Source of the DNA: Neotamlana nanhaiensis
GTDB taxonomy: Bacteria > Bacteroidota > Bacteroidia > Flavobacteriales > Flavobacteriaceae
NCBI RefSeq assembly: GCF_000943555.1
Contig: NZ_JTDV01000010.1
Span: 310,001 to 374,000, forward strand
Reading direction: 5' to 3'
DNA: 64,000 bases
Part shown: one piece after another, positions 1 to 64,000 of the stretch
How positions within the stretch are numbered: position 1 is the stretch's first letter
How the letters are laid out: each line of letters begins with the position of its first letter
Notes under the pieces: generated by a model
Told to the model about the DNA's origin: nothing
What the model saw: the letters and a program-made list of their open reading frames with translations, nothing else
Databases searched by the model: none
Program-made: the position numbers and the translations under genes

Positions 1-665
1 TTAAATACGTTGAAAATTTTGTCCATTAACCGTTCAAAACCACTACCAATATCACTTCCAACTTGTAACTGCTTCGCATAAATATAACCTAGTAATGCAC
101 CTCCCAAATGAGCCAAATTACCACCAGCGTTAGCACCTAATAACCCAACAACATCTAAAACTACAATACCTAAGCCAATATACCATAATTTAATATTGAA
201 AGTAAAAAAGCGCACTTCTTGGTTTGGCATGTAAGCACATAAAAAAATAAGTAACGCCCTAACTGCAGCCGAAGCTCCCAACAACCTAGAATACTCACCA
301 AACAAGCTAGGCAACAAGGTATAACCTAACATAAATAATATGCCCCCGAAAATAGCTCCTAAAAAATAAACGTTTAAAGCCATTTTTGAACTAAACAGAT
401 TTAAAAACATACGCCCCAAAAAGAACAACCAAAGCATATTGAACAAAATATGTAAAAAATCGGTTTCCGAATGCAAAAACGCATAACTAATTATGGTCCA
501 CGGTTTGGTAATAAACTCACTAAAACTACTTGGTAATTCAAACCAAACCATTTGATTTTTAAACACAAGTGATAGCAAAAAAACAACCACATTAATGGCT
601 ATAATTTTTTCTAATACATTTAGGTTAGCAAATTTGTATTTTAAGTCTTGAACAAAAGAACTCAT
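1..665 (-). CDS. Rhomboid family intramembrane serine protease, 3' end beyond window
   Basis: Reading the minus strand from the ATG at 665-663 gives 221 codons with no stop before the window edge, so the C-terminus is missing. The protein is hydrophobic and has rhomboid landmarks: an HILFNM segment in an early membrane helix, GASAA carrying the likely nucleophile serine, and AHLGGALLGY carrying the catalytic histidine. Rhomboids cleave membrane-protein substrates inside the bilayer through a Ser-His dyad. Its start overlaps the stop of the upstream rhomboid gene by one base (TAATG), so the pair is probably translationally coupled. Substrate unknown. Confidence 0.88.
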   Translation of the reverse strand, partial: MSSFVQDLKYKFANLNVLEKIIAINVVVFLLSLVFKNQMVWFELPSSFSEFITKPWTIISYAFLHSETDFLHILFNMLWLFFLGRMFLNLFSSKMALNVYFLGAIFGGILFMLGYTLLPSLFGEYSRLLGASAAVRALLIFLCAYMPNQEVRFFTFNIKLWYIGLGIVVLDVVGLLGANAGGNLAHLGGALLGYIYAKQLQVGSDIGSGFERLMDKIFNVF

Positions 666-1411
666 TAATACCAACGATTTTGGTTAAACTGATTTTTTTT
701 CCAATACCACATAATAATAAATCCGGTAATCGCGCCACCAACGTGAGCCATATATGCCGTATTACTTGGACTAAAAAAGGATTGTCCTGTAATGCCAGAA
801 ATCAAATCTAATATAATAATTCCAGGGATAAAATACTTAGCTTTTATAGGGATAGGAAGAAAGATCATCATAAGTTCTGCATTAGGGTTCATCATCCCAA
901 AAGCTGCTAAAACTCCCATTATACACCCCGAAGCGCCTACCATTGATGCAAAATAAATTTCGTTAAACTCCTGCCCAATAGCTCTAAACGCTTTACCTTC
1001 TTTAAACACTTCAATAATTTGGTCTTGTGTAAAACCTAAAGCCATCGCTTCTTGTTCCATAGGAATATACCTAAAATAATAGTAGCCTAACTGTAACGCT
1101 ACCGCTCCTAATCCAGCCGATATATAAATAAACAAAAAACGCTTTGAGCCTAAGGCGTTTTCTACAGGCGTACCAAACATCCAAAGTGCAAACATATTAA
1201 ACAACAAATGTGTAACACTAAGGTGTTGTAAATATCCGCCACCATGCATAAACATGTGTGTAATAATTTGCCAAGGTTTAAACGCTTCATTTTTTGGAAA
1301 ATATAAAGCAAACCAATCATAAAATACTCCATTGCCAATAAAAAGCGTTCCTATAAACATTAATACATTAATGATTATTAAGTGTTTTACAGTCTCGGAG
1401 ATTCTCATCAT
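665..1411 (-). CDS. Rhomboid family intramembrane serine protease
   Basis: This 248-residue polytopic membrane protein has the rhomboid signature: HLLFNMFALWMFG near residues 64-76, GASGCIMG with the catalytic serine near residue 160, and HVGGAITG with the catalytic histidine near residue 223. It belongs to the rhomboid/GlpG family of intramembrane serine proteases. Between the early HLLFNM segment and the serine helix lies a long insertion rich in charged residues, probably a periplasmic loop. The first two codons are both Met, so the start could be 1408. It lies 47 bases downstream of mutL and overlaps the next rhomboid by one base, suggesting a mutL-rhomboid-rhomboid transcription unit. 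Confidence 0.9.
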   Translation of the reverse strand: MMRISETVKHLIIINVLMFIGTLFIGNGVFYDWFALYFPKNEAFKPWQIITHMFMHGGGYLQHLSVTHLLFNMFALWMFGTPVENALGSKRFLFIYISAGLGAVALQLGYYYFRYIPMEQEAMALGFTQDQIIEVFKEGKAFRAIGQEFNEIYFASMVGASGCIMGVLAAFGMMNPNAELMMIFLPIPIKAKYFIPGIIILDLISGITGQSFFSPSNTAYMAHVGGAITGFIIMWYWKKNQFNQNRWY

Positions 1412-1458
1412 AATTTAAACTTTCTTATTGTAAATCTTTAATCTAAGTTAAAGTAACA

Positions 1459-3345
1459 TTATATAAATTTTTTATCTAATTCATCAACACTCATCGTAAT
1501 AAATGTTGTTTTATTAGTAGGCGAAACATTAGGTTCTTTACAAGCAAATAACTTATTTACTAAATGTTCCTGTTCATCTTTTTGTAAAGATTGCCCGGTT
1601 TTAATTGCCAAACTTTTAGCCATTGATTTCGCTAGTAAATCGGCCGCACTAAAATTACTATCGGGCACTTCGTTTTCTACATCGCTTATTAACTGCTCTA
1701 AAATAATAGATACTTCACTTTCGGGAACACCAACAGGAACGCCTGTAATTTCGACAGTTTCTTGAGTTATTTCAGCAAACATAAACCCTGTAAATTCAAG
1801 ATCTTCTTTTAATTGCTTAATAATTTCTACATCTTGTTTTGAAAAATGCAGCTGAAGCGGAAACAATAATTGCTGGCTCGTAGCTTCTTTTATTGTTAGA
1901 TTTTTTAAAAAATCCTCATACAACACCCGCTGATGCGCACGGTACTGGTCGATAACCAACATACCCGATTTTATAGTACTAACAATGTATTTATTGTGAA
2001 TTTGATAGGTTGTATTCGCCTGTTCAATCTCCTCATTTTCGAACATTGAAGCTGTTTGTTCTTCACTTTCAAATTGAACTTCACTAAAATCGACAAGTGT
2101 ATCGTCGTTATTATTAATTTCTTTTGAAGCTACACCGACATATAAACTATCCCAATTACTTGGCGTTGTTTTAAATGAAGTACTTTGCTTAGACACAGAA
2201 GAAAAGGACGGTTTTGCTTCACTTTTAACCGCTTCATCTTGAAACGGGTTAAAGCTTCTGTCCACTTCAATTTGCGGCGCTTTTATATTGCGTTTTTGCT
2301 GTTCGTAAGTCGTATCTAAATTCGGGTCTCTATCAAAATCTAAAACTGGAGCAATATTAAACTGCCCTAAACTGTGTTTAACCGCAGCTCTTAATATGGC
2401 GTAAAGCGTATGCTCGTCGTCGAACTTAATTTCGGTTTTAGTTGGATGAATATTGATATCGATAGTTTGCGGATCGACATCTAAATTTAAAAAATAACTC
2501 GCATGTGTCCCACTTTTAAGCAATCCTTCGAAAGCTGAAGCAATAGCATGATTTAGGTAGGCGCTCTTTATAAATCGATTATTTACAAAAAAGTATTGTT
2601 CGCCTCTAGTTTTTTTAGCATACTCTGGCTTACCAACAAAACCTGAAATTTTAAGTACTTCGGTGTCTTCGTTAACAGGAACCAATTTTTCATTGGTTTT
2701 GCTTCCAAAAACATTAACAATGCGCTGTCTAAAATTACTAACAGGCAAGTTAAAACTTTCGCCACCGTTGTTATACAGCAAAAAACTTATGTTGGGATGC
2801 GCTAAAGCCACACGATGAAACTCATCGATAATATGTCGTAACTCTACAGCATCTGATTTTAAAAAGTTACGTCGCGCCGGGATATTAAAAAACAAATTCT
2901 TTACCGCTACCGATGTACCGTTAGGTGTAACCACAACCTCTTGGGCTACCACTTTACTTCCTTCAATTTGAACCGTGTTCCCTACATCATCAGTTTCTTG
3001 CTTCGTTTTAAGTTCTACATGAGCAATGGCCGCAATACTTGCCAAAGCTTCACCACGGAAACCTTTTGTATGTAGCTGAAATAAATCGTCGGCAGAACGA
3101 ATTTTAGATGTGGCGTGACGCTCAAAACTCAATCGAGCATCGGTAGTACTCATGCCTTTACCATCGTCAATAACCTGAACTAAGGTTTTGCCGGCATCTT
3201 TAATAATTAATTTTATCGTATTTGCTCCAGCATCAATGGCATTTTCAAGAAGTTCTTTAACTACCGAAGCGGGACGTTGTACAACTTCTCCTGCGGCTAT
3301 TTGGTTTGCTACATGATCGGGTAAAAGTTGTATAATGTCTGCCAT
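1459..3345 (-). CDS. mutL: DNA mismatch repair protein MutL
   Basis: MutL is the ATPase that links MutS mismatch recognition to strand removal. The 628-residue protein has the GHKL ATPase N-domain with the motifs ENAIDAGA, DDGKGM and TKGFRGEALASI within the first 110 residues, then the transducer domain (about 210-330), a low-complexity linker (about 340-440) and a C-terminal dimerisation domain. In that last domain the endonuclease motif DQHA(x)2E(x)4E appears as DQYRAHQRVLYE, and the usual CPHGRP near the C-terminus is replaced by SPTNKT. The strand-nicking activity may therefore be lost or altered (see findings). It sits 6 bases downstream of a small membrane protein gene. Confidence 0.96.
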   Translation of the reverse strand: MADIIQLLPDHVANQIAAGEVVQRPASVVKELLENAIDAGANTIKLIIKDAGKTLVQVIDDGKGMSTTDARLSFERHATSKIRSADDLFQLHTKGFRGEALASIAAIAHVELKTKQETDDVGNTVQIEGSKVVAQEVVVTPNGTSVAVKNLFFNIPARRNFLKSDAVELRHIIDEFHRVALAHPNISFLLYNNGGESFNLPVSNFRQRIVNVFGSKTNEKLVPVNEDTEVLKISGFVGKPEYAKKTRGEQYFFVNNRFIKSAYLNHAIASAFEGLLKSGTHASYFLNLDVDPQTIDINIHPTKTEIKFDDEHTLYAILRAAVKHSLGQFNIAPVLDFDRDPNLDTTYEQQKRNIKAPQIEVDRSFNPFQDEAVKSEAKPSFSSVSKQSTSFKTTPSNWDSLYVGVASKEINNNDDTLVDFSEVQFESEEQTASMFENEEIEQANTTYQIHNKYIVSTIKSGMLVIDQYRAHQRVLYEDFLKNLTIKEATSQQLLFPLQLHFSKQDVEIIKQLKEDLEFTGFMFAEITQETVEITGVPVGVPESEVSIILEQLISDVENEVPDSNFSAADLLAKSMAKSLAIKTGQSLQKDEQEHLVNKLFACKEPNVSPTNKTTFITMSVDELDKKFI

Positions 3346-3351
3346 AAATTA

Positions 3352-3633
3352 TTATGAAAAAAATATAGATAAATCGAAATCGATTATAAATAAAAATATT
3401 AAAACTAAAATTCCCACAATTATTAAAATACGACGATTCGCTTCTTTATCTGGATTTTTATAATCTTCTAAAGCCTCGTTAAATCGTGTTTTTATGCTTT
3501 TGTTGGTTTCAACGGTTTTTCTAAAATCGTCGAATTTATGTTTAATTTCAAACGGATTACCTTCGCCTTTATCGTCGAAATAACGTGGTTGATAATTAAA
3601 TTTTTTGTTTTTACGCGTTTTTAAAAGTCCCAT
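3352..3633 (-). CDS. Small C-terminally anchored membrane protein, FNYQPR paralogue 1
   Basis: A 93-residue protein of unknown function. Residues 1-70 are highly charged and include KKFNYQPRYF near the N-terminus; about residues 68-88 form one hydrophobic helix (IIVGILVLIFLFII) that should anchor it in the inner membrane. It shares the K-x-FNYQPR-[FY] motif and the charged-then-single-helix layout with the adjacent 76-residue gene upstream, so the two look like a tandem duplication. The 6-base spacing to mutL suggests co-transcription. I recognise it only as a conserved hypothetical of the Flavobacteriaceae. Confidence 0.8.
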   Translation of the reverse strand: MGLLKTRKNKKFNYQPRYFDDKGEGNPFEIKHKFDDFRKTVETNKSIKTRFNEALEDYKNPDKEANRRILIIVGILVLIFLFIIDFDLSIFFS

Positions 3634-3649
3634 AGTGTTTAGCTTTAAG

Positions 3650-3880
3650 TTACATGTATTTTTTTTCGAGTAAATACATACAAATCAATAATAATACCAA
3701 AGCCAAAATTAATGTGCGAATTGGCATAATGCCCTTTGCTTTTTTTCTGTTCCCCACACTGCTTCGCCATTTTGAGACAAAGTCTTTTTTATCGGCATCA
3801 CTTTCGTTGGATTTTTCTTTATTTTCCTTTGAAAAACGAGGCTGGTAATTAAACGTTCTGGGCTTGCGTTGTTTAAACAA
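3650..3880 (-). CDS. Small membrane protein, FNYQPR paralogue 2
   Basis: A 76-residue protein with a basic, hydrophilic N-terminal part that begins with RKPRTFNYQPRF, and a C-terminal hydrophobic helix (about residues 52-70) followed by a short positive tail. The layout and the FNYQPR motif match the following gene at 3352-3633. An ORF of 64 codons on the opposite strand of this gene is an overlap artefact. It probably starts the unit running through the second paralogue into mutL and the rhomboids. Function unknown. Confidence 0.72.
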   Translation of the reverse strand: MFKQRKPRTFNYQPRFSKENKEKSNESDADKKDFVSKWRSSVGNRKKAKGIMPIRTLILALVLLLICMYLLEKKYM

Positions 3881-4010
3881 AATTGTGGTATTTAAACCTC
3901 AAAAATACTTAAAAATAGGCAGAATTAAGACGTAGAAATGCCAAAAATTGTTAACAACAAGGCTTGATGACCACAGACTCGAGGCCAAAATAAATGCGAA
4001 CTGCTTACTG

Positions 4011-4496
4011 TTAACTATTCAAACGCAATTGGGCCATTTTAATAGCAGCAATCGCTGCTTCAGTACCTTTATTACCATGTTTTCCGCCAGAACGATCGAT
4101 GGCTTGCTGCATAGTATTATCGGTAAGTACACAGAAAATTACGGGTGTATCGGTAGTAACATTTAAGTCTTTTATACCTTGAGTTACACCTTCGCAAACA
4201 AAATCGAAATGCTTAGTTTCACCTTGTATCACACTACCAATGGCGATTACAGCATCAACCTTTTGTTCAATCATTTTTTTACAACCGTAAATAAGCTCGA
4301 AACTTCCTGGAACATCCCAACGAATTATAGCATCTTTAGCAACACCATTATCAATTAAAGCATCAATAGCACCTTTACACAAGCCTTCGGTGATGGTTTC
4401 ATTCCATTCTGAAACAACAATCCCAAACCGAAAGTTACTCGCGTTTGGGATTGTGTTTTTATCGTATTCTGATAAGTTTTTATTTTCTGTAGCCAT
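4011..4496 (-). CDS. ribH: 6,7-dimethyl-8-ribityllumazine synthase
   Basis: RibH condenses 5-amino-6-ribitylamino-uracil with 3,4-dihydroxy-2-butanone 4-phosphate to lumazine, the penultimate step of riboflavin synthesis. The 161-residue length is normal. Family landmarks are FGIVVSEWNE (substrate-binding aromatic near residue 31), VPGSFELIYG, IAIGSVIQGETKHFDF with the catalytic histidine, and PVIFCVLTDNTMQQAIDRSGGKHGNKG, the phosphate-binding region. Its start lies one base after the stop of the TPR membrane protein gene, so the two share an operon. Confidence 0.96.
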   Translation of the reverse strand: MATENKNLSEYDKNTIPNASNFRFGIVVSEWNETITEGLCKGAIDALIDNGVAKDAIIRWDVPGSFELIYGCKKMIEQKVDAVIAIGSVIQGETKHFDFVCEGVTQGIKDLNVTTDTPVIFCVLTDNTMQQAIDRSGGKHGNKGTEAAIAAIKMAQLRLNS

Positions 4497-4497
4497 A

Positions 4498-5274
4498 TTA
4501 TTTGTTAGCTAACACTTGTGCTTTTCCTATTAACACTTCAACTTTAGAAGCTTCGGTAGAATTAGCATAGTCTTCTTGTATTTTTTCAAAATATCCTAAA
4601 GCCCTACTTGCTTTTCCTAATTCTAAAGCAATTACACCTGCCTTGTACAAATACATTGGTGTAGTATACTCATTGTTTCTCATATTAGCAGCTTCTTCGT
4701 AATAGCTTAATGCATCTTCTTGCTGATTTAATTGTGCAAATGCATCACCTATATTTCCTTTTGCTAATGGCGCTAACACTTCATCTTCACTTTTAAAATC
4801 ACTTAAATACTCAATCGCATTTTTGTAATTTTTTAAGTTTAAATACGCTGTACCTGCATAGTAATTTGCTAAGTTAGCCGATGGTGTTCCGCTGTATTCT
4901 TCAACAATATCTAACATACCAAATTTACCTTCGCCACCAGACAACGCTAAATTAAATAACGAATCTTTCGCCGTTCCTGTACTGTTTACAGCATCGTTAA
5001 AATATTTTTGAGCTTGAAACATATCGTTCATAGCATTGATTTGTTTTGGCTTCGCAATAAACTCTTTATAGCCCATCGAACCTAAAACTACTAAGGCAAC
5101 AACACCAATAATAATGAATATATATTTCTGATTTTTCTCAACAAAAGCCTCTGTTTTCGACGCAGTTTCGTCTAAGGTATTAAATACTTCTGCAGTAGTA
5201 GAATCCTCTTCAATATCAATTTGCTTTTCTACTTTTGTTTGTGGTTTCCCACCTTTCTTTTTATAAGTCGCCAT
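4498..5274 (-). CDS. TPR-containing membrane-anchored protein (YfgM-like)
   Basis: The 258-residue protein has a charged cytoplasmic N-terminus, one transmembrane helix at about residues 50-68 (YIFIIIGVVALVVLGSMGY), then periplasmic tetratricopeptide-like repeats to the end. Typical TPR phrases include NLANYYAGTAYLNLKNYKNAIEYL and GDAFAQLNQQEDALSYYEEA. The architecture resembles YfgM, an ancillary SecYEG-associated protein that works with periplasmic chaperones, but that is only an analogy. It is the first gene of a two-gene unit with ribH and is divergent from recF. Confidence 0.8.
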   Translation of the reverse strand: MATYKKKGGKPQTKVEKQIDIEEDSTTAEVFNTLDETASKTEAFVEKNQKYIFIIIGVVALVVLGSMGYKEFIAKPKQINAMNDMFQAQKYFNDAVNSTGTAKDSLFNLALSGGEGKFGMLDIVEEYSGTPSANLANYYAGTAYLNLKNYKNAIEYLSDFKSEDEVLAPLAKGNIGDAFAQLNQQEDALSYYEEAANMRNNEYTTPMYLYKAGVIALELGKASRALGYFEKIQEDYANSTEASKVEVLIGKAQVLANK

Positions 5275-5300
5275 GCTATGCTGTCTAAATTATTGTGGCG

Positions 5301-5308
5301 CAAAAATA
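5301..5308 (-). promoter_or_regulatory. -7 box for the TPR-ribH unit
   Basis: On the minus strand this reads TATTTTTG, a perfect match to the Bacteroidota -7 consensus TAnnTTTG. It lies 26 bases before the ATG of the TPR protein. No convincing -33 TTG is seen at the usual distance, so this rests on the -7 box and its position only. Confidence 0.4.
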
Positions 5309-5413
5309 AAATTTTTCTTCATAACTAAAAGCCTATTTATTTGATATTTTTCAATAATTTGCGCTTCTTTATAGCTTGTAAGCCTTTAAATGCAAATTTA
5401 GCTGCCCTTTTTT

Positions 5414-6493
5414 ATGATTTTAAAATCGTTATCCTTACTTAATTACAAGAATTTTGAAAGTAAATCGTTTGTTTTCAACAACAAAATTAATTGTATTGTA
5501 GGTAACAATGGCATTGGAAAAACAAATGTGCTTGATGCAATTTATCATTTATCCTTTGGAAAAAGTTATTTTAACCCAATTGCAACACAAAACATTAAAC
5601 ACGACGAAGATTTTTTTGTAATAAATGGCAATTACGATAAAGCTGAAGCTGAAGAAAAAATAACCATTAGCCTAAAACGCGGGCAAAAAAAAGTAATAAA
5701 ACGCAACGGTAAAGCTTACGATAAATTTAGTGAACACATTGGTTTCTTACCTTTGGTAATTGTGTCGCCCGCCGATAGAGATTTAATAATTGAAGGTAGC
5801 GATACCCGCCGAAAATTTATTGATAGTGTAATTTCACAAAGCGATAAAACCTATCTAAATCAATTAATTAGCTACAACAAAATCTTAGCACAGCGCAACG
5901 CACTACTAAAATACTTTGCCTTAAACCATACTTTTAATCAAGATACACTTGAGGTTTACAACAACCAACTTAATGAATTTGGCACCCAAGTTTTTAAAAA
6001 GCGAGATGCTTTTTTACAAGCATTTATTCCTATTTTTAAATCGCGTTACCAAGCCATTAGCAATGGTAATGAAACGGTAGATTTGGTGTACAGTAGTCAT
6101 TTATTTAACAATGATTTAGACACGCTTTTAAAACAAGCTATTAATAAGGACAAAGCCTTACAGTACACCAGTGTTGGTATACATAAAGACGATTTACAGT
6201 TTAATATTGAAACGCACCCAATTAAAAAATTCGGGAGTCAAGGACAACAAAAATCGTTTTTAATAGCGTTGAAATTGGCTCAATTCGATTTTATAAAAGC
6301 GCAAAGTGGCGTAAATCCCATTTTATTACTCGATGATATTTTTGATAAGTTGGATGAAAACCGAGTAGCACAAATTATAAAATTGGTTGACGATGAAAAT
6401 TTCGGACAGTTATTTATAAGCGACACCCACGCCAACCGAACCGAAAATGCCGTAAAACAAGTACACCAAAGCTACGAGATTTTCAACTTATAA
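5414..6493 (+). CDS. recF: DNA replication and repair protein RecF
   Basis: RecF is an SMC-like ATPase that helps load RecA at single-strand gaps. The 359-residue protein has Walker [10 protein letters not shown] at about residues 30-38, the ABC-type signature around SQGQQKS near residue 277, and Walker [16 protein letters not shown] near residue 305. Length is typical. It is divergent from the TPR-ribH unit. DUF721 follows in the same direction, the usual recF neighbourhood in this phylum, but here a broken lipoprotein gene lies between them. Confidence 0.96.
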
Positions 6494-6628
6494 AACCACA
6501 CCAATTCTTCCCACACGCCTTTAAAACACCGGATTTATCAACCACAACTATTTAAACAACTCAACTCGTTTTTTAAATTATATGCTCACGTTTTATCATA
6601 ATTTCGATGTGCATAAAACATACAAATT

Positions 6629-7198
6629 ATGAAAACATATAGCAGAATACTTTTAGTACTTTTTACAATAATTTTCTGCGGATGTAATAAAGATGAAGAA
6701 ACCTCTGAGATTGAAAAGACGACACCATAAGCCAATGTTAACGTAACACTTACGCTATCTAACAATCAAACCCTATCATTTACCATGCATGATGCGGACT
6801 TTATTTTTGCCTGCGGACTTGAAGGTGGTATTCAAGACGATGCTCATTGGTTTATTAGAGGCCCAAAAATAACCAACGGTTCAGAATCTATTGAAATTAA
6901 ATATCTAAATTTGATTATGCATGATATTGGTAATGTAAATACGCCGTACACCTACTCTGGCATTCCTGTTGATGGAGAAAGCTACAACACCGTATTAAGA
7001 AATGATATTGAATATACTATAACCGCTGTTACGTACTCTATTTTAGAGTATAATGTAATCAATTCCAATTTCAGCTCATACTTTGCAACCGCATCGGGTT
7101 CATATTTTATAGAAATTGAATCGCCTAATGGCGACAAGGAATCTATACTTATCTCGTTTAGCCCAATGCTTCAAACGGATTACGGAGGCGGTTGTTAA
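6629..7198 (+). pseudogene. Lipoprotein gene interrupted by an in-frame TAA stop
   Basis: The ATG at 6629 opens a lipoprotein signal peptide (MKTYSRILLVLFTIIFCGC, with lipobox FCGC, then NKDEE). After 33 codons there is an in-frame TAA at 6728-6730. The same frame then continues without another stop to 7198, about 156 codons of extracellular-looking sequence with Asp/Asn/Gly-rich turns, ending YGGGC. The first ATG after the stop (6785) gives a 137-residue ORF without a signal peptide, so it is unlikely to be the native start. Total length without the stop would be about 189 residues. A -7-like TAATTTCG lies at 6599-6606. Either a recent nonsense mutation or a base-call error; the family is not recognised. 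Confidence 0.7.
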
Positions 7199-7282
7199 AA
7201 ACCCTTTTGAAGCACATCGTTTTTTTAACATAAAAAATGTATTGAAACAAAATATTAATCAACAATAACGTTTTAAAATAAT

Positions 7283-7290
7283 TACCTTTG
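7283..7290 (+). promoter_or_regulatory. -7 box for the DUF721 gene
   Basis: TACCTTTG matches TAnnTTTG perfectly and lies 22 bases upstream of the DUF721 ATG. No clear -33 element is seen. If used, the DUF721 gene is transcribed separately from recF and the broken lipoprotein gene. Confidence 0.4.
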
Positions 7291-7312
7291 ATACTTATTT
7301 TGAAATAATAAC

Positions 7313-7609
7313 ATGCAAAAAAGAAACCATGACCATTTAAGTATTAGTGACGCGCTAAAACAATTTGTAGAAACCAATAAATTAGAAAAGGGTTTAGACA
7401 AGGTTAATGTGGCCAACGCTTGGGAAAAACTTATGGGTAACGGTATAACCAACTACACCAATTCGGTAACTTTAGAGCGTGAAACTCTTTATGTTAGCTT
7501 AAGTTCGAGCGTGCTTAGAGAAGAATTAAGCTATGGTAAACAAAAAATTATTAACATGCTTAATGAAGAGTTAGGTAAGGAAATTATTAAAAAACTGATT
7601 TTAAGATAA
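7313..7609 (+). CDS. DUF721 (DciA-related) domain protein
   Basis: This 98-residue protein consists of one DUF721 domain: a helical start (SISDALKQFVETNKLEKGLDKV), the tryptophan-containing NAWEKLMG, and the Val/Leu-rich strand-helix segment ETLYVSLSSSVLREELSYGKQKIINMLNEELG. DUF721 includes DciA, the ancestral loader of the replicative helicase DnaB in bacteria lacking DnaC/DnaI. The position close to recF fits a replication role. Bacteroidota versions are shorter than proteobacterial DciA and, to my knowledge, less studied, so helicase loading is inferred from the family. Confidence 0.85.
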   Translation: MQKRNHDHLSISDALKQFVETNKLEKGLDKVNVANAWEKLMGNGITNYTNSVTLERETLYVSLSSSVLREELSYGKQKIINMLNEELGKEIIKKLILR

Positions 7610-7670
7610 TTACATTTTTTATTAATTTTAAATTAATACCTCAAAAAATAGTTTCAATGCTTTTTTTTAG

Positions 7671-7678
7671 TATCTTTC
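7671..7678 (+). promoter_or_regulatory. Possible -7 box for the cold-shock gene
   Basis: TATCTTTC differs from TAnnTTTG at one base and lies 91 bases upstream of the ATG. It would give an AT-rich 5' leader of about 85 bases, long for this genome but typical of cold-shock mRNAs, whose leaders act as thermosensors in other bacteria. No good -33 box is seen. Confidence 0.28.
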
Positions 7679-7769
7679 GGCTGTGTAACTTTTTGTTAAA
7701 TCGATAGCTAATAATTATTATTTGGCACTGAGTTTGCAAAACATAATAATTAATTTAATATTTTAAAAA

Positions 7770-7958
7770 ATGACAGGAACAGTTAAATTCTTCAACGACT
7801 CAAAAGGCTTTGGTTTTATTGTTGAAGAAGGTTCAAAAAAAGAACATTTCGTTCACATTTCTGGTTTAATTGATGAAATTAACCAAGGAGACAACGTAGA
7901 ATTCGAACTACAAGAAGGTAGAAAAGGTTTAAACGCAGTAAACGTAAAAATTATTTAA
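7770..7958 (+). CDS. Cold-shock domain protein (CspA family)
   Basis: A 62-residue single cold-shock domain. It begins TGTVKFFNDSKGFGFI, which carries the RNP1 motif KGFGFI, and has an RNP2-like segment HFVHIS near residue 27. The usual VFVH reads HFVH here. The OB-fold binds single-stranded RNA/DNA and melts structure, acting as an RNA chaperone. It is slightly shorter than E. coli CspA (70 residues). It stands alone, with a long AT-rich upstream region and a strong terminator after it. Confidence 0.93.
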   Translation: MTGTVKFFNDSKGFGFIVEEGSKKEHFVHISGLIDEINQGDNVEFELQEGRKGLNAVNVKII

Positions 7959-7997
7959 TTATATATATACAAAGTAATTGCTGACTTTTTTAAAAGT

Positions 7998-8024
7998 AAA
8001 AACCCGCTAATTAGCGGGTTTTTT
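7998..8024. terminator. Bidirectional intrinsic terminator between csp and ndk
   Basis: A near-perfect palindrome with stem AAAAACCCGCTAA / TTAGCGGGTTTTT, flanked by A-runs on one side and T-runs on the other. It lies between convergent genes and should end both. Confidence 0.88.
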
Positions 8025-8049
8025 AATTTCTATGTTTAAAAAATTTCGC

Positions 8050-8469
8050 TTAAAAAGTATCTCTTCCTGAAAAATGGAAAGCACCTTCAATCGCTGCATT
8101 TTCATCACTATCACTACCATGCACAGCGTTTTCACTAATTGAAGCAGCATATAATTTTCTTATCGTTCCTTCAGCAGCATCTTCAGGATTAGTAGCTCCA
8201 ATTAAAGTTCTAAAGTCTTCAACCGCATTATCTTTTTCTAGAATTGCCGCAACAATTGGACCTCTAGTCATATATTCAACTAAATCTGCAAAAAACGGAC
8301 GCTCATTATGAATAGCGTAAAATTCTTCAGCATCAGCTTTAGTTAATTGTGTTAATTTCATTGCTACAATTTTAAATCCTGAAGCCGAAATTTTTTCTAA
8401 TATTGCACCAATGTGTCCTTTTTCAACAGCATCAGGCTTAAGCATTGTAAATGTTCTATTTGTTGCCAT
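8050..8469 (-). CDS. ndk: Nucleoside diphosphate kinase
   Basis: Ndk transfers the gamma-phosphate of ATP to NDPs through a phosphohistidine. The 139-residue protein starts [17 protein letters not shown], has the [15 protein letters not shown] substrate region and carries the active-site motif [12 protein letters not shown], whose histidine (about residue 115) is the phospho-acceptor. Length is standard for this phylum. Monocistronic, with its own promoter and a shared terminator. Confidence 0.97.
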
Positions 8470-8489
8470 GTAAGTTATTTATTTGCCTG

Positions 8490-8519
8490 CAAAAGTAATG
8501 TATTTAAAATTAAAAACAA
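8490..8519 (-). promoter_or_regulatory. ndk promoter (-33 and -7 boxes)
   Basis: On the minus strand, TTG (8519-8517) is followed after 19 bases by TACTTTTG (8497-8490), a perfect TAnnTTTG -7 box at standard Bacteroidota spacing. It lies 20 bases before the ndk ATG. Confidence 0.6.
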
Positions 8520-8555
8520 GCTATTCAATTTTAAAAAATTGTATCTTCGCCAACT

Positions 8556-9575
8556 ATGAATAATGCAGACTTAACACACATAAAACACTTATTTTCAACA
8601 CGAAAGCGCATTGTAATTGTTGCGCATAAAAACCCCGATGGCGATGCTATTGGGTCTTCACTTGGTTTATTTCATTATTTTAAAAAAGGAAATCACGAGG
8701 TACAAGTTATAATGCCCAACGATTATCCTGAATTTTTAAAATGGATTCCTGGAAACGAAACTATTCTAAAGTATGAAGAATCGCCCGTAAATTGCGACAC
8801 TTTTATAAACAATGCCGATGTTATTTTCACCTTAGATTTTAATGCATTTCATCGTACGGGAACCATGGAAGAGTCGCTAACCAAAAGTAGCGCATTAAAA
8901 ATAATGATAGATCATCATCAATCGCCAGACGCTTATGCTACTTACACCTATAGTGATGTTACCATGAGTTCTACTTGCGAAATGGTTTATAATTACATTA
9001 ATATGTTGGGCGATGAAAATAGTATTGATGCCGATACGGCAACATGTTTGTATGTGGGAATAATGACAGATACAGGCTCATTCCGTTTTCCTTCAACAAC
9101 AAGTAAAACGCATCAAATTATCGCTAATTTAATCGAAAAAGGAGCCAACAATTCGCAAATTCATAATAATATTTACGACACTAATAGTTACGAACGCCTG
9201 CAGCTTTTAGGTTGCGCCCTTAATAATTTAAAAGTAATACCCCAAAGCCGTACTGCATATATTACGCTGTCGCAAGACGAACTTAATCGTTATAACTTTA
9301 AAAAAGGGTTTACCGAAGGTTTTGTAAACTATGGTTTATCGTTGCAAGGCATTGTTTTAGCTGCTATTTTTATTGAAGATAAACAAGAAGGTATTATTAA
9401 AATTTCACTGCGATCAAAGGGTGATTTCTCTGTAAATTTAATGTCTCGCGAGCATTTTAATGGTGGCGGACACACCAATGCCGCTGGTGGCCGAAGCACT
9501 TTAAATTTAACCGAAACGGTTGAAAAATTTATTAGTATCTTACCAAATTATAACAATGCCCTTAATAATGAATAA
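8556..9575 (+). CDS. DHH/DHHA1 phosphoesterase (NrnA-like oligoribonuclease/pAp phosphatase)
   Basis: The 339-residue protein has DHH-family metal motifs: NPDGDAIGSSLG near residues 29-40, a conserved Asp in FTLDFNAFHR, DHH in MIDHHQSPDA, and DTGSFRFPSTT. The C-terminal DHHA1 domain ends in GGGHTNAAGG. NrnA-type members degrade nano-RNAs and dephosphorylate 3',5'-pAp; the exact substrate here is inferred. A -7-like TATCTTCG at 8542-8549 ends only 6 bases before the ATG, so the mRNA may be nearly leaderless. The 3' end overlaps gldI by 8 bases. Confidence 0.9.
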   Translation: MNNADLTHIKHLFSTRKRIVIVAHKNPDGDAIGSSLGLFHYFKKGNHEVQVIMPNDYPEFLKWIPGNETILKYEESPVNCDTFINNADVIFTLDFNAFHRTGTMEESLTKSSALKIMIDHHQSPDAYATYTYSDVTMSSTCEMVYNYINMLGDENSIDADTATCLYVGIMTDTGSFRFPSTTSKTHQIIANLIEKGANNSQIHNNIYDTNSYERLQLLGCALNNLKVIPQSRTAYITLSQDELNRYNFKKGFTEGFVNYGLSLQGIVLAAIFIEDKQEGIIKISLRSKGDFSVNLMSREHFNGGGHTNAAGGRSTLNLTETVEKFISILPNYNNALNNE

Positions 9576-10110
9576 ATTTTTAACCTTTTTACTACTTATT
9601 TTAGTTTTTGGATGCAAATCGCCCGAAGCCAGACGACCCATTTCAGTGAAATCGGGATCGTTTATAAACGAATCTATCGAACGTAATAAAAAGCTAAACG
9701 CCAAAGAGCATGCTTTAATTGAAAAATTAATGCAAAATAAAGCCGAAAATTATATAGCTTCCGATAACGGTTTTTGGTACTATTACAATAATAAAATTGA
9801 AGCAGACACCCTAATAACGCCTAAATTTGGAGATATTGTTAACTATAATTACAACGTAAAAACCTTAAACGGACACGAAATTTACTCCGCCGAAGACATA
9901 AAAACTCAAAACTATGCCATGGATAAAGAAGAATTATTTTCTGGTATGCGTGAAGGGTTAAAACTTATGAAAGCAGGAGAAACCATAACCTTCATTTTTC
10001 CATCGCAAAAGGCCTATGGTTATTATGGCGACGACAATAAAATTCATCACAACACCCCATTAATTTGTAAAGTAACTGTAAACTCAATTACCCAAAATCA
10101 AACCCCATAA
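9568..10110 (+). CDS. gldI: Gliding motility lipoprotein GldI (FKBP-type peptidyl-prolyl isomerase)
   Basis: GldI is a lipoprotein with an FKBP-type prolyl isomerase domain, required for gliding in Flavobacterium johnsoniae and thought to assist folding of envelope gliding/T9SS proteins. I chose the ATG at 9568 (180 residues) rather than an ORF start 48 bases upstream, because it places the signal peptide NKFLTFLLLILVFGC with its lipobox right at the N-terminus. EARRPIS follows the lipid cysteine closely, as I recall for GldI. The FKBP domain occupies about residues 85-180, with GMREGLKLMKAGE and FPSQKAYGYYG. It overlaps the DHH gene and precedes a second prolyl isomerase by 4 bases. Confidence 0.87.
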   Translation: MNKFLTFLLLILVFGCKSPEARRPISVKSGSFINESIERNKKLNAKEHALIEKLMQNKAENYIASDNGFWYYYNNKIEADTLITPKFGDIVNYNYNVKTLNGHEIYSAEDIKTQNYAMDKEELFSGMREGLKLMKAGETITFIFPSQKAYGYYGDDNKIHHNTPLICKVTVNSITQNQTP

Positions 10111-10114
10111 AAAA

Positions 10115-11242
10115 ATGAATATCTACAACAAATCTATTTTCATTTTAAGCTGTGTTTTATTACTTAACCTAAGCTCTTGCAAAGCCCAATATCCTGATTT
10201 AGAAGATGGCATTTACGCCGAATTTATTACCACAAAAGGTATTATGGTAGCTAAATTAAACTTGGAAAAAACCCCAATTACCGTAGCCAACTTTGTGTCG
10301 CTAGCCGAAGGCACCAATACTATGGTAGATAGCATTTATAAAGACAAACCATTTTATAACGGCACTATTTTTCATCGTGTTATGGATAAATTTATGATTC
10401 AAGGAGGCGATCCACAAGGTACAGGCATGGGTGATCCTGGATATAAATTTAAAGATGAATTTCATCCAGATTTAAAACACGATAAACCTGGTATTTTATC
10501 GATGGCAAACTCAGGACCAAACACCAATGGCAGTCAGTTTTTCATTACCGAAATTCCTAAACCACATCTCGATAACGTACATAGCGTATTTGGCGAATTG
10601 GTTATAGGTTTAAATATTCAAGACTCTATCTCCAATGTTGAAGTAGATGGTAGAAACCGCCCTAAAAAAGATGTTGTAATTACCGAACTAAATATTATTA
10701 GAAAAGGCAAAGTAGCTAAGAAATTTAAAGCTAATGATGTTTTTATTAATCATTTTGCAGAAGAAGAACGCTTAGCTAAAGAAAAAGCCGAAAAAGAAGC
10801 TGCAATAATTAAAGCTTCGCAAAACAAATTTGAAGCTCAAAAAGTAAAAGCAACAACTTTAGAATCTGGCTTAAAATACTTTATTTCAGAAAACGGTACA
10901 GGCGAAAAACTAAAAGACGGCGATATTGTATCATGCCATTACGCGGTATATTTTGAAGATGCCAAACTACTCGAAACCAGCAAACTTGAAACGGCTGAAG
11001 CCCTTGACGCCGTTAACGAAAAACGAAAATTAGCAGACAAATACCAACCTGTTGAATTGGAATTGAGTGCCGATGCGCCGCTAATTTCGGGTTTAAAAGA
11101 AGGATTAAAACAACTAAGTTTAGGCGATAAAGCCACCTTTTTCATTCCCTATCATTTAGCCTATGGCGAATATGGCAATCGCGGTATTCCTGGAAAATCG
11201 AATTTAATTTTCGAGATAGAGACCATTGAACTTATTAATTAA
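10115..11242 (+). CDS. Lipoprotein cyclophilin-FKBP fusion peptidyl-prolyl isomerase
   Basis: A 375-residue exported protein joining both major prolyl-isomerase folds. A lipoprotein signal (LLLNLSSCKAQ) leads to a cyclophilin domain at about residues 30-195, with the active-site signature FYNGTIFHRVMDKFMIQGGDP, then SMANSGPNTNGSQFFIT and a histidine in PHLDNVHSVFG. A charged, lysine/glutamate-rich linker (about 200-245) joins a C-terminal FKBP domain (GLKEGLKQLSLGDKATFFIPYHLAYGEYG). In the FKBP part the conserved Phe-Asp pair and tryptophan of FKBP12 are not present (LLETS and SGLKEGL instead), so that half may act mainly as a chaperone. It lies between gldI and lgt. Confidence 0.9.
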   Translation: MNIYNKSIFILSCVLLLNLSSCKAQYPDLEDGIYAEFITTKGIMVAKLNLEKTPITVANFVSLAEGTNTMVDSIYKDKPFYNGTIFHRVMDKFMIQGGDPQGTGMGDPGYKFKDEFHPDLKHDKPGILSMANSGPNTNGSQFFITEIPKPHLDNVHSVFGELVIGLNIQDSISNVEVDGRNRPKKDVVITELNIIRKGKVAKKFKANDVFINHFAEEERLAKEKAEKEAAIIKASQNKFEAQKVKATTLESGLKYFISENGTGEKLKDGDIVSCHYAVYFEDAKLLETSKLETAEALDAVNEKRKLADKYQPVELELSADAPLISGLKEGLKQLSLGDKATFFIPYHLAYGEYGNRGIPGKSNLIFEIETIELIN

Positions 11243-11296
11243 AATTTAACAAAAAACACTGTTTTTAGGGCTATATTTACCCATAAAATTACACCT

Positions 11297-12220
11297 ATGC
11301 ATTTACTAAAACTCGATTGGAATCCCGTTACTGGCATTGATATTGTTGGAAATTTTAAAATCCATTTTTACAGCCTTATGTGGGTTGCCGCTTTTGTAGT
11401 TGGTTGGTACATTATGAAACGTATTTTTACTAAAGAAAAAATTGCTTTAGAAAATCTCGATCCGCTTTTTATTTATACCGTTTTAGCAACCATGCTTGGA
11501 GCGCGTTTAGGCCATGTGTTATTTTATCAATCGGAATTAATACAAGAAGACTTTTTTAGCATATTTCTGCCATTTAGTTTTAAAAATGGTGTTGAGTTCA
11601 CGGGTTTTCAAGGTCTTGCTAGTCATGGTGCTGCCATTGGCATTATTATTGGCATGTATTTATACCGAAGAAAATACAAGTACAAATCGATACTTTGGAT
11701 ATTAGACCGCATTGTAATTGCTGTGGCTTCAGGAGCTGTTTTTATTAGAATTGGAAACTTTATAAATTCTGAAATTATTGGTAAACAATCGGGCGACTTC
11801 CCTTTAGGCGTGCGTTTTATTCAAGATTATTACAACAAATATGAAGCGGTACAAATTACAGGCATTAAAAACGTACAAAAAGCTTATGATGCCATTGCTA
11901 ATAACGCTGAATTACTTAGCGCTGTACCATACAGACATCCAGCGCAATTATACGAATCGTTCTGCTATATTTTCGTGTTTTTAATTTTATTGTATTTCTA
12001 CGCAAAAACTAAAAAAAGTGAACAAACAGGCTTTTTATTTGGGCTATTTTTAATTCTATTATGGTCTATTCGTTTCTTTATTGAATTCTTTAAAGAACCC
12101 CAAGGCGAAGAATACATTAACTGGTTTGGTTTAAATACAGGACAATGGTTAAGTATTCCGTTTATTTTAATTGGACTTTATTTTATGTTTGTTTACAAAC
12201 CCAAAACTGTGGCAAAATAA
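11297..12220 (+). CDS. lgt: Prolipoprotein diacylglyceryl transferase
   Basis: Lgt moves diacylglycerol from phosphatidylglycerol to the lipobox cysteine of prolipoproteins, the first step of lipoprotein maturation. The 307-residue polytopic protein carries family motifs: FYSLMWVAAF at the N-terminus, LGARLGHVLFYQ, GLASHGAAIGIIIG with the essential histidine, RIGNFINSEIIG, and YRHPAQLYES. A -7-like TATATTTA lies at 11272-11279. It is followed with a one-base overlap by a DUF192 lipoprotein gene and preceded by two lipoprotein prolyl-isomerase genes, all Lgt clients by their lipoboxes. Confidence 0.96.
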   Translation: MHLLKLDWNPVTGIDIVGNFKIHFYSLMWVAAFVVGWYIMKRIFTKEKIALENLDPLFIYTVLATMLGARLGHVLFYQSELIQEDFFSIFLPFSFKNGVEFTGFQGLASHGAAIGIIIGMYLYRRKYKYKSILWILDRIVIAVASGAVFIRIGNFINSEIIGKQSGDFPLGVRFIQDYYNKYEAVQITGIKNVQKAYDAIANNAELLSAVPYRHPAQLYESFCYIFVFLILLYFYAKTKKSEQTGFLFGLFLILLWSIRFFIEFFKEPQGEEYINWFGLNTGQWLSIPFILIGLYFMFVYKPKTVAK

Positions 12221-12702
12221 TGACTATTAAATCCTACGTTTCGTATTTCTTGTTAAGTTTGGTAATTGTTTTCACGTCGTGTAAAGAAGACAAAAAAGTT
12301 ATTAAACAAACCGAAATTAGCTTTACAAAAGAAGGCGAACTTACTATTTTTAAAAGTGACAGCACACAAGTTAAATTTGACATTGAAATAGCAGAAACCA
12401 AGTACGAAACCCAAACTGGTTTAATGTACAGAAATAGCATGAAAGCGAACCGTGGTATGCTTTTTATTTTTAATGATGTGCAACCGCGTTCGTTTTATAT
12501 GAAAAATACAAAAATTGGATTGGATCTTATTTTTATTGATGACAATAATAAAATTGTTAGTTTTCAAAAAAACGCGAAACCTTATAATGAAGCTTCTTTA
12601 CCATCAAACGTTCCTGCAAAATATGTTTTTGAAATTAATGCAGGCTTAGTTGATGAAAAACACATTCTGGTTGGCGATAGTATTGACTTTATAAAACAAT
12701 AG
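12220..12702 (+). CDS. DUF192 family lipoprotein
   Basis: I take the ATG that overlaps the lgt stop by one base (TAATG), giving 160 residues. The longer in-frame ORF starting inside lgt would bury the signal peptide. The N-terminus is a lipoprotein signal ending IVFTSCKED. The rest is a DUF192 domain: VKFDIEIAETKYETQTGLMYRNSM, RGMLFIF, RSFYMKNTKIGLDLIFID and VPAKYVFEINAG. DUF192 proteins are small all-beta envelope proteins of uncertain function. Confidence 0.88.
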   Translation: MTIKSYVSYFLLSLVIVFTSCKEDKKVIKQTEISFTKEGELTIFKSDSTQVKFDIEIAETKYETQTGLMYRNSMKANRGMLFIFNDVQPRSFYMKNTKIGLDLIFIDDNNKIVSFQKNAKPYNEASLPSNVPAKYVFEINAGLVDEKHILVGDSIDFIKQ

Positions 12703-12740
12703 TTATTTCTTTTTTGAAGTCCTAAATATCCTTAAAAACA

Positions 12741-12785
12741 AAAAAGCCCTAATTGAAAAAGAAGAATATCAATTAAAGCTTTTTT
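12741..12785. terminator. Bidirectional hairpin between DUF192 gene and era
   Basis: Stem arms AAAAAGC..TAATTGA and TCAATTA..GCTTTTT pair, with a two-base internal mismatch and a 12-base loop; T-runs follow on both strands. It sits between the convergent genes. Confidence 0.6.
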
Positions 12786-12892
12786 AAAACTAACTAACTC
12801 AAAACGTGTCAAAACAATACTTTCATTTTGACAGCGCAAATATTGAATTATTATATTAATAAATTGTTACGATAATAAAAACTTACTATTAT

Positions 12893-13774
12893 TTAATTGT
12901 TGTAACCAAAACGTCTCAATTGGTTTTGATTACTTCTCCAATTTTTATTCACCTTAACATATAAATCAAGGTGAATTTGCTTACCAAAAAAGGTTTCTAA
13001 ATCTTTTCTAGCCTCAACGCCTACACGCTTTAAGGCACTACCTTTATGGCCAATTATAATACCTTTTTGTGTATCGCGTTCTACCATAATAACCGAGCGC
13101 ACACGAATAATTTTTTCTTCTTCTAAAAACTCTTCAGTATCTACCTCAACGGCATAAGGAATTTCTTTTTTATAGTGCAGAAGAATTTTTTCGCGAATGG
13201 TTTCGTTTATAAAAAAACGCTCTGGTTTATCGGTAAGCTGGTCTTTAGGATAAAATGGTGGCGATTCAGGAAGTAACTCAATTATTCGGTTAAAAACAGC
13301 CTCTACTTGAAAACCTTCTAAAGCAGATATAGGAATTATTTCGGCATTAGGTACTTGCTGCGACCACAGTTGCACTTGCTCTTCTAATTGTTCTTGATTT
13401 GAAACATCAATTTTATTTAAAAGTAATAAAACAGGTATTTTTGAATTTGTTATTTTATTAAAAAAGGCTTCATCTTTTAAAGCATTTTCACCAATTTCAA
13501 CCATATAAATAAGCACATCGGCATCTTCAAACGCCGATTTTACAAAATCCATCATCGATTCCTGTAACTCATAAGCGGGCTTAATGATACCTGGCGTATC
13601 ACTAAAAACTACCTGAAAATCGTCACCATTTACAATACCCAAAATACGATGACGTGTTGTTTGCGCTTTTGAGGTTATAATAGAGAGTTTCTCGCCTACA
13701 AAAGCATTCATTAAGGTAGATTTACCTACGTTAGGATTTCCTATAATATTTACAAAACCAGCTTTATGCTTCAT
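12893..13774 (-). CDS. era: GTPase Era
   Basis: Era is an essential GTPase that binds the 3' end of 16S rRNA during 30S assembly. I use the start KHKAGFVNIIGNPNVGKST at 13774 (293 residues). An 18-codon extension would include the -7 promoter box and is atypical for the family. G1 GNPNVGKST, G3 DTPG and G4 NKID are all present, with a G2-like TTRHRI threonine segment. The C-terminal KH domain includes VIMVERDTQKGIIIGHKGSALKRVG. Confidence 0.95.
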   Translation of the reverse strand: MKHKAGFVNIIGNPNVGKSTLMNAFVGEKLSIITSKAQTTRHRILGIVNGDDFQVVFSDTPGIIKPAYELQESMMDFVKSAFEDADVLIYMVEIGENALKDEAFFNKITNSKIPVLLLLNKIDVSNQEQLEEQVQLWSQQVPNAEIIPISALEGFQVEAVFNRIIELLPESPPFYPKDQLTDKPERFFINETIREKILLHYKKEIPYAVEVDTEEFLEEEKIIRVRSVIMVERDTQKGIIIGHKGSALKRVGVEARKDLETFFGKQIHLDLYVKVNKNWRSNQNQLRRFGYNN

Positions 13775-13794
13775 TTTAAAAAATTTATTTGCTG

Positions 13795-13802
13795 CAAAGG
13801 TA
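13795..13802 (-). promoter_or_regulatory. -7 box of era
   Basis: Reads TACCTTTG on the minus strand, a perfect TAnnTTTG, 20 bases before the era ATG at 13774. Its position inside the longer ORF supports the shorter start. Confidence 0.5.
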
Positions 13803-13830
13803 CAACTTGGTATTTTATTTTGTTCCATAA

Positions 13831-13862
13831 AAAAAGGTGCTAAACGTATTTAGCACCTTTTT
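13831..13862 (-). terminator. Terminator after the FKBP lipoprotein gene
   Basis: A perfect 14-bp stem, AAAAAGGTGCTAAA / TTTAGCACCTTTTT, with a four-base loop. It lies 18 bases beyond the stop of the FKBP gene at 13881, between it and era, which is on the same strand. Confidence 0.85.
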
Positions 13863-13880
13863 ACGAAGTTTATTATTTAA

Positions 13881-14585
13881 TTACTCTAATATTTCTAGTA
13901 ATTCTACATCGAAAATTAAAGTTGCATTTGGCTCAATTTTTCCACCTGGTCTTGGGTTTGCACCGTATGCAATATCGCTAGGCACAAAAAACTTATACTT
14001 TGCGCCTTCTTTCATTAACTGTAAACCTTCAGTCCAACCTTTTATTACTTGTGTTACTCCAAATTCGGCTGGTGTACCTTTATCTACAGAGCTATCGAAA
14101 ACTGTACCATCAATTAAAGTTCCATGATAGTGAACTTTTACTCTATCGGTAGTGGTTGGTGTTGCGCCTGTTCCTTCTTTTAAAACAATATATTGTAAAC
14201 CACTTTCGGTTGTTACAACACCATCTTTTGCTTTATTTTCAGCTAAAAACTTCTCGCCTTCTTCTTTATTTTGCTTCGCTTTTTCTTGTCTTTTAGCTAA
14301 CTCTTCTTGTTGTTTTTTCTGAAAATAGGTTCTTATTAATTGTTGTGCTTGAGTGGCATCTATTTGCATATCTGTAGAATCGGTAACATTCATAAAGCCT
14401 TGAATAAAAAGCTCTGTATCGAACTCATCGAAGCTATTTTTTACGTTTTTAGCCACATCCATACCAATGGCATAACTTACAGAGTCTATTTCTGTTGTTA
14501 AGGGTTTATTTGTAACACCTTGTTTGTTACATGATACAAGTAGCACTGCTACAATTGCTAAACTTAAAAATCTCATTAGTTTCAT
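13881..14585 (-). CDS. FKBP-type peptidyl-prolyl isomerase lipoprotein (Mip/FkpA-like)
   Basis: A 234-residue lipoprotein: signal peptide ending LLVSCNKQ, an N-terminal helical dimerisation region (about 30-125) with IDSVSYAIGMDVAKN and a Lys/Glu-rich helix, then an FKBP domain. That domain keeps the canonical site residues: VKVHYHGTLIDGTVFDSS (Tyr, Phe-Asp), VIKGWTEGL (Trp), AYGANP (Tyr) and LIFDVELLEI. It is the Mip/FkpA type of periplasmic folding catalyst and the third prolyl isomerase gene within 5 kb. Confidence 0.92.
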   Translation of the reverse strand: MKLMRFLSLAIVAVLLVSCNKQGVTNKPLTTEIDSVSYAIGMDVAKNVKNSFDEFDTELFIQGFMNVTDSTDMQIDATQAQQLIRTYFQKKQQEELAKRQEKAKQNKEEGEKFLAENKAKDGVVTTESGLQYIVLKEGTGATPTTTDRVKVHYHGTLIDGTVFDSSVDKGTPAEFGVTQVIKGWTEGLQLMKEGAKYKFFVPSDIAYGANPRPGGKIEPNATLIFDVELLEILE

Positions 14586-14604
14586 TTTATTTTTTATTGA
14601 TTGC

Positions 14605-14612
14605 CAAAAATA
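14605..14612 (-). promoter_or_regulatory. -7 box of the FKBP lipoprotein gene
   Basis: TATTTTTG on the minus strand, a full match to TAnnTTTG, 19 bases before the ATG. No -33 TTG at normal distance. Confidence 0.4.
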
Positions 14613-14650
14613 GGAAAAATAATATTGAAGACTAAACTATTTAGAAATAA

Positions 14651-14676
14651 AAAAGGAATGCTCTCGCATTCCTTTT
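14651..14676 (-). terminator. Terminator after the receiver-glycosyltransferase gene
   Basis: Stem AAAAGGAATGC / GCATTCCTTTT with loop TCTC, followed on the minus strand by a T-run. It starts 20 bases after the stop at 14697. Confidence 0.85.
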
Positions 14677-14696
14677 CCAAACAATCAATCAACTTA

Positions 14697-15884
14697 CTAG
14701 TTGCTATTAACAACCATGCTCTTTATTGGTGTGCTATTAACCTTTCTCTTTTTTCTATAAACCCATGCAATTTGACCTAACTGCATAACTATTTTAACCG
14801 AATCTTTCATTGATAATTTTGAACCATCGGCATGAATCCATCGTTTTAATGGTTGCTCGCATAGCAATGTTCTTGCTTGTTTTAAACCAAAATGATGACT
14901 TATGCGTTTAAATATTTCAACATCAAATATCCATTGGGTAACAAATTTTTCTCCAAATGCAATGTTTATAACATCTTTTCTAAAAATTTTAGCACCACAC
15001 TGAGTATCTTTAAAATCCATTTTCAAGATTTTACGGATAATATAATTAATGGTTAAACTTATAATTTTTCTTGCCGATTCTTTGGTTATGTTAGCGCCCA
15101 TTCTAGAAATTCTAGAACCGCTTACTATTTTAAAGTTTGAAGCTTCAATGGTTTTTACTAAATCGTCGAAATCTTCTAAATCGGTCGATAAATCGGCATC
15201 TAAAAAACCAATAAAATCTAAATCGTTTTTGGCCGCCATATGCAGCATACCTAAACGTACCGCTTCTGCCTTTCCTCCATTTTTCTCACAATTATATACC
15301 GTGATAAAATCTTCTCTTCCTTTTTGTAAATTCTTTAAAACATCGAGTGTATTATCTTTACTTCCATCGTTAACAAAGCATAAATGATAACCAGAATACT
15401 TATCGATATAACTTAAAAACTCATCACTTAATAAGCGTTCTTCTTCGTTGTAACATGGAATAACCACGCCAACACATCGCTGTTGAATTACAACTTCGTC
15501 ATTTAAGGTGCATTTTGTTTCATCGGGCACACCAATTAAACGTTTTACTCGAGCGCAAACCTCGTTTAAACTTAGCGGCTTTTTCATGTAATCGTCTATT
15601 CCTAAATCGAATCCCTTAGTAATCACATCGTCTTGTGTGTTTCCAGAAAGCACCATAATAGAAGTTTTAGGTTTATCAGATTTTCGAATATGCTCTACCA
15701 CTTCTAATCCTGAAATCTCAGGCATGTTAATATCTACAATTACTAAATCTGGATTAAATGTTTTAAAAACCTCTAAGCCTTTTTTAGAGTTTGTTTCAAT
15801 GGCTACTTCGTAACCAAGCTCGGTTAATCTTTTTTGTAATGGCAGTAAAACTAACTGCTGATCGTCGATTGCTAAAACTTTCAT
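14697..15884 (-). CDS. Response-regulator receiver domain fused to a family 2 glycosyltransferase
   Basis: A 395-residue fusion. Residues 1-120 are a complete receiver domain: acidic pair D7-D8, phospho-acceptor D51 in VIVDINMP, S80 in VLSGN and K102 in MKKPLS. Residues 137-375 are a GT2 domain of the dolichyl-phosphate mannose/glucose synthase type: VVIPCYNEEER, VNDGSKDNT, the DxD motif in FLDADLSTD, SGSRI, and TQWIFDVEIFKR. There is no membrane anchor, so it probably acts at the inner membrane face on a lipid-linked or nucleotide sugar. The fusion suggests phosphorylation directly controls sugar transfer. It has a LytTR-like operator upstream and is divergent from the GT-C operon. Confidence 0.92.
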   Translation of the reverse strand: MKVLAIDDQQLVLLPLQKRLTELGYEVAIETNSKKGLEVFKTFNPDLVIVDINMPEISGLEVVEHIRKSDKPKTSIMVLSGNTQDDVITKGFDLGIDDYMKKPLSLNEVCARVKRLIGVPDETKCTLNDEVVIQQRCVGVVIPCYNEEERLLSDEFLSYIDKYSGYHLCFVNDGSKDNTLDVLKNLQKGREDFITVYNCEKNGGKAEAVRLGMLHMAAKNDLDFIGFLDADLSTDLEDFDDLVKTIEASNFKIVSGSRISRMGANITKESARKIISLTINYIIRKILKMDFKDTQCGAKIFRKDVINIAFGEKFVTQWIFDVEIFKRISHHFGLKQARTLLCEQPLKRWIHADGSKLSMKDSVKIVMQLGQIAWVYRKKRKVNSTPIKSMVVNSN

Positions 15885-15915
15885 AACTAAGTTGATTTGT
15901 TACTGATTTGGATTA

Positions 15916-16006
15916 CAAATGTATTACGATAACTCACTGAAAAAGCTTATTTTAGTTTAAGGGAATATATTGTGTAGACGAATGGTATTTTAGTATAGAC
16001 GAGTGA
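15916..16006 (-). promoter_or_regulatory. LytTR-type operator and -7 box upstream of the receiver-glycosyltransferase gene
   Basis: The -7 box TACATTTG (15923-15916, minus strand) fits TAnnTTTG and lies 31 bases before the ATG at 15884. Fifty-one bases farther upstream is GTGTAGACGAATGGTA (15972-15987). A second half-site, TAGACGAGTGA, starts at 15996, exactly 21 bases from TAGACGAATGG at 15975. No -33 TTG is seen, as expected of an activator-dependent promoter. On the other strand a -7-like TATCTTTA (16031-16038) precedes the GT-C gene, so the site may serve both directions. The motif recurs at four other loci in the cluster. Confidence 0.75.
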
Positions 16007-16060
16007 AAAAATTTAGTACAAACCAATTTATATCTTTACTTTTATTAACAAAACAACAAG

Positions 16061-19000
16061 TTGAAACCCGAAAAATCTAACAAATATTTAATAGCAGCGC
16101 TTCTTTTAGGGTTGGCATTTCATGGGAGTTCTATTTTTTTTACTTTAGAAACCACTTACGATGCTTTGATACATTTGTTTTTTGCCGATCATTATGCGAA
16201 TAGCTGGTTTGAACCATGGAATTACGAATGGTACACTGGTTTTACCGTACAAAGCTACCCGCCATTGGTGCATCAATCTATTGGTTTACTGTCGTATGTT
16301 GGCGGTGTAAAATTTGGAATGTTTGCAGTAGCGCTAATTGCAATTATTTTATTTATAACGGGTTCTTACCGCTTTTCTTTACTCATTTCTGGCAACCGAA
16401 CTGTTGCTGGTTACGCCTCGGTTTTAGCTGTATTTTCGTCGTCGTTTGTAGAAACCTTACATATTTTTGGTCAGTTACCTAGTATTGTTGGTGTATCGGT
16501 TTTAATGCATGCCTTACCCGAAATATATTTATGGATTAAAACGGGAAAAAAATGGTATTTAGCCACCTGTTTATCGCTTATTGCTGTTACTGTAACCTCG
16601 CATCACGTTACCCCTATTTTTGGTATGGTATTTTTTATATTCCCATTAATAGGAATGGTAATTATGGATGTTTCTCGAGAGCAGGTTAACACCACTAAAG
16701 AAGTAACTTTCAAGATTTTTTTAAACAGCTTTTTTAAACTTTTTAAACGTATTGTTATTTTTGGAGGTTGCTCGCTGGTTTTAATAGTAGGTTGTATACT
16801 ACCTTATTGGATAAACTCGAAAGCCAACCCAATAACTCAAGTTCCTATTCCACACGGTTCGCGCGATAATTTTTTAGAAATAACCTCGTCCGGACTCGTA
16901 TTTTTCCTAATTCCTTGGGGCGTTTTATTAGTGCTTTTACCTTATATTTTTTACAGATATTATAGCAAGCGTTATATTTTTTTTGGTTTATCTATTACCA
17001 TTCTAACTATTTTAGGTACGGGCGGAACGACGCCAATTCCAATTAAAGTTTTAGGCGAAACGGCATTTAACATATTAACCTTAGATAGATTTACACTTTG
17101 GGCTTCTATAATGTCCATTCCTCTTATGGGTGAATTTGCATATCGATTTGTTGAAGGCGATATGAAAGCATTAATTCAAAATAAGTTTGGTGCAATATAT
17201 CATCGTATAATTGGCGGAATTTTAGCTGGTTTATTTGTGTTTATGGTCGTTTTTACTATGAGTTTAAATTATTTTAGACCATCGCAACCGCAAAAAATTA
17301 AAATGCTACCTATTGTTAATTTCTTAAATCAAGACGACCATGACAAGTGGCGATTTTTAACCCTAGGATTTGGCGATCAAATGGCGTGGCTAAGTGCACA
17401 AACAAACGCTATGACTGTTGATGGAAATTACCATTCGGCACGTCGTTTACCCGAATTAACCACGCGCCCCATAGAACGTTTAGAAAACTCTAAATTTAAA
17501 GGTGTAGCTGGCATTGGCTCGTTACAACAATTTTTAACCACTCCCGAAAAATATAATTTAAAATACATTTTCTCGAACGATAAATTCTACGATCCTATTC
17601 TATTTTTTTGTGGTTGGCAACGTCTGCGACAATTAGAAAATGGTATTATGGTTTGGGAACGACTAAATATTCCTCCAGTTTCATCTATTTTACCCAAAGA
17701 AGATGTCGCTAAATGGCTAAAAATTCACTGGGGCATTATGCCGTTTTTAACTGTTTTAATTGCTTTTATTTTAAATATACAAATGCTATGGGTTAACATG
17801 CTAAAAACCCGTGTAAAGCCTCCTAAGGCGTTTTTAAAATTTAGTATTACTTACAATAAATTTAATAGAAATGTTTTAAGAATTACACATGTGTGGTCCC
17901 TTTTTCTGGCGATAGTTGTGTGTTACGGCATTTATTTATTTTATTTAAAAAACGATTCACAACGAAGTCCTGAAAATGCAATTATAGCATATTATGATGC
18001 ATTAGATTTTAAAGAATTTGAAAAAGCCCACAGCTTAATAGACCCTAAAAGCAACATACCCATTGCGCAATATATGTTAGAAATTTCGGTTACAGACGGC
18101 TTATTAAGCAGTTATGCTAAAATGGATGCCATAAAAGCCGAAGTAATAATGCATAACGATAGTACAGCCACAGCTACGGTATTTACAAACTGGATTACCC
18201 CTTTGGAAAAAATTGCTAAAACCGACTATAAATCGCTTACTAAAATAAAAGGAAAATGGTATTTATTACCCGATGATCTTGATAACGATTTACCTCCAGA
18301 CCAACTTTACTCAAACAACGTTACTAAATATTACAACCAAGGTCGCCGCCGTATTACCACCGAACAAACACACCACGAGGATATTTTAAAACAACCCGTT
18401 TTAGAGGTAATTTCTGCAAAACTTGTAAAATACAATGGTAGTTATGCTATAATTGGCGAAGTACAAAATATTGACAATGTACCAGCCGATATAATTTTAA
18501 AAGGTACACTTTACAACAATAACAATAAACAACTAGCAACCTATAATGCAAAATACCATGTAAAGCATAAACTTATGCCTAAGGAAACTAGTAGTTTCAG
18601 GATTAATTTTGAAGGCATCGCATGGTCTAAAACACAAGATTCTATTCCAGATACTTTTAACCCCGATGAATTTACTCCCGTAGCATTCGAGGAACAACCC
18701 ACCAAATTCAATTTACAAGCAGCTGGAAACGTAGCCGGATCTGATTTATACAAAAGTGTTGTACTAAGCGACCTAAGTATTAACCAAAACAGTATAAGCG
18801 GCAATTTATTTAATAGTGGCATTCAAGAAATTACTATTCCTCAATTACTTATAACGTATTACGATGAAAATAAATCGATGCTTTGGGTGGACCACTTATT
18901 TATAAAAGAAGGTGTTAGGCAAGAGCGCAAACAAGATTTTAATTATCCTATTTTAAATGAAGGTGCTGTAGAAATAATTAATTCTAGCATGAAAAACATT

Positions 19001-19153
19001 TTTGTTAATGGTTTACCTAATGAAGATATTTCGAATAAAATTGTTCCTAATCGTATTTTAAATCATGTAAATAGCGAGCTTCAACCTATAAATCACCCTG
19101 ATTTTAGTTTTATAAAAATTGAAATCAACACCTATATTGCTAGTCCATTTTAA
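16061..19153 (+). CDS. Large polytopic membrane protein, GT-C glycosyltransferase-like, with periplasmic C-terminal domains
   Basis: A 1030-residue protein. The start is a TTG: an in-frame stop lies 15 bases upstream and no ATG lies near. Residues 1-400 contain about ten membrane helices. The first external loop has TLETTYDALIHLFFADHY, an acidic-aromatic segment like that of GT-C enzymes, which use lipid-phosphate sugars. It resembles membrane proteins often labelled 6-pyruvoyl-tetrahydropterin synthase-related. A soluble segment (about 410-550), further helices near 565 and 625, an NTF2-like domain (about 645-760, with NAIIAYYDALDFKEFEKAHSLI) and beta-rich sequence follow. I infer it transfers or polymerises sugars of the matrix glycan, perhaps using the product of the divergent GT2. 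The next gene starts immediately after its stop. Confidence 0.75.
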   Translation: MKPEKSNKYLIAALLLGLAFHGSSIFFTLETTYDALIHLFFADHYANSWFEPWNYEWYTGFTVQSYPPLVHQSIGLLSYVGGVKFGMFAVALIAIILFITGSYRFSLLISGNRTVAGYASVLAVFSSSFVETLHIFGQLPSIVGVSVLMHALPEIYLWIKTGKKWYLATCLSLIAVTVTSHHVTPIFGMVFFIFPLIGMVIMDVSREQVNTTKEVTFKIFLNSFFKLFKRIVIFGGCSLVLIVGCILPYWINSKANPITQVPIPHGSRDNFLEITSSGLVFFLIPWGVLLVLLPYIFYRYYSKRYIFFGLSITILTILGTGGTTPIPIKVLGETAFNILTLDRFTLWASIMSIPLMGEFAYRFVEGDMKALIQNKFGAIYHRIIGGILAGLFVFMVVFTMSLNYFRPSQPQKIKMLPIVNFLNQDDHDKWRFLTLGFGDQMAWLSAQTNAMTVDGNYHSARRLPELTTRPIERLENSKFKGVAGIGSLQQFLTTPEKYNLKYIFSNDKFYDPILFFCGWQRLRQLENGIMVWERLNIPPVSSILPKEDVAKWLKIHWGIMPFLTVLIAFILNIQMLWVNMLKTRVKPPKAFLKFSITYNKFNRNVLRITHVWSLFLAIVVCYGIYLFYLKNDSQRSPENAIIAYYDALDFKEFEKAHSLIDPKSNIPIAQYMLEISVTDGLLSSYAKMDAIKAEVIMHNDSTATATVFTNWITPLEKIAKTDYKSLTKIKGKWYLLPDDLDNDLPPDQLYSNNVTKYYNQGRRRITTEQTHHEDILKQPVLEVISAKLVKYNGSYAIIGEVQNIDNVPADIILKGTLYNNNNKQLATYNAKYHVKHKLMPKETSSFRINFEGIAWSKTQDSIPDTFNPDEFTPVAFEEQPTKFNLQAAGNVAGSDLYKSVVLSDLSINQNSISGNLFNSGIQEITIPQLLITYYDENKSMLWVDHLFIKEGVRQERKQDFNYPILNEGAVEIINSSMKNIFVNGLPNEDISNKIVPNRILNHVNSELQPINHPDFSFIKIEINTYIASPF

Positions 19154-20359
19154 ATGAAATTAAAATTAATATACATATTACTTTTAAGCTTGGTTTCAGT
19201 TATTTTTTCTGAAGCTCAGCAAAATTCATCTATAAAATTATTAACTAACACCGCATCAATACCTGTTGGCGAACCTATCGTTTTAAAATTTTCAAGCAGT
19301 ACTAATTTAAAACCCCTTTTATATTGCTCAAATAGTTATGGTAGCACCGTTTTAGCATCAAAGCTAAATAACAACATTTTAGAATTTACTATCCCAACAA
19401 ACATGACCAATAAAATTGGAGCTATAAACTGGAAAATACTTGGTACACCCGAAAATATTTCAGGCCATTTAACCATTGTTCCAAAACCCCAAGTAGCATC
19501 AATGGAAACCTACATTGGGCCGCCAAGTATTGAAGCCGGCGGTACAGATTATAGTATGCTTGTTGTAATTCCTACCGATAGTTTAGACAACCCTGTACCA
19601 ACCAATACTTTAGTAAACGTAAAACATCAATTTATAAATATTGAAGAAACTAATGCCGTTTATACCAAAAACCTAATAGCTTACCGTAATATTTACGCAC
19701 ATAAAAAAGATGGACGCATTTTGGTGTCTTCTGAAAGTTTAGGAACAAATTCAAAAGAATTCACGGTAAATGCTATGCCTGCAATTCCATCAAATTTTAC
19801 CATTATGGTAAATCGGCCACATAATTACGCCGATGGAAACCAAATAACCACGTGCACGACTTCTGTAATAAAAGATGCACATAACAATGTGGTAAGTGAT
19901 GGTACTTTTGTTAACTTTTTTATTACGAATAATAAAGGTTACGTTTTAAAGTCATCGGGGTTAACCATTAACGGCATTGCTACTGCTAAAATTATTCATC
20001 CAGATTATGGCGACACTTGGCGCATAAAAGCCTATGTTGAAGGTATGGCCGAAAGCAACTCTATTTTGGTAAGCTACCAACAAGTTATTCAAGATTTTGA
20101 AGTTGCTTTTAAAAATAAAAACCGCAATCTAACCATTGGACCTTTACAAAGTTTTATGAAACAGATGATACCCGATGGCATGCAGGTAAAACTTCAAATT
20201 CATCAAAACAACAAACGCATTGAAACCTTTATAAAAACTTCTTTTAATGGCTATGTAACCTTTAATTTAAAACCCGAAATTTTTAAAAACGGCACATATG
20301 ATATAACCGTTGAAACTGCTGGAATTACAAAAGAATTTAAAACCTTAACGTTATGGTAA
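19154..20359 (+). CDS. Secreted protein with bacterial Ig-like/invasin-type domains
   Basis: A 401-residue protein with a signal peptide (KLKLIYILLLSLVSVIFSEAQ) and only beta-strand-rich sequence after it. The middle part (about 210-315) has the alternating pattern of a Big_1/invasin Ig-like domain: DGNQITTCTTSVIKDAHNNVV, SDGTFVNFFITNNKG and GIATAKIIHP. No enzymatic motif is visible. It starts directly after the stop of the GT-C-like protein and overlaps the glycoside hydrolase gene by 7 bases. Probably a periplasmic partner or scaffold of the polysaccharide machinery; this rests on context only. Confidence 0.78.
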   Translation: MKLKLIYILLLSLVSVIFSEAQQNSSIKLLTNTASIPVGEPIVLKFSSSTNLKPLLYCSNSYGSTVLASKLNNNILEFTIPTNMTNKIGAINWKILGTPENISGHLTIVPKPQVASMETYIGPPSIEAGGTDYSMLVVIPTDSLDNPVPTNTLVNVKHQFINIEETNAVYTKNLIAYRNIYAHKKDGRILVSSESLGTNSKEFTVNAMPAIPSNFTIMVNRPHNYADGNQITTCTTSVIKDAHNNVVSDGTFVNFFITNNKGYVLKSSGLTINGIATAKIIHPDYGDTWRIKAYVEGMAESNSILVSYQQVIQDFEVAFKNKNRNLTIGPLQSFMKQMIPDGMQVKLQIHQNNKRIETFIKTSFNGYVTFNLKPEIFKNGTYDITVETAGITKEFKTLTLW

Positions 20360-21870
20360 GTTTAAACAAAACTATTATGCGAACCATACTTATTGCATCG
20401 TATATTATGCTTATAGCCCTTTTAACTTATGGTTTAAGTGCTATTTTTAGCTATTTAAATACAGGAGCCGACCGCAGTAAAATGCTCCATACAGAAATTG
20501 CAAAGGTGGAGCAGTATTTACCAAAAATTATTTGGCAACCATTACGTAACGAAGGTCGCCCCATGGATAATGAAAACTTAAATACCTTACAAAACGATTA
20601 CCTCGATGCATGGTACGTTAAGCAAATTGCTTACAAAACCAATAAAATAGCTGGCATTAAAGATTACTATACCGAAAGTGCACGCGAAAATTTGTATCGC
20701 TTTATTGAGCTTAACAAAAAAAACAACATTTCGATTGAAGCAACAACGCTTAACCATAATCCTAATTTAGATTTTTTTAGTGAAGATGGCCAACTTGCCG
20801 TAATTACCGATAAGGATGTAACTGAATACAAACGCATATTTAAAAACGATAGTCTTTTACACGAAACCAATGAAACTTCGACTTACAAAATTGTATTTTT
20901 ACTTGAAGATGGCTTTTGGCGTATAAGGCATATGGTAAAAGAACAAACACAAGAAACAAAACAAACCTCTGCAACTATAAGCACCAATAGTTTAAACATT
21001 AAAGGTATAAATTACTATCCGCAAGCCACACCATGGGATATGTTTGGCGACCAGTTTTCGACCGACACTTTAGCGCAAGACTTTAAAATTATTAAAGATG
21101 CTGGATTAAATTCTATTAGAATTTTTGTGCAATACGACGATTTTGGTGCGGCAAAAGTAAATCCTTTAAAACTTAAAAAACTATTACAAACACTGGATAT
21201 TGCAAAAGAGCATAACTTAAAAGTGGTTTTAACCTTGTTTGATTTTTATGGCGATTATTCGATGATGAATTGGACACTTAACCAACGCCATGCCGAACAA
21301 ATAATTAGCGCAGTAAAAAACCATGACGCTATATTGGCTTACGATATAAAAAACGAACCAAATTTAGATTTTGAATCTAGAGGTAAACAAAATGTAATAG
21401 CTTGGTTAGAAAAAATGATTGATTTAGTAAAAACAATGGATAAAAAACACCCGGTTACCATAGGATGGTCCAACACCCAAAGTGCCACAATTTTATTGAG
21501 TAAAGTTGATTTTGTTTCGTTTCATTATTACGAAGATTTAAAGCAATTAAACGAGGCGATAACATCCTTAAAAAAGCAAATAAAAAACAAAGCTATTGTT
21601 ATGCAGGAATTTGGATTATCGTCGTATAACGGGTTTTGGAAACCCTTTGGAAGCACCGAAGAAGACCAAGCAAATTATCATAAAATGGCACAAAACATAA
21701 TTGCTAAAAATGAGTTACAATTTATGTCTTGGACCTTATACGACTTTGCTAAAATACCAAAGGAAGTCGTTGGTCGACTTCCATGGCGAAAACGAGTTCA
21801 AGGGCATTTTGGCTTTATTAACCAAAACCGAGAGACTAAACCCGCCTTTCAATATATTTCTAAAGAATAA
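20353..21870 (+). CDS. Membrane-anchored GH5-like glycoside hydrolase
   Basis: The 505-residue protein has an N-terminal transmembrane anchor (about residues 10-30), a periplasmic NTF2-like domain (about 65-200, ending FLLEDGFWRIRHMVKE) and a TIM-barrel domain (about 215-500). The barrel has clan GH-A hallmarks: the acid/base Glu in YDIKNEPNLDF and the nucleophile Glu in VMQEFGLSS. Cellulase-like family 5 is the best description; the glycan is not predictable. Exopolysaccharide operons often include a hydrolase (PslG, PelA, PgaB), so trimming or release of the polymer made by the neighbours is likely. It overlaps the Ig-like gene by 7 bases, and its 3' end overlaps the convergent glycosyltransferase gene by 11 bases. 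Confidence 0.85.
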   Translation: MVSLNKTIMRTILIASYIMLIALLTYGLSAIFSYLNTGADRSKMLHTEIAKVEQYLPKIIWQPLRNEGRPMDNENLNTLQNDYLDAWYVKQIAYKTNKIAGIKDYYTESARENLYRFIELNKKNNISIEATTLNHNPNLDFFSEDGQLAVITDKDVTEYKRIFKNDSLLHETNETSTYKIVFLLEDGFWRIRHMVKEQTQETKQTSATISTNSLNIKGINYYPQATPWDMFGDQFSTDTLAQDFKIIKDAGLNSIRIFVQYDDFGAAKVNPLKLKKLLQTLDIAKEHNLKVVLTLFDFYGDYSMMNWTLNQRHAEQIISAVKNHDAILAYDIKNEPNLDFESRGKQNVIAWLEKMIDLVKTMDKKHPVTIGWSNTQSATILLSKVDFVSFHYYEDLKQLNEAITSLKKQIKNKAIVMQEFGLSSYNGFWKPFGSTEEDQANYHKMAQNIIAKNELQFMSWTLYDFAKIPKEVVGRLPWRKRVQGHFGFINQNRETKPAFQYISKE

Positions 21871-23077
21871 CTTCGTTTGTAGCTAATTCTTCTCTATTAT
21901 TTCGCTTTGATAGTATACTTTTAAAAGTAGCCACATACATTTGAGCTATTTTAGACATGGGGTATGCCGTAGCTGCTTTATAATTGGCTTTTCCAAGCTT
22001 AACTCGGTATTCCTCATTGGTTACAATGGCTTCAATAGCATTAGCTAAACTAGTTACCGAGGTTGGCTCGAAAAACTCACCGCGATAACCTTCATCTTTT
22101 ATTAAAAGTGCTAAATCTCCTAAATCGGGCATTACAACCGCTTTCCCATAACTACCCGCTTGATGTAAAACTCCAGAACTTCCAGTAGTTGAAGTATATG
22201 GAAATACCACCACAGCACTATCGTTAAACAAACCAGGAACCTCATGCTCTTCTACATAACCTGTAAATCGTAGTTGCTTAACATGACAATATTGTTGTTT
22301 TACCCCCTCTAAATATCCTGGAACATTTGGGTTATCGGTTCCTGCAATTACAATTTCAAGATTCAATCCTGTTTTAGTTCGCACTTGCTCTACGGCTTCA
22401 ATCATCTGCTCTACCTTTTTATAAGTACCAAACTTACCAAAAGTCATAATTTGCATTGGCGCTTTTGGTATGTTATAATTTGGCTCTTCAGCTATCTCAA
22501 ACGTACCATGAGGTATTAATTTCACGTTTTTAGCGTGATATTTATCCTGTAAAATATCAACATACTTTTGCATAGTTAGTGCAACGGTATCGGCTTGAAG
22601 TATTAAACGTGTTAAACTAGAACCAATAAAACCATATATTTTTTGCATAAGCTTACTATTTGTAAAACCTGCACTGCCTAAATCTACCTCTTCTAAAATA
22701 TTATGAAGCAAAACTATACTAGGAATACGCTTTAATTTACAAACAAGTGGCAACATTAAACCTAAAGCGGCAGCTACTTTTTTATCGCCAAATTTCATAA
22801 ACTGTAAATTAAACAATACCGCATCGGGTTTCGTATTGTTAATAGCCTTAGTTACACTAAAAATATTTTTATAACTATTAAAACTCCAACATTCTTTAAC
22901 AGTAATTTTACAACCTGCTTCGGTAAAGTTAAGATCCTTATTGCCTTCTGTTTTATCGGTTAGTAATATAAGTTCTGTAATATCTTCCTGTTGCCTAAAT
23001 TGTTTTACAAGATGGTATGCATACTCATTTAAAGTAACCTTACTTGGCGGATAAGCTGTAACTAGTGCTAATTTCAT
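21860..23077 (-). CDS. Family 4-like (GT-B) glycosyltransferase
   Basis: The 405-residue protein has a GT-B fold pattern. The N-domain begins KLALVTAYPPSKVTLNEYAYHLVKQF. The C-domain has MTFGKFGTYKKVEQMIEAV, IVIAGTDNPNVPGYLEGV, LRFTGYVEEHEVPGLFNDSAVVVFPYTSTTGSSGVLHQAGSYG and the acidic nucleotide-sugar segment near GYRGEFFEPTS. It should add a sugar from a nucleotide-sugar donor to a lipid-linked intermediate in the cytoplasm. It is preceded by a LytTR-type operator, and its 3' end overlaps the convergent hydrolase gene by 11 bases. Confidence 0.9.
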   Translation of the reverse strand: MKLALVTAYPPSKVTLNEYAYHLVKQFRQQEDITELILLTDKTEGNKDLNFTEAGCKITVKECWSFNSYKNIFSVTKAINNTKPDAVLFNLQFMKFGDKKVAAALGLMLPLVCKLKRIPSIVLLHNILEEVDLGSAGFTNSKLMQKIYGFIGSSLTRLILQADTVALTMQKYVDILQDKYHAKNVKLIPHGTFEIAEEPNYNIPKAPMQIMTFGKFGTYKKVEQMIEAVEQVRTKTGLNLEIVIAGTDNPNVPGYLEGVKQQYCHVKQLRFTGYVEEHEVPGLFNDSAVVVFPYTSTTGSSGVLHQAGSYGKAVVMPDLGDLALLIKDEGYRGEFFEPTSVTSLANAIEAIVTNEEYRVKLGKANYKAATAYPMSKIAQMYVATFKSILSKRNNREELATNEVIL

Positions 23078-23103
23078 GATATAGATTTTTTAGGATTATG
23101 GTA

Positions 23104-23194
23104 CAAATTTGAGGATTTACCTTACTTTAATAAGTAATTTTAGATAGAACGCTATTTTAGTGTAGACGAATGGTAATTTGCTTTAGACTAGACT
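23104..23194 (-). promoter_or_regulatory. LytTR-type operator and -7 box upstream of the GT-B glycosyltransferase
   Basis: The 16-bp word GTGTAGACGAATGGTA is at 23160-23175. A partial second half-site, TAGACTAGACT, starts at 23184, 21 bases from TAGACGAATGG at 23163. Fifty-one bases downstream on the minus strand is CAAATTTG (23111-23104), one mismatch from TAnnTTTG, 26 bases before the ATG at 23077. The second half-site overlaps the stop codon of the upstream flippase gene. Confidence 0.72.
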
Positions 23195-24452
23195 ATTTTT
23201 TATGATTTAACTTAAAAAACGCCATTTGAATAATAAGTAAAAGTAACATAGCTATTATTTGCATATGTACAACCTGAGATAAGCTATCGTGAAAAAACAC
23301 AACTAATCCCATTTGCAAAACCCCAAAAACACCCGATATTATAACGGGCAAGTATTTATCGAGCGATAAATAATAATATGCAAAAATATTTGAAATAGCG
23401 AACATCGAGGTGGCTAAAGCGTATTTCCATAATAAGGGTGCCATAGCTAAATAACTTTTACCAAATAACAGGGTAATAGCCGTTTTTGGAAATAAGGCGC
23501 ATACTAATGTAATTAAAATGGCAATTCCTGCTATATAGGCCACATACTTAAATAAAACTGGAGCTGTTTCTTTTCCTTCTTTTTTTAATTGAATTACTGT
23601 TGGTAATAATAACATTACAAACATCCAAGCTATAAAATAAACGATACGTCCTATTAAAGCTAACGATGCATACAAGCCTGCATCGTACGATTCAAAATAA
23701 TGCTTTACCAATAAAATATCGCTATTATTTATTATAATTTGGGTTAACTCATAAAAAGCTGTAATTACAAAAAAACTTCTAATTGCTTTTGTATTAGTTT
23801 GGCTTAACGATAAATGCTTTACCGATACTATTTTAGGCATCTTAAATGGTACTAAGCCAAACATAAACGACACTAAAATACCAATGGCTATTACTATTGA
23901 AGACTGCAAATTTAACATATAAATTAACCCTAAAGTAATAACCAAACGGCTTAACATTTCGCCTTGGTAGGTAATTGACAGCGACTTAAACGCTTTTTTC
24001 CCTTGGTAAACACCGCGATTTACGCTCATTATAAAATACAGCGGCACACCAAAGCCAAAAACCATAAACATACTGGCAGACGATGTATTGAAAACCACTT
24101 GCAATTGGTTAGCAAATAAAACAATTAGCAATCCTAAAACAACACCTACCAAAAGGGCATTCTTATAAATTTTACTAATAAAACTGTTAAACGTATCGTT
24201 CTCAAACAACACCGAAAATTTTGCTGTAACCAATTGAAATGTCATGGCTGCAAAACTTAAAACCAGCAAAAAAGTAATTAAAACGGCTGCATCTGCAAAT
24301 TGCGCAGGTCCTAAAATACGACCCAGAATTAAATTGTATAAATAATTACCTCCATTAACAATTAGTACGCTAAGCATAAACAATTGTTCTGGAGTAATTT
24401 TCCTTGTTTTTAAAGTGGCTAAAAGTTGCATGATAGATTTGGAGTTTATCAA
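23193..24452 (-). CDS. Wzx-like polysaccharide flippase (MATE/MOP superfamily)
   Basis: A 419-residue protein with about 12 predicted membrane helices and no soluble domain. It has the MOP-exporter pattern of O-antigen/capsule flippases: LYNLILGRILGPAQFADAAVL in helix 1-2, GVYQGKKAFKSLSITYQGEMLSRL, and NNSDILLVKHYFESYDAGLYASLALIGRIVYFIAW. Such proteins move lipid-linked repeat units across the inner membrane. It lies 19 bases downstream of the STAS gene and probably shares its operator-controlled promoter. Together with the glycosyltransferases it marks this region as a polysaccharide export locus. Confidence 0.88.
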   Translation of the reverse strand: MINSKSIMQLLATLKTRKITPEQLFMLSVLIVNGGNYLYNLILGRILGPAQFADAAVLITFLLVLSFAAMTFQLVTAKFSVLFENDTFNSFISKIYKNALLVGVVLGLLIVLFANQLQVVFNTSSASMFMVFGFGVPLYFIMSVNRGVYQGKKAFKSLSITYQGEMLSRLVITLGLIYMLNLQSSIVIAIGILVSFMFGLVPFKMPKIVSVKHLSLSQTNTKAIRSFFVITAFYELTQIIINNSDILLVKHYFESYDAGLYASLALIGRIVYFIAWMFVMLLLPTVIQLKKEGKETAPVLFKYVAYIAGIAILITLVCALFPKTAITLLFGKSYLAMAPLLWKYALATSMFAISNIFAYYYLSLDKYLPVIISGVFGVLQMGLVVFFHDSLSQVVHMQIIAMLLLLIIQMAFFKLNHKK

Positions 24453-24471
24453 TGTTGGGGCTATTAATAAT

Positions 24472-24756
24472 TTATAGGTTACTTATGTTTTGATTATAAA
24501 ATTCGCTAATTTGCTTACCTTCAACCGATAAGACTTTTTTCTTCTCAAAAGCAAATAAGTTAAGTTCTATAAAGGCTTTTATTCCTGCCAGACTTATAGA
24601 CTTTACCTTATCAACGTTCAAAATAATTTCACTATAACGATTAAAAAGTGCTATAATCTCGTTTTTAAATTGCGAAACGTTAGAGGCGTCTATTTCGCCT
24701 TCTATCACAAAAATCTTATTTTTAGATATAATTTCCATAGTCATTTTGCGTAACAT
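24472..24756 (-). CDS. STAS-domain protein (anti-sigma-factor antagonist-like)
   Basis: A small single STAS domain: MEIISKNKIFVIEGEIDASNVSQFKNE, then IILNVDKVKSISLAGIKAFIEL, where SISLAG corresponds to the DSSG phosphorylation loop of SpoIIAA. I start it at 24756 (94 residues) because the predicted -7 box at 24784-24791 overlaps the longest ORF start at 24786. ATG at 24744 or 24738 is also possible. No anti-sigma kinase or PP2C partner is encoded here. In Pseudomonas the STAS protein HsbA is downstream of HptB, so a link to the Hpt protein at 30845 is conceivable. It precedes the flippase gene in one operon. Confidence 0.8.
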   Translation of the reverse strand: MLRKMTMEIISKNKIFVIEGEIDASNVSQFKNEIIALFNRYSEIILNVDKVKSISLAGIKAFIELNLFAFEKKKVLSVEGKQISEFYNQNISNL

Positions 24757-24783
24757 TAATTTATTATTCGTTTGATATTGATG

Positions 24784-24853
24784 CAAATATCATTTAAATA
24801 TCAACCGACGGCTTTTAAATTTCGGTGAGTTGCAATTTGCTGTAGGTGAATGA
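24784..24853 (-). promoter_or_regulatory. Diverged LytTR-type operator and -7 box upstream of STAS-flippase
   Basis: TGTAGGTGAATGA at 24841 is a diverged copy of the 16-bp operator word. A related half-site, TCGGTGAGTTG, starts at 24822, 21 bases from TAGGTGAATGA at 24843. On the minus strand GATATTTG (24791-24784) is a 7/8 match to TAnnTTTG and lies exactly 51 bases from the 24843 half-site, the same spacing as at the other loci. The site also lies 46-77 bases upstream of the plus-strand TPR/beta-barrel gene, where TATCACTA at 24879 is a weak -7 candidate. Confidence 0.6.
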
Positions 24854-24898
24854 AGTGCATTTTGGTATTAACTTGCAGTATCACTAATATTTAAAATT

Positions 24899-26959
24899 AT
24901 GATTGTAAAAAGGCCACTTATCTATCTTTTAATTTTTCTTTTAAACTACACCTACGCCCAAAATATGAAAGAAGGCTTTAATTATTTAGAAACAGGTAAT
25001 TACCAAGATGCAGAGATCTATTTTAAAAACATTTTAAGTGACTATCCTACCAACAAAACAGCCCGATTATGTTATGGGCGTGCTATTGGATTAAATGGTA
25101 AAGCAAACGATGCAGAAATACTATTTAAAGCTTTATTAGAAGATTTTCCAAACGATTTTGAAGTAAAATTAAATTATGGCGAATCGCTTTTGTGGAACAA
25201 AAAATTCACACCAGCAAAGGCATATTTTAAGCAATTAATAACCGAAGACCCAAAAAGTTTCGCTGCGTTACTTAGTTATGCCAATACGCTATCTAATTTA
25301 AAAGAATACCCCGAAGCTTTAACGTACGTAAATAAGGCTTTAAACGTTTCTCCTGGAAATATAAATGCATTAACCTCAAAAAAATATATGTATTTGGGCT
25401 ACGCTTACCAAAAACAACAAGCACAACAATACCAAGAGGCCGAAGCCCTTTTACAAGAAAACCACAGACTTTTTAAAAATGATAAAGACACGCTAATAAA
25501 TTTGGCTAATTTGTATTTAATTGCAAACCAACTAGAAGATGCAGAAAACACATATAACACTTTAGCTCAAAAGGCAGAAAATATGTTGACTGCTTTAAAT
25601 GGATTAGCACTAGTTGCTCACCTAAATAATAAAGAAAAAAAGGCATTACAATTAAGCGAACAAGCCTTTTTAAGTTTAGGTGCAAATACTGATGCCAACA
25701 TGATAAAACCAACCACCGAACGCTACATTCAAGCTTTAATTTGGAATAAAAAATTTAAAACAGCGAGCCAACTTATTTCTAACTTAATAAAAAGTTCCCC
25801 AAACGAAAACTGGATACTTGCGCTACGAGCAACACTAAATATTTATAAAAGTGACTTTAAAAAAAGTGTTACCGATTACAATCAAATTTTACTTAACGAT
25901 AGCTCCTCTTTTGATGGCAACTTAGGAAAAGCGAACGCTTTAAAAGCCTTAGGATTTTACAAAAACGCTTATACCTCGGCAGAAAACACCTTGAAATTTT
26001 ACCATAAACAAAAAGATGCCACCAATTTTATAAACGATTTAAACACCAACTTTACGCCATTTGGGGAAACAAAAGCGTCATACTCTTTCGATAATGGCGA
26101 CAATAAAGCTTTTAATGTACAAACAGGTATTGAGTTTCCTACCTCAACAAAATTTAAATGGCTAGTAAACTATGCTCACCGCAATACCAGTAATAAAATA
26201 ACCAATAATGAGGCAACATCAAACACCCTTTTTGCTGGTTTTGCCTATCAAATTTTAAACAATATAACATTACATGCAAATGGAGGCATAACAGCTGCAA
26301 CTGCCAACGGAAACAACTTTACACAATTTGTTACAGATGTGTCGTTGCACCTAAAACCATTTAAACTACAAGTGCTAGACGTTGGTTACAAACGCGAAAT
26401 ACAAAGTTTTAATGCCGAATTAATTAATAGGGAAATTGTAATGAACAACCTTTACGCCAATTACAATTTAAGCACCAATTTTAACCTAGGCTGGTTTACC
26501 CAATACTTTTATACATGGCAAAATGACAATAACAACAGAAACCTTTTGTTTACCTCGTTATACTATAATATTTTAAGTAAACCTGCATTAAAAGCAGGAT
26601 TAAATTACCAATATATTACATTTAAAAACCAAGTACCCACCATTTATTTTAGTCCAGAAAAATTTAATGCCGGCGAAATATTTGTAAACCTAATTAAAAA
26701 CGAAATTATAACGAAACCCAACGAATGGTTTTACGAACTTACTGCTGCTACAGGCTTACAATTTATAAATAACGATAAAAGCCAAAGTACCTATCGTATA
26801 CAAGGTAAACTAGGTTATAAGTTTTCCAACCGTTGTTTAAGCAATATTTATGGTACCCGCAGTAATATTGCATCGGCTACTGCTGCTGGTTTTACGTACA
26901 CCGAAATTGGTGTTAGATTTAAATGGCTCTTGTTTAATAGTCCCGTTTTTAGGAAATAA
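24899..26959 (+). CDS. TPR protein with C-terminal outer-membrane beta-barrel (YaiO-like)
   Basis: A 686-residue exported protein. The signal peptide ends in NYTYAQ. Residues about 22-380 contain TPR repeats (EGFNYLETGNYQDAEIYFKNIL, ARLCYGRAIGLNGKANDAEILFKALL, ALLSYANTLSNLKEYPEALTYVNKAL). Residues about 385-686 show alternating aromatic beta-strands resembling the YaiO outer-membrane beta-barrel and end in a strand with terminal FRK. The TPR-plus-barrel plan parallels the exporters PgaA, BcsC and PelB, so it is the best candidate for the outer-membrane exit port of the polysaccharide. It is divergent from the STAS-flippase unit across a shared operator region. Confidence 0.82.
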   Translation: MIVKRPLIYLLIFLLNYTYAQNMKEGFNYLETGNYQDAEIYFKNILSDYPTNKTARLCYGRAIGLNGKANDAEILFKALLEDFPNDFEVKLNYGESLLWNKKFTPAKAYFKQLITEDPKSFAALLSYANTLSNLKEYPEALTYVNKALNVSPGNINALTSKKYMYLGYAYQKQQAQQYQEAEALLQENHRLFKNDKDTLINLANLYLIANQLEDAENTYNTLAQKAENMLTALNGLALVAHLNNKEKKALQLSEQAFLSLGANTDANMIKPTTERYIQALIWNKKFKTASQLISNLIKSSPNENWILALRATLNIYKSDFKKSVTDYNQILLNDSSSFDGNLGKANALKALGFYKNAYTSAENTLKFYHKQKDATNFINDLNTNFTPFGETKASYSFDNGDNKAFNVQTGIEFPTSTKFKWLVNYAHRNTSNKITNNEATSNTLFAGFAYQILNNITLHANGGITAATANGNNFTQFVTDVSLHLKPFKLQVLDVGYKREIQSFNAELINREIVMNNLYANYNLSTNFNLGWFTQYFYTWQNDNNNRNLLFTSLYYNILSKPALKAGLNYQYITFKNQVPTIYFSPEKFNAGEIFVNLIKNEIITKPNEWFYELTAATGLQFINNDKSQSTYRIQGKLGYKFSNRCLSNIYGTRSNIASATAAGFTYTEIGVRFKWLLFNSPVFRK

Positions 26960-26963
26960 AACG

Positions 26964-27470
26964 TTACTCCACTCTATTTAAGGTCATTTCAAAAAACTGT
27001 ATCCAAGTGCCATCACGATTGTATTCTCCTGTTTCTTGCCACTGTTCGTTTTCATTAATCCAAATTATATAACGCATATTTTTATTCGGATACCAGAATA
27101 GTTTTTCATTAATTAACTCCGCCTGAAACTCAGCATTTTGCCCACTTGGTAAATACGACCGAAACGAATAAGCTTCGGTTTCTTTATTATAAGATAAGAT
27201 AGCAAGTGCGTTATGTATAATACGGCCTTTCACCTTCCCTAAGCCTTCAATTAAAATTGCAGTAGAATCAAGCTTAAATTGAATATTTTCTATTTGGTTA
27301 AACTCAGATTTATTAGGACCTCGCATCATCCACCCATTTCCTTTCCAATTACCAACCATAAAACCTAATGCTTTAATTTTAGATTGGCTTATTAAATCGG
27401 TTTGCGATGACTGAGCTAGACTAGAATTCATTAAAATTAAAACAAGAAAAAAAGTTAAAGCAGCTTTCAT
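26964..27470 (-). CDS. Exported DUF1579-like beta-barrel protein
   Basis: A 168-residue protein with a signal peptide (KAALTFFLVLILMNSSLAQ) and a single all-beta domain starting FMVGNWKGNGWMM, the lipocalin-like opening typical of DUF1579 and heme-binding-like barrels (FxxGxWxGxGxx). Other strands are ALAILSYNKETEAYSFRSYL and WQETGEYNRDGTWIQFFEMTL. No function can be assigned. It converges with the TPR/barrel gene 4 bases away. It has its own -7 box and no operator of the cluster type, so it may be a bystander. Confidence 0.7.
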   Translation of the reverse strand: MKAALTFFLVLILMNSSLAQSSQTDLISQSKIKALGFMVGNWKGNGWMMRGPNKSEFNQIENIQFKLDSTAILIEGLGKVKGRIIHNALAILSYNKETEAYSFRSYLPSGQNAEFQAELINEKLFWYPNKNMRYIIWINENEQWQETGEYNRDGTWIQFFEMTLNRVE

Positions 27471-27503
27471 ATATGACTGATATTTAAAAGTTTACAGTTG
27501 ACT

Positions 27504-27511
27504 CAAATTTA
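27504..27511 (-). promoter_or_regulatory. -7 box of the DUF1579-like gene
   Basis: TAAATTTG on the minus strand, a full match to TAnnTTTG, 33 bases before the ATG at 27470. Confidence 0.38.
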
Positions 27512-27527
27512 AGGTTTTAAAATAAAA

Positions 27528-27560
27528 AAAAGGGCAAAAACATAATGTTTTCACCCTTTT
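27528..27560 (-). terminator. Terminator after the DUF4114 T9SS protein gene
   Basis: On the minus strand AAAAGGGTGAAAACAT pairs with ATGTTTTTGCCCTTTT (two wobble pairs) and is followed by a T-run. It begins 22 bases after the stop at 27582. Confidence 0.75.
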
Positions 27561-27581
27561 AAGTAAATAATCACTAAAAAA

Positions 27582-30008
27582 TCACTCCTTCATGAACGTA
27601 CCAGAGTAAACTCTTTTATTGCTATCAATCAATTTAAATTTATATAAACCTCTCGATAAATTCGGGGCGCTATATGTGATTGCTTTACCGTGTGTTAAAA
27701 TATGTTGTGTATCTACAGTTCTACCTAGCATATCGTAAACTTTTATATCAACAAATTGAGCATTGCTTTTAAGCTGTACTGTTGTTTTTGTGGTAAACGG
27801 ATTTGGGTAAGTATTTAAACCTTCAGCTTCTTCAACTTGAGTATTAGACAAACTTGCCTCGCTTGAAAATGCTAACTCGCTTATTGACAACGTAAATGGT
27901 TGCAGTGTTGAATAATTCCCTAAAACCGAAAACACTATGGTTTTTATATTAGTTATATCTGCTGAGTTACCATTTGCATCCTTAAAATCTGAAAAATTAA
28001 TGACGTGCATAGTTTCGGTACTATTAGCTGGTAATGTGTAACGCAATCTATTATTCCAATCGGTTAATTCTTCAGGCATTAATACAATTTCTACTGGTTG
28101 CGAATTAAAAATTTCGAATTGAACACTTGTAAACTCTGAAACATTTAAGGTTTGATCGCCTGGTAAAATATGTCGGAATAAATTAACATTATCTCTAACA
28201 CTTCCAGAAACCATTGGTTGTCTGTTAACCTCATAAACATTATCGCTATAATTTGAAGCTTCATTATCTACTAAAAAAGTATTTATATTGGCGGCTTCAT
28301 CTAGATAATCTAACCCCCAAGGACCATCAGCTAAATACAAGGCATCTTTTTGGGCAGATGTATTCGTAGCTAACGAGAAGCCTATATCAAAAAGAACACC
28401 TGTATCAACACTTATTACTTCGTTATAAGCACCACTTAATGCTATATTTTGTTGGATATTAGAATGATTAGACACTTCTGTTTCGGCTACGTTTCCGTTA
28501 AATATAAGGCTGGTAGTTGCGGTTTTATTAATAATATTTAAATGAATTTTTCCGTTTGAATAGTAGCCAGATTTAACAAAAACCGACGGTATTTTATCTT
28601 CAACTAAAGTACTTGTTAAGGCCTTTTCGCTTGTAAACGTATCAATAATATGATTTGCTATTGCAAACACCTGCGAGAACGAACTACCCCATATTTGAAA
28701 ATTATTATAATCGCCTTCTGGGTATTGATCAATATTCCAAAAACTAAATAACTTATTGCTTTCTGCCTCTAACTTTACCGAAAAACTTAAGGTGTATTCT
28801 GTTTCTCCTGTTGCTCGTTTAATTTCTGAATTAATAACGTTATGGCCTCGTACTGTTACGGTTCTAATATCTTCTAAACTCGAACTATTTAATCGGTCGC
28901 AAATTGCTTTAGAGTGGTCGTAAACACCCCCAACTGTTTTAGTAGCTAAAACCGCAGAAACCCTATTTGAATCTTGATATAAATCTACCGAAAAAACTTC
29001 TTGAGCATTAGTAATACCTAACAAATCATCGGGACTAGAAACATATGCCGTTTCATTGCCATACATTCCTGTTTCTGGCAAATATTTTTCTAAAGAGTTT
29101 GTTCCAGAATTTTTGCCAGATTTCCCTTTAGCATAAGTTTTTTGTAAGATTTTTTTATCGGCAACCTTTCCCATAATTTTACGCTTAAAGTTACGCTTTG
29201 CAATTTTACTCGCTAGGTTACCATTACTTTCTAAACCGCCTAAATTAGCCGAAGTTATTGTGGTAGACTCTGGGACAACTTCTGGTAAATTTGTTGTTTT
29301 TATAGCGTCGTAAGGGTTTGCAGTTACATAAAAAATAGCATCATTAAAATCGTTATCGCATGAACTATAATCGCGACGAATATCTTCAAAACCTAAAATA
29401 ACACGGTCGTTTTCAGGATCGGCTAATAATACATTATGGTGTCTTAAATGCTCGTCGGCTTCAGGGTTAAATTCTGTATTTGAATACAACTGCCAATGTC
29501 CCCAAGTAACCAAAGACCCGTTCCACGCATTAGCTAAAAGTACCCAACCAATTACAGTATCTGGTTGAAATGTACCTATTTTAACCTTATTACCAGGTTG
29601 TAGTCCGCCACCGCTTCCAACGGCAGAAACATTAGGAAAAATTATGGTTATATCTTGGTCGGTTGGCATTACCGGATTGGGATCGTTAATATTGTAAGTA
29701 TAAAACCCTAAAACATTGCGGTAGCCGGCACCTTCATCAACAAAAGTAACCCAAACATCGGCAGGTTTTTCAATTACAATATCGGTATCGTAACCCGAAG
29801 AAATATAATGTGGATTGTAGTCTGGAACCGGATAGCCTTCTGGAAGCGAATTACTTACCATTTGCATGGTAGCATCGTCAATGACATCCGAAGTCGGTTC
29901 TAAATACAGTGGCGTTCCATCATAAGTGTAGTCTCCTAAATAGTTAAAGTTTTGAGCAAAACTAAATACCGAGACAATTAAAATTAAAAGTTGTAGTATT
30001 TTTTTCAT
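27582..30008 (-). CDS. T9SS-secreted DUF4114 protein with type A C-terminal sorting domain
   Basis: An 808-residue secreted protein. The signal peptide is KKILQLLILIVSVFSFAQ. Residues about 80-230 form a DUF4114-type domain with RVILGFEDIRRDYSSCDNDFNDAIFYV, an Asp-rich probable calcium site. A long beta-rich middle (about 330-720) follows. The last 80 residues are a Por secretion (type A) C-terminal domain: NTYPNPFTTKTTVQLKS, VYDMLGRTV, LSRGLYKFKL, GTFMKE. It is thus exported by the T9SS (gldKLMN lies in this window) and attached to or released from the surface. The operator upstream suggests a matrix or adhesin role linked to the polysaccharide. It directly follows the sensory operon on the same strand. 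Confidence 0.88.
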   Translation of the reverse strand: MKKILQLLILIVSVFSFAQNFNYLGDYTYDGTPLYLEPTSDVIDDATMQMVSNSLPEGYPVPDYNPHYISSGYDTDIVIEKPADVWVTFVDEGAGYRNVLGFYTYNINDPNPVMPTDQDITIIFPNVSAVGSGGGLQPGNKVKIGTFQPDTVIGWVLLANAWNGSLVTWGHWQLYSNTEFNPEADEHLRHHNVLLADPENDRVILGFEDIRRDYSSCDNDFNDAIFYVTANPYDAIKTTNLPEVVPESTTITSANLGGLESNGNLASKIAKRNFKRKIMGKVADKKILQKTYAKGKSGKNSGTNSLEKYLPETGMYGNETAYVSSPDDLLGITNAQEVFSVDLYQDSNRVSAVLATKTVGGVYDHSKAICDRLNSSSLEDIRTVTVRGHNVINSEIKRATGETEYTLSFSVKLEAESNKLFSFWNIDQYPEGDYNNFQIWGSSFSQVFAIANHIIDTFTSEKALTSTLVEDKIPSVFVKSGYYSNGKIHLNIINKTATTSLIFNGNVAETEVSNHSNIQQNIALSGAYNEVISVDTGVLFDIGFSLATNTSAQKDALYLADGPWGLDYLDEAANINTFLVDNEASNYSDNVYEVNRQPMVSGSVRDNVNLFRHILPGDQTLNVSEFTSVQFEIFNSQPVEIVLMPEELTDWNNRLRYTLPANSTETMHVINFSDFKDANGNSADITNIKTIVFSVLGNYSTLQPFTLSISELAFSSEASLSNTQVEEAEGLNTYPNPFTTKTTVQLKSNAQFVDIKVYDMLGRTVDTQHILTHGKAITYSAPNLSRGLYKFKLIDSNKRVYSGTFMKE

Positions 30009-30028
30009 GATATATAGATTTGTTGAAA

Positions 30029-30100
30029 CAAACTTATATCAATACATACAGTATTTTTTTAATTTTCGACTGACAAAACATTAAGTGTAGACGAATGGTA
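30029..30100 (-). promoter_or_regulatory. LytTR-type operator and -7 box upstream of the DUF4114 protein gene
   Basis: The exact 16-bp word GTGTAGACGAATGGTA is at 30085-30100. On the minus strand, 51 bases downstream of its TAGAC, is TAAGTTTG (30036-30029), a full match to TAnnTTTG, 20 bases before the ATG at 30008. A clear second half-site at 21 bases is not seen here; TCGAC at 30066 is a weak candidate. The site lies just past the stop of the LytTR gene. Confidence 0.75.
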
Positions 30101-30118
30101 AAAACAACGGGATGAGCG

Positions 30119-30835
30119 TTATAGCAAATTTAAACGTTTCATTAACTCAGGGCGGTTAGATCGGCTTACAGGTATTACATCCTTTTTAATTAAAACACTA
30201 TTATCCTCTATATCAACAATTTTTTTAATGTTAATAATAAAAGACCTATGCACTTTTAAAAACACATCGTTTGGTAGTTTTTCTTCAATTTTTTTTAAAG
30301 TTGAATGTACCGTGTAGTTTTTATCTTCGGTTTTTAGCTGAATATAATCGCCTCTAGCTTCAACCATATAAATACTTGGAATATCAATTTTTATTAAACG
30401 TCTATCTATATTTATATACAAATCATTATCCGATGATGCTTCTACCTCTTCGGTTGAAGTAACGGTTTGGGTTGAAGTAGGACTTGAAAGTGATTGAGCC
30501 TTTTGAATACCTTTTAAAAAGCGTTCTTGAGAAATGGGTTTTACCAAATAATCAACAATACAATTGTACTCAAACGCTTGAATTGCAAATTTAGGATCGG
30601 AGGTTGTTAAGATTATTTTAGGAGGTTTTTTTATGGTATCAATAAAATCGAACCCCGTAAAATCTGGCATATGTATATCTAAAAATATTAAATCGACTTG
30701 ATTTTGATTTAAATATTTTATTGCCTGAATTGCATTAGGAAACTCTTCTAAAACGTTTAGAGACGAGACGGTTGAACATAATTGACCAATGATTGCGCGA
30801 GCAGTAGCTTCATCATCAATAATAATACAATTCAT
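30119..30835 (-). CDS. LytTR-family DNA-binding response regulator
   Basis: A 238-residue regulator. The receiver domain (1-120) has IIDDE, phospho-acceptor Asp in LIFLDIHMPDFTG, Thr in ILTTSD and Lys in YLVKPIS. After a Ser/Thr-rich linker, the LytTR domain (about 140-238) has the family pattern: IYMVEARGDYIQLKT, TLKKIEEKLP, FLKVHRSFIIN and VIPVSRSNRPELMKRL. LytTR domains bind tandem 9-10-bp half-sites about 21 bp apart. It is the last gene of the seven-gene sensory operon and the only LytTR protein in the window, so it is the natural candidate for binding the ACCATTCGTC operators, including the one before its own operon. Confidence 0.93.
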   Translation of the reverse strand: MNCIIIDDEATARAIIGQLCSTVSSLNVLEEFPNAIQAIKYLNQNQVDLIFLDIHMPDFTGFDFIDTIKKPPKIILTTSDPKFAIQAFEYNCIVDYLVKPISQERFLKGIQKAQSLSSPTSTQTVTSTEEVEASSDNDLYINIDRRLIKIDIPSIYMVEARGDYIQLKTEDKNYTVHSTLKKIEEKLPNDVFLKVHRSFIINIKKIVDIEDNSVLIKKDVIPVSRSNRPELMKRLNLL

Positions 30836-30844
30836 AAAGGTTAG

Positions 30845-31162
30845 TTATAGTTGATCTAAATACTTTGTTATATTTTGTAAAATAGCTTCAAACTCGTTTT
30901 TAAGCTCGGTTTTGCCTTCAATTAAGTTTTCTTCGTAAGCCACAGCTACAGTATAACTTTTTTCTAGCCCTAAAATACTAATTTTATGCTTAAGTTTGTG
31001 TACATTTTCGGCGGTTTCTTTATGTTTTTTCGCGGCCAAGTTGTTATAATACACTTTCTTTTCTTCTGGAAACTCTATTTTAATGATATCAATTAGCTTT
31101 TGTTCGAAGACTTTATCACCTCCAGACATGTTTTCTATATACGACAAATTTGGTTGTTCCAT
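30845..31162 (-). CDS. Hpt (histidine phosphotransfer) domain protein
   Basis: A 105-residue all-helical protein consisting of one Hpt domain. The phospho-accepting histidine lies in ENVHKLKHKISILGLEK, at HKLKHKISILG; the first His of that segment (about residue 55) fits the usual HxLKG-like motif. Free Hpt proteins shuttle phosphate between receiver domains in split phosphorelays. It lies 9 bases upstream of the LytTR gene and 4 bases downstream of the second histidine kinase gene, which places it in the middle of the relay. It is comparable in role to HptB, which acts with the NosP-linked kinase NahK in Pseudomonas. Confidence 0.87.
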   Translation of the reverse strand: MEQPNLSYIENMSGGDKVFEQKLIDIIKIEFPEEKKVYYNNLAAKKHKETAENVHKLKHKISILGLEKSYTVAVAYEENLIEGKTELKNEFEAILQNITKYLDQL

Positions 31163-31166
31163 AGTG

Positions 31167-32216
31167 TTATTTTTTTATGGTAAAATAAAATGTTGTACCC
31201 TTTCCTACCTCAGATTTTAACCAAATCTCTCCGCCATACATGGTTACAATTTTTTTGGCAATAGATAGTCCCATACCTATAGTACCAACTTTAATTTCGA
31301 GTTTTTGAAAGGTTTTAAATATTTTATCGAAATACTTCTCTTCGATACCTTTACCATTATCTTTTACAAAAAATTCCCAATGGCTTTCATGTTCTGTATA
31401 TCCTATTTCAACTTTACCTTGTTTTTTATCATTAAAGTTAATGGCGTTGGTAATTAGGTTTCTAAAAACTTGCTGTAATCTATATTTCTCGCCCTTAATT
31501 AAAGGCAATTGTTGCAATTTAACAACCGATATATTATCTGGTATTTCAAGTCTACCTAAAACTTCGTTTACAGCATAATCTACATCTACATTATAAATAC
31601 CTTCTTGAGCTCTACCAATGGTTGAATATTCTAAAATACCATTAATTAAAAGCTCCATTTTTTCAACATGATTTCTAATTTGATAAATAGTTTGTTTATC
31701 GCTTTCGTTAAACACATCTTTATTATCATCATACAGCCATAAAGTTAAGGTATCGATACTTCGCAATGGCGATTTTAAATCGTGCGATATCATGTGGGCA
31801 TAATCGCTTAATTCTTGGTTTTGATACGATAATTCTTCGAGCAATTTTTCGCTTTTCTGATTAATTTCAACAATTTTTTGCGCTTGGTCTTCAATAAAAT
31901 TAGCGAGGTTTTCAACATCAAAACTGCCAACATCTTTATTTTTTTGGGTTGAAGATTGGTCTATATTTAATGTTTCAACAATGTTTTTTAGCTTATTTAT
32001 TACCTTTTTTTGTGCCTCGGCCTCTTCCTGAAGTTTTTGATTTGCAGTAAACAATTCTTCCGAACTTATTTTCATAGCGCGTTGTACCATAACAAATTGC
32101 TCGTCGAAATTATTGTATGAATTATTAACGGCTTCCATAAAAGCCTTAACTTCCTTATTTTCTAAAAGGTCGTCGTTTAAATATTTACGTATTTGTCTTT
32201 TTAATAACGAATTCAT
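31167..32216 (-). CDS. Cytosolic histidine kinase, NahK-like (FIST/NosP partner)
   Basis: A 349-residue kinase with no membrane segment. The N-terminus reads LLKRQIRKYLND, FMEAVNNSYNNFDEQF, MKISSEELFTANQKLQEE, the layout I recall from kinases encoded beside FIST/NosP genes. A coiled coil (about 50-130) leads to HisKA with the phospho-histidine in MISHDLKSPLRS (about 143), then the ATPase domain with FRNLITNAINF, VKDNGKGIEEKY and GTIGMGLSIAKKIV. Its start overlaps the stop of the FIST gene by one base, so the two are likely co-translated partners. Without a receiver domain it must pass phosphate to a separate regulator. Confidence 0.88.
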   Translation of the reverse strand: MNSLLKRQIRKYLNDDLLENKEVKAFMEAVNNSYNNFDEQFVMVQRAMKISSEELFTANQKLQEEAEAQKKVINKLKNIVETLNIDQSSTQKNKDVGSFDVENLANFIEDQAQKIVEINQKSEKLLEELSYQNQELSDYAHMISHDLKSPLRSIDTLTLWLYDDNKDVFNESDKQTIYQIRNHVEKMELLINGILEYSTIGRAQEGIYNVDVDYAVNEVLGRLEIPDNISVVKLQQLPLIKGEKYRLQQVFRNLITNAINFNDKKQGKVEIGYTEHESHWEFFVKDNGKGIEEKYFDKIFKTFQKLEIKVGTIGMGLSIAKKIVTMYGGEIWLKSEVGKGTTFYFTIKK

Positions 32217-33349
32217 TATTCACTTAATAATGTTACAGTCATGGTTTGATTGTGTAACTGACAATTATTTTCGCCGTTGAAGGGCGCTATTTCACCATAG
32301 GAATAAAACCCAGAAACCACTGTGTTTTCACCAACTACTGATATTACTTCTTCAACTTCTTCTTCTACACGTTGATCTAAAACCAGTTTTCTACCAATAC
32401 AACTTACTAAAAAAGCTATTTCGGGGTCTTTTTTTCGGTTTAAAATGGCTTGTCTTGCGGCTTGTTCGGATGCATTTGCAATATTATCTACATTCGTCAT
32501 CATAAGTTGTACCTTAGAATTTTCGGGAATATCGCCTGCAAAAATCATAGAATGGTCGTCTTCGTTTATGTTAAGAATTGTTCTTACAATAGAGTGGTCT
32601 TCATTTTCAATTTTCACATTCATAGGATACAGTAAAGCTGCTCCTGGTAAGTCTTTCGATTTTTCTCCTAAATATTTTTTATACAAATCTAAAGCTGGTA
32701 AATTATCGAGTTCGTAAAGCACATTACCTTTCGATTTTGTTACAATACGCTCTGGCCCAAAGGGTGTCCATCCGCCATAAATTGAAAATGAGACTTCTAA
32801 ACTATCGCCATAAAACCCAACAGCTACAATTTCGCCTTCCTTAGGGTTTTCGTTATATGATGCTAACGTTTTTTCGAACCTTGCAGCATCGCCACATAAG
32901 CCACCCGTAATTAAAACATTGTTGTTTACGGCAGCGTTCATCCCTTTTGTTAATTGGCTACCGTTAACAAAACTACCTTCGCTTACTATAAAAACAAATT
33001 TTAAATTTTCTTTATTAAACTGATTTATGATATCGTTACCTGTTTTATAACTATCTTCTGTTAATGCCGATACATTACTAGTTTTTATTTCGAATGTACT
33101 TTTTTCAAACTCCATTGCGGTAATGGTAATTGAATCATCATCAACCGATTGTGATGTTATATCGCCACTGGTAGATGCAAAAATTATATGTGCATTTGGA
33201 AATAATGCACTTACTTCGCTATAAATATTATCTTGTTCTAATAAAAAACGATTACCAAAAACCAAAACTAACGGATTGTTTAAGCTCTGGTTTTCACTTA
33301 AATATTCCCAGTCGCTATTTTTTTGTTTTTTTAGTTGAACTATTTTCAT
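32216..33349 (-). CDS. FIST-domain sensor protein (NosP-like)
   Basis: A 377-residue soluble protein with a FIST N-domain (about 20-210: HIIFASTSGDI, FVFIVSEGSFVNGSQLTKGMN, ITGGLCGDAARF, VAVGFYGDSLEVSFSIYGGWTPFGPE) and a FIST C-domain (about 220-375: NVLYELDNLPALDLYKKYLG, and FYSYGEIAPFNGENNCQLHNQTMTVTLL). FIST was defined as a small-ligand sensing domain; several members (NosP) bind haem and sense NO, controlling a co-encoded kinase and biofilm. Haem binding cannot be read directly from the sequence. Its 3' end overlaps the NahK-like kinase by one base, and an H-NOX gene lies two genes upstream. Confidence 0.9.
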   Translation of the reverse strand: MKIVQLKKQKNSDWEYLSENQSLNNPLVLVFGNRFLLEQDNIYSEVSALFPNAHIIFASTSGDITSQSVDDDSITITAMEFEKSTFEIKTSNVSALTEDSYKTGNDIINQFNKENLKFVFIVSEGSFVNGSQLTKGMNAAVNNNVLITGGLCGDAARFEKTLASYNENPKEGEIVAVGFYGDSLEVSFSIYGGWTPFGPERIVTKSKGNVLYELDNLPALDLYKKYLGEKSKDLPGAALLYPMNVKIENEDHSIVRTILNINEDDHSMIFAGDIPENSKVQLMMTNVDNIANASEQAARQAILNRKKDPEIAFLVSCIGRKLVLDQRVEEEVEEVISVVGENTVVSGFYSYGEIAPFNGENNCQLHNQTMTVTLLSE

Positions 33350-33353
33350 GGGT

Positions 33354-35336
33354 TTAAGTTTTTTTTAATGTAAAATAAAAGGTTGTTCCTTTAGTAGGTT
33401 CGCTCTCTAACCAAATTTCGCCTTCATGCATTTCTACTATTTTCTTAACAATAGAAAGCCCTATACCTGTTGAATCTTTTCGTTTATTTAAGGAGAGAAA
33501 AATTTTAAATATTTTATCGTGAAATTTTTTATCGATGCCTATACCGTTATCTTTAACCGAAAACTGATAGAAATCGCCTTTTGCTTGCACATCAATCTCT
33601 ACCAAACCAGCTTCTTTGTCTATAAATTTAATAGCGTTACTCATTAAGTTTTGAAACAGCTGTTGCAGTTTAACTCTGTTACCATTAAGGCTTGGTAGCG
33701 TATTTAACACGGTAACGTTTACATGACTAGGCTTGTGTAAAATTCCTATTAAATCGGTAACTAATGTATGTACATTTACCTCCTCTTTTTCACTATCTTC
33801 TGAACCTATACTGGAATACTCTAAAACATCGGTTATTAATTGTTCCATTTTTTCGAGTGTGGTTTCAATATGCGCAATGTTTTGTAAGCTAACAGCATCT
33901 AATTTGTCTTTATTATCTTCTTTTAACCAGCTTACTAAGGCATTAATACTGCGTAATGGCGATTTTAAATCGTGCGAAACCACATGAGCGTATTCGTAAA
34001 GTTCGTCGTTACTTTTTTCTAACTTTTTTAATAGATTCTCTTTTTGTAGTTGTAGGCTTTTAATATCGGTTATATCGAAATTTATTCCAATAGACCCCAC
34101 AACTTCGCCTTTTAAATTATAATTTGGCGCTCCACTTACTAACCAATGCCGTAATTCTCCTGCTTTATTTTTTATACGAACTTCGTAAGAATCTGTTTTT
34201 CCTTTTTTACGATTTCTGTTTTGCTCATTTACAATTTCCTTATCTTCATCAGAGGGTAAAAAATCTTTACCTACTTTACCAATTATTTCATCTTCGGCAT
34301 AGCCCGTCATGTCGTAAAAGCTTTTATTAGCCATTACAATTCTGTCGTTTACATCAACTTCCAATAAGCCCAAATTCATGTTAGAAATTATACTTGAATA
34401 CTTAAACTTTTCAGCTTCTAAGCTTTTTCTATATTGGCGTCTAATGGTAAAATCTTTATACTTCCATAAATGGCCTTTGTAAACACCATCTCTAAAAATA
34501 GGTATATAATCGCGCTCAAAAATACGGTCGTCAATTGTTTCTAAATCTTCATTTAAAACAGGCTTTTTAGAATTAAATGCCGCGGTTATATCGGTAATAA
34601 ATTTTTGGGAATCTTTAAAGCTGTGCTTTATTTCTTCTATTACTGGCAGACAATCTTTACCCACTAATTCGTTGGGTTGTTTCTTAACATTAAAAAACTC
34701 ACAAAATTTATTATTAACAAGAATTATTTTTCGGTTTTCGTCTTCTAACAATACGCCTTCTTCTAGGTTTTGAATTAACGCTGCTAAACGCTCTTCAGAC
34801 TCTATTAATTTTTCTTTTTCGTTTTTTGATTGGGTAATATCTCGAACAATACCGTGTGAAGCAATGGGCACTCCATTATCATAAATAACACTGGCATTAA
34901 TTTGAACTATAATTTTTCGATGATCTTTTGTGGTAATATTAACAACTAAATCGCTTACCGAACCACCTTCTCGATAAACGACATTAAAGGCATTAAAAAC
35001 GTCTATATATTGATCTGGACGCACTAAATCCATTAAGTTACAGCTATCCTTTACACTTTTTAAGCCCAAAAGGGTTACTGCTGCGGCATTCATTTTTATG
35101 ATATTGCCTTCTACATCGGCCACTACATAGGCATCTACAATATGCTCGAAAACACCTTGTAGTTGCGAATCGGTTTTTGCAAAAGTAGATTCTAAACTAG
35201 TATAAGCCTCGGCTAATTTTTGATTAGACTCATACAACTCTGCCGATTTTTGTTCTAAAATAGCTTCAGCTTGCTTTCTAGCGGCTTTTTCGCGATTTAG
35301 AGCACGTTGAAGTATGTCAATTTTATCTTGACTCAT
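33354..35336 (-). CDS. Multi-PAS cytosolic histidine kinase
   Basis: A 660-residue kinase without membrane segments. An N-terminal coiled coil (REKAARKQAEAILEQKSAELYESNQKL) is followed by three PAS domains at about 55-170, 180-300 and 310-430 (VFEHIVDAYVVADVEGNI; NLEEGVLLEDENRKI; SNMNLGLLEVDVNDRI), then HisKA with HVVSHDLKSPLRS and an ATPase domain (QNLMSNAIKF, VKDNGIGIDKKF, STGIGLSIVKKIV). It abuts the H-NOX gene (adjacent stop and start) and lies 4 bases upstream of the FIST gene, so an H-NOX-controlled kinase is the simplest reading. It has no receiver domain of its own. Confidence 0.92.
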   Translation of the reverse strand: MSQDKIDILQRALNREKAARKQAEAILEQKSAELYESNQKLAEAYTSLESTFAKTDSQLQGVFEHIVDAYVVADVEGNIIKMNAAAVTLLGLKSVKDSCNLMDLVRPDQYIDVFNAFNVVYREGGSVSDLVVNITTKDHRKIIVQINASVIYDNGVPIASHGIVRDITQSKNEKEKLIESEERLAALIQNLEEGVLLEDENRKIILVNNKFCEFFNVKKQPNELVGKDCLPVIEEIKHSFKDSQKFITDITAAFNSKKPVLNEDLETIDDRIFERDYIPIFRDGVYKGHLWKYKDFTIRRQYRKSLEAEKFKYSSIISNMNLGLLEVDVNDRIVMANKSFYDMTGYAEDEIIGKVGKDFLPSDEDKEIVNEQNRNRKKGKTDSYEVRIKNKAGELRHWLVSGAPNYNLKGEVVGSIGINFDITDIKSLQLQKENLLKKLEKSNDELYEYAHVVSHDLKSPLRSINALVSWLKEDNKDKLDAVSLQNIAHIETTLEKMEQLITDVLEYSSIGSEDSEKEEVNVHTLVTDLIGILHKPSHVNVTVLNTLPSLNGNRVKLQQLFQNLMSNAIKFIDKEAGLVEIDVQAKGDFYQFSVKDNGIGIDKKFHDKIFKIFLSLNKRKDSTGIGLSIVKKIVEMHEGEIWLESEPTKGTTFYFTLKKT

Positions 35337-35876
35337 TTAATTTTTCTTTATAATGAATTTTACTTCGGTAGCTACATCATTTAGCTTTTCAAACTCTATC
35401 GTCGCTGTTTCATTAAAATGCTCGAAAGTTTTATTCATTAACCCTAAACCAAAAGCATGCATTGCTCTACTAGATTTATAAATTAAAACTAATAGGTTTG
35501 GTGTTTTTTCTAAGACTTGAAATGTTGGCAATTCGGCATCGGGATATATTTTTTTTACCTCCACATGAATGTGATTTTCTATTGAAGCCAGCATTTCAAT
35601 AGGATCGGAATACATTTGCAATATCCCCGAGTAGCTTCGCTTAATTACACTAAAAAAATGTTCGGCGTAAACTTGCAGTAAATCATCGGTAGAAATATTA
35701 GTATTTTCACTTAAATTATTTAGTAATTGTAACATTTCTGAAAACTCGTAGGTTCCTACAGAGGTATAAACTCCTTCAGATTTTAGATTAGAATTGGATA
35801 TTATACTATCAACCATTTCTAAGCCAAATTTATCTTCGACTAAATCAAGAAACTCTGTAAAAACAATGCCTTTCAT
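35337..35876 (-). CDS. H-NOX (haem NO/O2-binding) sensor protein
   Basis: The 179-residue length is typical of stand-alone bacterial H-NOX proteins. It opens KGIVFTEFLDLVEDKFG, the family start. His104 lies seven residues before Tyr111-Pro112, where soluble guanylate cyclase has its proximal haem ligand, and it is followed by IYPDAELPTF. The haem-propionate motif YxSxR is Tyr133-Ser135-Arg137 (LIYKSSRAM). H-NOX proteins bind NO at haem and control a neighbouring kinase or cyclase. The gene overlaps the upstream receiver gene by one base and abuts the PAS kinase. Ligand selectivity (NO or O2) cannot be settled from sequence alone. Confidence 0.92.
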   Translation of the reverse strand: MKGIVFTEFLDLVEDKFGLEMVDSIISNSNLKSEGVYTSVGTYEFSEMLQLLNNLSENTNISTDDLLQVYAEHFFSVIKRSYSGILQMYSDPIEMLASIENHIHVEVKKIYPDAELPTFQVLEKTPNLLVLIYKSSRAMHAFGLGLMNKTFEHFNETATIEFEKLNDVATEVKFIIKKN

Positions 35877-36289
35877 TATATTTGTTTTAGTTCGTTAATG
35901 CTCCAGTACCCTAAAACTCTTTCAATTTTAGAAACATACTCTTCATATTTTAAAGGTTTTATTACATAACCTGCAATACCTATTTTATAGCACTCTAACA
36001 GATCGCGTTGGTTACTCGATGTTGTTAAAATTATGGTTGGAATGTACCTTAAAACATCGTCGTTTTTTAAAATAGTTAAAAACTCAATACCATTTAATTT
36101 TGGCATGTTTAAATCTAATAAAATTATGTCGGGTAATTCACCTTTATTTTGTAAAATATTTAAGGCTTCTTCTCCATTGTTGGCCTCTATAATATTATGT
36201 TTAAGTTGAAGTGATGAAATGGCTCTATTTAGTTTCATAACTTCAATAACATCATCTTCAATTACTAAAACGTTTAAAACTTTGGACAT
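35876..36289 (-). CDS. Stand-alone receiver-domain response regulator
   Basis: A CheY/Spo0F-like protein of 137 residues from the start SKVLNVLVIEDD at 36289. A 19-codon longer ORF would begin upstream of the predicted -7 box (36316-36323) and is rejected. It has the acidic pair in IEDD, the phospho-acceptor in IILLDLNMPKLNG, Thr-Ser in ILTTSSN and Lys in YVIKPLK. It has no output domain. As the first gene of the operon it probably accepts phosphate from one or both kinases and passes it to the free Hpt protein. Confidence 0.9.
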   Translation of the reverse strand: MSKVLNVLVIEDDVIEVMKLNRAISSLQLKHNIIEANNGEEALNILQNKGELPDIILLDLNMPKLNGIEFLTILKNDDVLRYIPTIILTTSSNQRDLLECYKIGIAGYVIKPLKYEEYVSKIERVLGYWSINELKQI

Positions 36290-36315
36290 GATACGCTTTT
36301 TTGTGATTTTGAGTA

Positions 36316-36405
36316 TAAAATTATAATTATGCCTCGAAAATTGCATTATAGTTCGTTAACATAAAAATAAGTGTAGACGAATGGTAATTTGAAACAGATA
36401 AACGG
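36316..36405 (-). promoter_or_regulatory. LytTR-type operator and -7 box of the sensory operon
   Basis: The exact 16-bp word GTGTAGACGAATGGTA is at 36371-36386. A second half-site with 7 of 11 matches, CAGATAAACGG, starts at 36395, 21 bases from TAGACGAATGG at 36374. On the minus strand TAATTTTA (36323-36316), 7/8 to TAnnTTTG, lies 50 bases from the half-site and 26 bases before the ATG at 36289. This implies autoregulation of the operon by its own LytTR protein. The remaining sequence to 36565 is AT-rich, with only weak inverted repeats such as AATTATAT / ATATAATT. Confidence 0.72.
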
Positions 36406-36565
36406 TTTTTAAAAGCATCATGCCAATACGTTAAACAGGCCGAAAAGCACTGTATTTACTTACGTTTTAAGCAAATTTTATCTTTAAATTTTTATTGAAT
36501 TATATAAAACTTAAAAGTAAGCGTAATATAATTATAAGTTTTATTAATCCAATTGGAAAAAGCAT

Positions 36566-37024
36566 CTAACTCCTAGGCTTACTAAGTTGCCTATCGTACA
36601 TAATTATACTACCTGCAACGGCTACATTTAGGCTTAATTCTGATTTGAACTTTACTAAAAAATGAGATTTCTCGATAGCTTCATTGGTCAATCCGTGGTC
36701 TTCGGCCCCAAGTAAATATACACAACGCCTTGGGTGATGAAATGGTTCTAAATCCTTGGCCTTATCATCGAGTTCTACTCCAACAATTCGAGCGCCTTTA
36801 GGTAGATTATTAAAAAACTCTTGAAACGTTTCATAATGAAAATATGGCATAGATTTTACCGCATTATGGGTATCACAAGCTTGTTTTGCATACCTATTAC
36901 CAATTGTAAAAATGAAACTCGCCCCCATGTTTTGTGCCGACCTCCATAACACACCTAAGTTCTCTGGTGTTTTGCCGTTTAAAATACCAATTCCAAAATA
37001 CTCGTTTATAAAGTTGTTGTTCAT
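36566..37024 (-). CDS. SpoU/TrmH-family RNA 2'-O-methyltransferase
   Basis: A 152-residue SPOUT methyltransferase of the TrmL-like short type. Motif 1 is KTPENLGVLWRSAQNMGA with the catalytic Arg; motif 2 is YLLGAEDHGLTNEAI; motif 3 is LNVAVAGSIIMYDR, forming the knotted S-adenosylmethionine site. It should methylate a ribose 2'-OH in tRNA or rRNA; the target is not clear from sequence. It lies between the initiator tRNA gene and the sensory operon on the same strand and marks the return to housekeeping genes. Confidence 0.92.
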   Translation of the reverse strand: MNNNFINEYFGIGILNGKTPENLGVLWRSAQNMGASFIFTIGNRYAKQACDTHNAVKSMPYFHYETFQEFFNNLPKGARIVGVELDDKAKDLEPFHHPRRCVYLLGAEDHGLTNEAIEKSHFLVKFKSELSLNVAVAGSIIMYDRQLSKPRS

Positions 37025-37057
37025 GGTTGTAAAAGTAATCTATAATTAAAAATAAAA

Positions 37058-37083
37058 AAAGCTCCACATTTCTGTGAAGCTTT
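37058..37083 (-). terminator. Terminator after tRNA-Met
   Basis: Stem AAAGCT(C)CACA / TGTG(A)AGCTTT with one mismatch, followed by a T-run on the minus strand, 8 bases past the 3' end of the tRNA gene. Confidence 0.72.
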
Positions 37084-37090
37084 CTCTTAG

Positions 37091-37163
<73 letters not shown>

Positions 37164-37264
37164 ATATAGGAGTGCAAATATACAACCAATTTTATATTTT
37201 ACAAGACAATTTATAAAAAATATTAAACCTTAATTTTAACAGACTAAAAACAAGACACTTAAAC

Positions 37265-37280
37265 AAAAAAAAAAAAAAAA
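37265..37280. repeat. 16-base poly-A tract
   Basis: A run of sixteen A residues in the intergenic region between the LRR gene terminator and the tRNA gene. The length may be unreliable if the assembly is long-read only, and it is a likely phase-variable slippage site, though no gene is read through it. Confidence 0.85.
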
Positions 37281-37293
37281 CGAAGACCATAAA

Positions 37294-37330
37294 AAAACCA
37301 TCGAAAAACAAATGGTTTTTCGATGGTTTT
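37294..37330 (-). terminator. Terminator after the LRR protein gene
   Basis: A 15-bp perfect stem, AAAACCATCGAAAAA / TTTTTCGATGGTTTT, with a 7-base loop and a T-run on the minus strand. It begins 23 bases after the stop at 37353. Confidence 0.85.
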
Positions 37331-37352
37331 AAGCTATTACTAATGTTTATAA

Positions 37353-38177
37353 TTATTCTTTTTCAATATCCATAATGGCTGTAGAGTTTTGCATTTCTAA
37401 AGCACCTAATACTGGAGGATTTTTTCCAGAAATACTTACATACTCTTCATTTAAATTATTATCGCTAACCATTACCGTATTTAAGTTTTTAAGGTTCATA
37501 AACTCAATTGGTAAATCGCCTGTAAACTGGTTGGTTGATAATAACAACTCTTCTAAATTTTGTAGTTGTGCAATCTCGGTTGGAATTTCACCATACATTT
37601 GGTTATCCATTAAACTTAACTTTTCTAATTTAGTTAAAGCAGAAATTTCTCTTGGTATTTCACCTGAAATAAAATTACTTCCTAACAATAGCTCTTTTAA
37701 ATTATCAAGATCCATTAAAGAAACTGGAATTTCTCCGGTTAACTGATTGCTATATAACTTTAATGATTCTAAGTTTTTTAAGCTTCCTAATTCTGAGGGA
37801 ATATCGCCTTCAAACCTATTCATGAATAACTCTAAAGCTGTTAAATCTTTTAAATTTTGTAGCGATGTTGGGATATTTCCTGAAATCTTATTAAAACCAA
37901 AATTAATTTTTCTAAGATTAACTAAGCTTCCAATAGCATGAGGCAATTCACCTTCTAAATTATTAAACTGTAAATTTAACTCTACAACTTTATTGTTTTC
38001 AACCGTAACACCATACCAATCGTTTACCGAGGCGTTTAAATCCCAAGTTACATTCCACGCCGTGCCATTTGTAGCATTATAAAGCGCAATTAAAGCATCT
38101 TTCTCTGAAGTTGAAATATTTGCAAACGAATAAAACGTAGAAAAAATAAAGGCTAAGGTTAAGTGTAAAGTTTTCAT
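37353..38177 (-). CDS. Exported plant-type leucine-rich repeat protein
   Basis: A 274-residue protein with a signal peptide (KTLHLTLAFIFSTFYSFA). An N-terminal cap follows (EKDALIALYNATNGTAWNVTWDLNASVNDWYGVTV), the pattern that precedes plant-specific LRRs. About seven repeats of roughly 24 residues follow, with the pattern LxxLxLxxNxLxGxIPxxL (for example LESLKLYSNQLTGEIPVSLMDL). No C-terminal sorting domain or anchor is visible, so it is probably periplasmic or released. LRR arrays bind proteins or carbohydrates; the ligand is unknown. Confidence 0.85.
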   Translation of the reverse strand: MKTLHLTLAFIFSTFYSFANISTSEKDALIALYNATNGTAWNVTWDLNASVNDWYGVTVENNKVVELNLQFNNLEGELPHAIGSLVNLRKINFGFNKISGNIPTSLQNLKDLTALELFMNRFEGDIPSELGSLKNLESLKLYSNQLTGEIPVSLMDLDNLKELLLGSNFISGEIPREISALTKLEKLSLMDNQMYGEIPTEIAQLQNLEELLLSTNQFTGDLPIEFMNLKNLNTVMVSDNNLNEEYVSISGKNPPVLGALEMQNSTAIMDIEKE

Positions 38178-38332
38178 AGTTGTTAGATTTGGATTAACAC
38201 ACCACGAAGATAAAGGAGAAATCGATTACAGGTTATTTTATTCGACCAACTACGACAAATTTTAACATTTAACAGTAGTTAAAATGCGTTTTTAATCGAT
38301 TAAGTGTAATTTCGAACAGATTTTGTCTTCAA

Positions 38333-39658
38333 TTAAAAGGATATATTCAAAATTTCGCCACTTATTTTAAGTAGCTCTAATTCAGCAATTTTAGCAGCAT
38401 ATTTCGCTTGATTTCGAGTTAATTCGGCATTAAGTAGATTTATTTGTGCTTGCCTAAATTCTATAGAGTTTAACTGACCGAGTTTAAATTTCTCCTCGGT
38501 TCTATCGAAATTATTTTGCGAAGTTTTAATATTGGCTTCTTGTAATTTGAAGATATTAAGTTTGTTTTGGTAATCGTCCCAAGCATTGTTAAAATCGCGC
38601 TCTAAGGTTACTAAATATTCTTCTTTTTGAATGTTCTGGGTTTCTAAATTGAGTTTTGCATTTTTAACTCTAGTAATGGTAGTACCACCGTCGAATAAAT
38701 TCCATGTTAAACTCACACCGCCTGAAACACCCGTACTTGTATTTTGCAAAGCAAAGGCTAATGGACTGTTATTACTGGTTTCATTCCAACCATAACTACC
38801 GGTTAAACCAATAATTGGCAAATATGCAGATTTTTCCAATTTTACAATTAAACTGTTTATTTCAATATTTTTATTGATTTGCATCAAACTCGCATTGTAC
38901 TGTTTTGCTCTATCAAACAAAGTCGCTTTATCAATAAGTTCATTAAAATCAATTGTTGTATCAACATTAAAATCATCTGTTAAACTATTACCTAACACTA
39001 AGTTTAAATCGCGCTTAAAGTTTTGTAGCTGTTGTTTTGAATTCATTAAGTTGATGCTGTCGTTATTAACATCAACTTCAGCATTTAAAACACCTAACTT
39101 AGTATCTTGACCATAATCGAATTGGTATTGCGCACGCACCAAACGCTCCTTTGAAATCTCTAAAGTTTGCAAAATCGCTTGTGTATTTTCATTAAGCTCG
39201 GCAACACTATAGTACACAGTAAACAATTGTAAAACAGTATTTTCGATGGTTTCTCGGGCTTGCAACTCGGTTAATTGTTGTGTTTCTTTTAGCTGTTTAT
39301 AATTATACTCGCGACCTAAACCATCAAATAAGGTATAATTTAAATTTATTGAAGCGTTATAGTTTCTAGTTTCTGCACCATTAGCTACGCGCGTTTCTCC
39401 ATTCGCTAATTGCCCTTCAGAGTTTTGTTTATTAATTGATGCTCCAGCATTTCCGGTAACTGTTGGTAAGTAGCCCGAATTTAAAATACTGGTATTATTT
39501 TTTGCGACTTCAACTGTGTTATTTGCTATTTTAATACCGTAATTATGCTCTAAAGCTAAACTTACCGCCTGATCTGGCGAAAGGACTTCCTGTGCTACAA
39601 GACTTTGCAACCCTAATCCTACGCTAATTAGAAATAGTTTAATCTTCATGGATTTCAT
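38333..39658 (-). CDS. TolC-family outer-membrane efflux protein
   Basis: A 441-residue TolC-like protein. The signal peptide is KIKLFLISVGLGLQSLVAQ. There are two similar halves of long helices and short beta-strands: LSPDQAVSLALEHNYGIKIANNTVEVAKNN at the start, LNYTLFDGLGREYNYKQLKET in half 1 and LTWNLFDGGTTITRVKNAKLNLETQ in half 2. It forms the outer-membrane channel of a tripartite pump with the RND and adaptor proteins encoded upstream. Its start overlaps the RND gene by 20 bases. Confidence 0.92.
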   Translation of the reverse strand: MKSMKIKLFLISVGLGLQSLVAQEVLSPDQAVSLALEHNYGIKIANNTVEVAKNNTSILNSGYLPTVTGNAGASINKQNSEGQLANGETRVANGAETRNYNASINLNYTLFDGLGREYNYKQLKETQQLTELQARETIENTVLQLFTVYYSVAELNENTQAILQTLEISKERLVRAQYQFDYGQDTKLGVLNAEVDVNNDSINLMNSKQQLQNFKRDLNLVLGNSLTDDFNVDTTIDFNELIDKATLFDRAKQYNASLMQINKNIEINSLIVKLEKSAYLPIIGLTGSYGWNETSNNSPLAFALQNTSTGVSGGVSLTWNLFDGGTTITRVKNAKLNLETQNIQKEEYLVTLERDFNNAWDDYQNKLNIFKLQEANIKTSQNNFDRTEEKFKLGQLNSIEFRQAQINLLNAELTRNQAKYAAKIAELELLKISGEILNISF

Positions 39659-42600
39659 TTTGTTCTTTAATCGCGCGTTCTACTTCTTCTCTTGTTACGT
39701 CGTTACCTGTTGCTAGCCATTTACTACCCTGTTTTATGCTATTACTAAACGATAAAAATAATGGCAATACTAATAAGGTTAATACCGTTGCATAGGCAAT
39801 ACCAAACGAAATTGAAATAGCCATGGGTTTTAAAAATTGTGCTTGCCTACTTTTTTCTAATAATAACGGTGCTAAACCAGCAATTGTAGTTAACGAGGTT
39901 AAGAAAATGGCTCGGAAACGCGATTTTCCTGCTTCCGATAGTGCTTCCTCAAAACGCATACCTTCCTTTAAATTGCTATTAAACTTACCTATTAACACCA
40001 ACCCATCGTTTACCATAATACCTATTAAAGCTATTATCCCTAACAGAGATAAAATATTTACAGGAAAACCTAAAATGTAGTGCCCCCAAGATACTGCGGT
40101 TAAACTAAACGGAATTAACAATAACAGAAGTAATGGCTGCGAATAACTTCTAAATGTAAACGCAATAGTAATGTATATGAGAAGTAAAATGATTGGACCT
40201 GCAACACGTAATGAACCGACCAATTTTCCAGCCTCACGATTTTGACCTTCGAACGATGCGTTAATGGTTGGATATTTTGATTGTAACTTCGGAATGAAAT
40301 TAGATCGGATATCATCTAAAATATCGGTTGCACTGGTACTCGGGTTTTTTAAATCGGCATAAACCTGAATTTCACGCATCCCTTCCAAGTGATTAATAGC
40401 CACTTCCCCACGTTCAATGCTATAGTTGGCAATATCTTTTAAAGTAACACGCTCGCCGGTTGGTGTTACAATGCGCATTTCATCTAAATCGTTAATAGAA
40501 CTTCGGTTATTTCTATCATAACGCACCCAAACTCTAATTTCATCTTGTCCACGCTGAAAACGTTGTGCTTGATTTCCAAAAAATCCTGAACGGACTTGCG
40601 CCATAACCGTTCGTAAATCTAATCCTAACAAATAGGCACTTTCCTTAAGTTCTAACCGAATTTCTTTAATGCCCGCAGGATCGTTATCACCTATATCTTT
40701 AAGTAACGGATTGGTTTTTAAATAATTTTTGAGTTCATTTTTGGCGGCCTTTAATTCACCAATTGTATTACTTAATAACGACACTGAAACCGGATTACCT
40801 CCAAAATTTCCACCAGAACCATAAATTAAACGTTCGGTGCCAATTACTGGCCCAACTAATTCTTCCAACCTATTGGTTACTAAAAACGATTGAATTTCAT
40901 CGGGGCGTTCTTCACCTGGCAATAAATTAATACGTAATGTCGCACTAGAACTACTACTGAAGGTTACTATGGTATTTTCAAAAAGTTGTTTATCAGTATC
41001 TTTTAAATATTTTTCGGTAAGCTCCTTATTAACGATAAACGATTTTTCTTCAATCATAGAAATGATAGAATCTGTAATTTTTTCGTTAGTTCCTGTCGGC
41101 ATCACCAGTTCTACACTTACCGCATCACTAGCTATACGAGGAAACAAGGTTACGCCAATAACACTTCCGCCAAGGGCGCCAATGGTTAAAATTAACAGTG
41201 CTAAAAATATACCAAGAGATAATAATTTAAAATTAAGCACAAAATCTAAAGCTGGGGCATACAATTTATCTCTTAGGTAAGTCATTATTTTATCGCCCAC
41301 CTTATTAATATTACTCATAACAGAGAAAAACTGCTTTATTTTAGACGGATTTTCATCAACCACAGTTTTCCTTAAGGCTTTTGAATGTGCTAAATGCGCA
41401 GGTAAAATTATTAAAGCTTCTACTAACGACACAACTAAAGTGAGTATAACCACAACGGATACCTCGCTAAAAAACTCACCAATTCTACTATCTAAAAAGA
41501 AGAATAGCGAAAAGGCTAAAAGCGTTGTTATAATTGCTGAAACTACAGGCGGAATAACTTCCAAAGTACCATCAATAGCTGCTTGAACTGGTTTTTTACC
41601 TTTTTCGTAATGCTGATAGATGTTTTCGGCAATTACAATACCATCATCTACCAAAATTCCTATTACAATTATCATCCCGAACAGCGATAACACGTTTATT
41701 GTAACATCGAACTGAGAAGCAAAAATAAACATCCCTAAAAACGAAATTGGCAACCCAAAAGCCACCCAAAGTGCTAATCGGGTATTTAAAAACAATGATA
41801 AAAAAATAAGCACCAAAAGTACACCTTGCCCCGCATTAGTAAGTAACAACAAGGTTCGCTGTTTTAACGGAATGGAACGATCGCTTACTACATTAATTTT
41901 AACATTATCGTATTTTTGATTGTAACCTTCAATGTACTCGTTTACCTTTCCTGCCGACGAAATTAAATCTTCATTATTAGTACTTGTTATGGAAACATTT
42001 ACTGCTAAATCTTGGTTGAAATAAGTCGCATTTGGTGTTTCTGAAAATCTATCGCGAATTACAGCAACATCTTTTAATCGCACAACTTTACCATCGTTTG
42101 ATGCTTTTACAATAATATTTGAAAATTCTCTACCGTAATATTGTTTGTTATTGGCTCTAATGAGGTACTCTTCGGCTTCGGTTTTTACATTTCCACCGGT
42201 TACTAAAATATTGGCATTATTTACAGCTTGCGCTACTTCGGTAAACGTAATATTGTAAGCTAATAATTGCGTTTCGTTAACGGCGATTTCAATTTCTTCT
42301 TCTGGAAAACCAGAGATTTCAATTTGCGAAATACCATCAATAGCACGTAAATCGGTTTCAACTTGTCTTGCCAATTGTTTTAATGTGGCTAACGGAATGT
42401 TTTTTCCGCTTAAAGCGAAAGAAATCGTTTCTCTAACCGCTTCTTGTTTCGATACCACAAGTGGTTCCATACCTGTTGGAAAGGAAGGCACGCGATCTAC
42501 TGCATTTTTAACCTCAAGTAACATGAAGTCTAAACTTTCGCCTTTTTCAATTTCAACTGTAATTGTTCCACTATTTTCTTTGGAAACCGAAGTTACACGA

Positions 42601-42836
42601 TCGACACCTTTTAAACCTTTTAAATTATCTTCAATTTGAAGCACAATACCTTCCTCAATCTCAAGTGGCGCTGCACCAGGATAAGTAATTGCAATATTGA
42701 TTATTCTAGATTCTGAAAGTGGAAAAAACGACGATTTTAATGATAGCGCTCCAATGATTCCGAAGACAAAAAACGCTAGAATAAACACATTTACCGCAAC
42801 ATGATATCGTATAAAATATTCAATTATTTTTCTCAT
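39639..42836 (-). CDS. RND efflux transporter permease (AcrB/HAE-1-like)
   Basis: A 1065-residue proton-driven RND pump with twelve membrane helices and two large periplasmic loops. The N-terminus is IIEYFIRYHVAVNVFILAFFVFGIIGALS. Helix 4 carries the proton-relay Asp pair in IGILVDDGIVIAEN, and the second half has IGIMVNDGLVLIGKFN. Periplasmic segments such as TYPGAAPLEIEEGI are family hallmarks. Substrates are unknown; the HAE family exports hydrophobic or amphiphilic compounds. Gene order is adaptor, pump, TolC. Confidence 0.94.
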   Translation of the reverse strand: MRKIIEYFIRYHVAVNVFILAFFVFGIIGALSLKSSFFPLSESRIINIAITYPGAAPLEIEEGIVLQIEDNLKGLKGVDRVTSVSKENSGTITVEIEKGESLDFMLLEVKNAVDRVPSFPTGMEPLVVSKQEAVRETISFALSGKNIPLATLKQLARQVETDLRAIDGISQIEISGFPEEEIEIAVNETQLLAYNITFTEVAQAVNNANILVTGGNVKTEAEEYLIRANNKQYYGREFSNIIVKASNDGKVVRLKDVAVIRDRFSETPNATYFNQDLAVNVSITSTNNEDLISSAGKVNEYIEGYNQKYDNVKINVVSDRSIPLKQRTLLLLTNAGQGVLLVLIFLSLFLNTRLALWVAFGLPISFLGMFIFASQFDVTINVLSLFGMIIVIGILVDDGIVIAENIYQHYEKGKKPVQAAIDGTLEVIPPVVSAIITTLLAFSLFFFLDSRIGEFFSEVSVVVILTLVVSLVEALIILPAHLAHSKALRKTVVDENPSKIKQFFSVMSNINKVGDKIMTYLRDKLYAPALDFVLNFKLLSLGIFLALLILTIGALGGSVIGVTLFPRIASDAVSVELVMPTGTNEKITDSIISMIEEKSFIVNKELTEKYLKDTDKQLFENTIVTFSSSSSATLRINLLPGEERPDEIQSFLVTNRLEELVGPVIGTERLIYGSGGNFGGNPVSVSLLSNTIGELKAAKNELKNYLKTNPLLKDIGDNDPAGIKEIRLELKESAYLLGLDLRTVMAQVRSGFFGNQAQRFQRGQDEIRVWVRYDRNNRSSINDLDEMRIVTPTGERVTLKDIANYSIERGEVAINHLEGMREIQVYADLKNPSTSATDILDDIRSNFIPKLQSKYPTINASFEGQNREAGKLVGSLRVAGPIILLLIYITIAFTFRSYSQPLLLLLLIPFSLTAVSWGHYILGFPVNILSLLGIIALIGIMVNDGLVLIGKFNSNLKEGMRFEEALSEAGKSRFRAIFLTSLTTIAGLAPLLLEKSRQAQFLKPMAISISFGIAYATVLTLLVLPLFLSFSNSIKQGSKWLATGNDVTREEVERAIKEQNEIHED

Positions 42837-42850
42837 TATTGGGAAGGTGT

Positions 42851-43963
42851 TTAACTATTATCGGCAGCCTTAACCTGCATACCTACATAGGCACCTGGAA
42901 CTGGCTTTTTAAGTATAATAGTGCCGTTTGGTACATTTTTTAAAACCACTTTTGCATCGGAGAAATACACCGGCTTTACATCAACAACATCTAAAATATC
43001 GTCTTTTACAATAAAAATTTGATTACTTTCTAAGAGTAAATTTCTATCAATTTCAATGGCATTTGGTTCTTCCTTAGCATCCAAATTGGCTTCCAAATAC
43101 ATGCCTTCTTTAAGGCTATCGTCTTTTACTTCAATATATGCGGTAATGGTTTGCGTGGTTGCATCAATGCTTCCGTTAACACGGGATACCTTTCCTTTAA
43201 AAGTTTCGGTATGGTCTAAATTGTTTAACTGTACTGCTTCTCCAACTTCGAGCAAGGTGGCGTAGGTTTTACTAATGGCAACTTCCATTTCGTAAACCGA
43301 CGGATTAATAAACTCGCCTAGTTTTTGTCCGCTTCTAATTAACGACCCTTCGGTTACCAAAGCTTCGGTTAAAATTCCTGAAAACGGCGCGGTTATATTG
43401 TATTTTGAAAGGCGTTGCTCTAAATTTTTAACGTTGTAGTAACTCGATACAATGCCACGACCAGTAATGAAATAGTTTTCCTTATCGGAAGACATCTCGG
43501 GAAGTTTGGGTGTTGTTTTACTTAAATCGAAACCGCTTAAATAAGTTTGCCATTTGCTAAACACATCAGGGAAATCTAAACGTAAATCGGGCATTATAGC
43601 TGCAATACTATTGTATAAATTACTTTTTGCAGCTTGCACGCTGGCGTAGTATTCTGAAGCATCAATACGAATTAAAGCTTCGCCTCTATTGTATTTTTGC
43701 CCGGGCTTAAACAGTTTATTCCCCGATTTGAAAATACCTTGAACTTCGGAATATAGTTCAACGCGTTGCTTTGCCATTAAATTACCATTTGCAGGCACCA
43801 CAATTTTTACTGTGGTATTCTTAACGGTATCGGTTAGAACAGTTTTTACAACCTTTTCCTGTACAGGTTTGGGCTTGTTTTTACTATCAATAATTTTTTT
43901 TGCTCCATAGATTGAAGCAGCAATTAATAAAATACCTAATCCGGCAAGTATTAACTTTCGCAT
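42851..43963 (-). CDS. RND efflux periplasmic adaptor (HlyD/MFP family)
   Basis: A 370-residue membrane-fusion protein. An N-terminal membrane anchor is followed by the lipoyl-type segment VPANGNLMAKQRVELYSEVQGIF, KPGQKYNRGEALIRID, an alpha-helical hairpin, ITAPFSGILTEALVTEGSLIRSGQKLGEFINP and a beta-barrel/MP domain near the C-terminus. It links the inner-membrane RND pump to the TolC channel. First gene of the three-gene operon, 14 bases from the pump gene. Confidence 0.93.
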   Translation of the reverse strand: MRKLILAGLGILLIAASIYGAKKIIDSKNKPKPVQEKVVKTVLTDTVKNTTVKIVVPANGNLMAKQRVELYSEVQGIFKSGNKLFKPGQKYNRGEALIRIDASEYYASVQAAKSNLYNSIAAIMPDLRLDFPDVFSKWQTYLSGFDLSKTTPKLPEMSSDKENYFITGRGIVSSYYNVKNLEQRLSKYNITAPFSGILTEALVTEGSLIRSGQKLGEFINPSVYEMEVAISKTYATLLEVGEAVQLNNLDHTETFKGKVSRVNGSIDATTQTITAYIEVKDDSLKEGMYLEANLDAKEEPNAIEIDRNLLLESNQIFIVKDDILDVVDVKPVYFSDAKVVLKNVPNGTIILKKPVPGAYVGMQVKAADNS

Positions 43964-43991
43964 GAGTTGATTGTTTGAGCGTGTGTGGCTA

Positions 43992-43999
43992 CAAAGCTA
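43992..43999 (-). promoter_or_regulatory. -7 box of the RND efflux operon
   Basis: TAGCTTTG on the minus strand, a perfect TAnnTTTG, 28 bases before the ATG of the adaptor gene. No -33 TTG at standard distance. Confidence 0.42.
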
Positions 44000-44040
44000 C
44001 CGTAATCGCCAAACTATAACTCTTAAAAAAAACTTAAAAC

Positions 44041-45951
44041 TTAGCTTTCTAAATCTTCTATCTCAAATTGAATAGCTTCCCATTTTTCCATATTAGACTG
44101 TAAACTGGTTTTTAATTTTTGGTAGTCGTCAAAAAAATTAGGGTTCGATGTAACTTCATCGTAGTTAATTTCAAGCTCTAAATCGATCGCCTTAATTTTA
44201 CGTTCTAAATCGCTAATTTCTGCTTCAACATTACTTAATTTGTTGTTTAACGATTTTAGCTTTTTCTGCTCTTCGTAGCTTCGGCTTTTCTTTTCTTTAG
44301 GTGTATCTTTTACAACTGTACGCTTTTCAACCTCTCGTAAGTTTTCAACATTACGCTGTTCTAAATAAAAATCGATATCGCCTAAATATTCTTTTAGTTT
44401 ATGATCTTTAAACTCATAAACTTTATTGGTTAAACCTTGAAGAAAATCACGGTCGTGCGATACTAAAATTAAAGTACCTTCAAAACGTTTTAAAGCTTCT
44501 TTTAATACGTTTTTAGATTTTATATCGAGATGGTTTGTAGGCTCATCCATGATAAGCACATTAAAAGGTTGCAACATTAATTTTGCTAATGCTAAACGGT
44601 TACGTTCGCCACCAGATAGTACTCGCACGTATTTTTCAACCTCTTCACCTCTAAATAAAAACGAACCTAAAATATCGCGTACTTTACTACGATTAGTTTC
44701 GTTGGCGGCATCAATCATAATATCTAAAACGGTTTTATTACCATCTAAATATTCGGCTTGGTTTTGGGCGAAATACCCAATTTGCACATTATGACCTAAT
44801 TTTAAATGGCCGTTATGCTTTAACTCGCCAACCATTATTTTTGCTAAAGTTGATTTTCCTTGCCCGTTTTGCCCAACAAAAGCCGTTTTACTATCGCGTT
44901 CTATTAACAAATCAACTTCGCTTAAAACCTTTTTATCACCATAGTTTTTCGAAACTGCTTCGGCTTCTACAACCACTTTTCCAGGTGTTATTGAAACTGG
45001 AAAGTTGAGCGTCATTACGCTGTTGTCGTCTTCATCAACCTCAATACGTTCAATTTTATCGAGCTTTTTTATTAACGATTGCGCCATGGTTGCTTTTGAT
45101 GCTTTTGCACGGAACTTCTCGATTAATTTTTCGGTTTGCTCAATTTGCTTTTGCTGATTTTTTTGCGATGCCAACTGCTGCTCGCGAAGCTCTTTACGCA
45201 GCACCAAATATTGCGAATACGGTTTTGGGTAATCGTAAATTTTACCCAACGAAATTTCGATGCTTCGGTTAGTTACATTATCTAAAAACATTTTATCGTG
45301 CGATACAATAACTACGGCACCGCTATAATTTCTTAAAAATCCTTCTAACCAAATAATCGATTCAATATCTAAGTGGTTTGTAGGCTCATCGAGAAGTAAA
45401 ATATCGTTGTTTTGTAGTAGTAATTTTGCCAACTCAATGCGCATACGCCATCCACCGGAAAAAGTATCGGTAAGTTTATTAAAATCTTCACGCTGAAACC
45501 CTAACCCTTGTAATATTTTTTCGGTATCGCCTTGATAATTATAACCTCCAGCAATTTCGTATTGGTGTTGTAATTCGTTAATATCAATCATTAACTGGTT
45601 ATAACCCTCACTTTCGTAATCGGTACGTTCGGCCAATTGCGTGTTAACCTCATCCATTTTCGCTTCGAGGTCTTTTATTTCGGTAAACGCTTCGTACGAT
45701 TCCTCAAGCACCGTTCTGCCTAAAATAAAATCGATATCTTGTTTTAAAAACCCAATTTGAAGGTCTTTATCGGCTGCAATTTGCCCAGTATCGGGCTCTA
45801 ACTCTTTCGATAAAATTTTAAGCATGGTAGATTTACCTGCACCATTCTTCCCAATAAGCCCAATGCGGTCGCCATTTCCAAGTTTAAATGTTATGTCTTC
45901 AAAAAGGTATTCGCCTTGAAAAGAAATTGATAAATTATGAATGTTCATCAT
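44041..45951 (-). CDS. ABC-F family ATPase (Uup/EttA-like)
   Basis: A 636-residue protein with two ABC ATPase domains and no membrane domain. The first domain has Walker A GKNGAGKST, signature FSGGWRMR and Walker B ILLLDEPTNHLD. The second has GQNGQGKST, LSGGERNR and VLIMDEPTNHLD. The inter-domain linker (about 240-300) is Lys/Gln-rich, and a C-terminal coiled coil (about 555-636) follows, as in Uup. ABC-F proteins act on the ribosome, relieving stalled translation, or confer antibiotic protection; this C-terminal layout fits the housekeeping Uup type. Start could be the second Met (45948). Confidence 0.93.
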   Translation of the reverse strand: MMNIHNLSISFQGEYLFEDITFKLGNGDRIGLIGKNGAGKSTMLKILSKELEPDTGQIAADKDLQIGFLKQDIDFILGRTVLEESYEAFTEIKDLEAKMDEVNTQLAERTDYESEGYNQLMIDINELQHQYEIAGGYNYQGDTEKILQGLGFQREDFNKLTDTFSGGWRMRIELAKLLLQNNDILLLDEPTNHLDIESIIWLEGFLRNYSGAVVIVSHDKMFLDNVTNRSIEISLGKIYDYPKPYSQYLVLRKELREQQLASQKNQQKQIEQTEKLIEKFRAKASKATMAQSLIKKLDKIERIEVDEDDNSVMTLNFPVSITPGKVVVEAEAVSKNYGDKKVLSEVDLLIERDSKTAFVGQNGQGKSTLAKIMVGELKHNGHLKLGHNVQIGYFAQNQAEYLDGNKTVLDIMIDAANETNRSKVRDILGSFLFRGEEVEKYVRVLSGGERNRLALAKLMLQPFNVLIMDEPTNHLDIKSKNVLKEALKRFEGTLILVSHDRDFLQGLTNKVYEFKDHKLKEYLGDIDFYLEQRNVENLREVEKRTVVKDTPKEKKSRSYEEQKKLKSLNNKLSNVEAEISDLERKIKAIDLELEINYDEVTSNPNFFDDYQKLKTSLQSNMEKWEAIQFEIEDLES

Positions 45952-45993
45952 AGAAATGTAACTTTTATTACAGTGGGTTTACTATTAAAAAAG

Positions 45994-46001
45994 TAACTTT
46001 G
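45994..46001 (+). promoter_or_regulatory. -7 box of the DUF983 gene
   Basis: TAACTTTG, a perfect match to TAnnTTTG, 37 bases upstream of the ATG at 46039, in the divergent region beside the ABC-F gene. Confidence 0.4.
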
Positions 46002-46038
46002 CGCTACTAATTTTTGATAGCAAAAATACATAAATATT

Positions 46039-46422
46039 ATGTTTAACAAAGGCTCTAAACTATATAGCATTTTTACAGGAAGTTGTCCTAAATGCCACCA
46101 CGAATCGATGTATAAAAATAAGAACCCTTATAATTTAGGTGAAGCGTTACAGATGCACGACCATTGCTCGAATTGCAAAACCAAATATAAAATTGAACCC
46201 TCATTTTTTTACGGTTCGATGTATGTAAGTTATGGGGTTGGTATTGCCTTTGCTGTTGCAGCTTTTATTATTTCCTTTTTTGTGTTTAAAGCTAGTTTAA
46301 TGGGCGTTTTTATTGCTATTGTTGCAACTTTAATTGTTTTTATGCCTATTATTTTAAGGCTCTCGCGAAATATTTGGATAAACATTTTTATGCATTACGA
46401 TAAAAATTTGGCTAAAAAATAA
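46039..46422 (+). CDS. DUF983 membrane protein with zinc-ribbon-like cysteines
   Basis: The 127-residue protein has two CxxC pairs (CPKC at about 15 and CSNC at about 43), a probable zinc ribbon, followed by the DUF983 pattern EPSFFYGSMYVSYGVG. Two transmembrane helices (about 62-82 and 88-108) come next. DUF983 is widespread and uncharacterised; an envelope-associated role is all that can be said. It is divergent from the ABC-F gene and followed by a candidate interspersed repeat. Confidence 0.88.
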   Translation: MFNKGSKLYSIFTGSCPKCHHESMYKNKNPYNLGEALQMHDHCSNCKTKYKIEPSFFYGSMYVSYGVGIAFAVAAFIISFFVFKASLMGVFIAIVATLIVFMPIILRLSRNIWINIFMHYDKNLAKK

Positions 46423-46432
46423 TTTGGAGATT

Positions 46433-46515
46433 ACCCCAACAAATTGGGGTCGGGCTATCCACTATATCTTTTTCTCATACTTCAAAAAAGGATGCCGTTA
46501 CTATCCCTAATCCGC
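46433..46515. repeat. Candidate Flavobacteriaceae intergenic repeat element
   Basis: Starts with the hairpin ACCCCAA-CAAA-TTGGGGT, then CGGGCTATCC, an A/T-rich inverted segment (TCTTTTT / AAAAAGGA), and ends with ACTATCCCTAATCCGC. From memory, the string GGGTCGGGCTATCC ending in ATCCCTAA is scattered between genes in many flavobacterial genomes; I cannot run the search here. Only one copy lies in the window. Its right end overlaps the last codons of the FAD oxidoreductase gene. Confidence 0.5.
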
Positions 46516-47559
46516 TTCAGTAAACCTAGCAATATTTATTTCGGTATTTAAAGCTTCTTGGTTTTCAATAAAATTATAAAGTTGTTTAGCGGCATAAGGC
46601 CCAATCATAACGCCACGTGTACCTAAACCATTTAAAACATGAAGGTTTTTATGCTTATGGTGTGTACCAACCAACGGGCGTCTATCGATAACTGTTGGTC
46701 GCATTCCCGCTACTTGATTAACCACTTTGTACTCGCAATTAATTAGTTTCTTTAACTTTTCGGTTAATTCTAACTTTGCTTTTTCTGTGGTGCTATACGA
46801 GGTATCTTTCCACTCGTAAGTGGCGCCAACCGTATACAAATGATCTCCTAACGGAATTAAAAACACGCCAGATTTTAATACAAAATCGATATTAATTTTA
46901 GGAGCATAAATGGTAACTAGTTCGCCTTTTGTACCAACTAGTGGTAAATAATTAAAAAACGGATTGCTTTTTAAGCCATACCCTTCTGCAAACACAATAT
47001 GATTTGCAGTAATTTGCTTATAATTAATTTTGCTGTCTATAAATTGAATAGCTTCATAATTAAATGCTTCTTCAAAAAACAAATCTTCTTTAAACAAATC
47101 TTCTTTATAAGCATCAATCAAGGTTTTAACATCTACTTTTCCCGAATGCAACACTTCGCCAAAGCCAAAAGGCGCTTTTATGGTTTCATTTGTATTTTTT
47201 ACCAATTTAGTTGATAAAAACGGAGCTAGCAAAGGCTTGTCGGAAGCTGTAAACCAATCGTTTTGCTCTTCGGTTGATGCAAATTTGCGATAAACAGGCA
47301 ATTTGTAATCTAACTTTATTTGTAATCGCTTTTCAATTTTGGCGTACATTGGCAATGCTAAATCCAGTTGTTCCTTGCTTTTCCAAACCGAGGTAAACCG
47401 TCGTAATACTACGGGATTATACAATCCGCCAGCCACCACCGACGATTTTTGCGAAGCATCATCAAAAACAACAAAAGTTTTATTATTGGCTTTAAGTTGT
47501 TCGCAAAAACTAACACCTGCAATGCCTGACCCGACAATTATATAATCTACCTGTTTCAC
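46507..47559 (-). CDS. FAD-dependent oxidoreductase (DAO family)
   Basis: A 350-residue flavoprotein of the D-amino-acid oxidase fold. The N-terminal FAD-binding motif is DYIIVGSGIAGVSFCEQL (GxGxxG). Later landmarks are HIVFAEGYGLKSNPFFNYLPLVGTKGEL, a long substrate domain, and near the C-terminus GMRPTVIDRRPLVGTHHKHKNLHVLNGLGTRGVMIGPYAAKQL, the second FAD-contact region. Substrate unknown; glycine/sarcosine oxidase-like or tRNA-modifying relatives (MnmC-like) share the fold. Confidence 0.9.
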   Translation of the reverse strand: MKQVDYIIVGSGIAGVSFCEQLKANNKTFVVFDDASQKSSVVAGGLYNPVVLRRFTSVWKSKEQLDLALPMYAKIEKRLQIKLDYKLPVYRKFASTEEQNDWFTASDKPLLAPFLSTKLVKNTNETIKAPFGFGEVLHSGKVDVKTLIDAYKEDLFKEDLFFEEAFNYEAIQFIDSKINYKQITANHIVFAEGYGLKSNPFFNYLPLVGTKGELVTIYAPKINIDFVLKSGVFLIPLGDHLYTVGATYEWKDTSYSTTEKAKLELTEKLKKLINCEYKVVNQVAGMRPTVIDRRPLVGTHHKHKNLHVLNGLGTRGVMIGPYAAKQLYNFIENQEALNTEINIARFTEAD

Positions 47560-47612
47560 CTTGCGAATATATGCAGAAAATGTTTCTTATTTTATGTGAC
47601 TATTTAAAATAA

Positions 47613-47638
47613 AAACGCCCACTAAAAAGCGGGCGTTT
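47613..47638 (-). terminator. Terminator after gldN
   Basis: Stem AAACGCCC / GGGCGTTT with a 10-base loop, followed on the minus strand by a T-rich tract. It begins 23 bases after the gldN stop and ends the gldKLMN operon. Confidence 0.82.
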
Positions 47639-47660
47639 GTTTTATAAAGCTAATTTAAAA

Positions 47661-48596
47661 TTAGTATGTCCACATATCTAATTCAAAATCTCTTATTTTA
47701 TCTTTAATTCTTTCAGACTCTAGCAATTGCATTAAAGCATCTTCTGCAACATACTCGTTAATTGCACGATCTCCTTGGACATTTTGTTCTCTATAAATAT
47801 ATCCGTGGAAACGTCTTGCATTTAAAATATGATCGAAAGAAAATGGCATCGAACTATTTTCGTTATTAAATGCTTTAGCTCTGTGTAATACATCTCTAGC
47901 CGAAGGATAAAATACCCAAAACAAAGGAATTGGCTTTTTGTTTATTTCATCATCCGAGTTTTTAAATCGAGCTTCTGGTGCCGCAGGTGCGATAGCTAAT
48001 ATTCTGTATTTCATTTCTGCTTGACGCTTATCGAAATACCAGAATCCTTTAATCATATACTCCTGAATATCGGCAGCTGTAATAGTTTCAACTATTTTAT
48101 ACATCTCAGGTAAAATAGAAGGATCTTGTTCGTAATCCTCCATTGAATATCCCATATCATTTAAATAATTGGTACCTTCTTCAGTAACCGATGAGAAGTT
48201 TAAAACATCATCAATCTGACTCATAGAACGCTCTTCTTTAAAGTAAGAATCAGCATAAACAGTAGCTATGTCACCGTTTTGTATCGCCTCAATTAATACT
48301 GTAAATAAAGACTTTCTATCGGCGGTCATATTATTCTCATCAATAGGATATAACAGCGGAAAATTTGCTCTTTGATTTAAATCGACTCTTTCCCATACCA
48401 TTTTTCCAAATAATATGTCACGATCTCCAACATAACCATATTCTAAAGGCTTGTCGTTATCTAAAGAAATTTGTTCTTCTGTTTTAAGACCAATTTCGTC
48501 TGGCGATTTAGCATTAAGTAAGTTAAACTGTGCAAAAGTAGAAGACACAGTTATTACTGTTATTAGTATGCTAAAATTTATCTTCTTTAAATTCAT
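47661..48596 (-). CDS. gldN: T9SS/gliding protein GldN
   Basis: GldN (PorN in Porphyromonas) is a periplasmic core component that forms a ring with the lipoprotein GldK/PorK beneath the outer membrane in the type IX secretion system. The 311-residue protein has a signal peptide ending SSTFAQ and typical GldN sequence: VGDRDILFGKMVWERVDLNQRANFPLLYP, IQEYMIKGFWYFDKRQAEMKYRILAIAP, FWVFYPSARDVLHRAKAFN and FDHILNARRFHGYIYRE. Last gene of gldKLMN, 45 bases after gldM. Confidence 0.96.
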   Translation of the reverse strand: MNLKKINFSILITVITVSSTFAQFNLLNAKSPDEIGLKTEEQISLDNDKPLEYGYVGDRDILFGKMVWERVDLNQRANFPLLYPIDENNMTADRKSLFTVLIEAIQNGDIATVYADSYFKEERSMSQIDDVLNFSSVTEEGTNYLNDMGYSMEDYEQDPSILPEMYKIVETITAADIQEYMIKGFWYFDKRQAEMKYRILAIAPAAPEARFKNSDDEINKKPIPLFWVFYPSARDVLHRAKAFNNENSSMPFSFDHILNARRFHGYIYREQNVQGDRAINEYVAEDALMQLLESERIKDKIRDFELDMWTY

Positions 48597-48641
48597 ATTA
48601 TTTTTAAATTTTATTACTGAAAAAATGGTATTAAATATAAA

Positions 48642-50216
48642 TTAATTGGTTAATTCAACTGCAACTGATGATACCGGAGGTAAAATATAAGTTGAGTTAC
48701 CTTTAATTCTTGCTTTAATATCAAGGATTTGAACTACATCACCACGCTTTGCCTTTTTAAGAGCAGATTTTGCAGCATCATTAAATTTTTGACCTGTTAC
48801 AGTAACCGTTGGCTGTCCTGGTACTTTTACACTAAAAGACTTTACTTCTATTGGCAAATCGAAATCGAAATCTTCTAATAAAGCACCAACAACTCCTATT
48901 TCCACGTTACGTCTTGGTAATTTTAAACTACCTGTATTACCTGGCTTACCAATTAAAGTTCCTGTTGGCTTAGGAATGTTTTTAATTCTAAACGTAGCAT
49001 TATCACTTACTTTAGAGCCATCAGGTAAAACACCGCTTACGTTTATAGTTACTTCACGACCTTTTACTTTGGTAACATCCATTATGTATTTACCATTTCC
49101 TGCTGATGATAAACCTGGTGCATTCACAGATACTTTATTTGACGGTACTCCAGCAAAAGATATAGTCATTGGGTTTTTAACACCACGGTAAACTACATTC
49201 ATTTTATCTGCAGAAATAGTTGCTGCGTTTGGCTTAGCTACAGTAGCGAATGATGAATTGACAGGAACTTCAATTTCCTCTCCACCTTCGCCAAAAATAA
49301 GTTTCCCTTCAATTTTGTGTTCTCCAACACTACCTGTACCTATTTTTAATTTTACTTTACCATCTTCTATATCATATTGATTTTTGCTTAATGCTCTGCC
49401 GTCTAAAGTTAATTCAACTCTGTTTGGTTTTGTAGATGCATCTTTACGACCTAATACAATTTGCCCGTCGAACTGCTCACCGTTAAAGTAAGCTGATTTA
49501 GACGTTTCCATTAAAGTAGTATAGTTTGTCATAGACACCTCACTTGCTAATGTACCTTGTAACATACCAGATAACACTTCGCTTTCTGTAGTTTTAATAT
49601 CGGCCTGTAACTGCGTCATTTTAGTTAATGATGCTACAAGTGGAAAACCTTTATAGTGATAGTCTAACCAATCGATTTTAATATTATCTCTGTTAGTAAC
49701 TTGATCTGTGTTAAATTTCTTTTCCACATCTTTAATAACAGATTCCATACCTGGTTGGGTTTTTAAAACCTCAACAACTCCTTCTCTAAAGCCATTAATG
49801 TGATTTAAAAATGCTGTACCTTCTTCGGTAAGTTTATCGCCTTTAAATAAATGTTGATCTAAATAATCACCTTTATCCATTACTTCGTAATCGGTTGGAT
49901 TATCAACAGTAGCTACCATCTTGCTTTTTAAATCTGCAAGAAAACCATCAAATTCGTGTGCAAGCTTATCAATTTGATCTGCTTTAGCCTTTAAAGGTAA
50001 ATATTTATCTGGTTGTTCTGAAGCCTTTTGCTCTAAACTAGCAACAAAGTTTGCATTTCTGGCTTCGGTTGCTTCGTTAGACTCTACTAGCTTTTCGTTC
50101 ATTAATCCGAAAGCTGAAAGTACTTCTTTTGACATATTTAATGCTAACATTGCAATGAAGATTAAATACATCAAGTTAATCATTTTCTGTCTTGGGGTTA
50201 AATTTCCTCCTGCCAT
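48642..50216 (-). CDS. gldM: T9SS/gliding motor protein GldM
   Basis: GldM is the long periplasmic shaft of the proton-driven T9SS motor. The 524-residue protein has one N-terminal membrane helix within MINLMYLIFIAMLALNMSKEVLSAFGLMNEKL, a helical D1 domain (about 35-220), then several Ig-like beta domains (D2-D4) to the C-terminus, with TISFAGVPSNKVSVNAPGLS and GTLIGKPGNTGSLKL. Its helix packs inside the GldL pentamer and its tip contacts the GldK/GldN ring. Length and layout are standard. Confidence 0.97.
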   Translation of the reverse strand: MAGGNLTPRQKMINLMYLIFIAMLALNMSKEVLSAFGLMNEKLVESNEATEARNANFVASLEQKASEQPDKYLPLKAKADQIDKLAHEFDGFLADLKSKMVATVDNPTDYEVMDKGDYLDQHLFKGDKLTEEGTAFLNHINGFREGVVEVLKTQPGMESVIKDVEKKFNTDQVTNRDNIKIDWLDYHYKGFPLVASLTKMTQLQADIKTTESEVLSGMLQGTLASEVSMTNYTTLMETSKSAYFNGEQFDGQIVLGRKDASTKPNRVELTLDGRALSKNQYDIEDGKVKLKIGTGSVGEHKIEGKLIFGEGGEEIEVPVNSSFATVAKPNAATISADKMNVVYRGVKNPMTISFAGVPSNKVSVNAPGLSSAGNGKYIMDVTKVKGREVTINVSGVLPDGSKVSDNATFRIKNIPKPTGTLIGKPGNTGSLKLPRRNVEIGVVGALLEDFDFDLPIEVKSFSVKVPGQPTVTVTGQKFNDAAKSALKKAKRGDVVQILDIKARIKGNSTYILPPVSSVAVELTN

Positions 50217-50278
50217 TTTAAATTAGGTTTTTTGGTTAATTAATTGAGTGATTTGGGATTAAAAATTAACGTTCCTAA

Positions 50279-50914
50279 TTAACTTTTGTTCATAGCAGAA
50301 AGCATACCACCATATACACCATTTAATGATGATAAGTTTGATGCTAAAGATTGCATTTGCTCTTTTACTTTAGCAGCGTTTTCAACAGACTCCTCGTTAA
50401 TAGCAGCTTGTTTGTTAATGCTTTCTAATTGTACTTTGTAAAGGCTATTTAAAGATTCCATTTGCGCAGCGGCTAACGATAATTCTTCACCATATTTTTT
50501 AGTAGCTGCAACAGAATCAACAGTAGATCCCATGTTTCTAGCTGCTCCTTCAAAGTTTTTAATACTGTCTCCAAGGCTAGCGATTAATTCACCATCAATT
50601 TTAGCCTCTTTTAATAAATCGTCAAGTTTTTTAGATAAAACACCTTCAGCATCAGCGCTTTCTCTTTCAGTTTTTTCGCCACCAGCTAATTCTGGGTAAA
50701 CTAAAGACCAATCTAACTCATCATCTACAGGTTCGAATGCCGATAGGGCGAAAATAATTGCCTCCGATACCAGACCAATTGTTAACAGTACGTTACCTGT
50801 TAAAGGACCAAACTCAATGTGAGTAATTTTGAATAATGCTCCTAGGATTACAACTGCTGCTCCTAATCCGTAAGCCATATTCATGAACTTTTTGCTTGCT
50901 TTTGACTTTGCCAT
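50279..50914 (-). CDS. gldL: T9SS/gliding motor protein GldL
   Basis: GldL is the pentameric inner-membrane stator that converts proton flow to motion through GldM. The 211-residue protein has two membrane helices at about residues 12-30 and 38-60 (ILGALFKITHIEFGPLTGNVLLTIGLVSEAIIFALSAFEP). Helix 1 lies at KITHIE and helix 2 carries the Glu in LVSEAIIFALSAFEP. A long cytoplasmic coiled-coil tail (about 90-211) follows. It lies between gldK and gldM. Confidence 0.96.
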   Translation of the reverse strand: MAKSKASKKFMNMAYGLGAAVVILGALFKITHIEFGPLTGNVLLTIGLVSEAIIFALSAFEPVDDELDWSLVYPELAGGEKTERESADAEGVLSKKLDDLLKEAKIDGELIASLGDSIKNFEGAARNMGSTVDSVAATKKYGEELSLAAAQMESLNSLYKVQLESINKQAAINEESVENAAKVKEQMQSLASNLSSLNGVYGGMLSAMNKS

Positions 50915-51008
50915 AATTTTCGATTTTTAATGTAAGTAGGTTAATACTTAGTAGGTTAATAGTTATTATAAAATAGTATTGATTAAAAAATTTTTGATTG
51001 TTAAACCG

Positions 51009-52367
51009 TTACTGTGTTACGTTTGTCCCCATATAATCTTGAACGGTTCTAAAGCCAATGTAGCTTCTTGCTGAGTCTTGATATTCGTAGTCGCGTGAGC
51101 TAACTTGTAAAAAGTACGCTACATCTTTCCACGAACCACCTCTAACAATTTTACGTCTGTTATTTTTATCGTTAACACTTGGGTTAATTGTAGACGTGTA
51201 TTGGTATGCTGAGGCATCGTAGGATGCGTTTATCCATTCTGATACATTACCTGCCATATTATATAAATTATAATCGTTAGGCTCGTAAGATTTTGCTTCG
51301 ACTGTATATAATGCTTGATCTGCGGCATAATCTCCTCTTACAGGTTTGAAGTTTGCCATAAAACAACCTCTATCGCTTTTTGTATAAGGACCACCCCAAG
51401 GGTAGGTTGCAGCTTGCAGTCCACCACGTGCAGCATATTCCCACTCTGCTTCCGATGGTAATCTAAATGAATTTACAAAAGCAGCTCCTTTTCTTGATTT
51501 TTGGTATGCGTTCTTGTTAATAGTACGCCACTCACAAAAGGCTTTTGCTTGCATCCAAGTTACACCAACTACTGGATATTCACCATAGGCATCGTGCCAG
51601 AAATAATCGTTGTGCATTGGTTCGTTATACGAGTATGCAAAATCTCTAATCCAAACTGTAGTATCTGGATAAATTTCAATTTCTTCTTTTTTAATGGCTT
51701 CTTTACGCTTAATGCCACGTTTTCTAGCAGCTTCTTGAATATCCATATAACTGTATTGAAACTTAAACTTTTTAACATCCCAAGTACGTTGCCCGTTGTA
51801 TGATTCTTCTAAAGGCAAATACATCGTATCCATGATCTCTGCATAATATTCGTCTGGATAGTCTGAAGTATCGAAAATTAAATCGACATCACGGTTTATT
51901 TTTCTACCTTCAAAACCAGTTGGCCCTAAACCGGTATAGTTTTCGAACATATATTTTTCGTAAACCGACATGTTTGCGGTATCTGCATCTTTAAATGCAA
52001 ACTCACCAATACCACCATCTTCTGGCAATTTACCAACCTCGTCGGCAAGTACAGCTAGTTTATATCTAAGAATTGAATCTCTTACCCAGTTAACAAATTG
52101 GCGGTATTCGCTATTTGTTATTTCTGTTGCGTCCATATAAAAGGCTCTAACAGTTACTGTTTTTGAAGGGGCATCATGAACACCAGCAAGATCGTCGTCT
52201 GCTTTACCCATAATAAATGCGCCTCCAGGAATAAGTTCCATGCCATATGGCTTTTCTGGATGCCATTTTTTTCCTTTAACACCTACTAGCTCGCCTCTAT
52301 CGTTAGAGCCACAACTTGCTAGCATTGCTATTACTGCAGTTAATAAAATAAACTTCTTCATATCCAT
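51009..52367 (-). CDS. gldK: T9SS/gliding lipoprotein GldK
   Basis: GldK (PorK) is an outer-membrane lipoprotein that forms the periplasmic ring with GldN. The 452-residue protein has a lipoprotein signal ending AMLASCGSN and a formylglycine-generating-enzyme-like fold (PGGAFIMGKADDD, RAFYMDATEITNSEYRQFV, FRLPSEAEWEYAARGG, YNMAGNVSEW, IVRGGSW, SRSYIGFRTV). The start could be the third codon (52361). First gene of gldKLMN, with a strong candidate promoter and an upstream direct repeat. Confidence 0.96.
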   Translation of the reverse strand: MDMKKFILLTAVIAMLASCGSNDRGELVGVKGKKWHPEKPYGMELIPGGAFIMGKADDDLAGVHDAPSKTVTVRAFYMDATEITNSEYRQFVNWVRDSILRYKLAVLADEVGKLPEDGGIGEFAFKDADTANMSVYEKYMFENYTGLGPTGFEGRKINRDVDLIFDTSDYPDEYYAEIMDTMYLPLEESYNGQRTWDVKKFKFQYSYMDIQEAARKRGIKRKEAIKKEEIEIYPDTTVWIRDFAYSYNEPMHNDYFWHDAYGEYPVVGVTWMQAKAFCEWRTINKNAYQKSRKGAAFVNSFRLPSEAEWEYAARGGLQAATYPWGGPYTKSDRGCFMANFKPVRGDYAADQALYTVEAKSYEPNDYNLYNMAGNVSEWINASYDASAYQYTSTINPSVNDKNNRRKIVRGGSWKDVAYFLQVSSRDYEYQDSARSYIGFRTVQDYMGTNVTQ

Positions 52368-52410
52368 AGAAAACTCGAGGTTAATTATTTTAGCTTCTTA
52401 TTTGAGAGCG

Positions 52411-52492
52411 TAAACATATTTATATATTTTTTAAAAAACAACTTTTTATCTAAAAAATTTACATTTCATCGTATAAAATTTACATTTTACCG
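52411..52492 (-). promoter_or_regulatory. gldK promoter with an adjacent 21-bp-spaced direct repeat
   Basis: On the minus strand, TTG (52441-52439), 20 bases, then TATGTTTA (52418-52411) is a near-consensus Bacteroidota promoter 43 bases before the gldK ATG. Immediately upstream are two direct copies of AAAATTTACATTT followed by YAYCG (52454-52471 and 52475-52492), offset by exactly 21 bp. This is a typical layout for a regulator dimer bound on one DNA face. The word differs from the operator of the polysaccharide cluster. Confidence 0.5.
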
Positions 52493-52522
52493 ATGAAAAG
52501 AGCGTTTGAGCTAATTTATACC

Positions 52523-53689
52523 TTACACACTATTCTTTTGTATTGCCTTATACCAACGGTCTGGTACTTTGTTATTACAGGCATCGACGTAATCTTGATG
52601 CATGCATGGTAATAACGTGTGTCTTTTTAATTTATTATTAACATTCGACAAAAAAGGAATTTCAATCCACCATCGTCCTGTTTTATTACTCTTATAAAAC
52701 ACCAACTCCTCTGATTCTGTTAAAGTTATAAATTTTTGAAAATTATTTTCATTTGAAAAATCATCGTCGTTTACACGATAATTTACCCCTTCAACAAAGT
52801 ACCAAATCATTTGTGCTATTAGCATTGCAGTTACTTCGTCGTTTTTTGAAGATTTATATTCGTAAATACCAAAAGAACTTACCTTATTACTTATACCTGC
52901 GTAACGCGTTATGGCACATATTTCTTTTCCATCGAAACCGTTTGGTGAATATTTTTGTTTTAAACTGACGTCTGAACTTTTAATAGAAGACATATCGACC
53001 GAAACAATATTTGCATCGCGCATTACTGGTTCGGCTAGTGTTATATTATTTGAAATTTCACCTAAGCGGTAATATTCGAAATACAAGCTCTCCATTAAAT
53101 CTATTTCTTCCTGCGGATTAAAATAAGTTTGGTAGCCTACTGTGGCGTAATTAAATAAATTATAAGGTTTGTCTAAAATTATTTTCCCAACAAAACTGTT
53201 ATTTTTTATGGGTTTACTGGAATCGCCTAAATTAAACTTCCCATCTACATTCACAATATTAACCATTGGCACCAAATTATCGTAAGCTCGATAGTTGGCA
53301 TAGGTTAAATCTTGCGAACCTCCTAAAATTACAGGAATAATATCCGCTTTTATTAAGCTAATTATAGATTCTTTTAAAGCGAAGTAAGTATCGTTTACAG
53401 TTTCTCCTTTGTGAATATCTCCCAAATCGGCGATTGAAACATGCCAACCACCAGGAAATAAGCCATAAAATGCTTTACGAATTTCGTTTAACTGAAAAGT
53501 TTCTCCAATATAGTTAACATCATTACGATTTTCTAAAACACCTATTATGGCAATTTTTACACCTTGTAAATCTGGTATACCATTTTGCTCGGAGTGAATT
53601 TTTATTTTTTTGCCTAAAGCTTGCAGCGAAAGTAACTCGTTATGAGCTAACACAGTATCTGGCACTGGTGATAAAAAACTAAAATCCAT
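52523..53689 (-). CDS. Ureohydrolase-fold protein with degenerate metal site (formimidoylglutamase-like)
   Basis: A 388-residue homologue of arginase/formimidoylglutamase. The fold is recognisable, but the binuclear manganese site is mostly gone. GGDHS is replaced by GGSQD, the DAHxD motif reads DGKFN, and SxDxDxxDP reads SVDMSSIKS. Of the six metal ligands only about two aspartates remain. It is therefore probably not a working hydrolase. It lies directly upstream of gldK and downstream of topA on the same strand, a placement I associate with Bacteroidota in general, so a structural or regulatory role connected to that region is possible. Confidence 0.8.
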   Translation of the reverse strand: MDFSFLSPVPDTVLAHNELLSLQALGKKIKIHSEQNGIPDLQGVKIAIIGVLENRNDVNYIGETFQLNEIRKAFYGLFPGGWHVSIADLGDIHKGETVNDTYFALKESIISLIKADIIPVILGGSQDLTYANYRAYDNLVPMVNIVNVDGKFNLGDSSKPIKNNSFVGKIILDKPYNLFNYATVGYQTYFNPQEEIDLMESLYFEYYRLGEISNNITLAEPVMRDANIVSVDMSSIKSSDVSLKQKYSPNGFDGKEICAITRYAGISNKVSSFGIYEYKSSKNDEVTAMLIAQMIWYFVEGVNYRVNDDDFSNENNFQKFITLTESEELVFYKSNKTGRWWIEIPFLSNVNNKLKRHTLLPCMHQDYVDACNNKVPDRWYKAIQKNSV

Positions 53690-53823
53690 TAAAAATAAGA
53701 GTGGTTATTTTACATATTGATTAACACAAATATTAAAAGAATAAATGGATTTTCTTATAGCTTTTTGAAAAAATCACAAGAATACTACACAACAAAACAC
53801 AAATAGCTTAGCAAACAGTTTAT

Positions 53824-56307
53824 TTACTTCTTTTTTGTTGCTTTTTTTCTTGTTTTCTTTTTTGGCGCATTGGCTTCTATAAGGGCTTTTGCTTCTTCTA
53901 AAGTCATGTCGCTAACATCAACTGTTTTGGCTAATTCTACCTTAACTTTACCTTGAATTACATTATGCCTACCCCAACGCGCTTTTTCAACTCGAATAGC
54001 ACCATCTTCCCAAGAATGAATAAGTTTGTCTTTTTCCTTTTGAATCTTATCTTCAATAAGTGCAACAATATCATCATCGGATAAGTTATCCCAATCGTAT
54101 TTCTTATTTACATTGATAAACATATTGTTCCATTTAATGTATGGTCCAAAACGTCCTTTACCTTTTTGTACTGGCAAATCTTGATAATGGTAAATTGGCG
54201 CATCTGCTTTTTGTTTTTCTTTAATTAAAACAATAGCATCATCGAGCTCCACACTTAACGGATCGGTTCCTTTTGGCAACGACACGTAGGCCTTTCCAAA
54301 TTTAACATATGGCCCAAAACGCCCATTATTAACCTCAACCGTTTCGCCTTCGTATTCACCTAAAGTTTTTGGAAGCTGGAATAAATCCATAGCCTCTTCG
54401 TAAGTAATCGTATTTAACTGTTGGTCTGGACTTAAACTTGCGAATTGCGGCTTTTCTTCATCGTCCACTGTTCCAATTTGAACCATTGGCCCAAACTTAC
54501 CTAAACGCACACTTACTTGTTTTCCGGTTTTAGGATCGGTACCTAAAATACGTTCTCCAGATTCTCTATCGGCATTTTCTTTAACATCTTCAACCACTGG
54601 ATGAAAATTCTTGTAGAAGGTTTTCATCATTTTTTGCCAATCTTCTTTACCTTCAGCAATATCATCAAAATCTTCTTCTACTTTTGCCGTAAAGTTATAA
54701 TCGAGAATGGCATCGAAATGATTTACAAGAAAATCGGTTACAATCATACCAATATCAGTAGGCACTAATTTTCCTTTATCCGACCCTACTTTTTCTGTAA
54801 GCGTTACATCTTTTATTTTACCTTCTTGAAGCGTTAATTGCGAATAGTTACGCTCTACCCCATCAACTGTTCCTTTTTCAATATAATTTCTATTTTGAAT
54901 GGTAGAAATAGTTGGTGCGTAGGTAGACGGACGTCCAATTCCTAACTCTTCCAACTTCTTAACCAAAGAAGCTTCAGTATAACGTGCTGGCGGACGCGTA
55001 TAACGTTCGGTTGCTGTTATGTAGCTATTTAACAAGGTTTCGTTAACCTTCATAGCTGGCAACATGCCATCTTGTTCTACATCTTCATCATCGGTACCTT
55101 CTAAATATACTTTTAAAAATCCATCAAAAGTAATGACCTCTCCGTTTGCCGTAAAGGTTTCATTATGCGTATTGGCTTCAATTTTAACGTTGGTTCGCTC
55201 TAAATTAGCTTCGCTCATTTGCGACGCAATGGCGCGTTTCCATATTAAATCGTATAATCTTGCCTGATCCCTATCTATATTTACGCTATGTGTTGCAAAG
55301 TTTGTAGGACGAATAGCTTCGTGAGCTTCTTGTGCGCCTTTGGCTTTACCAACATAGTTTCTAGGGTTGCTGTATTCATCTCCATAAGCCTTTTTAATTT
55401 CGGCTTCGGCACCTTTTCGTGCTTCGTCCGACAGGTTTACACTATCGGTTCTCATGTAAGTAATTAATCCCGCTTCGTACAGGCGTTGTGCCATCGTCAT
55501 GGTTTTACTTACCGAAAAATATAATTTACGAGACGCTTCCTGCTGTAAAGTTGATGTTGTAAACGGAGCTGCTGGCGATTTTTTAGCAGGCTTTTTAGTT
55601 AAATCGGCTACTTTAAAGTTGGCCGTTGCATTTTTTTCAAGAAATGCTTGCGCTTCTGCTTTAGTTGAAAAATTCTTAGGAAGTTTTGCCTTAAAGGTTT
55701 GCCCATCTTCATTTGAAAATTCGGCATCAATTCTATAAGAAGCTACAGGCTCGAAACCAGCAATTTCACGTTCTTTTTCAACAATTAAACGTACCGAAAC
55801 CGACTGTACACGACCAGCAGATAAACCACCTTTTACTTTACGCCAGAGTACAGGAGAAAGCTCGTACCCCACAATTCTATCTAAAACACGACGCGCTTGT
55901 TGCGCATCAACCAAATCGTAATCTATACCTCTTGGGTTTTCAATAGCTTTTAATATGGCAGATTTAGTAATTTCATGAAACACAATGCGCTTGGTTCTTT
56001 CCTTATCTAGCTTTAATGTTTCGGCTAAATGCCACGCAATAGCTTCTCCCTCGCGATCCTCATCACTTGCTAACCAAACCATTTCGGCTTTTTTAGCAAG
56101 GTCTTTAAGTTTTTTAACAACCGCTTTTTTATCTTTTGATACTTCGTATTTGGGATTAAAATCACCATCAACATCTACCCCTAACTCTTTACTTGGTAAA
56201 TCGGCAATGTGCCCAAAACTAGATTCTACTTTAAAATCTTTACCAAGGAATTTTTCAATGGTTTTTGCTTTTGCTGGTGACTCAACTATCACTAAATTCT
56301 TCGCCAT
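53824..56307 (-). CDS. topA: DNA topoisomerase I
   Basis: Type IA topoisomerase that relaxes negative supercoils. From the ATG at 56307 (827 residues) it begins AKNLVIVESPAKAKTIEKFLG, the Toprim start; LASDEDREGEAIAWHLAE holds the metal-binding acidic triad; LYEAGLITYMRTDSVNLS contains the active-site tyrosine. The C-terminus has several topo_C glycine-rich repeats (NNGRFGPYVKFGKAYVSLPKG, KGKGRFGPYIKWNNMFI) and a Lys-rich tail instead of zinc ribbons. The seven-codon longer ORF start overlaps the -7 box and is rejected. Confidence 0.96.
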   Translation of the reverse strand: MAKNLVIVESPAKAKTIEKFLGKDFKVESSFGHIADLPSKELGVDVDGDFNPKYEVSKDKKAVVKKLKDLAKKAEMVWLASDEDREGEAIAWHLAETLKLDKERTKRIVFHEITKSAILKAIENPRGIDYDLVDAQQARRVLDRIVGYELSPVLWRKVKGGLSAGRVQSVSVRLIVEKEREIAGFEPVASYRIDAEFSNEDGQTFKAKLPKNFSTKAEAQAFLEKNATANFKVADLTKKPAKKSPAAPFTTSTLQQEASRKLYFSVSKTMTMAQRLYEAGLITYMRTDSVNLSDEARKGAEAEIKKAYGDEYSNPRNYVGKAKGAQEAHEAIRPTNFATHSVNIDRDQARLYDLIWKRAIASQMSEANLERTNVKIEANTHNETFTANGEVITFDGFLKVYLEGTDDEDVEQDGMLPAMKVNETLLNSYITATERYTRPPARYTEASLVKKLEELGIGRPSTYAPTISTIQNRNYIEKGTVDGVERNYSQLTLQEGKIKDVTLTEKVGSDKGKLVPTDIGMIVTDFLVNHFDAILDYNFTAKVEEDFDDIAEGKEDWQKMMKTFYKNFHPVVEDVKENADRESGERILGTDPKTGKQVSVRLGKFGPMVQIGTVDDEEKPQFASLSPDQQLNTITYEEAMDLFQLPKTLGEYEGETVEVNNGRFGPYVKFGKAYVSLPKGTDPLSVELDDAIVLIKEKQKADAPIYHYQDLPVQKGKGRFGPYIKWNNMFINVNKKYDWDNLSDDDIVALIEDKIQKEKDKLIHSWEDGAIRVEKARWGRHNVIQGKVKVELAKTVDVSDMTLEEAKALIEANAPKKKTRKKATKKK

Positions 56308-56325
56308 ACTTCCTGTTTTATGGTA

Positions 56326-56333
56326 CAAATTTA
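56326..56333 (-). promoter_or_regulatory. -7 box of topA
   Basis: TAAATTTG on the minus strand, a full match to TAnnTTTG, 18 bases before the ATG at 56307. It supports the shorter topA start. Confidence 0.42.
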
Positions 56334-56394
56334 TACTAAAAAAAATTTAACATCCTAATTTTATAAGCATTCATTAGCCATTTTAAACTAAAAA

Positions 56395-56424
56395 AGCCTG
56401 TATTTAACAACTTAAACACAGGCT
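56395..56424 (-). terminator. Terminator after the DUF975-like membrane protein gene
   Basis: AGCCTGTGTTTAA pairs with TTAAATACAGGCT on the minus strand (one mismatch), followed by six T residues. It begins 21 bases past the stop at 56446. Confidence 0.78.
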
Positions 56425-56445
56425 GTTAATTTTTTTATAAATTAT

Positions 56446-57228
56446 TTATTCTGAAATTGTTCCTATTTCATCAATAGCGCTTTTTTCATTAAACCCAACC
56501 ACTTCCTTATAAATTAAATACACGGGGTGAAACAAAAAAGATTGCACAAAAATCCCTCCAAAACCACAGGTTACTAGAGTAGCCAAGGTAATACCAATGT
56601 AAGTCACAATAAGCAAACCTAATGTGATACCCCATTTTTTGTTTCCTATTTTAAATGAAAGTGACAAAATTTGTCCAACCGATAACTCTTCGTTAAAGGC
56701 AAAAATTGCAAAAATAAAGGCCAATGGCACTGCAAAATAAAATAACGGCAAATAACACATTAATGCCGAAGGTATCGCAATAAGTATAGCAATAAGCATT
56801 AACACAAAAATTTTACCCAAATACTTTCCTTTTACGAAATAGAAAAAATCTTGAGTTACTACCGATTCGTTGTAATCTATCTTTTTCATTATTCTATAAA
56901 AGGCAGCATTTAATGCCGTAGTAACTACTCCTAAAATAACAACTCCAACAATAACAACAGCAATATACAATACCGACATACTATTAAAAAAATTATCCAT
57001 CGCTTCTGGATCGGCATAACCGTTTCGTTGCTGTTCAATAATCATATTAATAAAAGGCATATAGAAAATAAGAATTAAAGGCAACATTACAACCAATGTA
57101 AACAGCTGCAGCAACAACCCTTGTACCCAAGTTTTTTTAAATAGCTCTATTGATTTATTAAAAATATCGCCAAAATCTAGCATTCTAGCTTGTTCTATGC
57201 GTTTTGCAACATCATTTTCGGTATTCAT
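56446..57228 (-). CDS. Polytopic inner-membrane protein of unknown function
   Basis: A 260-residue protein with a hydrophilic start (about 30 residues, MLDFGDIFNKSIELFKKTW) and about five or six membrane helices (about 35-58, 88-112, 137-155, 160-180, 198-222). The opening FGDIFNKSIELFKKTWVQGLLLQL resembles DUF975/glycerophosphoryl-type membrane families seen in many Bacteroidota, often mislabelled as beta-carotene monooxygenase. No catalytic motif is visible. Single-gene unit with its own terminator. Confidence 0.78.
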   Translation of the reverse strand: MNTENDVAKRIEQARMLDFGDIFNKSIELFKKTWVQGLLLQLFTLVVMLPLILIFYMPFINMIIEQQRNGYADPEAMDNFFNSMSVLYIAVVIVGVVILGVVTTALNAAFYRIMKKIDYNESVVTQDFFYFVKGKYLGKIFVLMLIAILIAIPSALMCYLPLFYFAVPLAFIFAIFAFNEELSVGQILSLSFKIGNKKWGITLGLLIVTYIGITLATLVTCGFGGIFVQSFLFHPVYLIYKEVVGFNEKSAIDEIGTISE

Positions 57229-57291
57229 AAATTAATTTGATAGTTTTATTTTCTCTAAAAGTAGTCGTTTTTTTATAATTATTACAAACAA

Positions 57292-57317
57292 AAAGCACTA
57301 CCATATGGCAGCGCTTT
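57292..57317 (-). terminator. Terminator after the LVIVD-repeat lipoprotein gene
   Basis: AAAGCGCTGCCATATGG pairs with its partner to CACTTT-like arms around the CCATATGG centre (two mismatches), with a T-run on the minus strand, 21 bases beyond the stop at 57339. Confidence 0.62.
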
Positions 57318-57338
57318 AATATTTAAGGTTTTAAAATC

Positions 57339-58562
57339 TTAATTTAATTTATAAGTACTAATTGGTTTTATATCGTTTTCGAGGTATTCGTATTGATATA
57401 AAGTGTTTCCTCCAATCATTAATAACGAATTTTGTAGAGGAATAACATCTTTAGATTGAATATCATCATAATCCTTTATCATGCTCAAATCCAAAGGATT
57501 TTCTTTATTAAACAATTTTAAACCCGCAGTGCCATCGCAAACAAAAAGGGTATTCCCTTTAATTCCTAAACCGTAAGGATTCTCTAAAGTGTAGCGCAAC
57601 GCCAAGGTTGGGTTAGCTTTATCACTTACATCGATAACTTCTAGTACACTTTCTAATTGTCCGCAGAAATTACCGCCACGCAAGGTTAAATAAGCATAAT
57701 CGCCATCGACAACCACTGGGTCGCAACCTTCCCAATGAATAAACTCTGAAACATATTCTGGAGATGCTGGATTGTTTAAACTATAAATAAACATACCGTT
57801 GGTACTTCCTAAATACAAATAATCGTCGGCCTCGAACATGGTTTCAATATTCCAGCCCGCATAATGTGTATTTTCTAAAACAGGATTAGATAAATTAGAA
57901 ATATTAAAAATCGTCATTTCGTAAGAACCTACGGTATATAAATAGTTGTTTTTAATTTGAAAACGCGCTAACGAACCACCTGTTCCTGTTGTAGACTCAA
58001 TTGCAGCCGCATCAAAAGCAAAATCAACCATCATATCATCCCGTTTTTTTCTTCGTTCCGCAGTAACGGTCCACCCCACAATAATATCGTCTTCGTAATT
58101 AAATTTACTATAATCGGCTTCATCGGCTTCAATAGGCATTTGGTAATCGTACACGCTAAACACGTCTTCCAATCTTTCAACAAGCTTCACTTCAGTATTT
58201 ATATCCGAAATATCGAAAATCAATAAATCGGTTGCACTATCGGCATATAAAAAATCATCTTTTACCGAAATATCTTCATTTCCTGGAATTTTAATAAACT
58301 TTACAATTGCTGGTGTTTCTGGATTTGCATTATCGATAACATGAATCCCTTCAACATCTCCAATAAAAATTAAATCTTTATAGGCGTAAATTTTACCGAC
58401 TTCCTGTATCGTTTGTGGTGCCGCTATTTCAACGGAATTTCTAAAATCGGCTTTGGTCATTAAAAGCGGCGTTGCTACTTGTATTATTTCGTAATCGTCG
58501 TTATTATCGCAAGAAAATGCAAGACAAACAGCAAGACATAAACAAAGAAGTTTTGTTTTCAT
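57339..58562 (-). CDS. LVIVD-repeat beta-propeller lipoprotein
   Basis: From the ATG at 58562 (407 residues) it begins with a lipoprotein signal KTKLLCLCLAVCLAFSCDNND. The longer ORF start is rejected because it would precede the signal and a -7-like box (58583-58590, TATCTTTA on the minus strand). The body is built of LVIVD-type repeats: IFIGDVEGIHVIDNANPETPAIVKFIKIPG, LLIFDISDINTEVKLVERL, MTIFNISNLSNPVLENTHYAG, LEVIDVSDKANPTLALRY. These form a surface beta-propeller of unknown ligand. Confidence 0.86.
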   Translation of the reverse strand: MKTKLLCLCLAVCLAFSCDNNDDYEIIQVATPLLMTKADFRNSVEIAAPQTIQEVGKIYAYKDLIFIGDVEGIHVIDNANPETPAIVKFIKIPGNEDISVKDDFLYADSATDLLIFDISDINTEVKLVERLEDVFSVYDYQMPIEADEADYSKFNYEDDIIVGWTVTAERRKKRDDMMVDFAFDAAAIESTTGTGGSLARFQIKNNYLYTVGSYEMTIFNISNLSNPVLENTHYAGWNIETMFEADDYLYLGSTNGMFIYSLNNPASPEYVSEFIHWEGCDPVVVDGDYAYLTLRGGNFCGQLESVLEVIDVSDKANPTLALRYTLENPYGLGIKGNTLFVCDGTAGLKLFNKENPLDLSMIKDYDDIQSKDVIPLQNSLLMIGGNTLYQYEYLENDIKPISTYKLN

Positions 58563-58637
58563 AGTTATAGATGGTTTTATTTTAAAGATACGAAAAAGCA
58601 AAAAGGTTGCGTATTTAAACTACTTATTTTTAAACAT

Positions 58638-59096
58638 TTAGTATTTATACGATAACGCATCATCTAAACCATCAATATGCAAAATAACTTCACCGCCATT
58701 ATCACTTATTTGCAATGGTTTTAAATTGAAACTTACTTGCTTTGTAAAAACCGCAAGACAAGCTTCGTTATTTACAAACTGGATTTTTAAATAGCGTTGT
58801 TCTGGATACGATTCGGCTATGGCACCAGAATCTATTAAATTAAACACCCAAGTATCGCCGCTGCAACCTGAAGCTTGAAAGTTAATACTAAGGCAATCTC
58901 CAATAATTTTAGCATTGACCACAGTAAAATAGTCGGTTTGTAAATTATTATAATTGTTAGCATCAATTACAACTGTTTTATCACAATTATCAGAATCTTC
59001 AACAGTATCTACGCTCTCTTCGCAAGTCATATTGGTTAAACTCATTAAAATTACAACAACCCAAAGAGCAACTTTTATAAAATTTTTCATTTTCAT
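58638..59096 (-). CDS. Small lipoprotein of unknown function
   Basis: From the ATG at 59096 (or 59090) the protein has about 150 residues. A lipoprotein signal (KNFIKVALWVVVILMSLTNMTC) is followed by an acidic stretch (EESVDTVEDSDNC) and a single beta-rich domain with four further cysteines, perhaps two disulphides. A CAAAAGTT sequence at 59114-59121, 7/8 to the -7 box on the minus strand, overlaps the longest ORF start, supporting the shorter one. It is 75 bases upstream of the LVIVD lipoprotein gene. No family recognised. Confidence 0.7.
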   Translation of the reverse strand: MKMKNFIKVALWVVVILMSLTNMTCEESVDTVEDSDNCDKTVVIDANNYNNLQTDYFTVVNAKIIGDCLSINFQASGCSGDTWVFNLIDSGAIAESYPEQRYLKIQFVNNEACLAVFTKQVSFNLKPLQISDNGGEVILHIDGLDDALSYKY

Positions 59097-59234
59097 TTCA
59101 CTTTTAGCAATAGCAAAAGTTAACACATTAACTATTAAGACCTTTACTTTTTATTAGATATAAGAAACACTAAAAGGTTGCGCATTTGCTTACAATATTT
59201 TCCAAAAAACTTTAAAACAAATTTAAACTGCCAA

Positions 59235-59268
59235 TTTGTCACCAAACCATAAATAAATTATATCTTTG
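59235..59268 (+). promoter_or_regulatory. miaB promoter (-33 and -7 boxes)
   Basis: TTTG (59235-59238), 22 bases, then TATCTTTG (59261-59268), a perfect TAnnTTTG, 33 bases upstream of the miaB ATG. It should drive the five-gene unit through secG. Confidence 0.58.
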
Positions 59269-59301
59269 CATGCTTGTTGAAATGAAATATTTCAAATAAT
59301 T

Positions 59302-60750
59302 ATGGAAAAGACAATAGACGAAAGTAAACAGGGCGAATCGCTAATTCTAGAACAAAAAGAAGGCAACAAACGCAAGCTTTTTATAGAGAGTTACGGTTGC
59401 GCCATGAATTTTAGCGACAGTGAGATTGTGGCTTCAATTCTATCGGAGCAAGGTTTTAACACCACGCAAACCATCGAGGAAGCCGATTTGGTTTTAGTAA
59501 ACACCTGCTCTATTCGTGATAAAGCCGAACAAACCGTTCGTAAACGTTTAGAAAAATATAACACGATAAAAAACAACCATAACCCAAAAATGAAAGTGGG
59601 TGTTTTAGGTTGTATGGCCGAACGATTAAAAAGCAAATTTCTTGAAGAAGAAAAAATTGTTGATTTAGTTGTTGGCCCCGATGCTTATAAAGATTTACCA
59701 AACCTTTTAGCCGAAGTTGATGAAGGCAGAGACGCTATCAACGTCATTTTATCAAAAGAAGAAACTTATGGCGATATTTCGCCAGTGCGTTTAAATAGTA
59801 ATGGTATAACCGCTTTTGTATCGATTACTCGTGGCTGCGACAACATGTGTACCTTTTGTGTTGTACCATTTACTCGTGGGCGCGAACGCAGCAGAGATCC
59901 GCAAAGTATTATTGAAGAAGTTAACGATTTATGGAGCAAAGGCTACAAAGAAGTTACTTTACTTGGCCAAAATGTAGATAGCTATTTATGGTATGGCGGC
60001 GGACTTAAAAAAGATTTCGATAAAGCCAGCGACATACAAAAAGCTACTGCGGTAGATTTTGCGAAACTGTTAGACATGTGTGCGGTGGCGCAACCTAAAA
60101 TGCGTTTTCGTTTTTCAACCTCCAATCCGCAAGATTTTACTATCGATGTTATTGAAACCATGGCGAAGCATAAAAATATATGCAACTACATTCACCTACC
60201 AGTGCAAAGTGGAAGCGACCGTATTTTAAAAGCCATGAACCGTTTACATACTCGTGAAGAATATTTCGAAATTATTGATAACATTCGTCGTTTAATTCCA
60301 GATTGTGGTATTAGTCAAGATATGATTTCTGGTTTCCCAACCGAAACCGAAGAAGATCACCAAGATACCTTATCGCTTATGCGCTACGTAAAATATAGCT
60401 ACGGCTACATGTTTGCGTACTCAGAACGTCCAGGAACTTTAGCTGAAAGAAAATTAGAAGACGATATTCCTGAAGCCATTAAAAAGCGCCGATTAGCAGA
60501 AATTGTTCAGCTTCAACGCGATTTAAGTGAAGAAGTAATGAAAAGCAACGTAGGCAAAGTGGTTGAAGTATTAATTGAAAAATCATCTAAAAAATCGGAT
60601 GCTGAATGGTCTGGGCGAACCTCAGAAAATTTAGTTGCCGTTTTCCCTAAAGAAAACTATAAAGAAGGTGATTTTGTAAACGTAAAAATTAACAGCTGTA
60701 CCAGTGCGACTTTAATTGGCGAAGCGGTTGGGTATTCTGAAAATAATTAA
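59302..60750 (+). CDS. miaB: tRNA-2-methylthio-N6-dimethylallyladenosine synthase
   Basis: MiaB is a radical-SAM methylthiotransferase that adds the methylthio group to i6A37 of tRNAs reading codons with U first. The 482-residue protein has the UPF0004 N-domain ([30 protein letters not shown]) with three cluster cysteines, the radical-SAM motif [10 protein letters not shown] near residue 181, a substrate-domain ([31 protein letters not shown]), and a C-terminal TRAM domain. First gene of the unit leading to secG. Confidence 0.97.
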
Positions 60751-60758
60751 TTAGGTAA

Positions 60759-62027
60759 ATGGAATCTGTTCAAGCAATAAAACAACGTTTTGGTATTATT
60801 GGCAATACGCCTGCACTAAATCGTGCCATTGAAAAAGCCATACAGGTTGCCCCTACCGATATTTCGGTGTTGGTTACGGGCGAAAGTGGTGTTGGTAAAG
60901 AAAGTATTCCTAAAATAATACATCAGTTATCGCATCGTAAACACAACAAATATATTGCCGTTAACTGTGGCGCGATTCCAGAAGGCACCATAGATAGTGA
61001 ACTTTTTGGTCACGAAAAAGGTGCTTTTACAGGCGCAACACAAACGCGTAGTGGTTATTTTGAAGAAGCCGATGGCGGTACAATTTTTTTAGATGAAGTT
61101 GGCGAATTACCGTTAACAACACAAGTACGTTTACTTCGTGTTTTAGAAAATGGTGAATTTTTAAAAGTAGGATCAAGTAAAGTACAAAAAACCAATGTGC
61201 GCATTGTAGCTGCTACAAACGTAAATATGTTTGAAGCGATACAAAAAGAAAAATTTCGTGAAGATTTATTTTACCGTTTAAGTACTGTCGACATTAATTT
61301 GCCGCCTTTACGCGAGCGTCAAGAAGACATTCATTTATTGTTTAGAAAATTTGCTAGCGATTTTGCTTTAAAATACAAAATGCCAACAGTAAAACTAAGC
61401 GACGGTGCAGTACAAATGCTTTTAAAATATCGCTGGAGCGGAAATATTCGTCAGTTACGAAACATTGCCGAACAACTTTCAGTTTTAGAACAAAATCGTA
61501 CCGTACAAGCTGAAACTTTACGAAATTATTTACCAACTACAGGAAGTAATTTACCAGCGGTAATAAAAACCACAAAATCGGAAAGCGATTTTAGTAGCGA
61601 ACGAGAAATACTTTACAAAGTGCTTTTCGATATGAAAAGCGACCTCAACGACCTTAAAAAACTTACCATGGAACTTATGAAAAATGGTAACACTAAAGAT
61701 GTTGAGAAAAACAATGAAAGCTTAATTCAAAAAATATACGGTAACGATACCAATGATGATATCGATTTTGAAGAGCACAACGACACCGATGCATTTTTAA
61801 GTATTCCAGAAACTACCGCAACGCCTATTGTAGAAGAATCTATTAACGATAAATATCATTTTGCTGAAGAAATTGAAGAGGAAGAAACCTTATCGTTACA
61901 AGACAAAGAACTGGAATTAATAAAAAAATCGCTAGAACGTCACAACGGGAAACGTAAATTGGCAGCAGCCGAACTTGGCATTAGCGAACGCACATTATAC
62001 AGAAAGATTAAACAATACGATTTATAA
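60759..62027 (+). CDS. Sigma-54-interacting transcriptional activator, no receiver domain
   Basis: A 422-residue AAA+ activator. The ATPase begins near residue 10 (GIIGNTPALNRAIEKAIQVA) with Walker A GESGVGKE, the sigma-54 contact loop GAFTGA, Walker B IFLDEVGELP, and the arginine finger region FREDLFYRLS. A C-terminal acidic linker precedes a Fis-type helix-turn-helix (KRKLAAAELGISERTLYRKI). There is no N-terminal sensory or receiver domain, so activity must be controlled otherwise. It follows miaB by 8 bases, upstream of lptE and secG. Confidence 0.93.
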   Translation: MESVQAIKQRFGIIGNTPALNRAIEKAIQVAPTDISVLVTGESGVGKESIPKIIHQLSHRKHNKYIAVNCGAIPEGTIDSELFGHEKGAFTGATQTRSGYFEEADGGTIFLDEVGELPLTTQVRLLRVLENGEFLKVGSSKVQKTNVRIVAATNVNMFEAIQKEKFREDLFYRLSTVDINLPPLRERQEDIHLLFRKFASDFALKYKMPTVKLSDGAVQMLLKYRWSGNIRQLRNIAEQLSVLEQNRTVQAETLRNYLPTTGSNLPAVIKTTKSESDFSSEREILYKVLFDMKSDLNDLKKLTMELMKNGNTKDVEKNNESLIQKIYGNDTNDDIDFEEHNDTDAFLSIPETTATPIVEESINDKYHFAEEIEEEETLSLQDKELELIKKSLERHNGKRKLAAAELGISERTLYRKIKQYDL

Positions 62028-62044
62028 TTTTGAGTTTAATTTAC

Positions 62045-62554
62045 ATGACACGCATTAAACATATCATTTTATTCAGCCTTTTAATGACAACATTAAATAG
62101 CTGCAAAATACAATACGGATTTACACAACCAAGCTCTATTGAAGCCGACACCTTTCAAGTAAACCGATTTGAAAATACCGCTTTACTTATAGAACCAGGT
62201 CTTGACCGTGATTTTAAATTAGCGCTCGAAAATTTAATTCAAGACCAAACCAACTATACCTTAGTAAACAATAACGCCGATTTAATTTTTGAAGGTGAAA
62301 TTACCGATTATCGTATCTCACCAACAACCTCAACCTCATCGAATACCGCAGCACAAAACCGACTAACCATAAGCGTTAGAGTTCGTTTTTTTAATACCAA
62401 TAACGAAGAAGACGATGTTGAGCAAACCTTTTCGTTTTTCTACGATTATGCTGGAAGTGCACAACTAGTTGGTTCTCAAAAATCGACAGCTCACGAAGAA
62501 ATTTTAGATCGTTTAACACAAGATATCATTAATGCTACCCTGGCTAAATGGTAA
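62045..62554 (+). CDS. lptE: LptE-family outer-membrane lipoprotein
   Basis: From the ATG at 62045 (169 residues), chosen over a TTG 15 bases earlier, it has a lipoprotein signal ending TLNSCKIQYGF. The domain matches the Bacteroidota LptE family: SIEADTFQVNRFENTALLIEPGLDRDFKLALENLIQDQTNYTLV, DLIFEGEITDYRISPTT, NRLTISVRVRFFNT. LptE plugs the LptD barrel during lipopolysaccharide insertion. The placement between the sigma-54 activator and secG is the usual one. Confidence 0.86.
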   Translation: MTRIKHIILFSLLMTTLNSCKIQYGFTQPSSIEADTFQVNRFENTALLIEPGLDRDFKLALENLIQDQTNYTLVNNNADLIFEGEITDYRISPTTSTSSNTAAQNRLTISVRVRFFNTNNEEDDVEQTFSFFYDYAGSAQLVGSQKSTAHEEILDRLTQDIINATLAKW

Positions 62555-62600
62555 ACTTTTATTACAATTTTAAAATTTTTAAATAAATTTGGAATATCTA

Positions 62601-63566
62601 ATGAATAAAACCGATTTTACATCCATGCTTCAAAATCCGGAAACTTTAACTTCCGAACAATCTGATGCCGTAAAGTCAATTATTTCGGAGTTTCCTTATT
62701 TTCAACCTGCGCGGGCCGTTTATTTAAAAGCCTTAAAAGATCAAAACAGCTTTAAATACAATCAAGAACTAAAAACTACGGCGGCTTATACCACCGACAG
62801 AAGTATTCTGTTTGATTATATAACTTCGGAAGAATTTATTCAAAATGAAATTTCAGAATTCATCAAACAAAACACCACGCATTTAAATGATATTGATGTT
62901 GAAGCTGAAGATATTTCGGTAAACCGAAGCACGTTAGTTGATGATAACTTACATAAACAAATAGAAGAAACCGATGGCGCTTTAGACCCTAATTTGTTTC
63001 AACCAAAAGAAATCAAAAAAGCTTCAGAAACACCTTCTGATAAAAAAAAAGCGATTGAATCAACTATATTAATTGATGATTCTAATGTAAAAAAATCGCC
63101 TGAAGCTGTTTTAAATTTAGGGAAACCATTTCAATTTAATAAAACTGAAAAACATTCGTTTAACGAGTGGTTAAAAATATCACATTTTAAGCCTATTGAA
63201 CGCGAAGAAGTATCAGAGCAACCGATTCCTGTTGAAAGCTCTGAACCTGATGAAATCACCACAAACACCCCAGAAGACAGCCTAGAAAAACAAAAAAAGT
63301 TCGACTTAATAGATAAATTCATTCAACAAAATCCAAGAATAAGCCCTGTAAAAGATGCTGCTCCAAAAGGCAATTTAGCCAACGAGCAAATGATTCAACC
63401 CGAAGCATTAATGACCGAGACTTTAGCGCGAATTTATGTGGAACAAAAAAATTATAAAAAGGCCATTCAATCTTATAAAATTTTAAGTTTGAAATATCCA
63501 GAAAAAAGTGGTTTCTTTGCAGACCAAATTAAAGCAGTAGAACAATTAAGAGATCAAAATAAATAA
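62601..63566 (+). CDS. Tetratricopeptide-containing cytosolic protein
   Basis: From the ATG at 62601 (321 residues; a TTG 12 bases earlier is less likely). The N-domain (about 1-95, NKTDFTSMLQNPETLTSEQSDAVKSIISEFPYFQPARAVYLKALKDQ) is recognisably conserved in Bacteroidota. A charged, low-complexity middle (about 100-260) follows, and the C-terminus has one TPR-like repeat (LMTETLARIYVEQKNYKKAIQSYKILSLKYPEK). No signal peptide. Function unknown; it lies 6 bases before secG in one unit. Confidence 0.8.
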   Translation: MNKTDFTSMLQNPETLTSEQSDAVKSIISEFPYFQPARAVYLKALKDQNSFKYNQELKTTAAYTTDRSILFDYITSEEFIQNEISEFIKQNTTHLNDIDVEAEDISVNRSTLVDDNLHKQIEETDGALDPNLFQPKEIKKASETPSDKKKAIESTILIDDSNVKKSPEAVLNLGKPFQFNKTEKHSFNEWLKISHFKPIEREEVSEQPIPVESSEPDEITTNTPEDSLEKQKKFDLIDKFIQQNPRISPVKDAAPKGNLANEQMIQPEALMTETLARIYVEQKNYKKAIQSYKILSLKYPEKSGFFADQIKAVEQLRDQNK

Positions 63567-63572
63567 AACATA

Positions 63573-63923
63573 ATGAGTACGTTTACAATATTTTTAGCCT
63601 TAATAATAGTAGTAGCATTTTTACTTATAGTTGTAATTATGGTACAAAACCCTAAAGGTGGTGGCTTATCATCGTCGTTTGGTGGCGGTGGCACACAGCA
63701 ATTAGGAGGCGTTAAAAAAACAACCGACTTTTTAGACAAAAGTACTTGGACATTAGCAACCATACTTTTAGCATTAATTTTATTATCGAATGTTGCAGTA
63801 AACAGAAGTTCTGGCAGTTTAGAATCGAAAGCTTTAGAAGCCGACGAAACTATCGAGCAACCACTTCCTACTCCTGCAGCACCAGCAGCAACCAACGACA
63901 CAACAACAGGTTCTGAAGAATAA
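63573..63923 (+). CDS. secG: Preprotein translocase subunit SecG
   Basis: SecG supports SecYE in preprotein translocation. The 116-residue protein has the two-helix SecG pattern: helix 1 at about 4-25 (FTIFLALIIVVAFLLIVVIMVQNPKGGGLSS), a Gly-rich turn (FGGGGTQQLGGV) and helix 2 at about 56-74 (WTLATILLALILLSNVAVN), then a polar Ala/Pro/Thr tail. Last gene of the miaB-secG unit. Confidence 0.94.
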   Translation: MSTFTIFLALIIVVAFLLIVVIMVQNPKGGGLSSSFGGGGTQQLGGVKKTTDFLDKSTWTLATILLALILLSNVAVNRSSGSLESKALEADETIEQPLPTPAAPAATNDTTTGSEE

Positions 63924-63940
63924 AATTTAAAAACTCACAC

Positions 63941-63973
63941 TTAAAAATGCCAACTTTTCCAGTTGGCATTTTT
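63941..63973 (+). terminator. Terminator after secG
   Basis: A 13-bp stem, AAAAATGCCAACT / AGTTGGCATTTTT, with a five-base loop and following T-run, 18 bases past the secG stop. Confidence 0.87.
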
Positions 63974-64000
63974 TGTTTCTACCAGTTACGACAGGCTTTC

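Follow-up and report, generated by a model that had tools for sequence, protein, structure and literature searches.

Why should an identical 16-bp word recur at a set distance from several promoters of one gene cluster, and which protein would read it? The question arises from a 64,000-nucleotide stretch of Neotamlana nanhaiensis DNA (hereafter the window). The original prediction was that the word is an operator and that a LytTR response regulator encoded within the cluster activates the promoters carrying it. A window scan placed exact copies, all on the + strand, at 15972-15987, 23160-23175, 30085-30100 and 36371-36386, exactly where the four identical words had been claimed. The diverged fifth copy proposed at 24841 was also borne out: the element at 24841-24853 retains 11 of 13 letters and matches the variant found before the flippase gene in relatives.

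Promoter architecture in the window

Each site was analysed as a 13-bp half-site core on the minus strand, the strand of all genes and promoter elements described below. The gene for a receiver domain fused to a family-2 glycosyltransferase (receiver-GT2; 14697-15884, Pfam) is preceded by a main half-site at 15973-15985 (13/13 letters; 23.9 bits), a second one 21 bp upstream at 15994-16006 (10/13; 19.6 bits) and the minus-7 box TACATTTG (15916-15923). For the GT-B glycosyltransferase gene (Glycos_transf_1 in Pfam; 21860-23077), the main half-site lies at 23161-23173 (13/13; 29.6 bits), a weak second one 21 bp upstream at 23182-23194 (7/13) and the minus-7 box CAAATTTG at 23104-23111. The diverged main half-site, TCATTCACCTACA (24841-24853; 20.5 bits), has its partner 21 bp downstream (24820-24832; 9/13) and the minus-7 box GATATTTG at 24784-24791; it precedes a gene for a STAS-domain protein (24472-24744, Pfam and sequence), downstream of which lies a polysaccharide flippase gene (Polysacc_synt_3 in Pfam; 23193-24452). 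The gene of a DUF4114 protein with a type IX secretion tail (27582-30008, Pfam) has its main half-site at 30086-30098 (13/13; 29.1 bits) and the minus-7 box TAAGTTTG at 30029-30036, with no convincing partner half-site at 21 bp (6/13 and 4/13 letters). The fifth promoter, that of the sensory operon, carries a main half-site at 36372-36384 (13/13; 29.1 bits) and a second one 21 bp upstream at 36393-36405 (8/13); its presumed minus-7 box, AATTTTAT (36315-36322), was assigned by position, has no TTTG and is weak by sequence. A Pel-type identity of the polysaccharide cluster was discarded, no Pel model being among the NCBIfam matches listed.

Second half-sites 21 bp away, noted originally at several copies, were thus found at four promoters with 7-10 of 13 letters; that the 30085 copy has none agrees with what the original description implied. 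LytTR sites are described, in the part of PMC4847170 devoted to them, as repeats of 9-11 nt with spacers of 11-13 nt; such a two-repeat arrangement is present here, clearly so at four of the five promoters. A minus-7 box at constant distance had also been described: at four of the five promoters the distance from the half-site to the start of TTTG is exactly 67 bases, the sensory-operon promoter having no TTTG, and the full TAnnTTTG is read in only two of the five boxes. The mechanical ORF starts at 36346 (receiver protein) and 24786 (STAS) overlap the promoters, and from the sequence the in-frame ATGs at 36289 and at 24744 or 24738, respectively, are the more likely starts.

Sites placed upstream at a fixed distance from promoters that have no minus-33 box are the usual layout of activated promoters. 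The window promoters agree with the original description in lacking this box, and their sites stand upstream at one fixed distance, which makes it unlikely that the LytTR protein binds but represses, with activation coming from dephosphorylation or another factor. This alternative draws on the repression by AlgR of some of its own promoters, as related in part of PMC4064291, and the sign of control is not readable from sequence.

The sensory operon and its LytTR regulator

The sensory operon begins with a single receiver-domain protein (35876-36289 from the in-frame ATG; Pfam and sequence), followed by an H-NOX (HNOB) haem sensor protein (35337-35876), a PAS-domain histidine kinase (33354-35336), a FIST protein (32216-33349), a second histidine kinase (31167-32216), a 105-aa Hpt-like protein (30845-31162; scoring 17.8 bits for Hpt, where the cut-off is 24.6) and the receiver-LytTR response regulator proposed to bind the operator (30119-30835), the kinases being assigned by Pfam. 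The regulator exceeds the Pfam cut-offs for Response_reg (66.5 bits) as well as LytTR (78.7 bits), and no other product of the operon matches a DNA-binding domain in Pfam. Receiver domains carry acidic residues, a phospho-acceptor aspartate and a lysine, the roles of D7, D8, D53 and K99 here; all four are invariant among 22 LytTR-regulator sequences. The H-NOX protein scores 137.3 bits against HNOB (cut-off 25.5) and matches the Kordia algicida structure PDB 6bdd (E 9.9e-86), with 77 percent identity; by similarity to this protein, its binding of haem and NO is putative. The FIST protein, so assigned by Pfam, is no more than NosP-like; it was not accepted as a NosP member, reaching 74.2 bits against the NCBIfam NosP equivalog cut-off of 450. 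Both the H-NOX and the FIST protein are candidate gas sensors, and neither had been named in the original description.

Conservation of the operator in relatives

The loci of 73 relatives and the window (74 in total) were compared, and 243 upstream regions were searched for sites above 8 bits. With a matrix trained on these same 243 regions, the half-site YCCATTCRTCKACAS was found upstream of 192 genes, against 3 with the reversed and 4 with the reverse-complemented control. In held-out loci, which are themselves relatives of the training loci, a site was present before 62 of 62 sensory operons (reversed control, 1), 20 of 27 flippase genes and 4 of 6 GT-B genes. Family-wide, the operator lies before the sensory operon, before polysaccharide genes and often before the gene after LytTR, an arrangement shared by many related genera.

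The spacing is conserved as well. Of the 192 sites, 121 have a TTTG beginning 66-68 bases away from the half-site (other offsets average 0.5), and 118 of these 121 well-spaced sites have a partner half-site 21 bp away, compared with about 14 percent per offset in the control; at 64 of the 121, or about half, half-sites flank the strong one on both sides, a feature absent from the original description. Sensory-operon promoters are irregular, with TTTG at 66-68 in 24 of 71 and in 2 of the 62 held-out regions.

No site was detected in 51 of the 243 regions, most frequently in those of the gene after LytTR and of receiver-GT2. Three siteless regions belong to sensory operons: the G213 region scored spanned only 25 bases upstream; that of G135 scored as siteless because its site, which begins 16 bases ahead of the tblastn start, extended past the end of the stretch scored; and that of G071 is a true miss. 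In G179 the LytTR operon is present with no site above 12 bits, and in Kordia the DUF4114 site alone exceeds this value.

The operator accompanies LytTR

A LytTR orthologue was found in 78 of 80 H-NOX genomes versus 5 of 80 without H-NOX, and the 14-mer operator, among the matches listed, in 65 of 105 versus 13 of 194. Of four genomes in which LytTR and H-NOX lie apart, three (G172, G227 and G011) have the operator at LytTR and one (G179) gives no site; the three rule out that it is tied to H-NOX instead of LytTR. Ten genomes without a LytTR orthologue have, among the matches listed, a single 14-mer match; nine of these are chance-like, and that of G158 has tandem half-sites. Within the order, 16 of the 196 genomes searched have a match to the orthologue; two of the 16, with 53 and 43 percent identity, do not belong to the family.

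These data bear on whether a different DNA-binding protein, encoded elsewhere, binds the word, the LytTR gene being a mere neighbour or target. Operator binding by LytTR is a prediction, and the genome encodes several LytTR-type paralogues; yet the other paralogues listed have no match to the relaxed operator pattern alongside in the window's genome, LytTR is the only candidate within the operon, the operator remains with LytTR when H-NOX is elsewhere and is largely missing where the orthologue is missing, and the 21-bp direct repeat is of the LytTR type. We consider another binder quite improbable. The word is very probably the operator half-site of the LytTR response regulator, which would activate the sugar-coat genes: the 21-bp direct repeat, the rigid distance to the minus-7 box, the restriction to the cluster, the conservation in the family and the co-occurrence with LytTR all support the regulon originally proposed.

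The word is confined to the cluster

In the window, no further match to the 16-mer was found at up to three mismatches (0.36 expected), and four copies were reached in 0 of 100 shuffles. The genome-wide search suggested along with the prediction, run on 4.02 Mb at up to two mismatches, gave zero additional exact or one-mismatch copies outside the cluster, and three two-mismatch matches elsewhere (reversed control, 2); contig C2 is an exact doubling of 188,895 bases, so that the eight exact matches listed reduce to four. A relaxed 17-letter pattern matched the whole genome without mismatch only at the 23 k, 24.8 k, 30 k and 36 k sites, and with one mismatch at the 15.9 k site and six places elsewhere (reversed control, 2). 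The shuffles, the reversed controls and the held-out loci agree with the claim that the word cannot be due to chance, and rule out such an origin. The identity of the four 16-mers might suggest a functionless dispersed repeat or a recent duplication, but the genome scans with no similar copies elsewhere, the single orientation and promoter distance and the fact that relatives have kept the word at these promoters make this reading, including a repeat at random positions, virtually untenable.

Seven of at least 12 isolated 14-mer matches outside the cluster were inspected. The G144 match represents the same cluster at another place, because it has genes homologous to those for GT-B, flippase and TPR alongside. 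Those in G125, G196 (C2) and G090 are within ORFs, have no partner half-site and look like chance matches. The G196 (C1) match is intergenic with no clear promoter, that of G102 consists of tandem half-sites, and that of G286 is an inverted pair preceding two small ORFs.

Comparison with known systems

AlgR, which controls alginate genes in Pseudomonas aeruginosa, shares with the present system the LytTR class and the control of a polysaccharide; the parts of PMC4064291 dealing with its sites give the core as CCGTTCGTC, also CCGTTCATC. The half-site here, CCATTCGTC or CCATTCATC, is one letter off CCGTTCGTC; the base that differs is G in 11 of the 192 sites, and G011 has exactly the AlgR letters. 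AlgR sites, as described there, need not be 21-bp repeats, and some of them are distant from the promoter, whereas spacing and distance are rigid here; the sensors also differ. An AlgR identity was rejected, as one letter differs in 181 of the 192 sites and the sites are phased at 21 bp. AgrA and YpdB, also LytTR proteins, have sites upstream of the promoter made of direct repeats that, as here, recur at about 21 bp, according to portions of PMC4227749 and PMC4847170. In contrast to these, the half-site letters are different, the strong half-site can have a neighbour to each side, and the promoters, of Bacteroidota type, have no minus-33 box.

In Shewanella, Vibrio and Legionella, H-NOX (and NosP) adjoin kinases, as here, and the signalling leads to biofilm control; however, the outputs there are mostly c-di-GMP enzymes or quorum sensing, in place of a putative LytTR factor acting on polysaccharide promoters. 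The Kordia algicida H-NOX (PDB 6bdd) is identical over 179 residues to the protein of the Kordia operon copy L231; its study, in the part of PMC7356049 that bears on it, treats the isolated protein and not genes or a regulon. In the literature searched, judged by title, no regulon joining H-NOX, a LytTR operator and polysaccharide genes is described (one paper that mentions both H-NOX and LytTR is, by its title, on Geobacter chemotaxis), nor does it appear in the part of PMC6769237 that mentions H-NOX and LytTR.

Proposed mechanism and implications

From sequence we infer binding, transcription (activation and start points) and the gas signal, as follows. The H-NOX and FIST proteins, sensing NO or another gas, would control the kinase pathway, and the two kinases would phosphorylate D53 of the regulator via the receiver and Hpt-like proteins. 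The sequence itself shows half-sites some 13 bp long that recur every 21 bp, or two DNA turns, on the same face of the helix, the strong one starting 67 bases before the minus-7 TTTG and its partner 21 bp off on one side or both. Dimers of the regulator would bind neighbouring half-sites and compensate for the absent minus-33 contact. They would thus activate the genes for the polysaccharide and for the secreted DUF4114 protein and, by positive feedback, the sensory operon itself.

If this is right, the operator would be predictive of the regulon across many Flavobacteriaceae genera, the structurally solved Kordia H-NOX would gain a likely output, and a gas signal would be linked to matrix polysaccharide through direct transcription; the system would also offer a clean case of LytTR activator action at Bacteroidota promoters with no minus-33 box. 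A broader proposal, for and against which we see even chances, is a family-wide gas-to-exopolysaccharide switch in which H-NOX and FIST feed one LytTR regulator and an operator of up to three parts, phased at 21 bp and at fixed distance, replaces the minus-33 box, with the receiver-fused transferases as a second, post-translational layer. The operator, and not the polysaccharide gene set, would be the conserved unit, so that unrelated polysaccharide clusters (the type of the window and that of G205, which includes a receiver-sugar transferase) would have come under one and the same control. In one relative, the operators are placed on a different polysaccharide cluster.

Genomic distribution of the operator word

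The original prediction of a LytTR regulon started from four exact copies of the 16-mer GTGTAGACGAATGGTA, at 15972, 23160, 30085 and 36371, with a diverged copy at 24841. All four lie at these positions, and the window holds no others with up to three mismatches. Chance would give 0.36 matches in the window, and none of 100 shuffles reached four. In the genome-wide search that the prediction had proposed, exact copies proved confined to these four: the 4.02-Mb genome, in 37 contigs, has no other copy with fewer than two mismatches, and three with exactly two. Eight exact matches are listed but represent four real ones, because contig C2, which includes the window, is exactly doubled: its 377,790 bases are a head-to-tail repeat of 188,895 bases. 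The housekeeping-type neighbours (a SpoU methylase and an Era-like GTPase) suggest that this doubling is an assembly artefact, with which the listed contamination of the genome, 4.24 percent, would also agree. A relaxed 17-letter pattern searched over the genome matched without mismatch solely the window sites at 23, 24.8, 30 and 36 kb; at one mismatch it matched the 15.9-kb site and six places elsewhere, versus two in the reversed control. When one 188,895-base unit of C2 was scanned with a position matrix, scores above 15 bits occurred only inside the cluster.

Genes preceded by the operator

As annotated with Pfam, the sensory operon (minus strand) encodes, in order, a receiver, an H-NOX protein, a PAS kinase, a FIST protein, a second kinase, a 105-aa protein with a weak, below-cut-off Hpt match, and the receiver-LytTR protein (30119-30835). 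The FIST protein is NosP-related, yet falls below the NosP cut-off. The H-NOX protein aligns over its full length with PDB 6bdd, a Kordia algicida protein according to PMC7356049; the protein encoded by the K. algicida copy of the operon is identical to 6bdd across 179 residues and shares 77 percent identity with that of the window. The proposed regulon would involve a gas signal, a phosphorelay and activation; H-NOX outputs of other bacteria are treated in PMC8738867. The other operator-bearing genes encode a DUF4114 protein with a type IX sorting domain, a STAS protein with a flippase, a GT-B transferase and a receiver-GT2 fusion. Judged from sequence, the mechanically assigned starts of the receiver and STAS genes are probably too early, ATG 36289 being more likely for the former and 24744 or 24738 for the latter; with these later starts, the promoters would lie outside the genes. 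Three plus-strand polysaccharide-cluster genes at 16061-21870, encoding a 1030-aa protein without Pfam match, an Ig-like protein and a glycosidase-like protein, lack a same-strand operator.

Conservation of the operator among relatives

H-NOX (PF07700) is present in 105 of 299 family genomes. The LytTR protein was matched at E 1e-55 or better in 78 of 80 H-NOX genomes searched, the exceptions being G049 and G253, and at E 1e-50 in all 12 additional ones. Leaving the window's genome aside, the match lay within 8 kb of H-NOX in 73 of 77 genomes; these 73 loci and the window constituted the mapped set. The word was also found in the three other genomes searched of the window's own genus. In G049, an H-NOX match with one in-frame TAG (C9:21150-21626) adjoins an operator 14-mer and no LytTR orthologue was found; this sensory operon is possibly decaying. 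A second LytTR gene stands in tandem behind the first in three genomes (G024, G131 and G087; loci L094, L095 and L102).

A site matrix was trained on the upstream regions of the mapped loci, and the same regions were then scored with a threshold of 8 bits. Sites were found in 192 of 243 regions and were lacking in 51; with the same matrix, the reversed and reverse-complemented regions gave 3 and 4. By gene, sites preceded the sensory operon in 71/74 cases, the flippase in 38/46, GT-B in 34/44, receiver-GT2 in 13/23 and the gene after LytTR in 36/56. A further set comprised 69 of 80 named loci, in which no 200-base probe (one per 1000 bases) occurred in the earlier loci; in these loci, still related to the training loci and thus not fully independent, sites were present in 62/62 sensory-operon regions (reversed control, 1), 20/27 flippase regions (reversed control, 1) and 4/6 GT-B regions.

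Promoter architecture

The Bacteroidota minus-7 consensus is TAnnTTTG. The distance between the half-site and the start of TTTG is 66 to 68 bases in 121 of the 192 sites, and one 21-bp period shorter or longer in 11 and 12, respectively; the remaining offsets average 0.52 sites (maximum 6). Of the 121 sites, 80 have a partner half-site, counted at 6 or more of 13 letters, at minus 21 and 102 have one at plus 21; 118 have at least one of the two and 64 have both, versus an average of 14 percent at control offsets. Around minus 33, TTG occupies no single position in more than 10 of these 121 promoters. Sensory-operon promoters follow this pattern less closely: TTTG stands at 66-68 in 24/71 of them and in only 2/62 held-out regions. 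Judged by eye, many of these promoters appear to have their strong half-site at the far end of the array.

Link of the operator to the LytTR gene

The strict 14-mer CCATTCGTCKACAS gave 152 matches, four of them from the doubled contig, in 78 of 299 genomes, versus about 4 in the reversed control. It is present in 65 of 105 H-NOX genomes versus 13 of 194 without H-NOX (Fisher p 5.5e-25, uncorrected for relatedness). A search of 80 H-NOX-less genomes, selected so that the 13 carrying the 14-mer were all among them, found LytTR in five, three of which have the 14-mer. The ten 14-mer-bearing genomes without LytTR have a single match each, and in no case does TTTG stand at 66-68. Among these genomes G158, which is 87 percent complete, shows tandem half-sites on a short contig, which may be a real locus. 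Within the set of 80 H-NOX-less genomes, two encode the 1030-aa cluster protein at full length, and both also have LytTR. G201, without H-NOX, LytTR orthologue or 14-mer, retains a 234-residue remnant of this protein (C1:213945-214646) at an apparently decayed locus.

LytTR lies far from H-NOX in four genomes. In G172, G227 and G011, operators precede a receiver-LytTR pair with TTTG at 67, and the G011 operator carries the AlgR letters CCGTTCGTC; G179 has no site above 12 bits. PMC4847170 describes LytTR sites as 9-11-nt repeats with spacers of 11-13 nt and PMC4227749 gives AgrA two direct repeats upstream; AlgR sites are covered in PMC4064291. The word, the half-site array, its spacing, its conservation and its link to the LytTR gene make a LytTR regulon, as originally predicted, the best inference, in which the LytTR protein would bind the operator.

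Operators at other loci

In G205, LytTR is at C1:40523, and a distance of about 2 Mb separates it from three strong operators and a weaker one, which stand at a locus (C1:2022001-2042000) without match to the window's genes; the operator can therefore precede a different polysaccharide cluster. Pfam identifies there a receiver, a receiver-sugar transferase fusion, an outer-membrane protein, a Wzy_C protein and two glycosyltransferases. The fusion, a receiver joined to a bacterial sugar transferase, stands under operators like the window's receiver-GT2 fusion, and receiver-fused sugar transferases thus recur within the regulon. In G286, two similar 86-aa ORFs without Pfam match above cut-off (L153:3551-3811 and 4172-4432) are each preceded by an operator-like word, in one case as an inverted pair.
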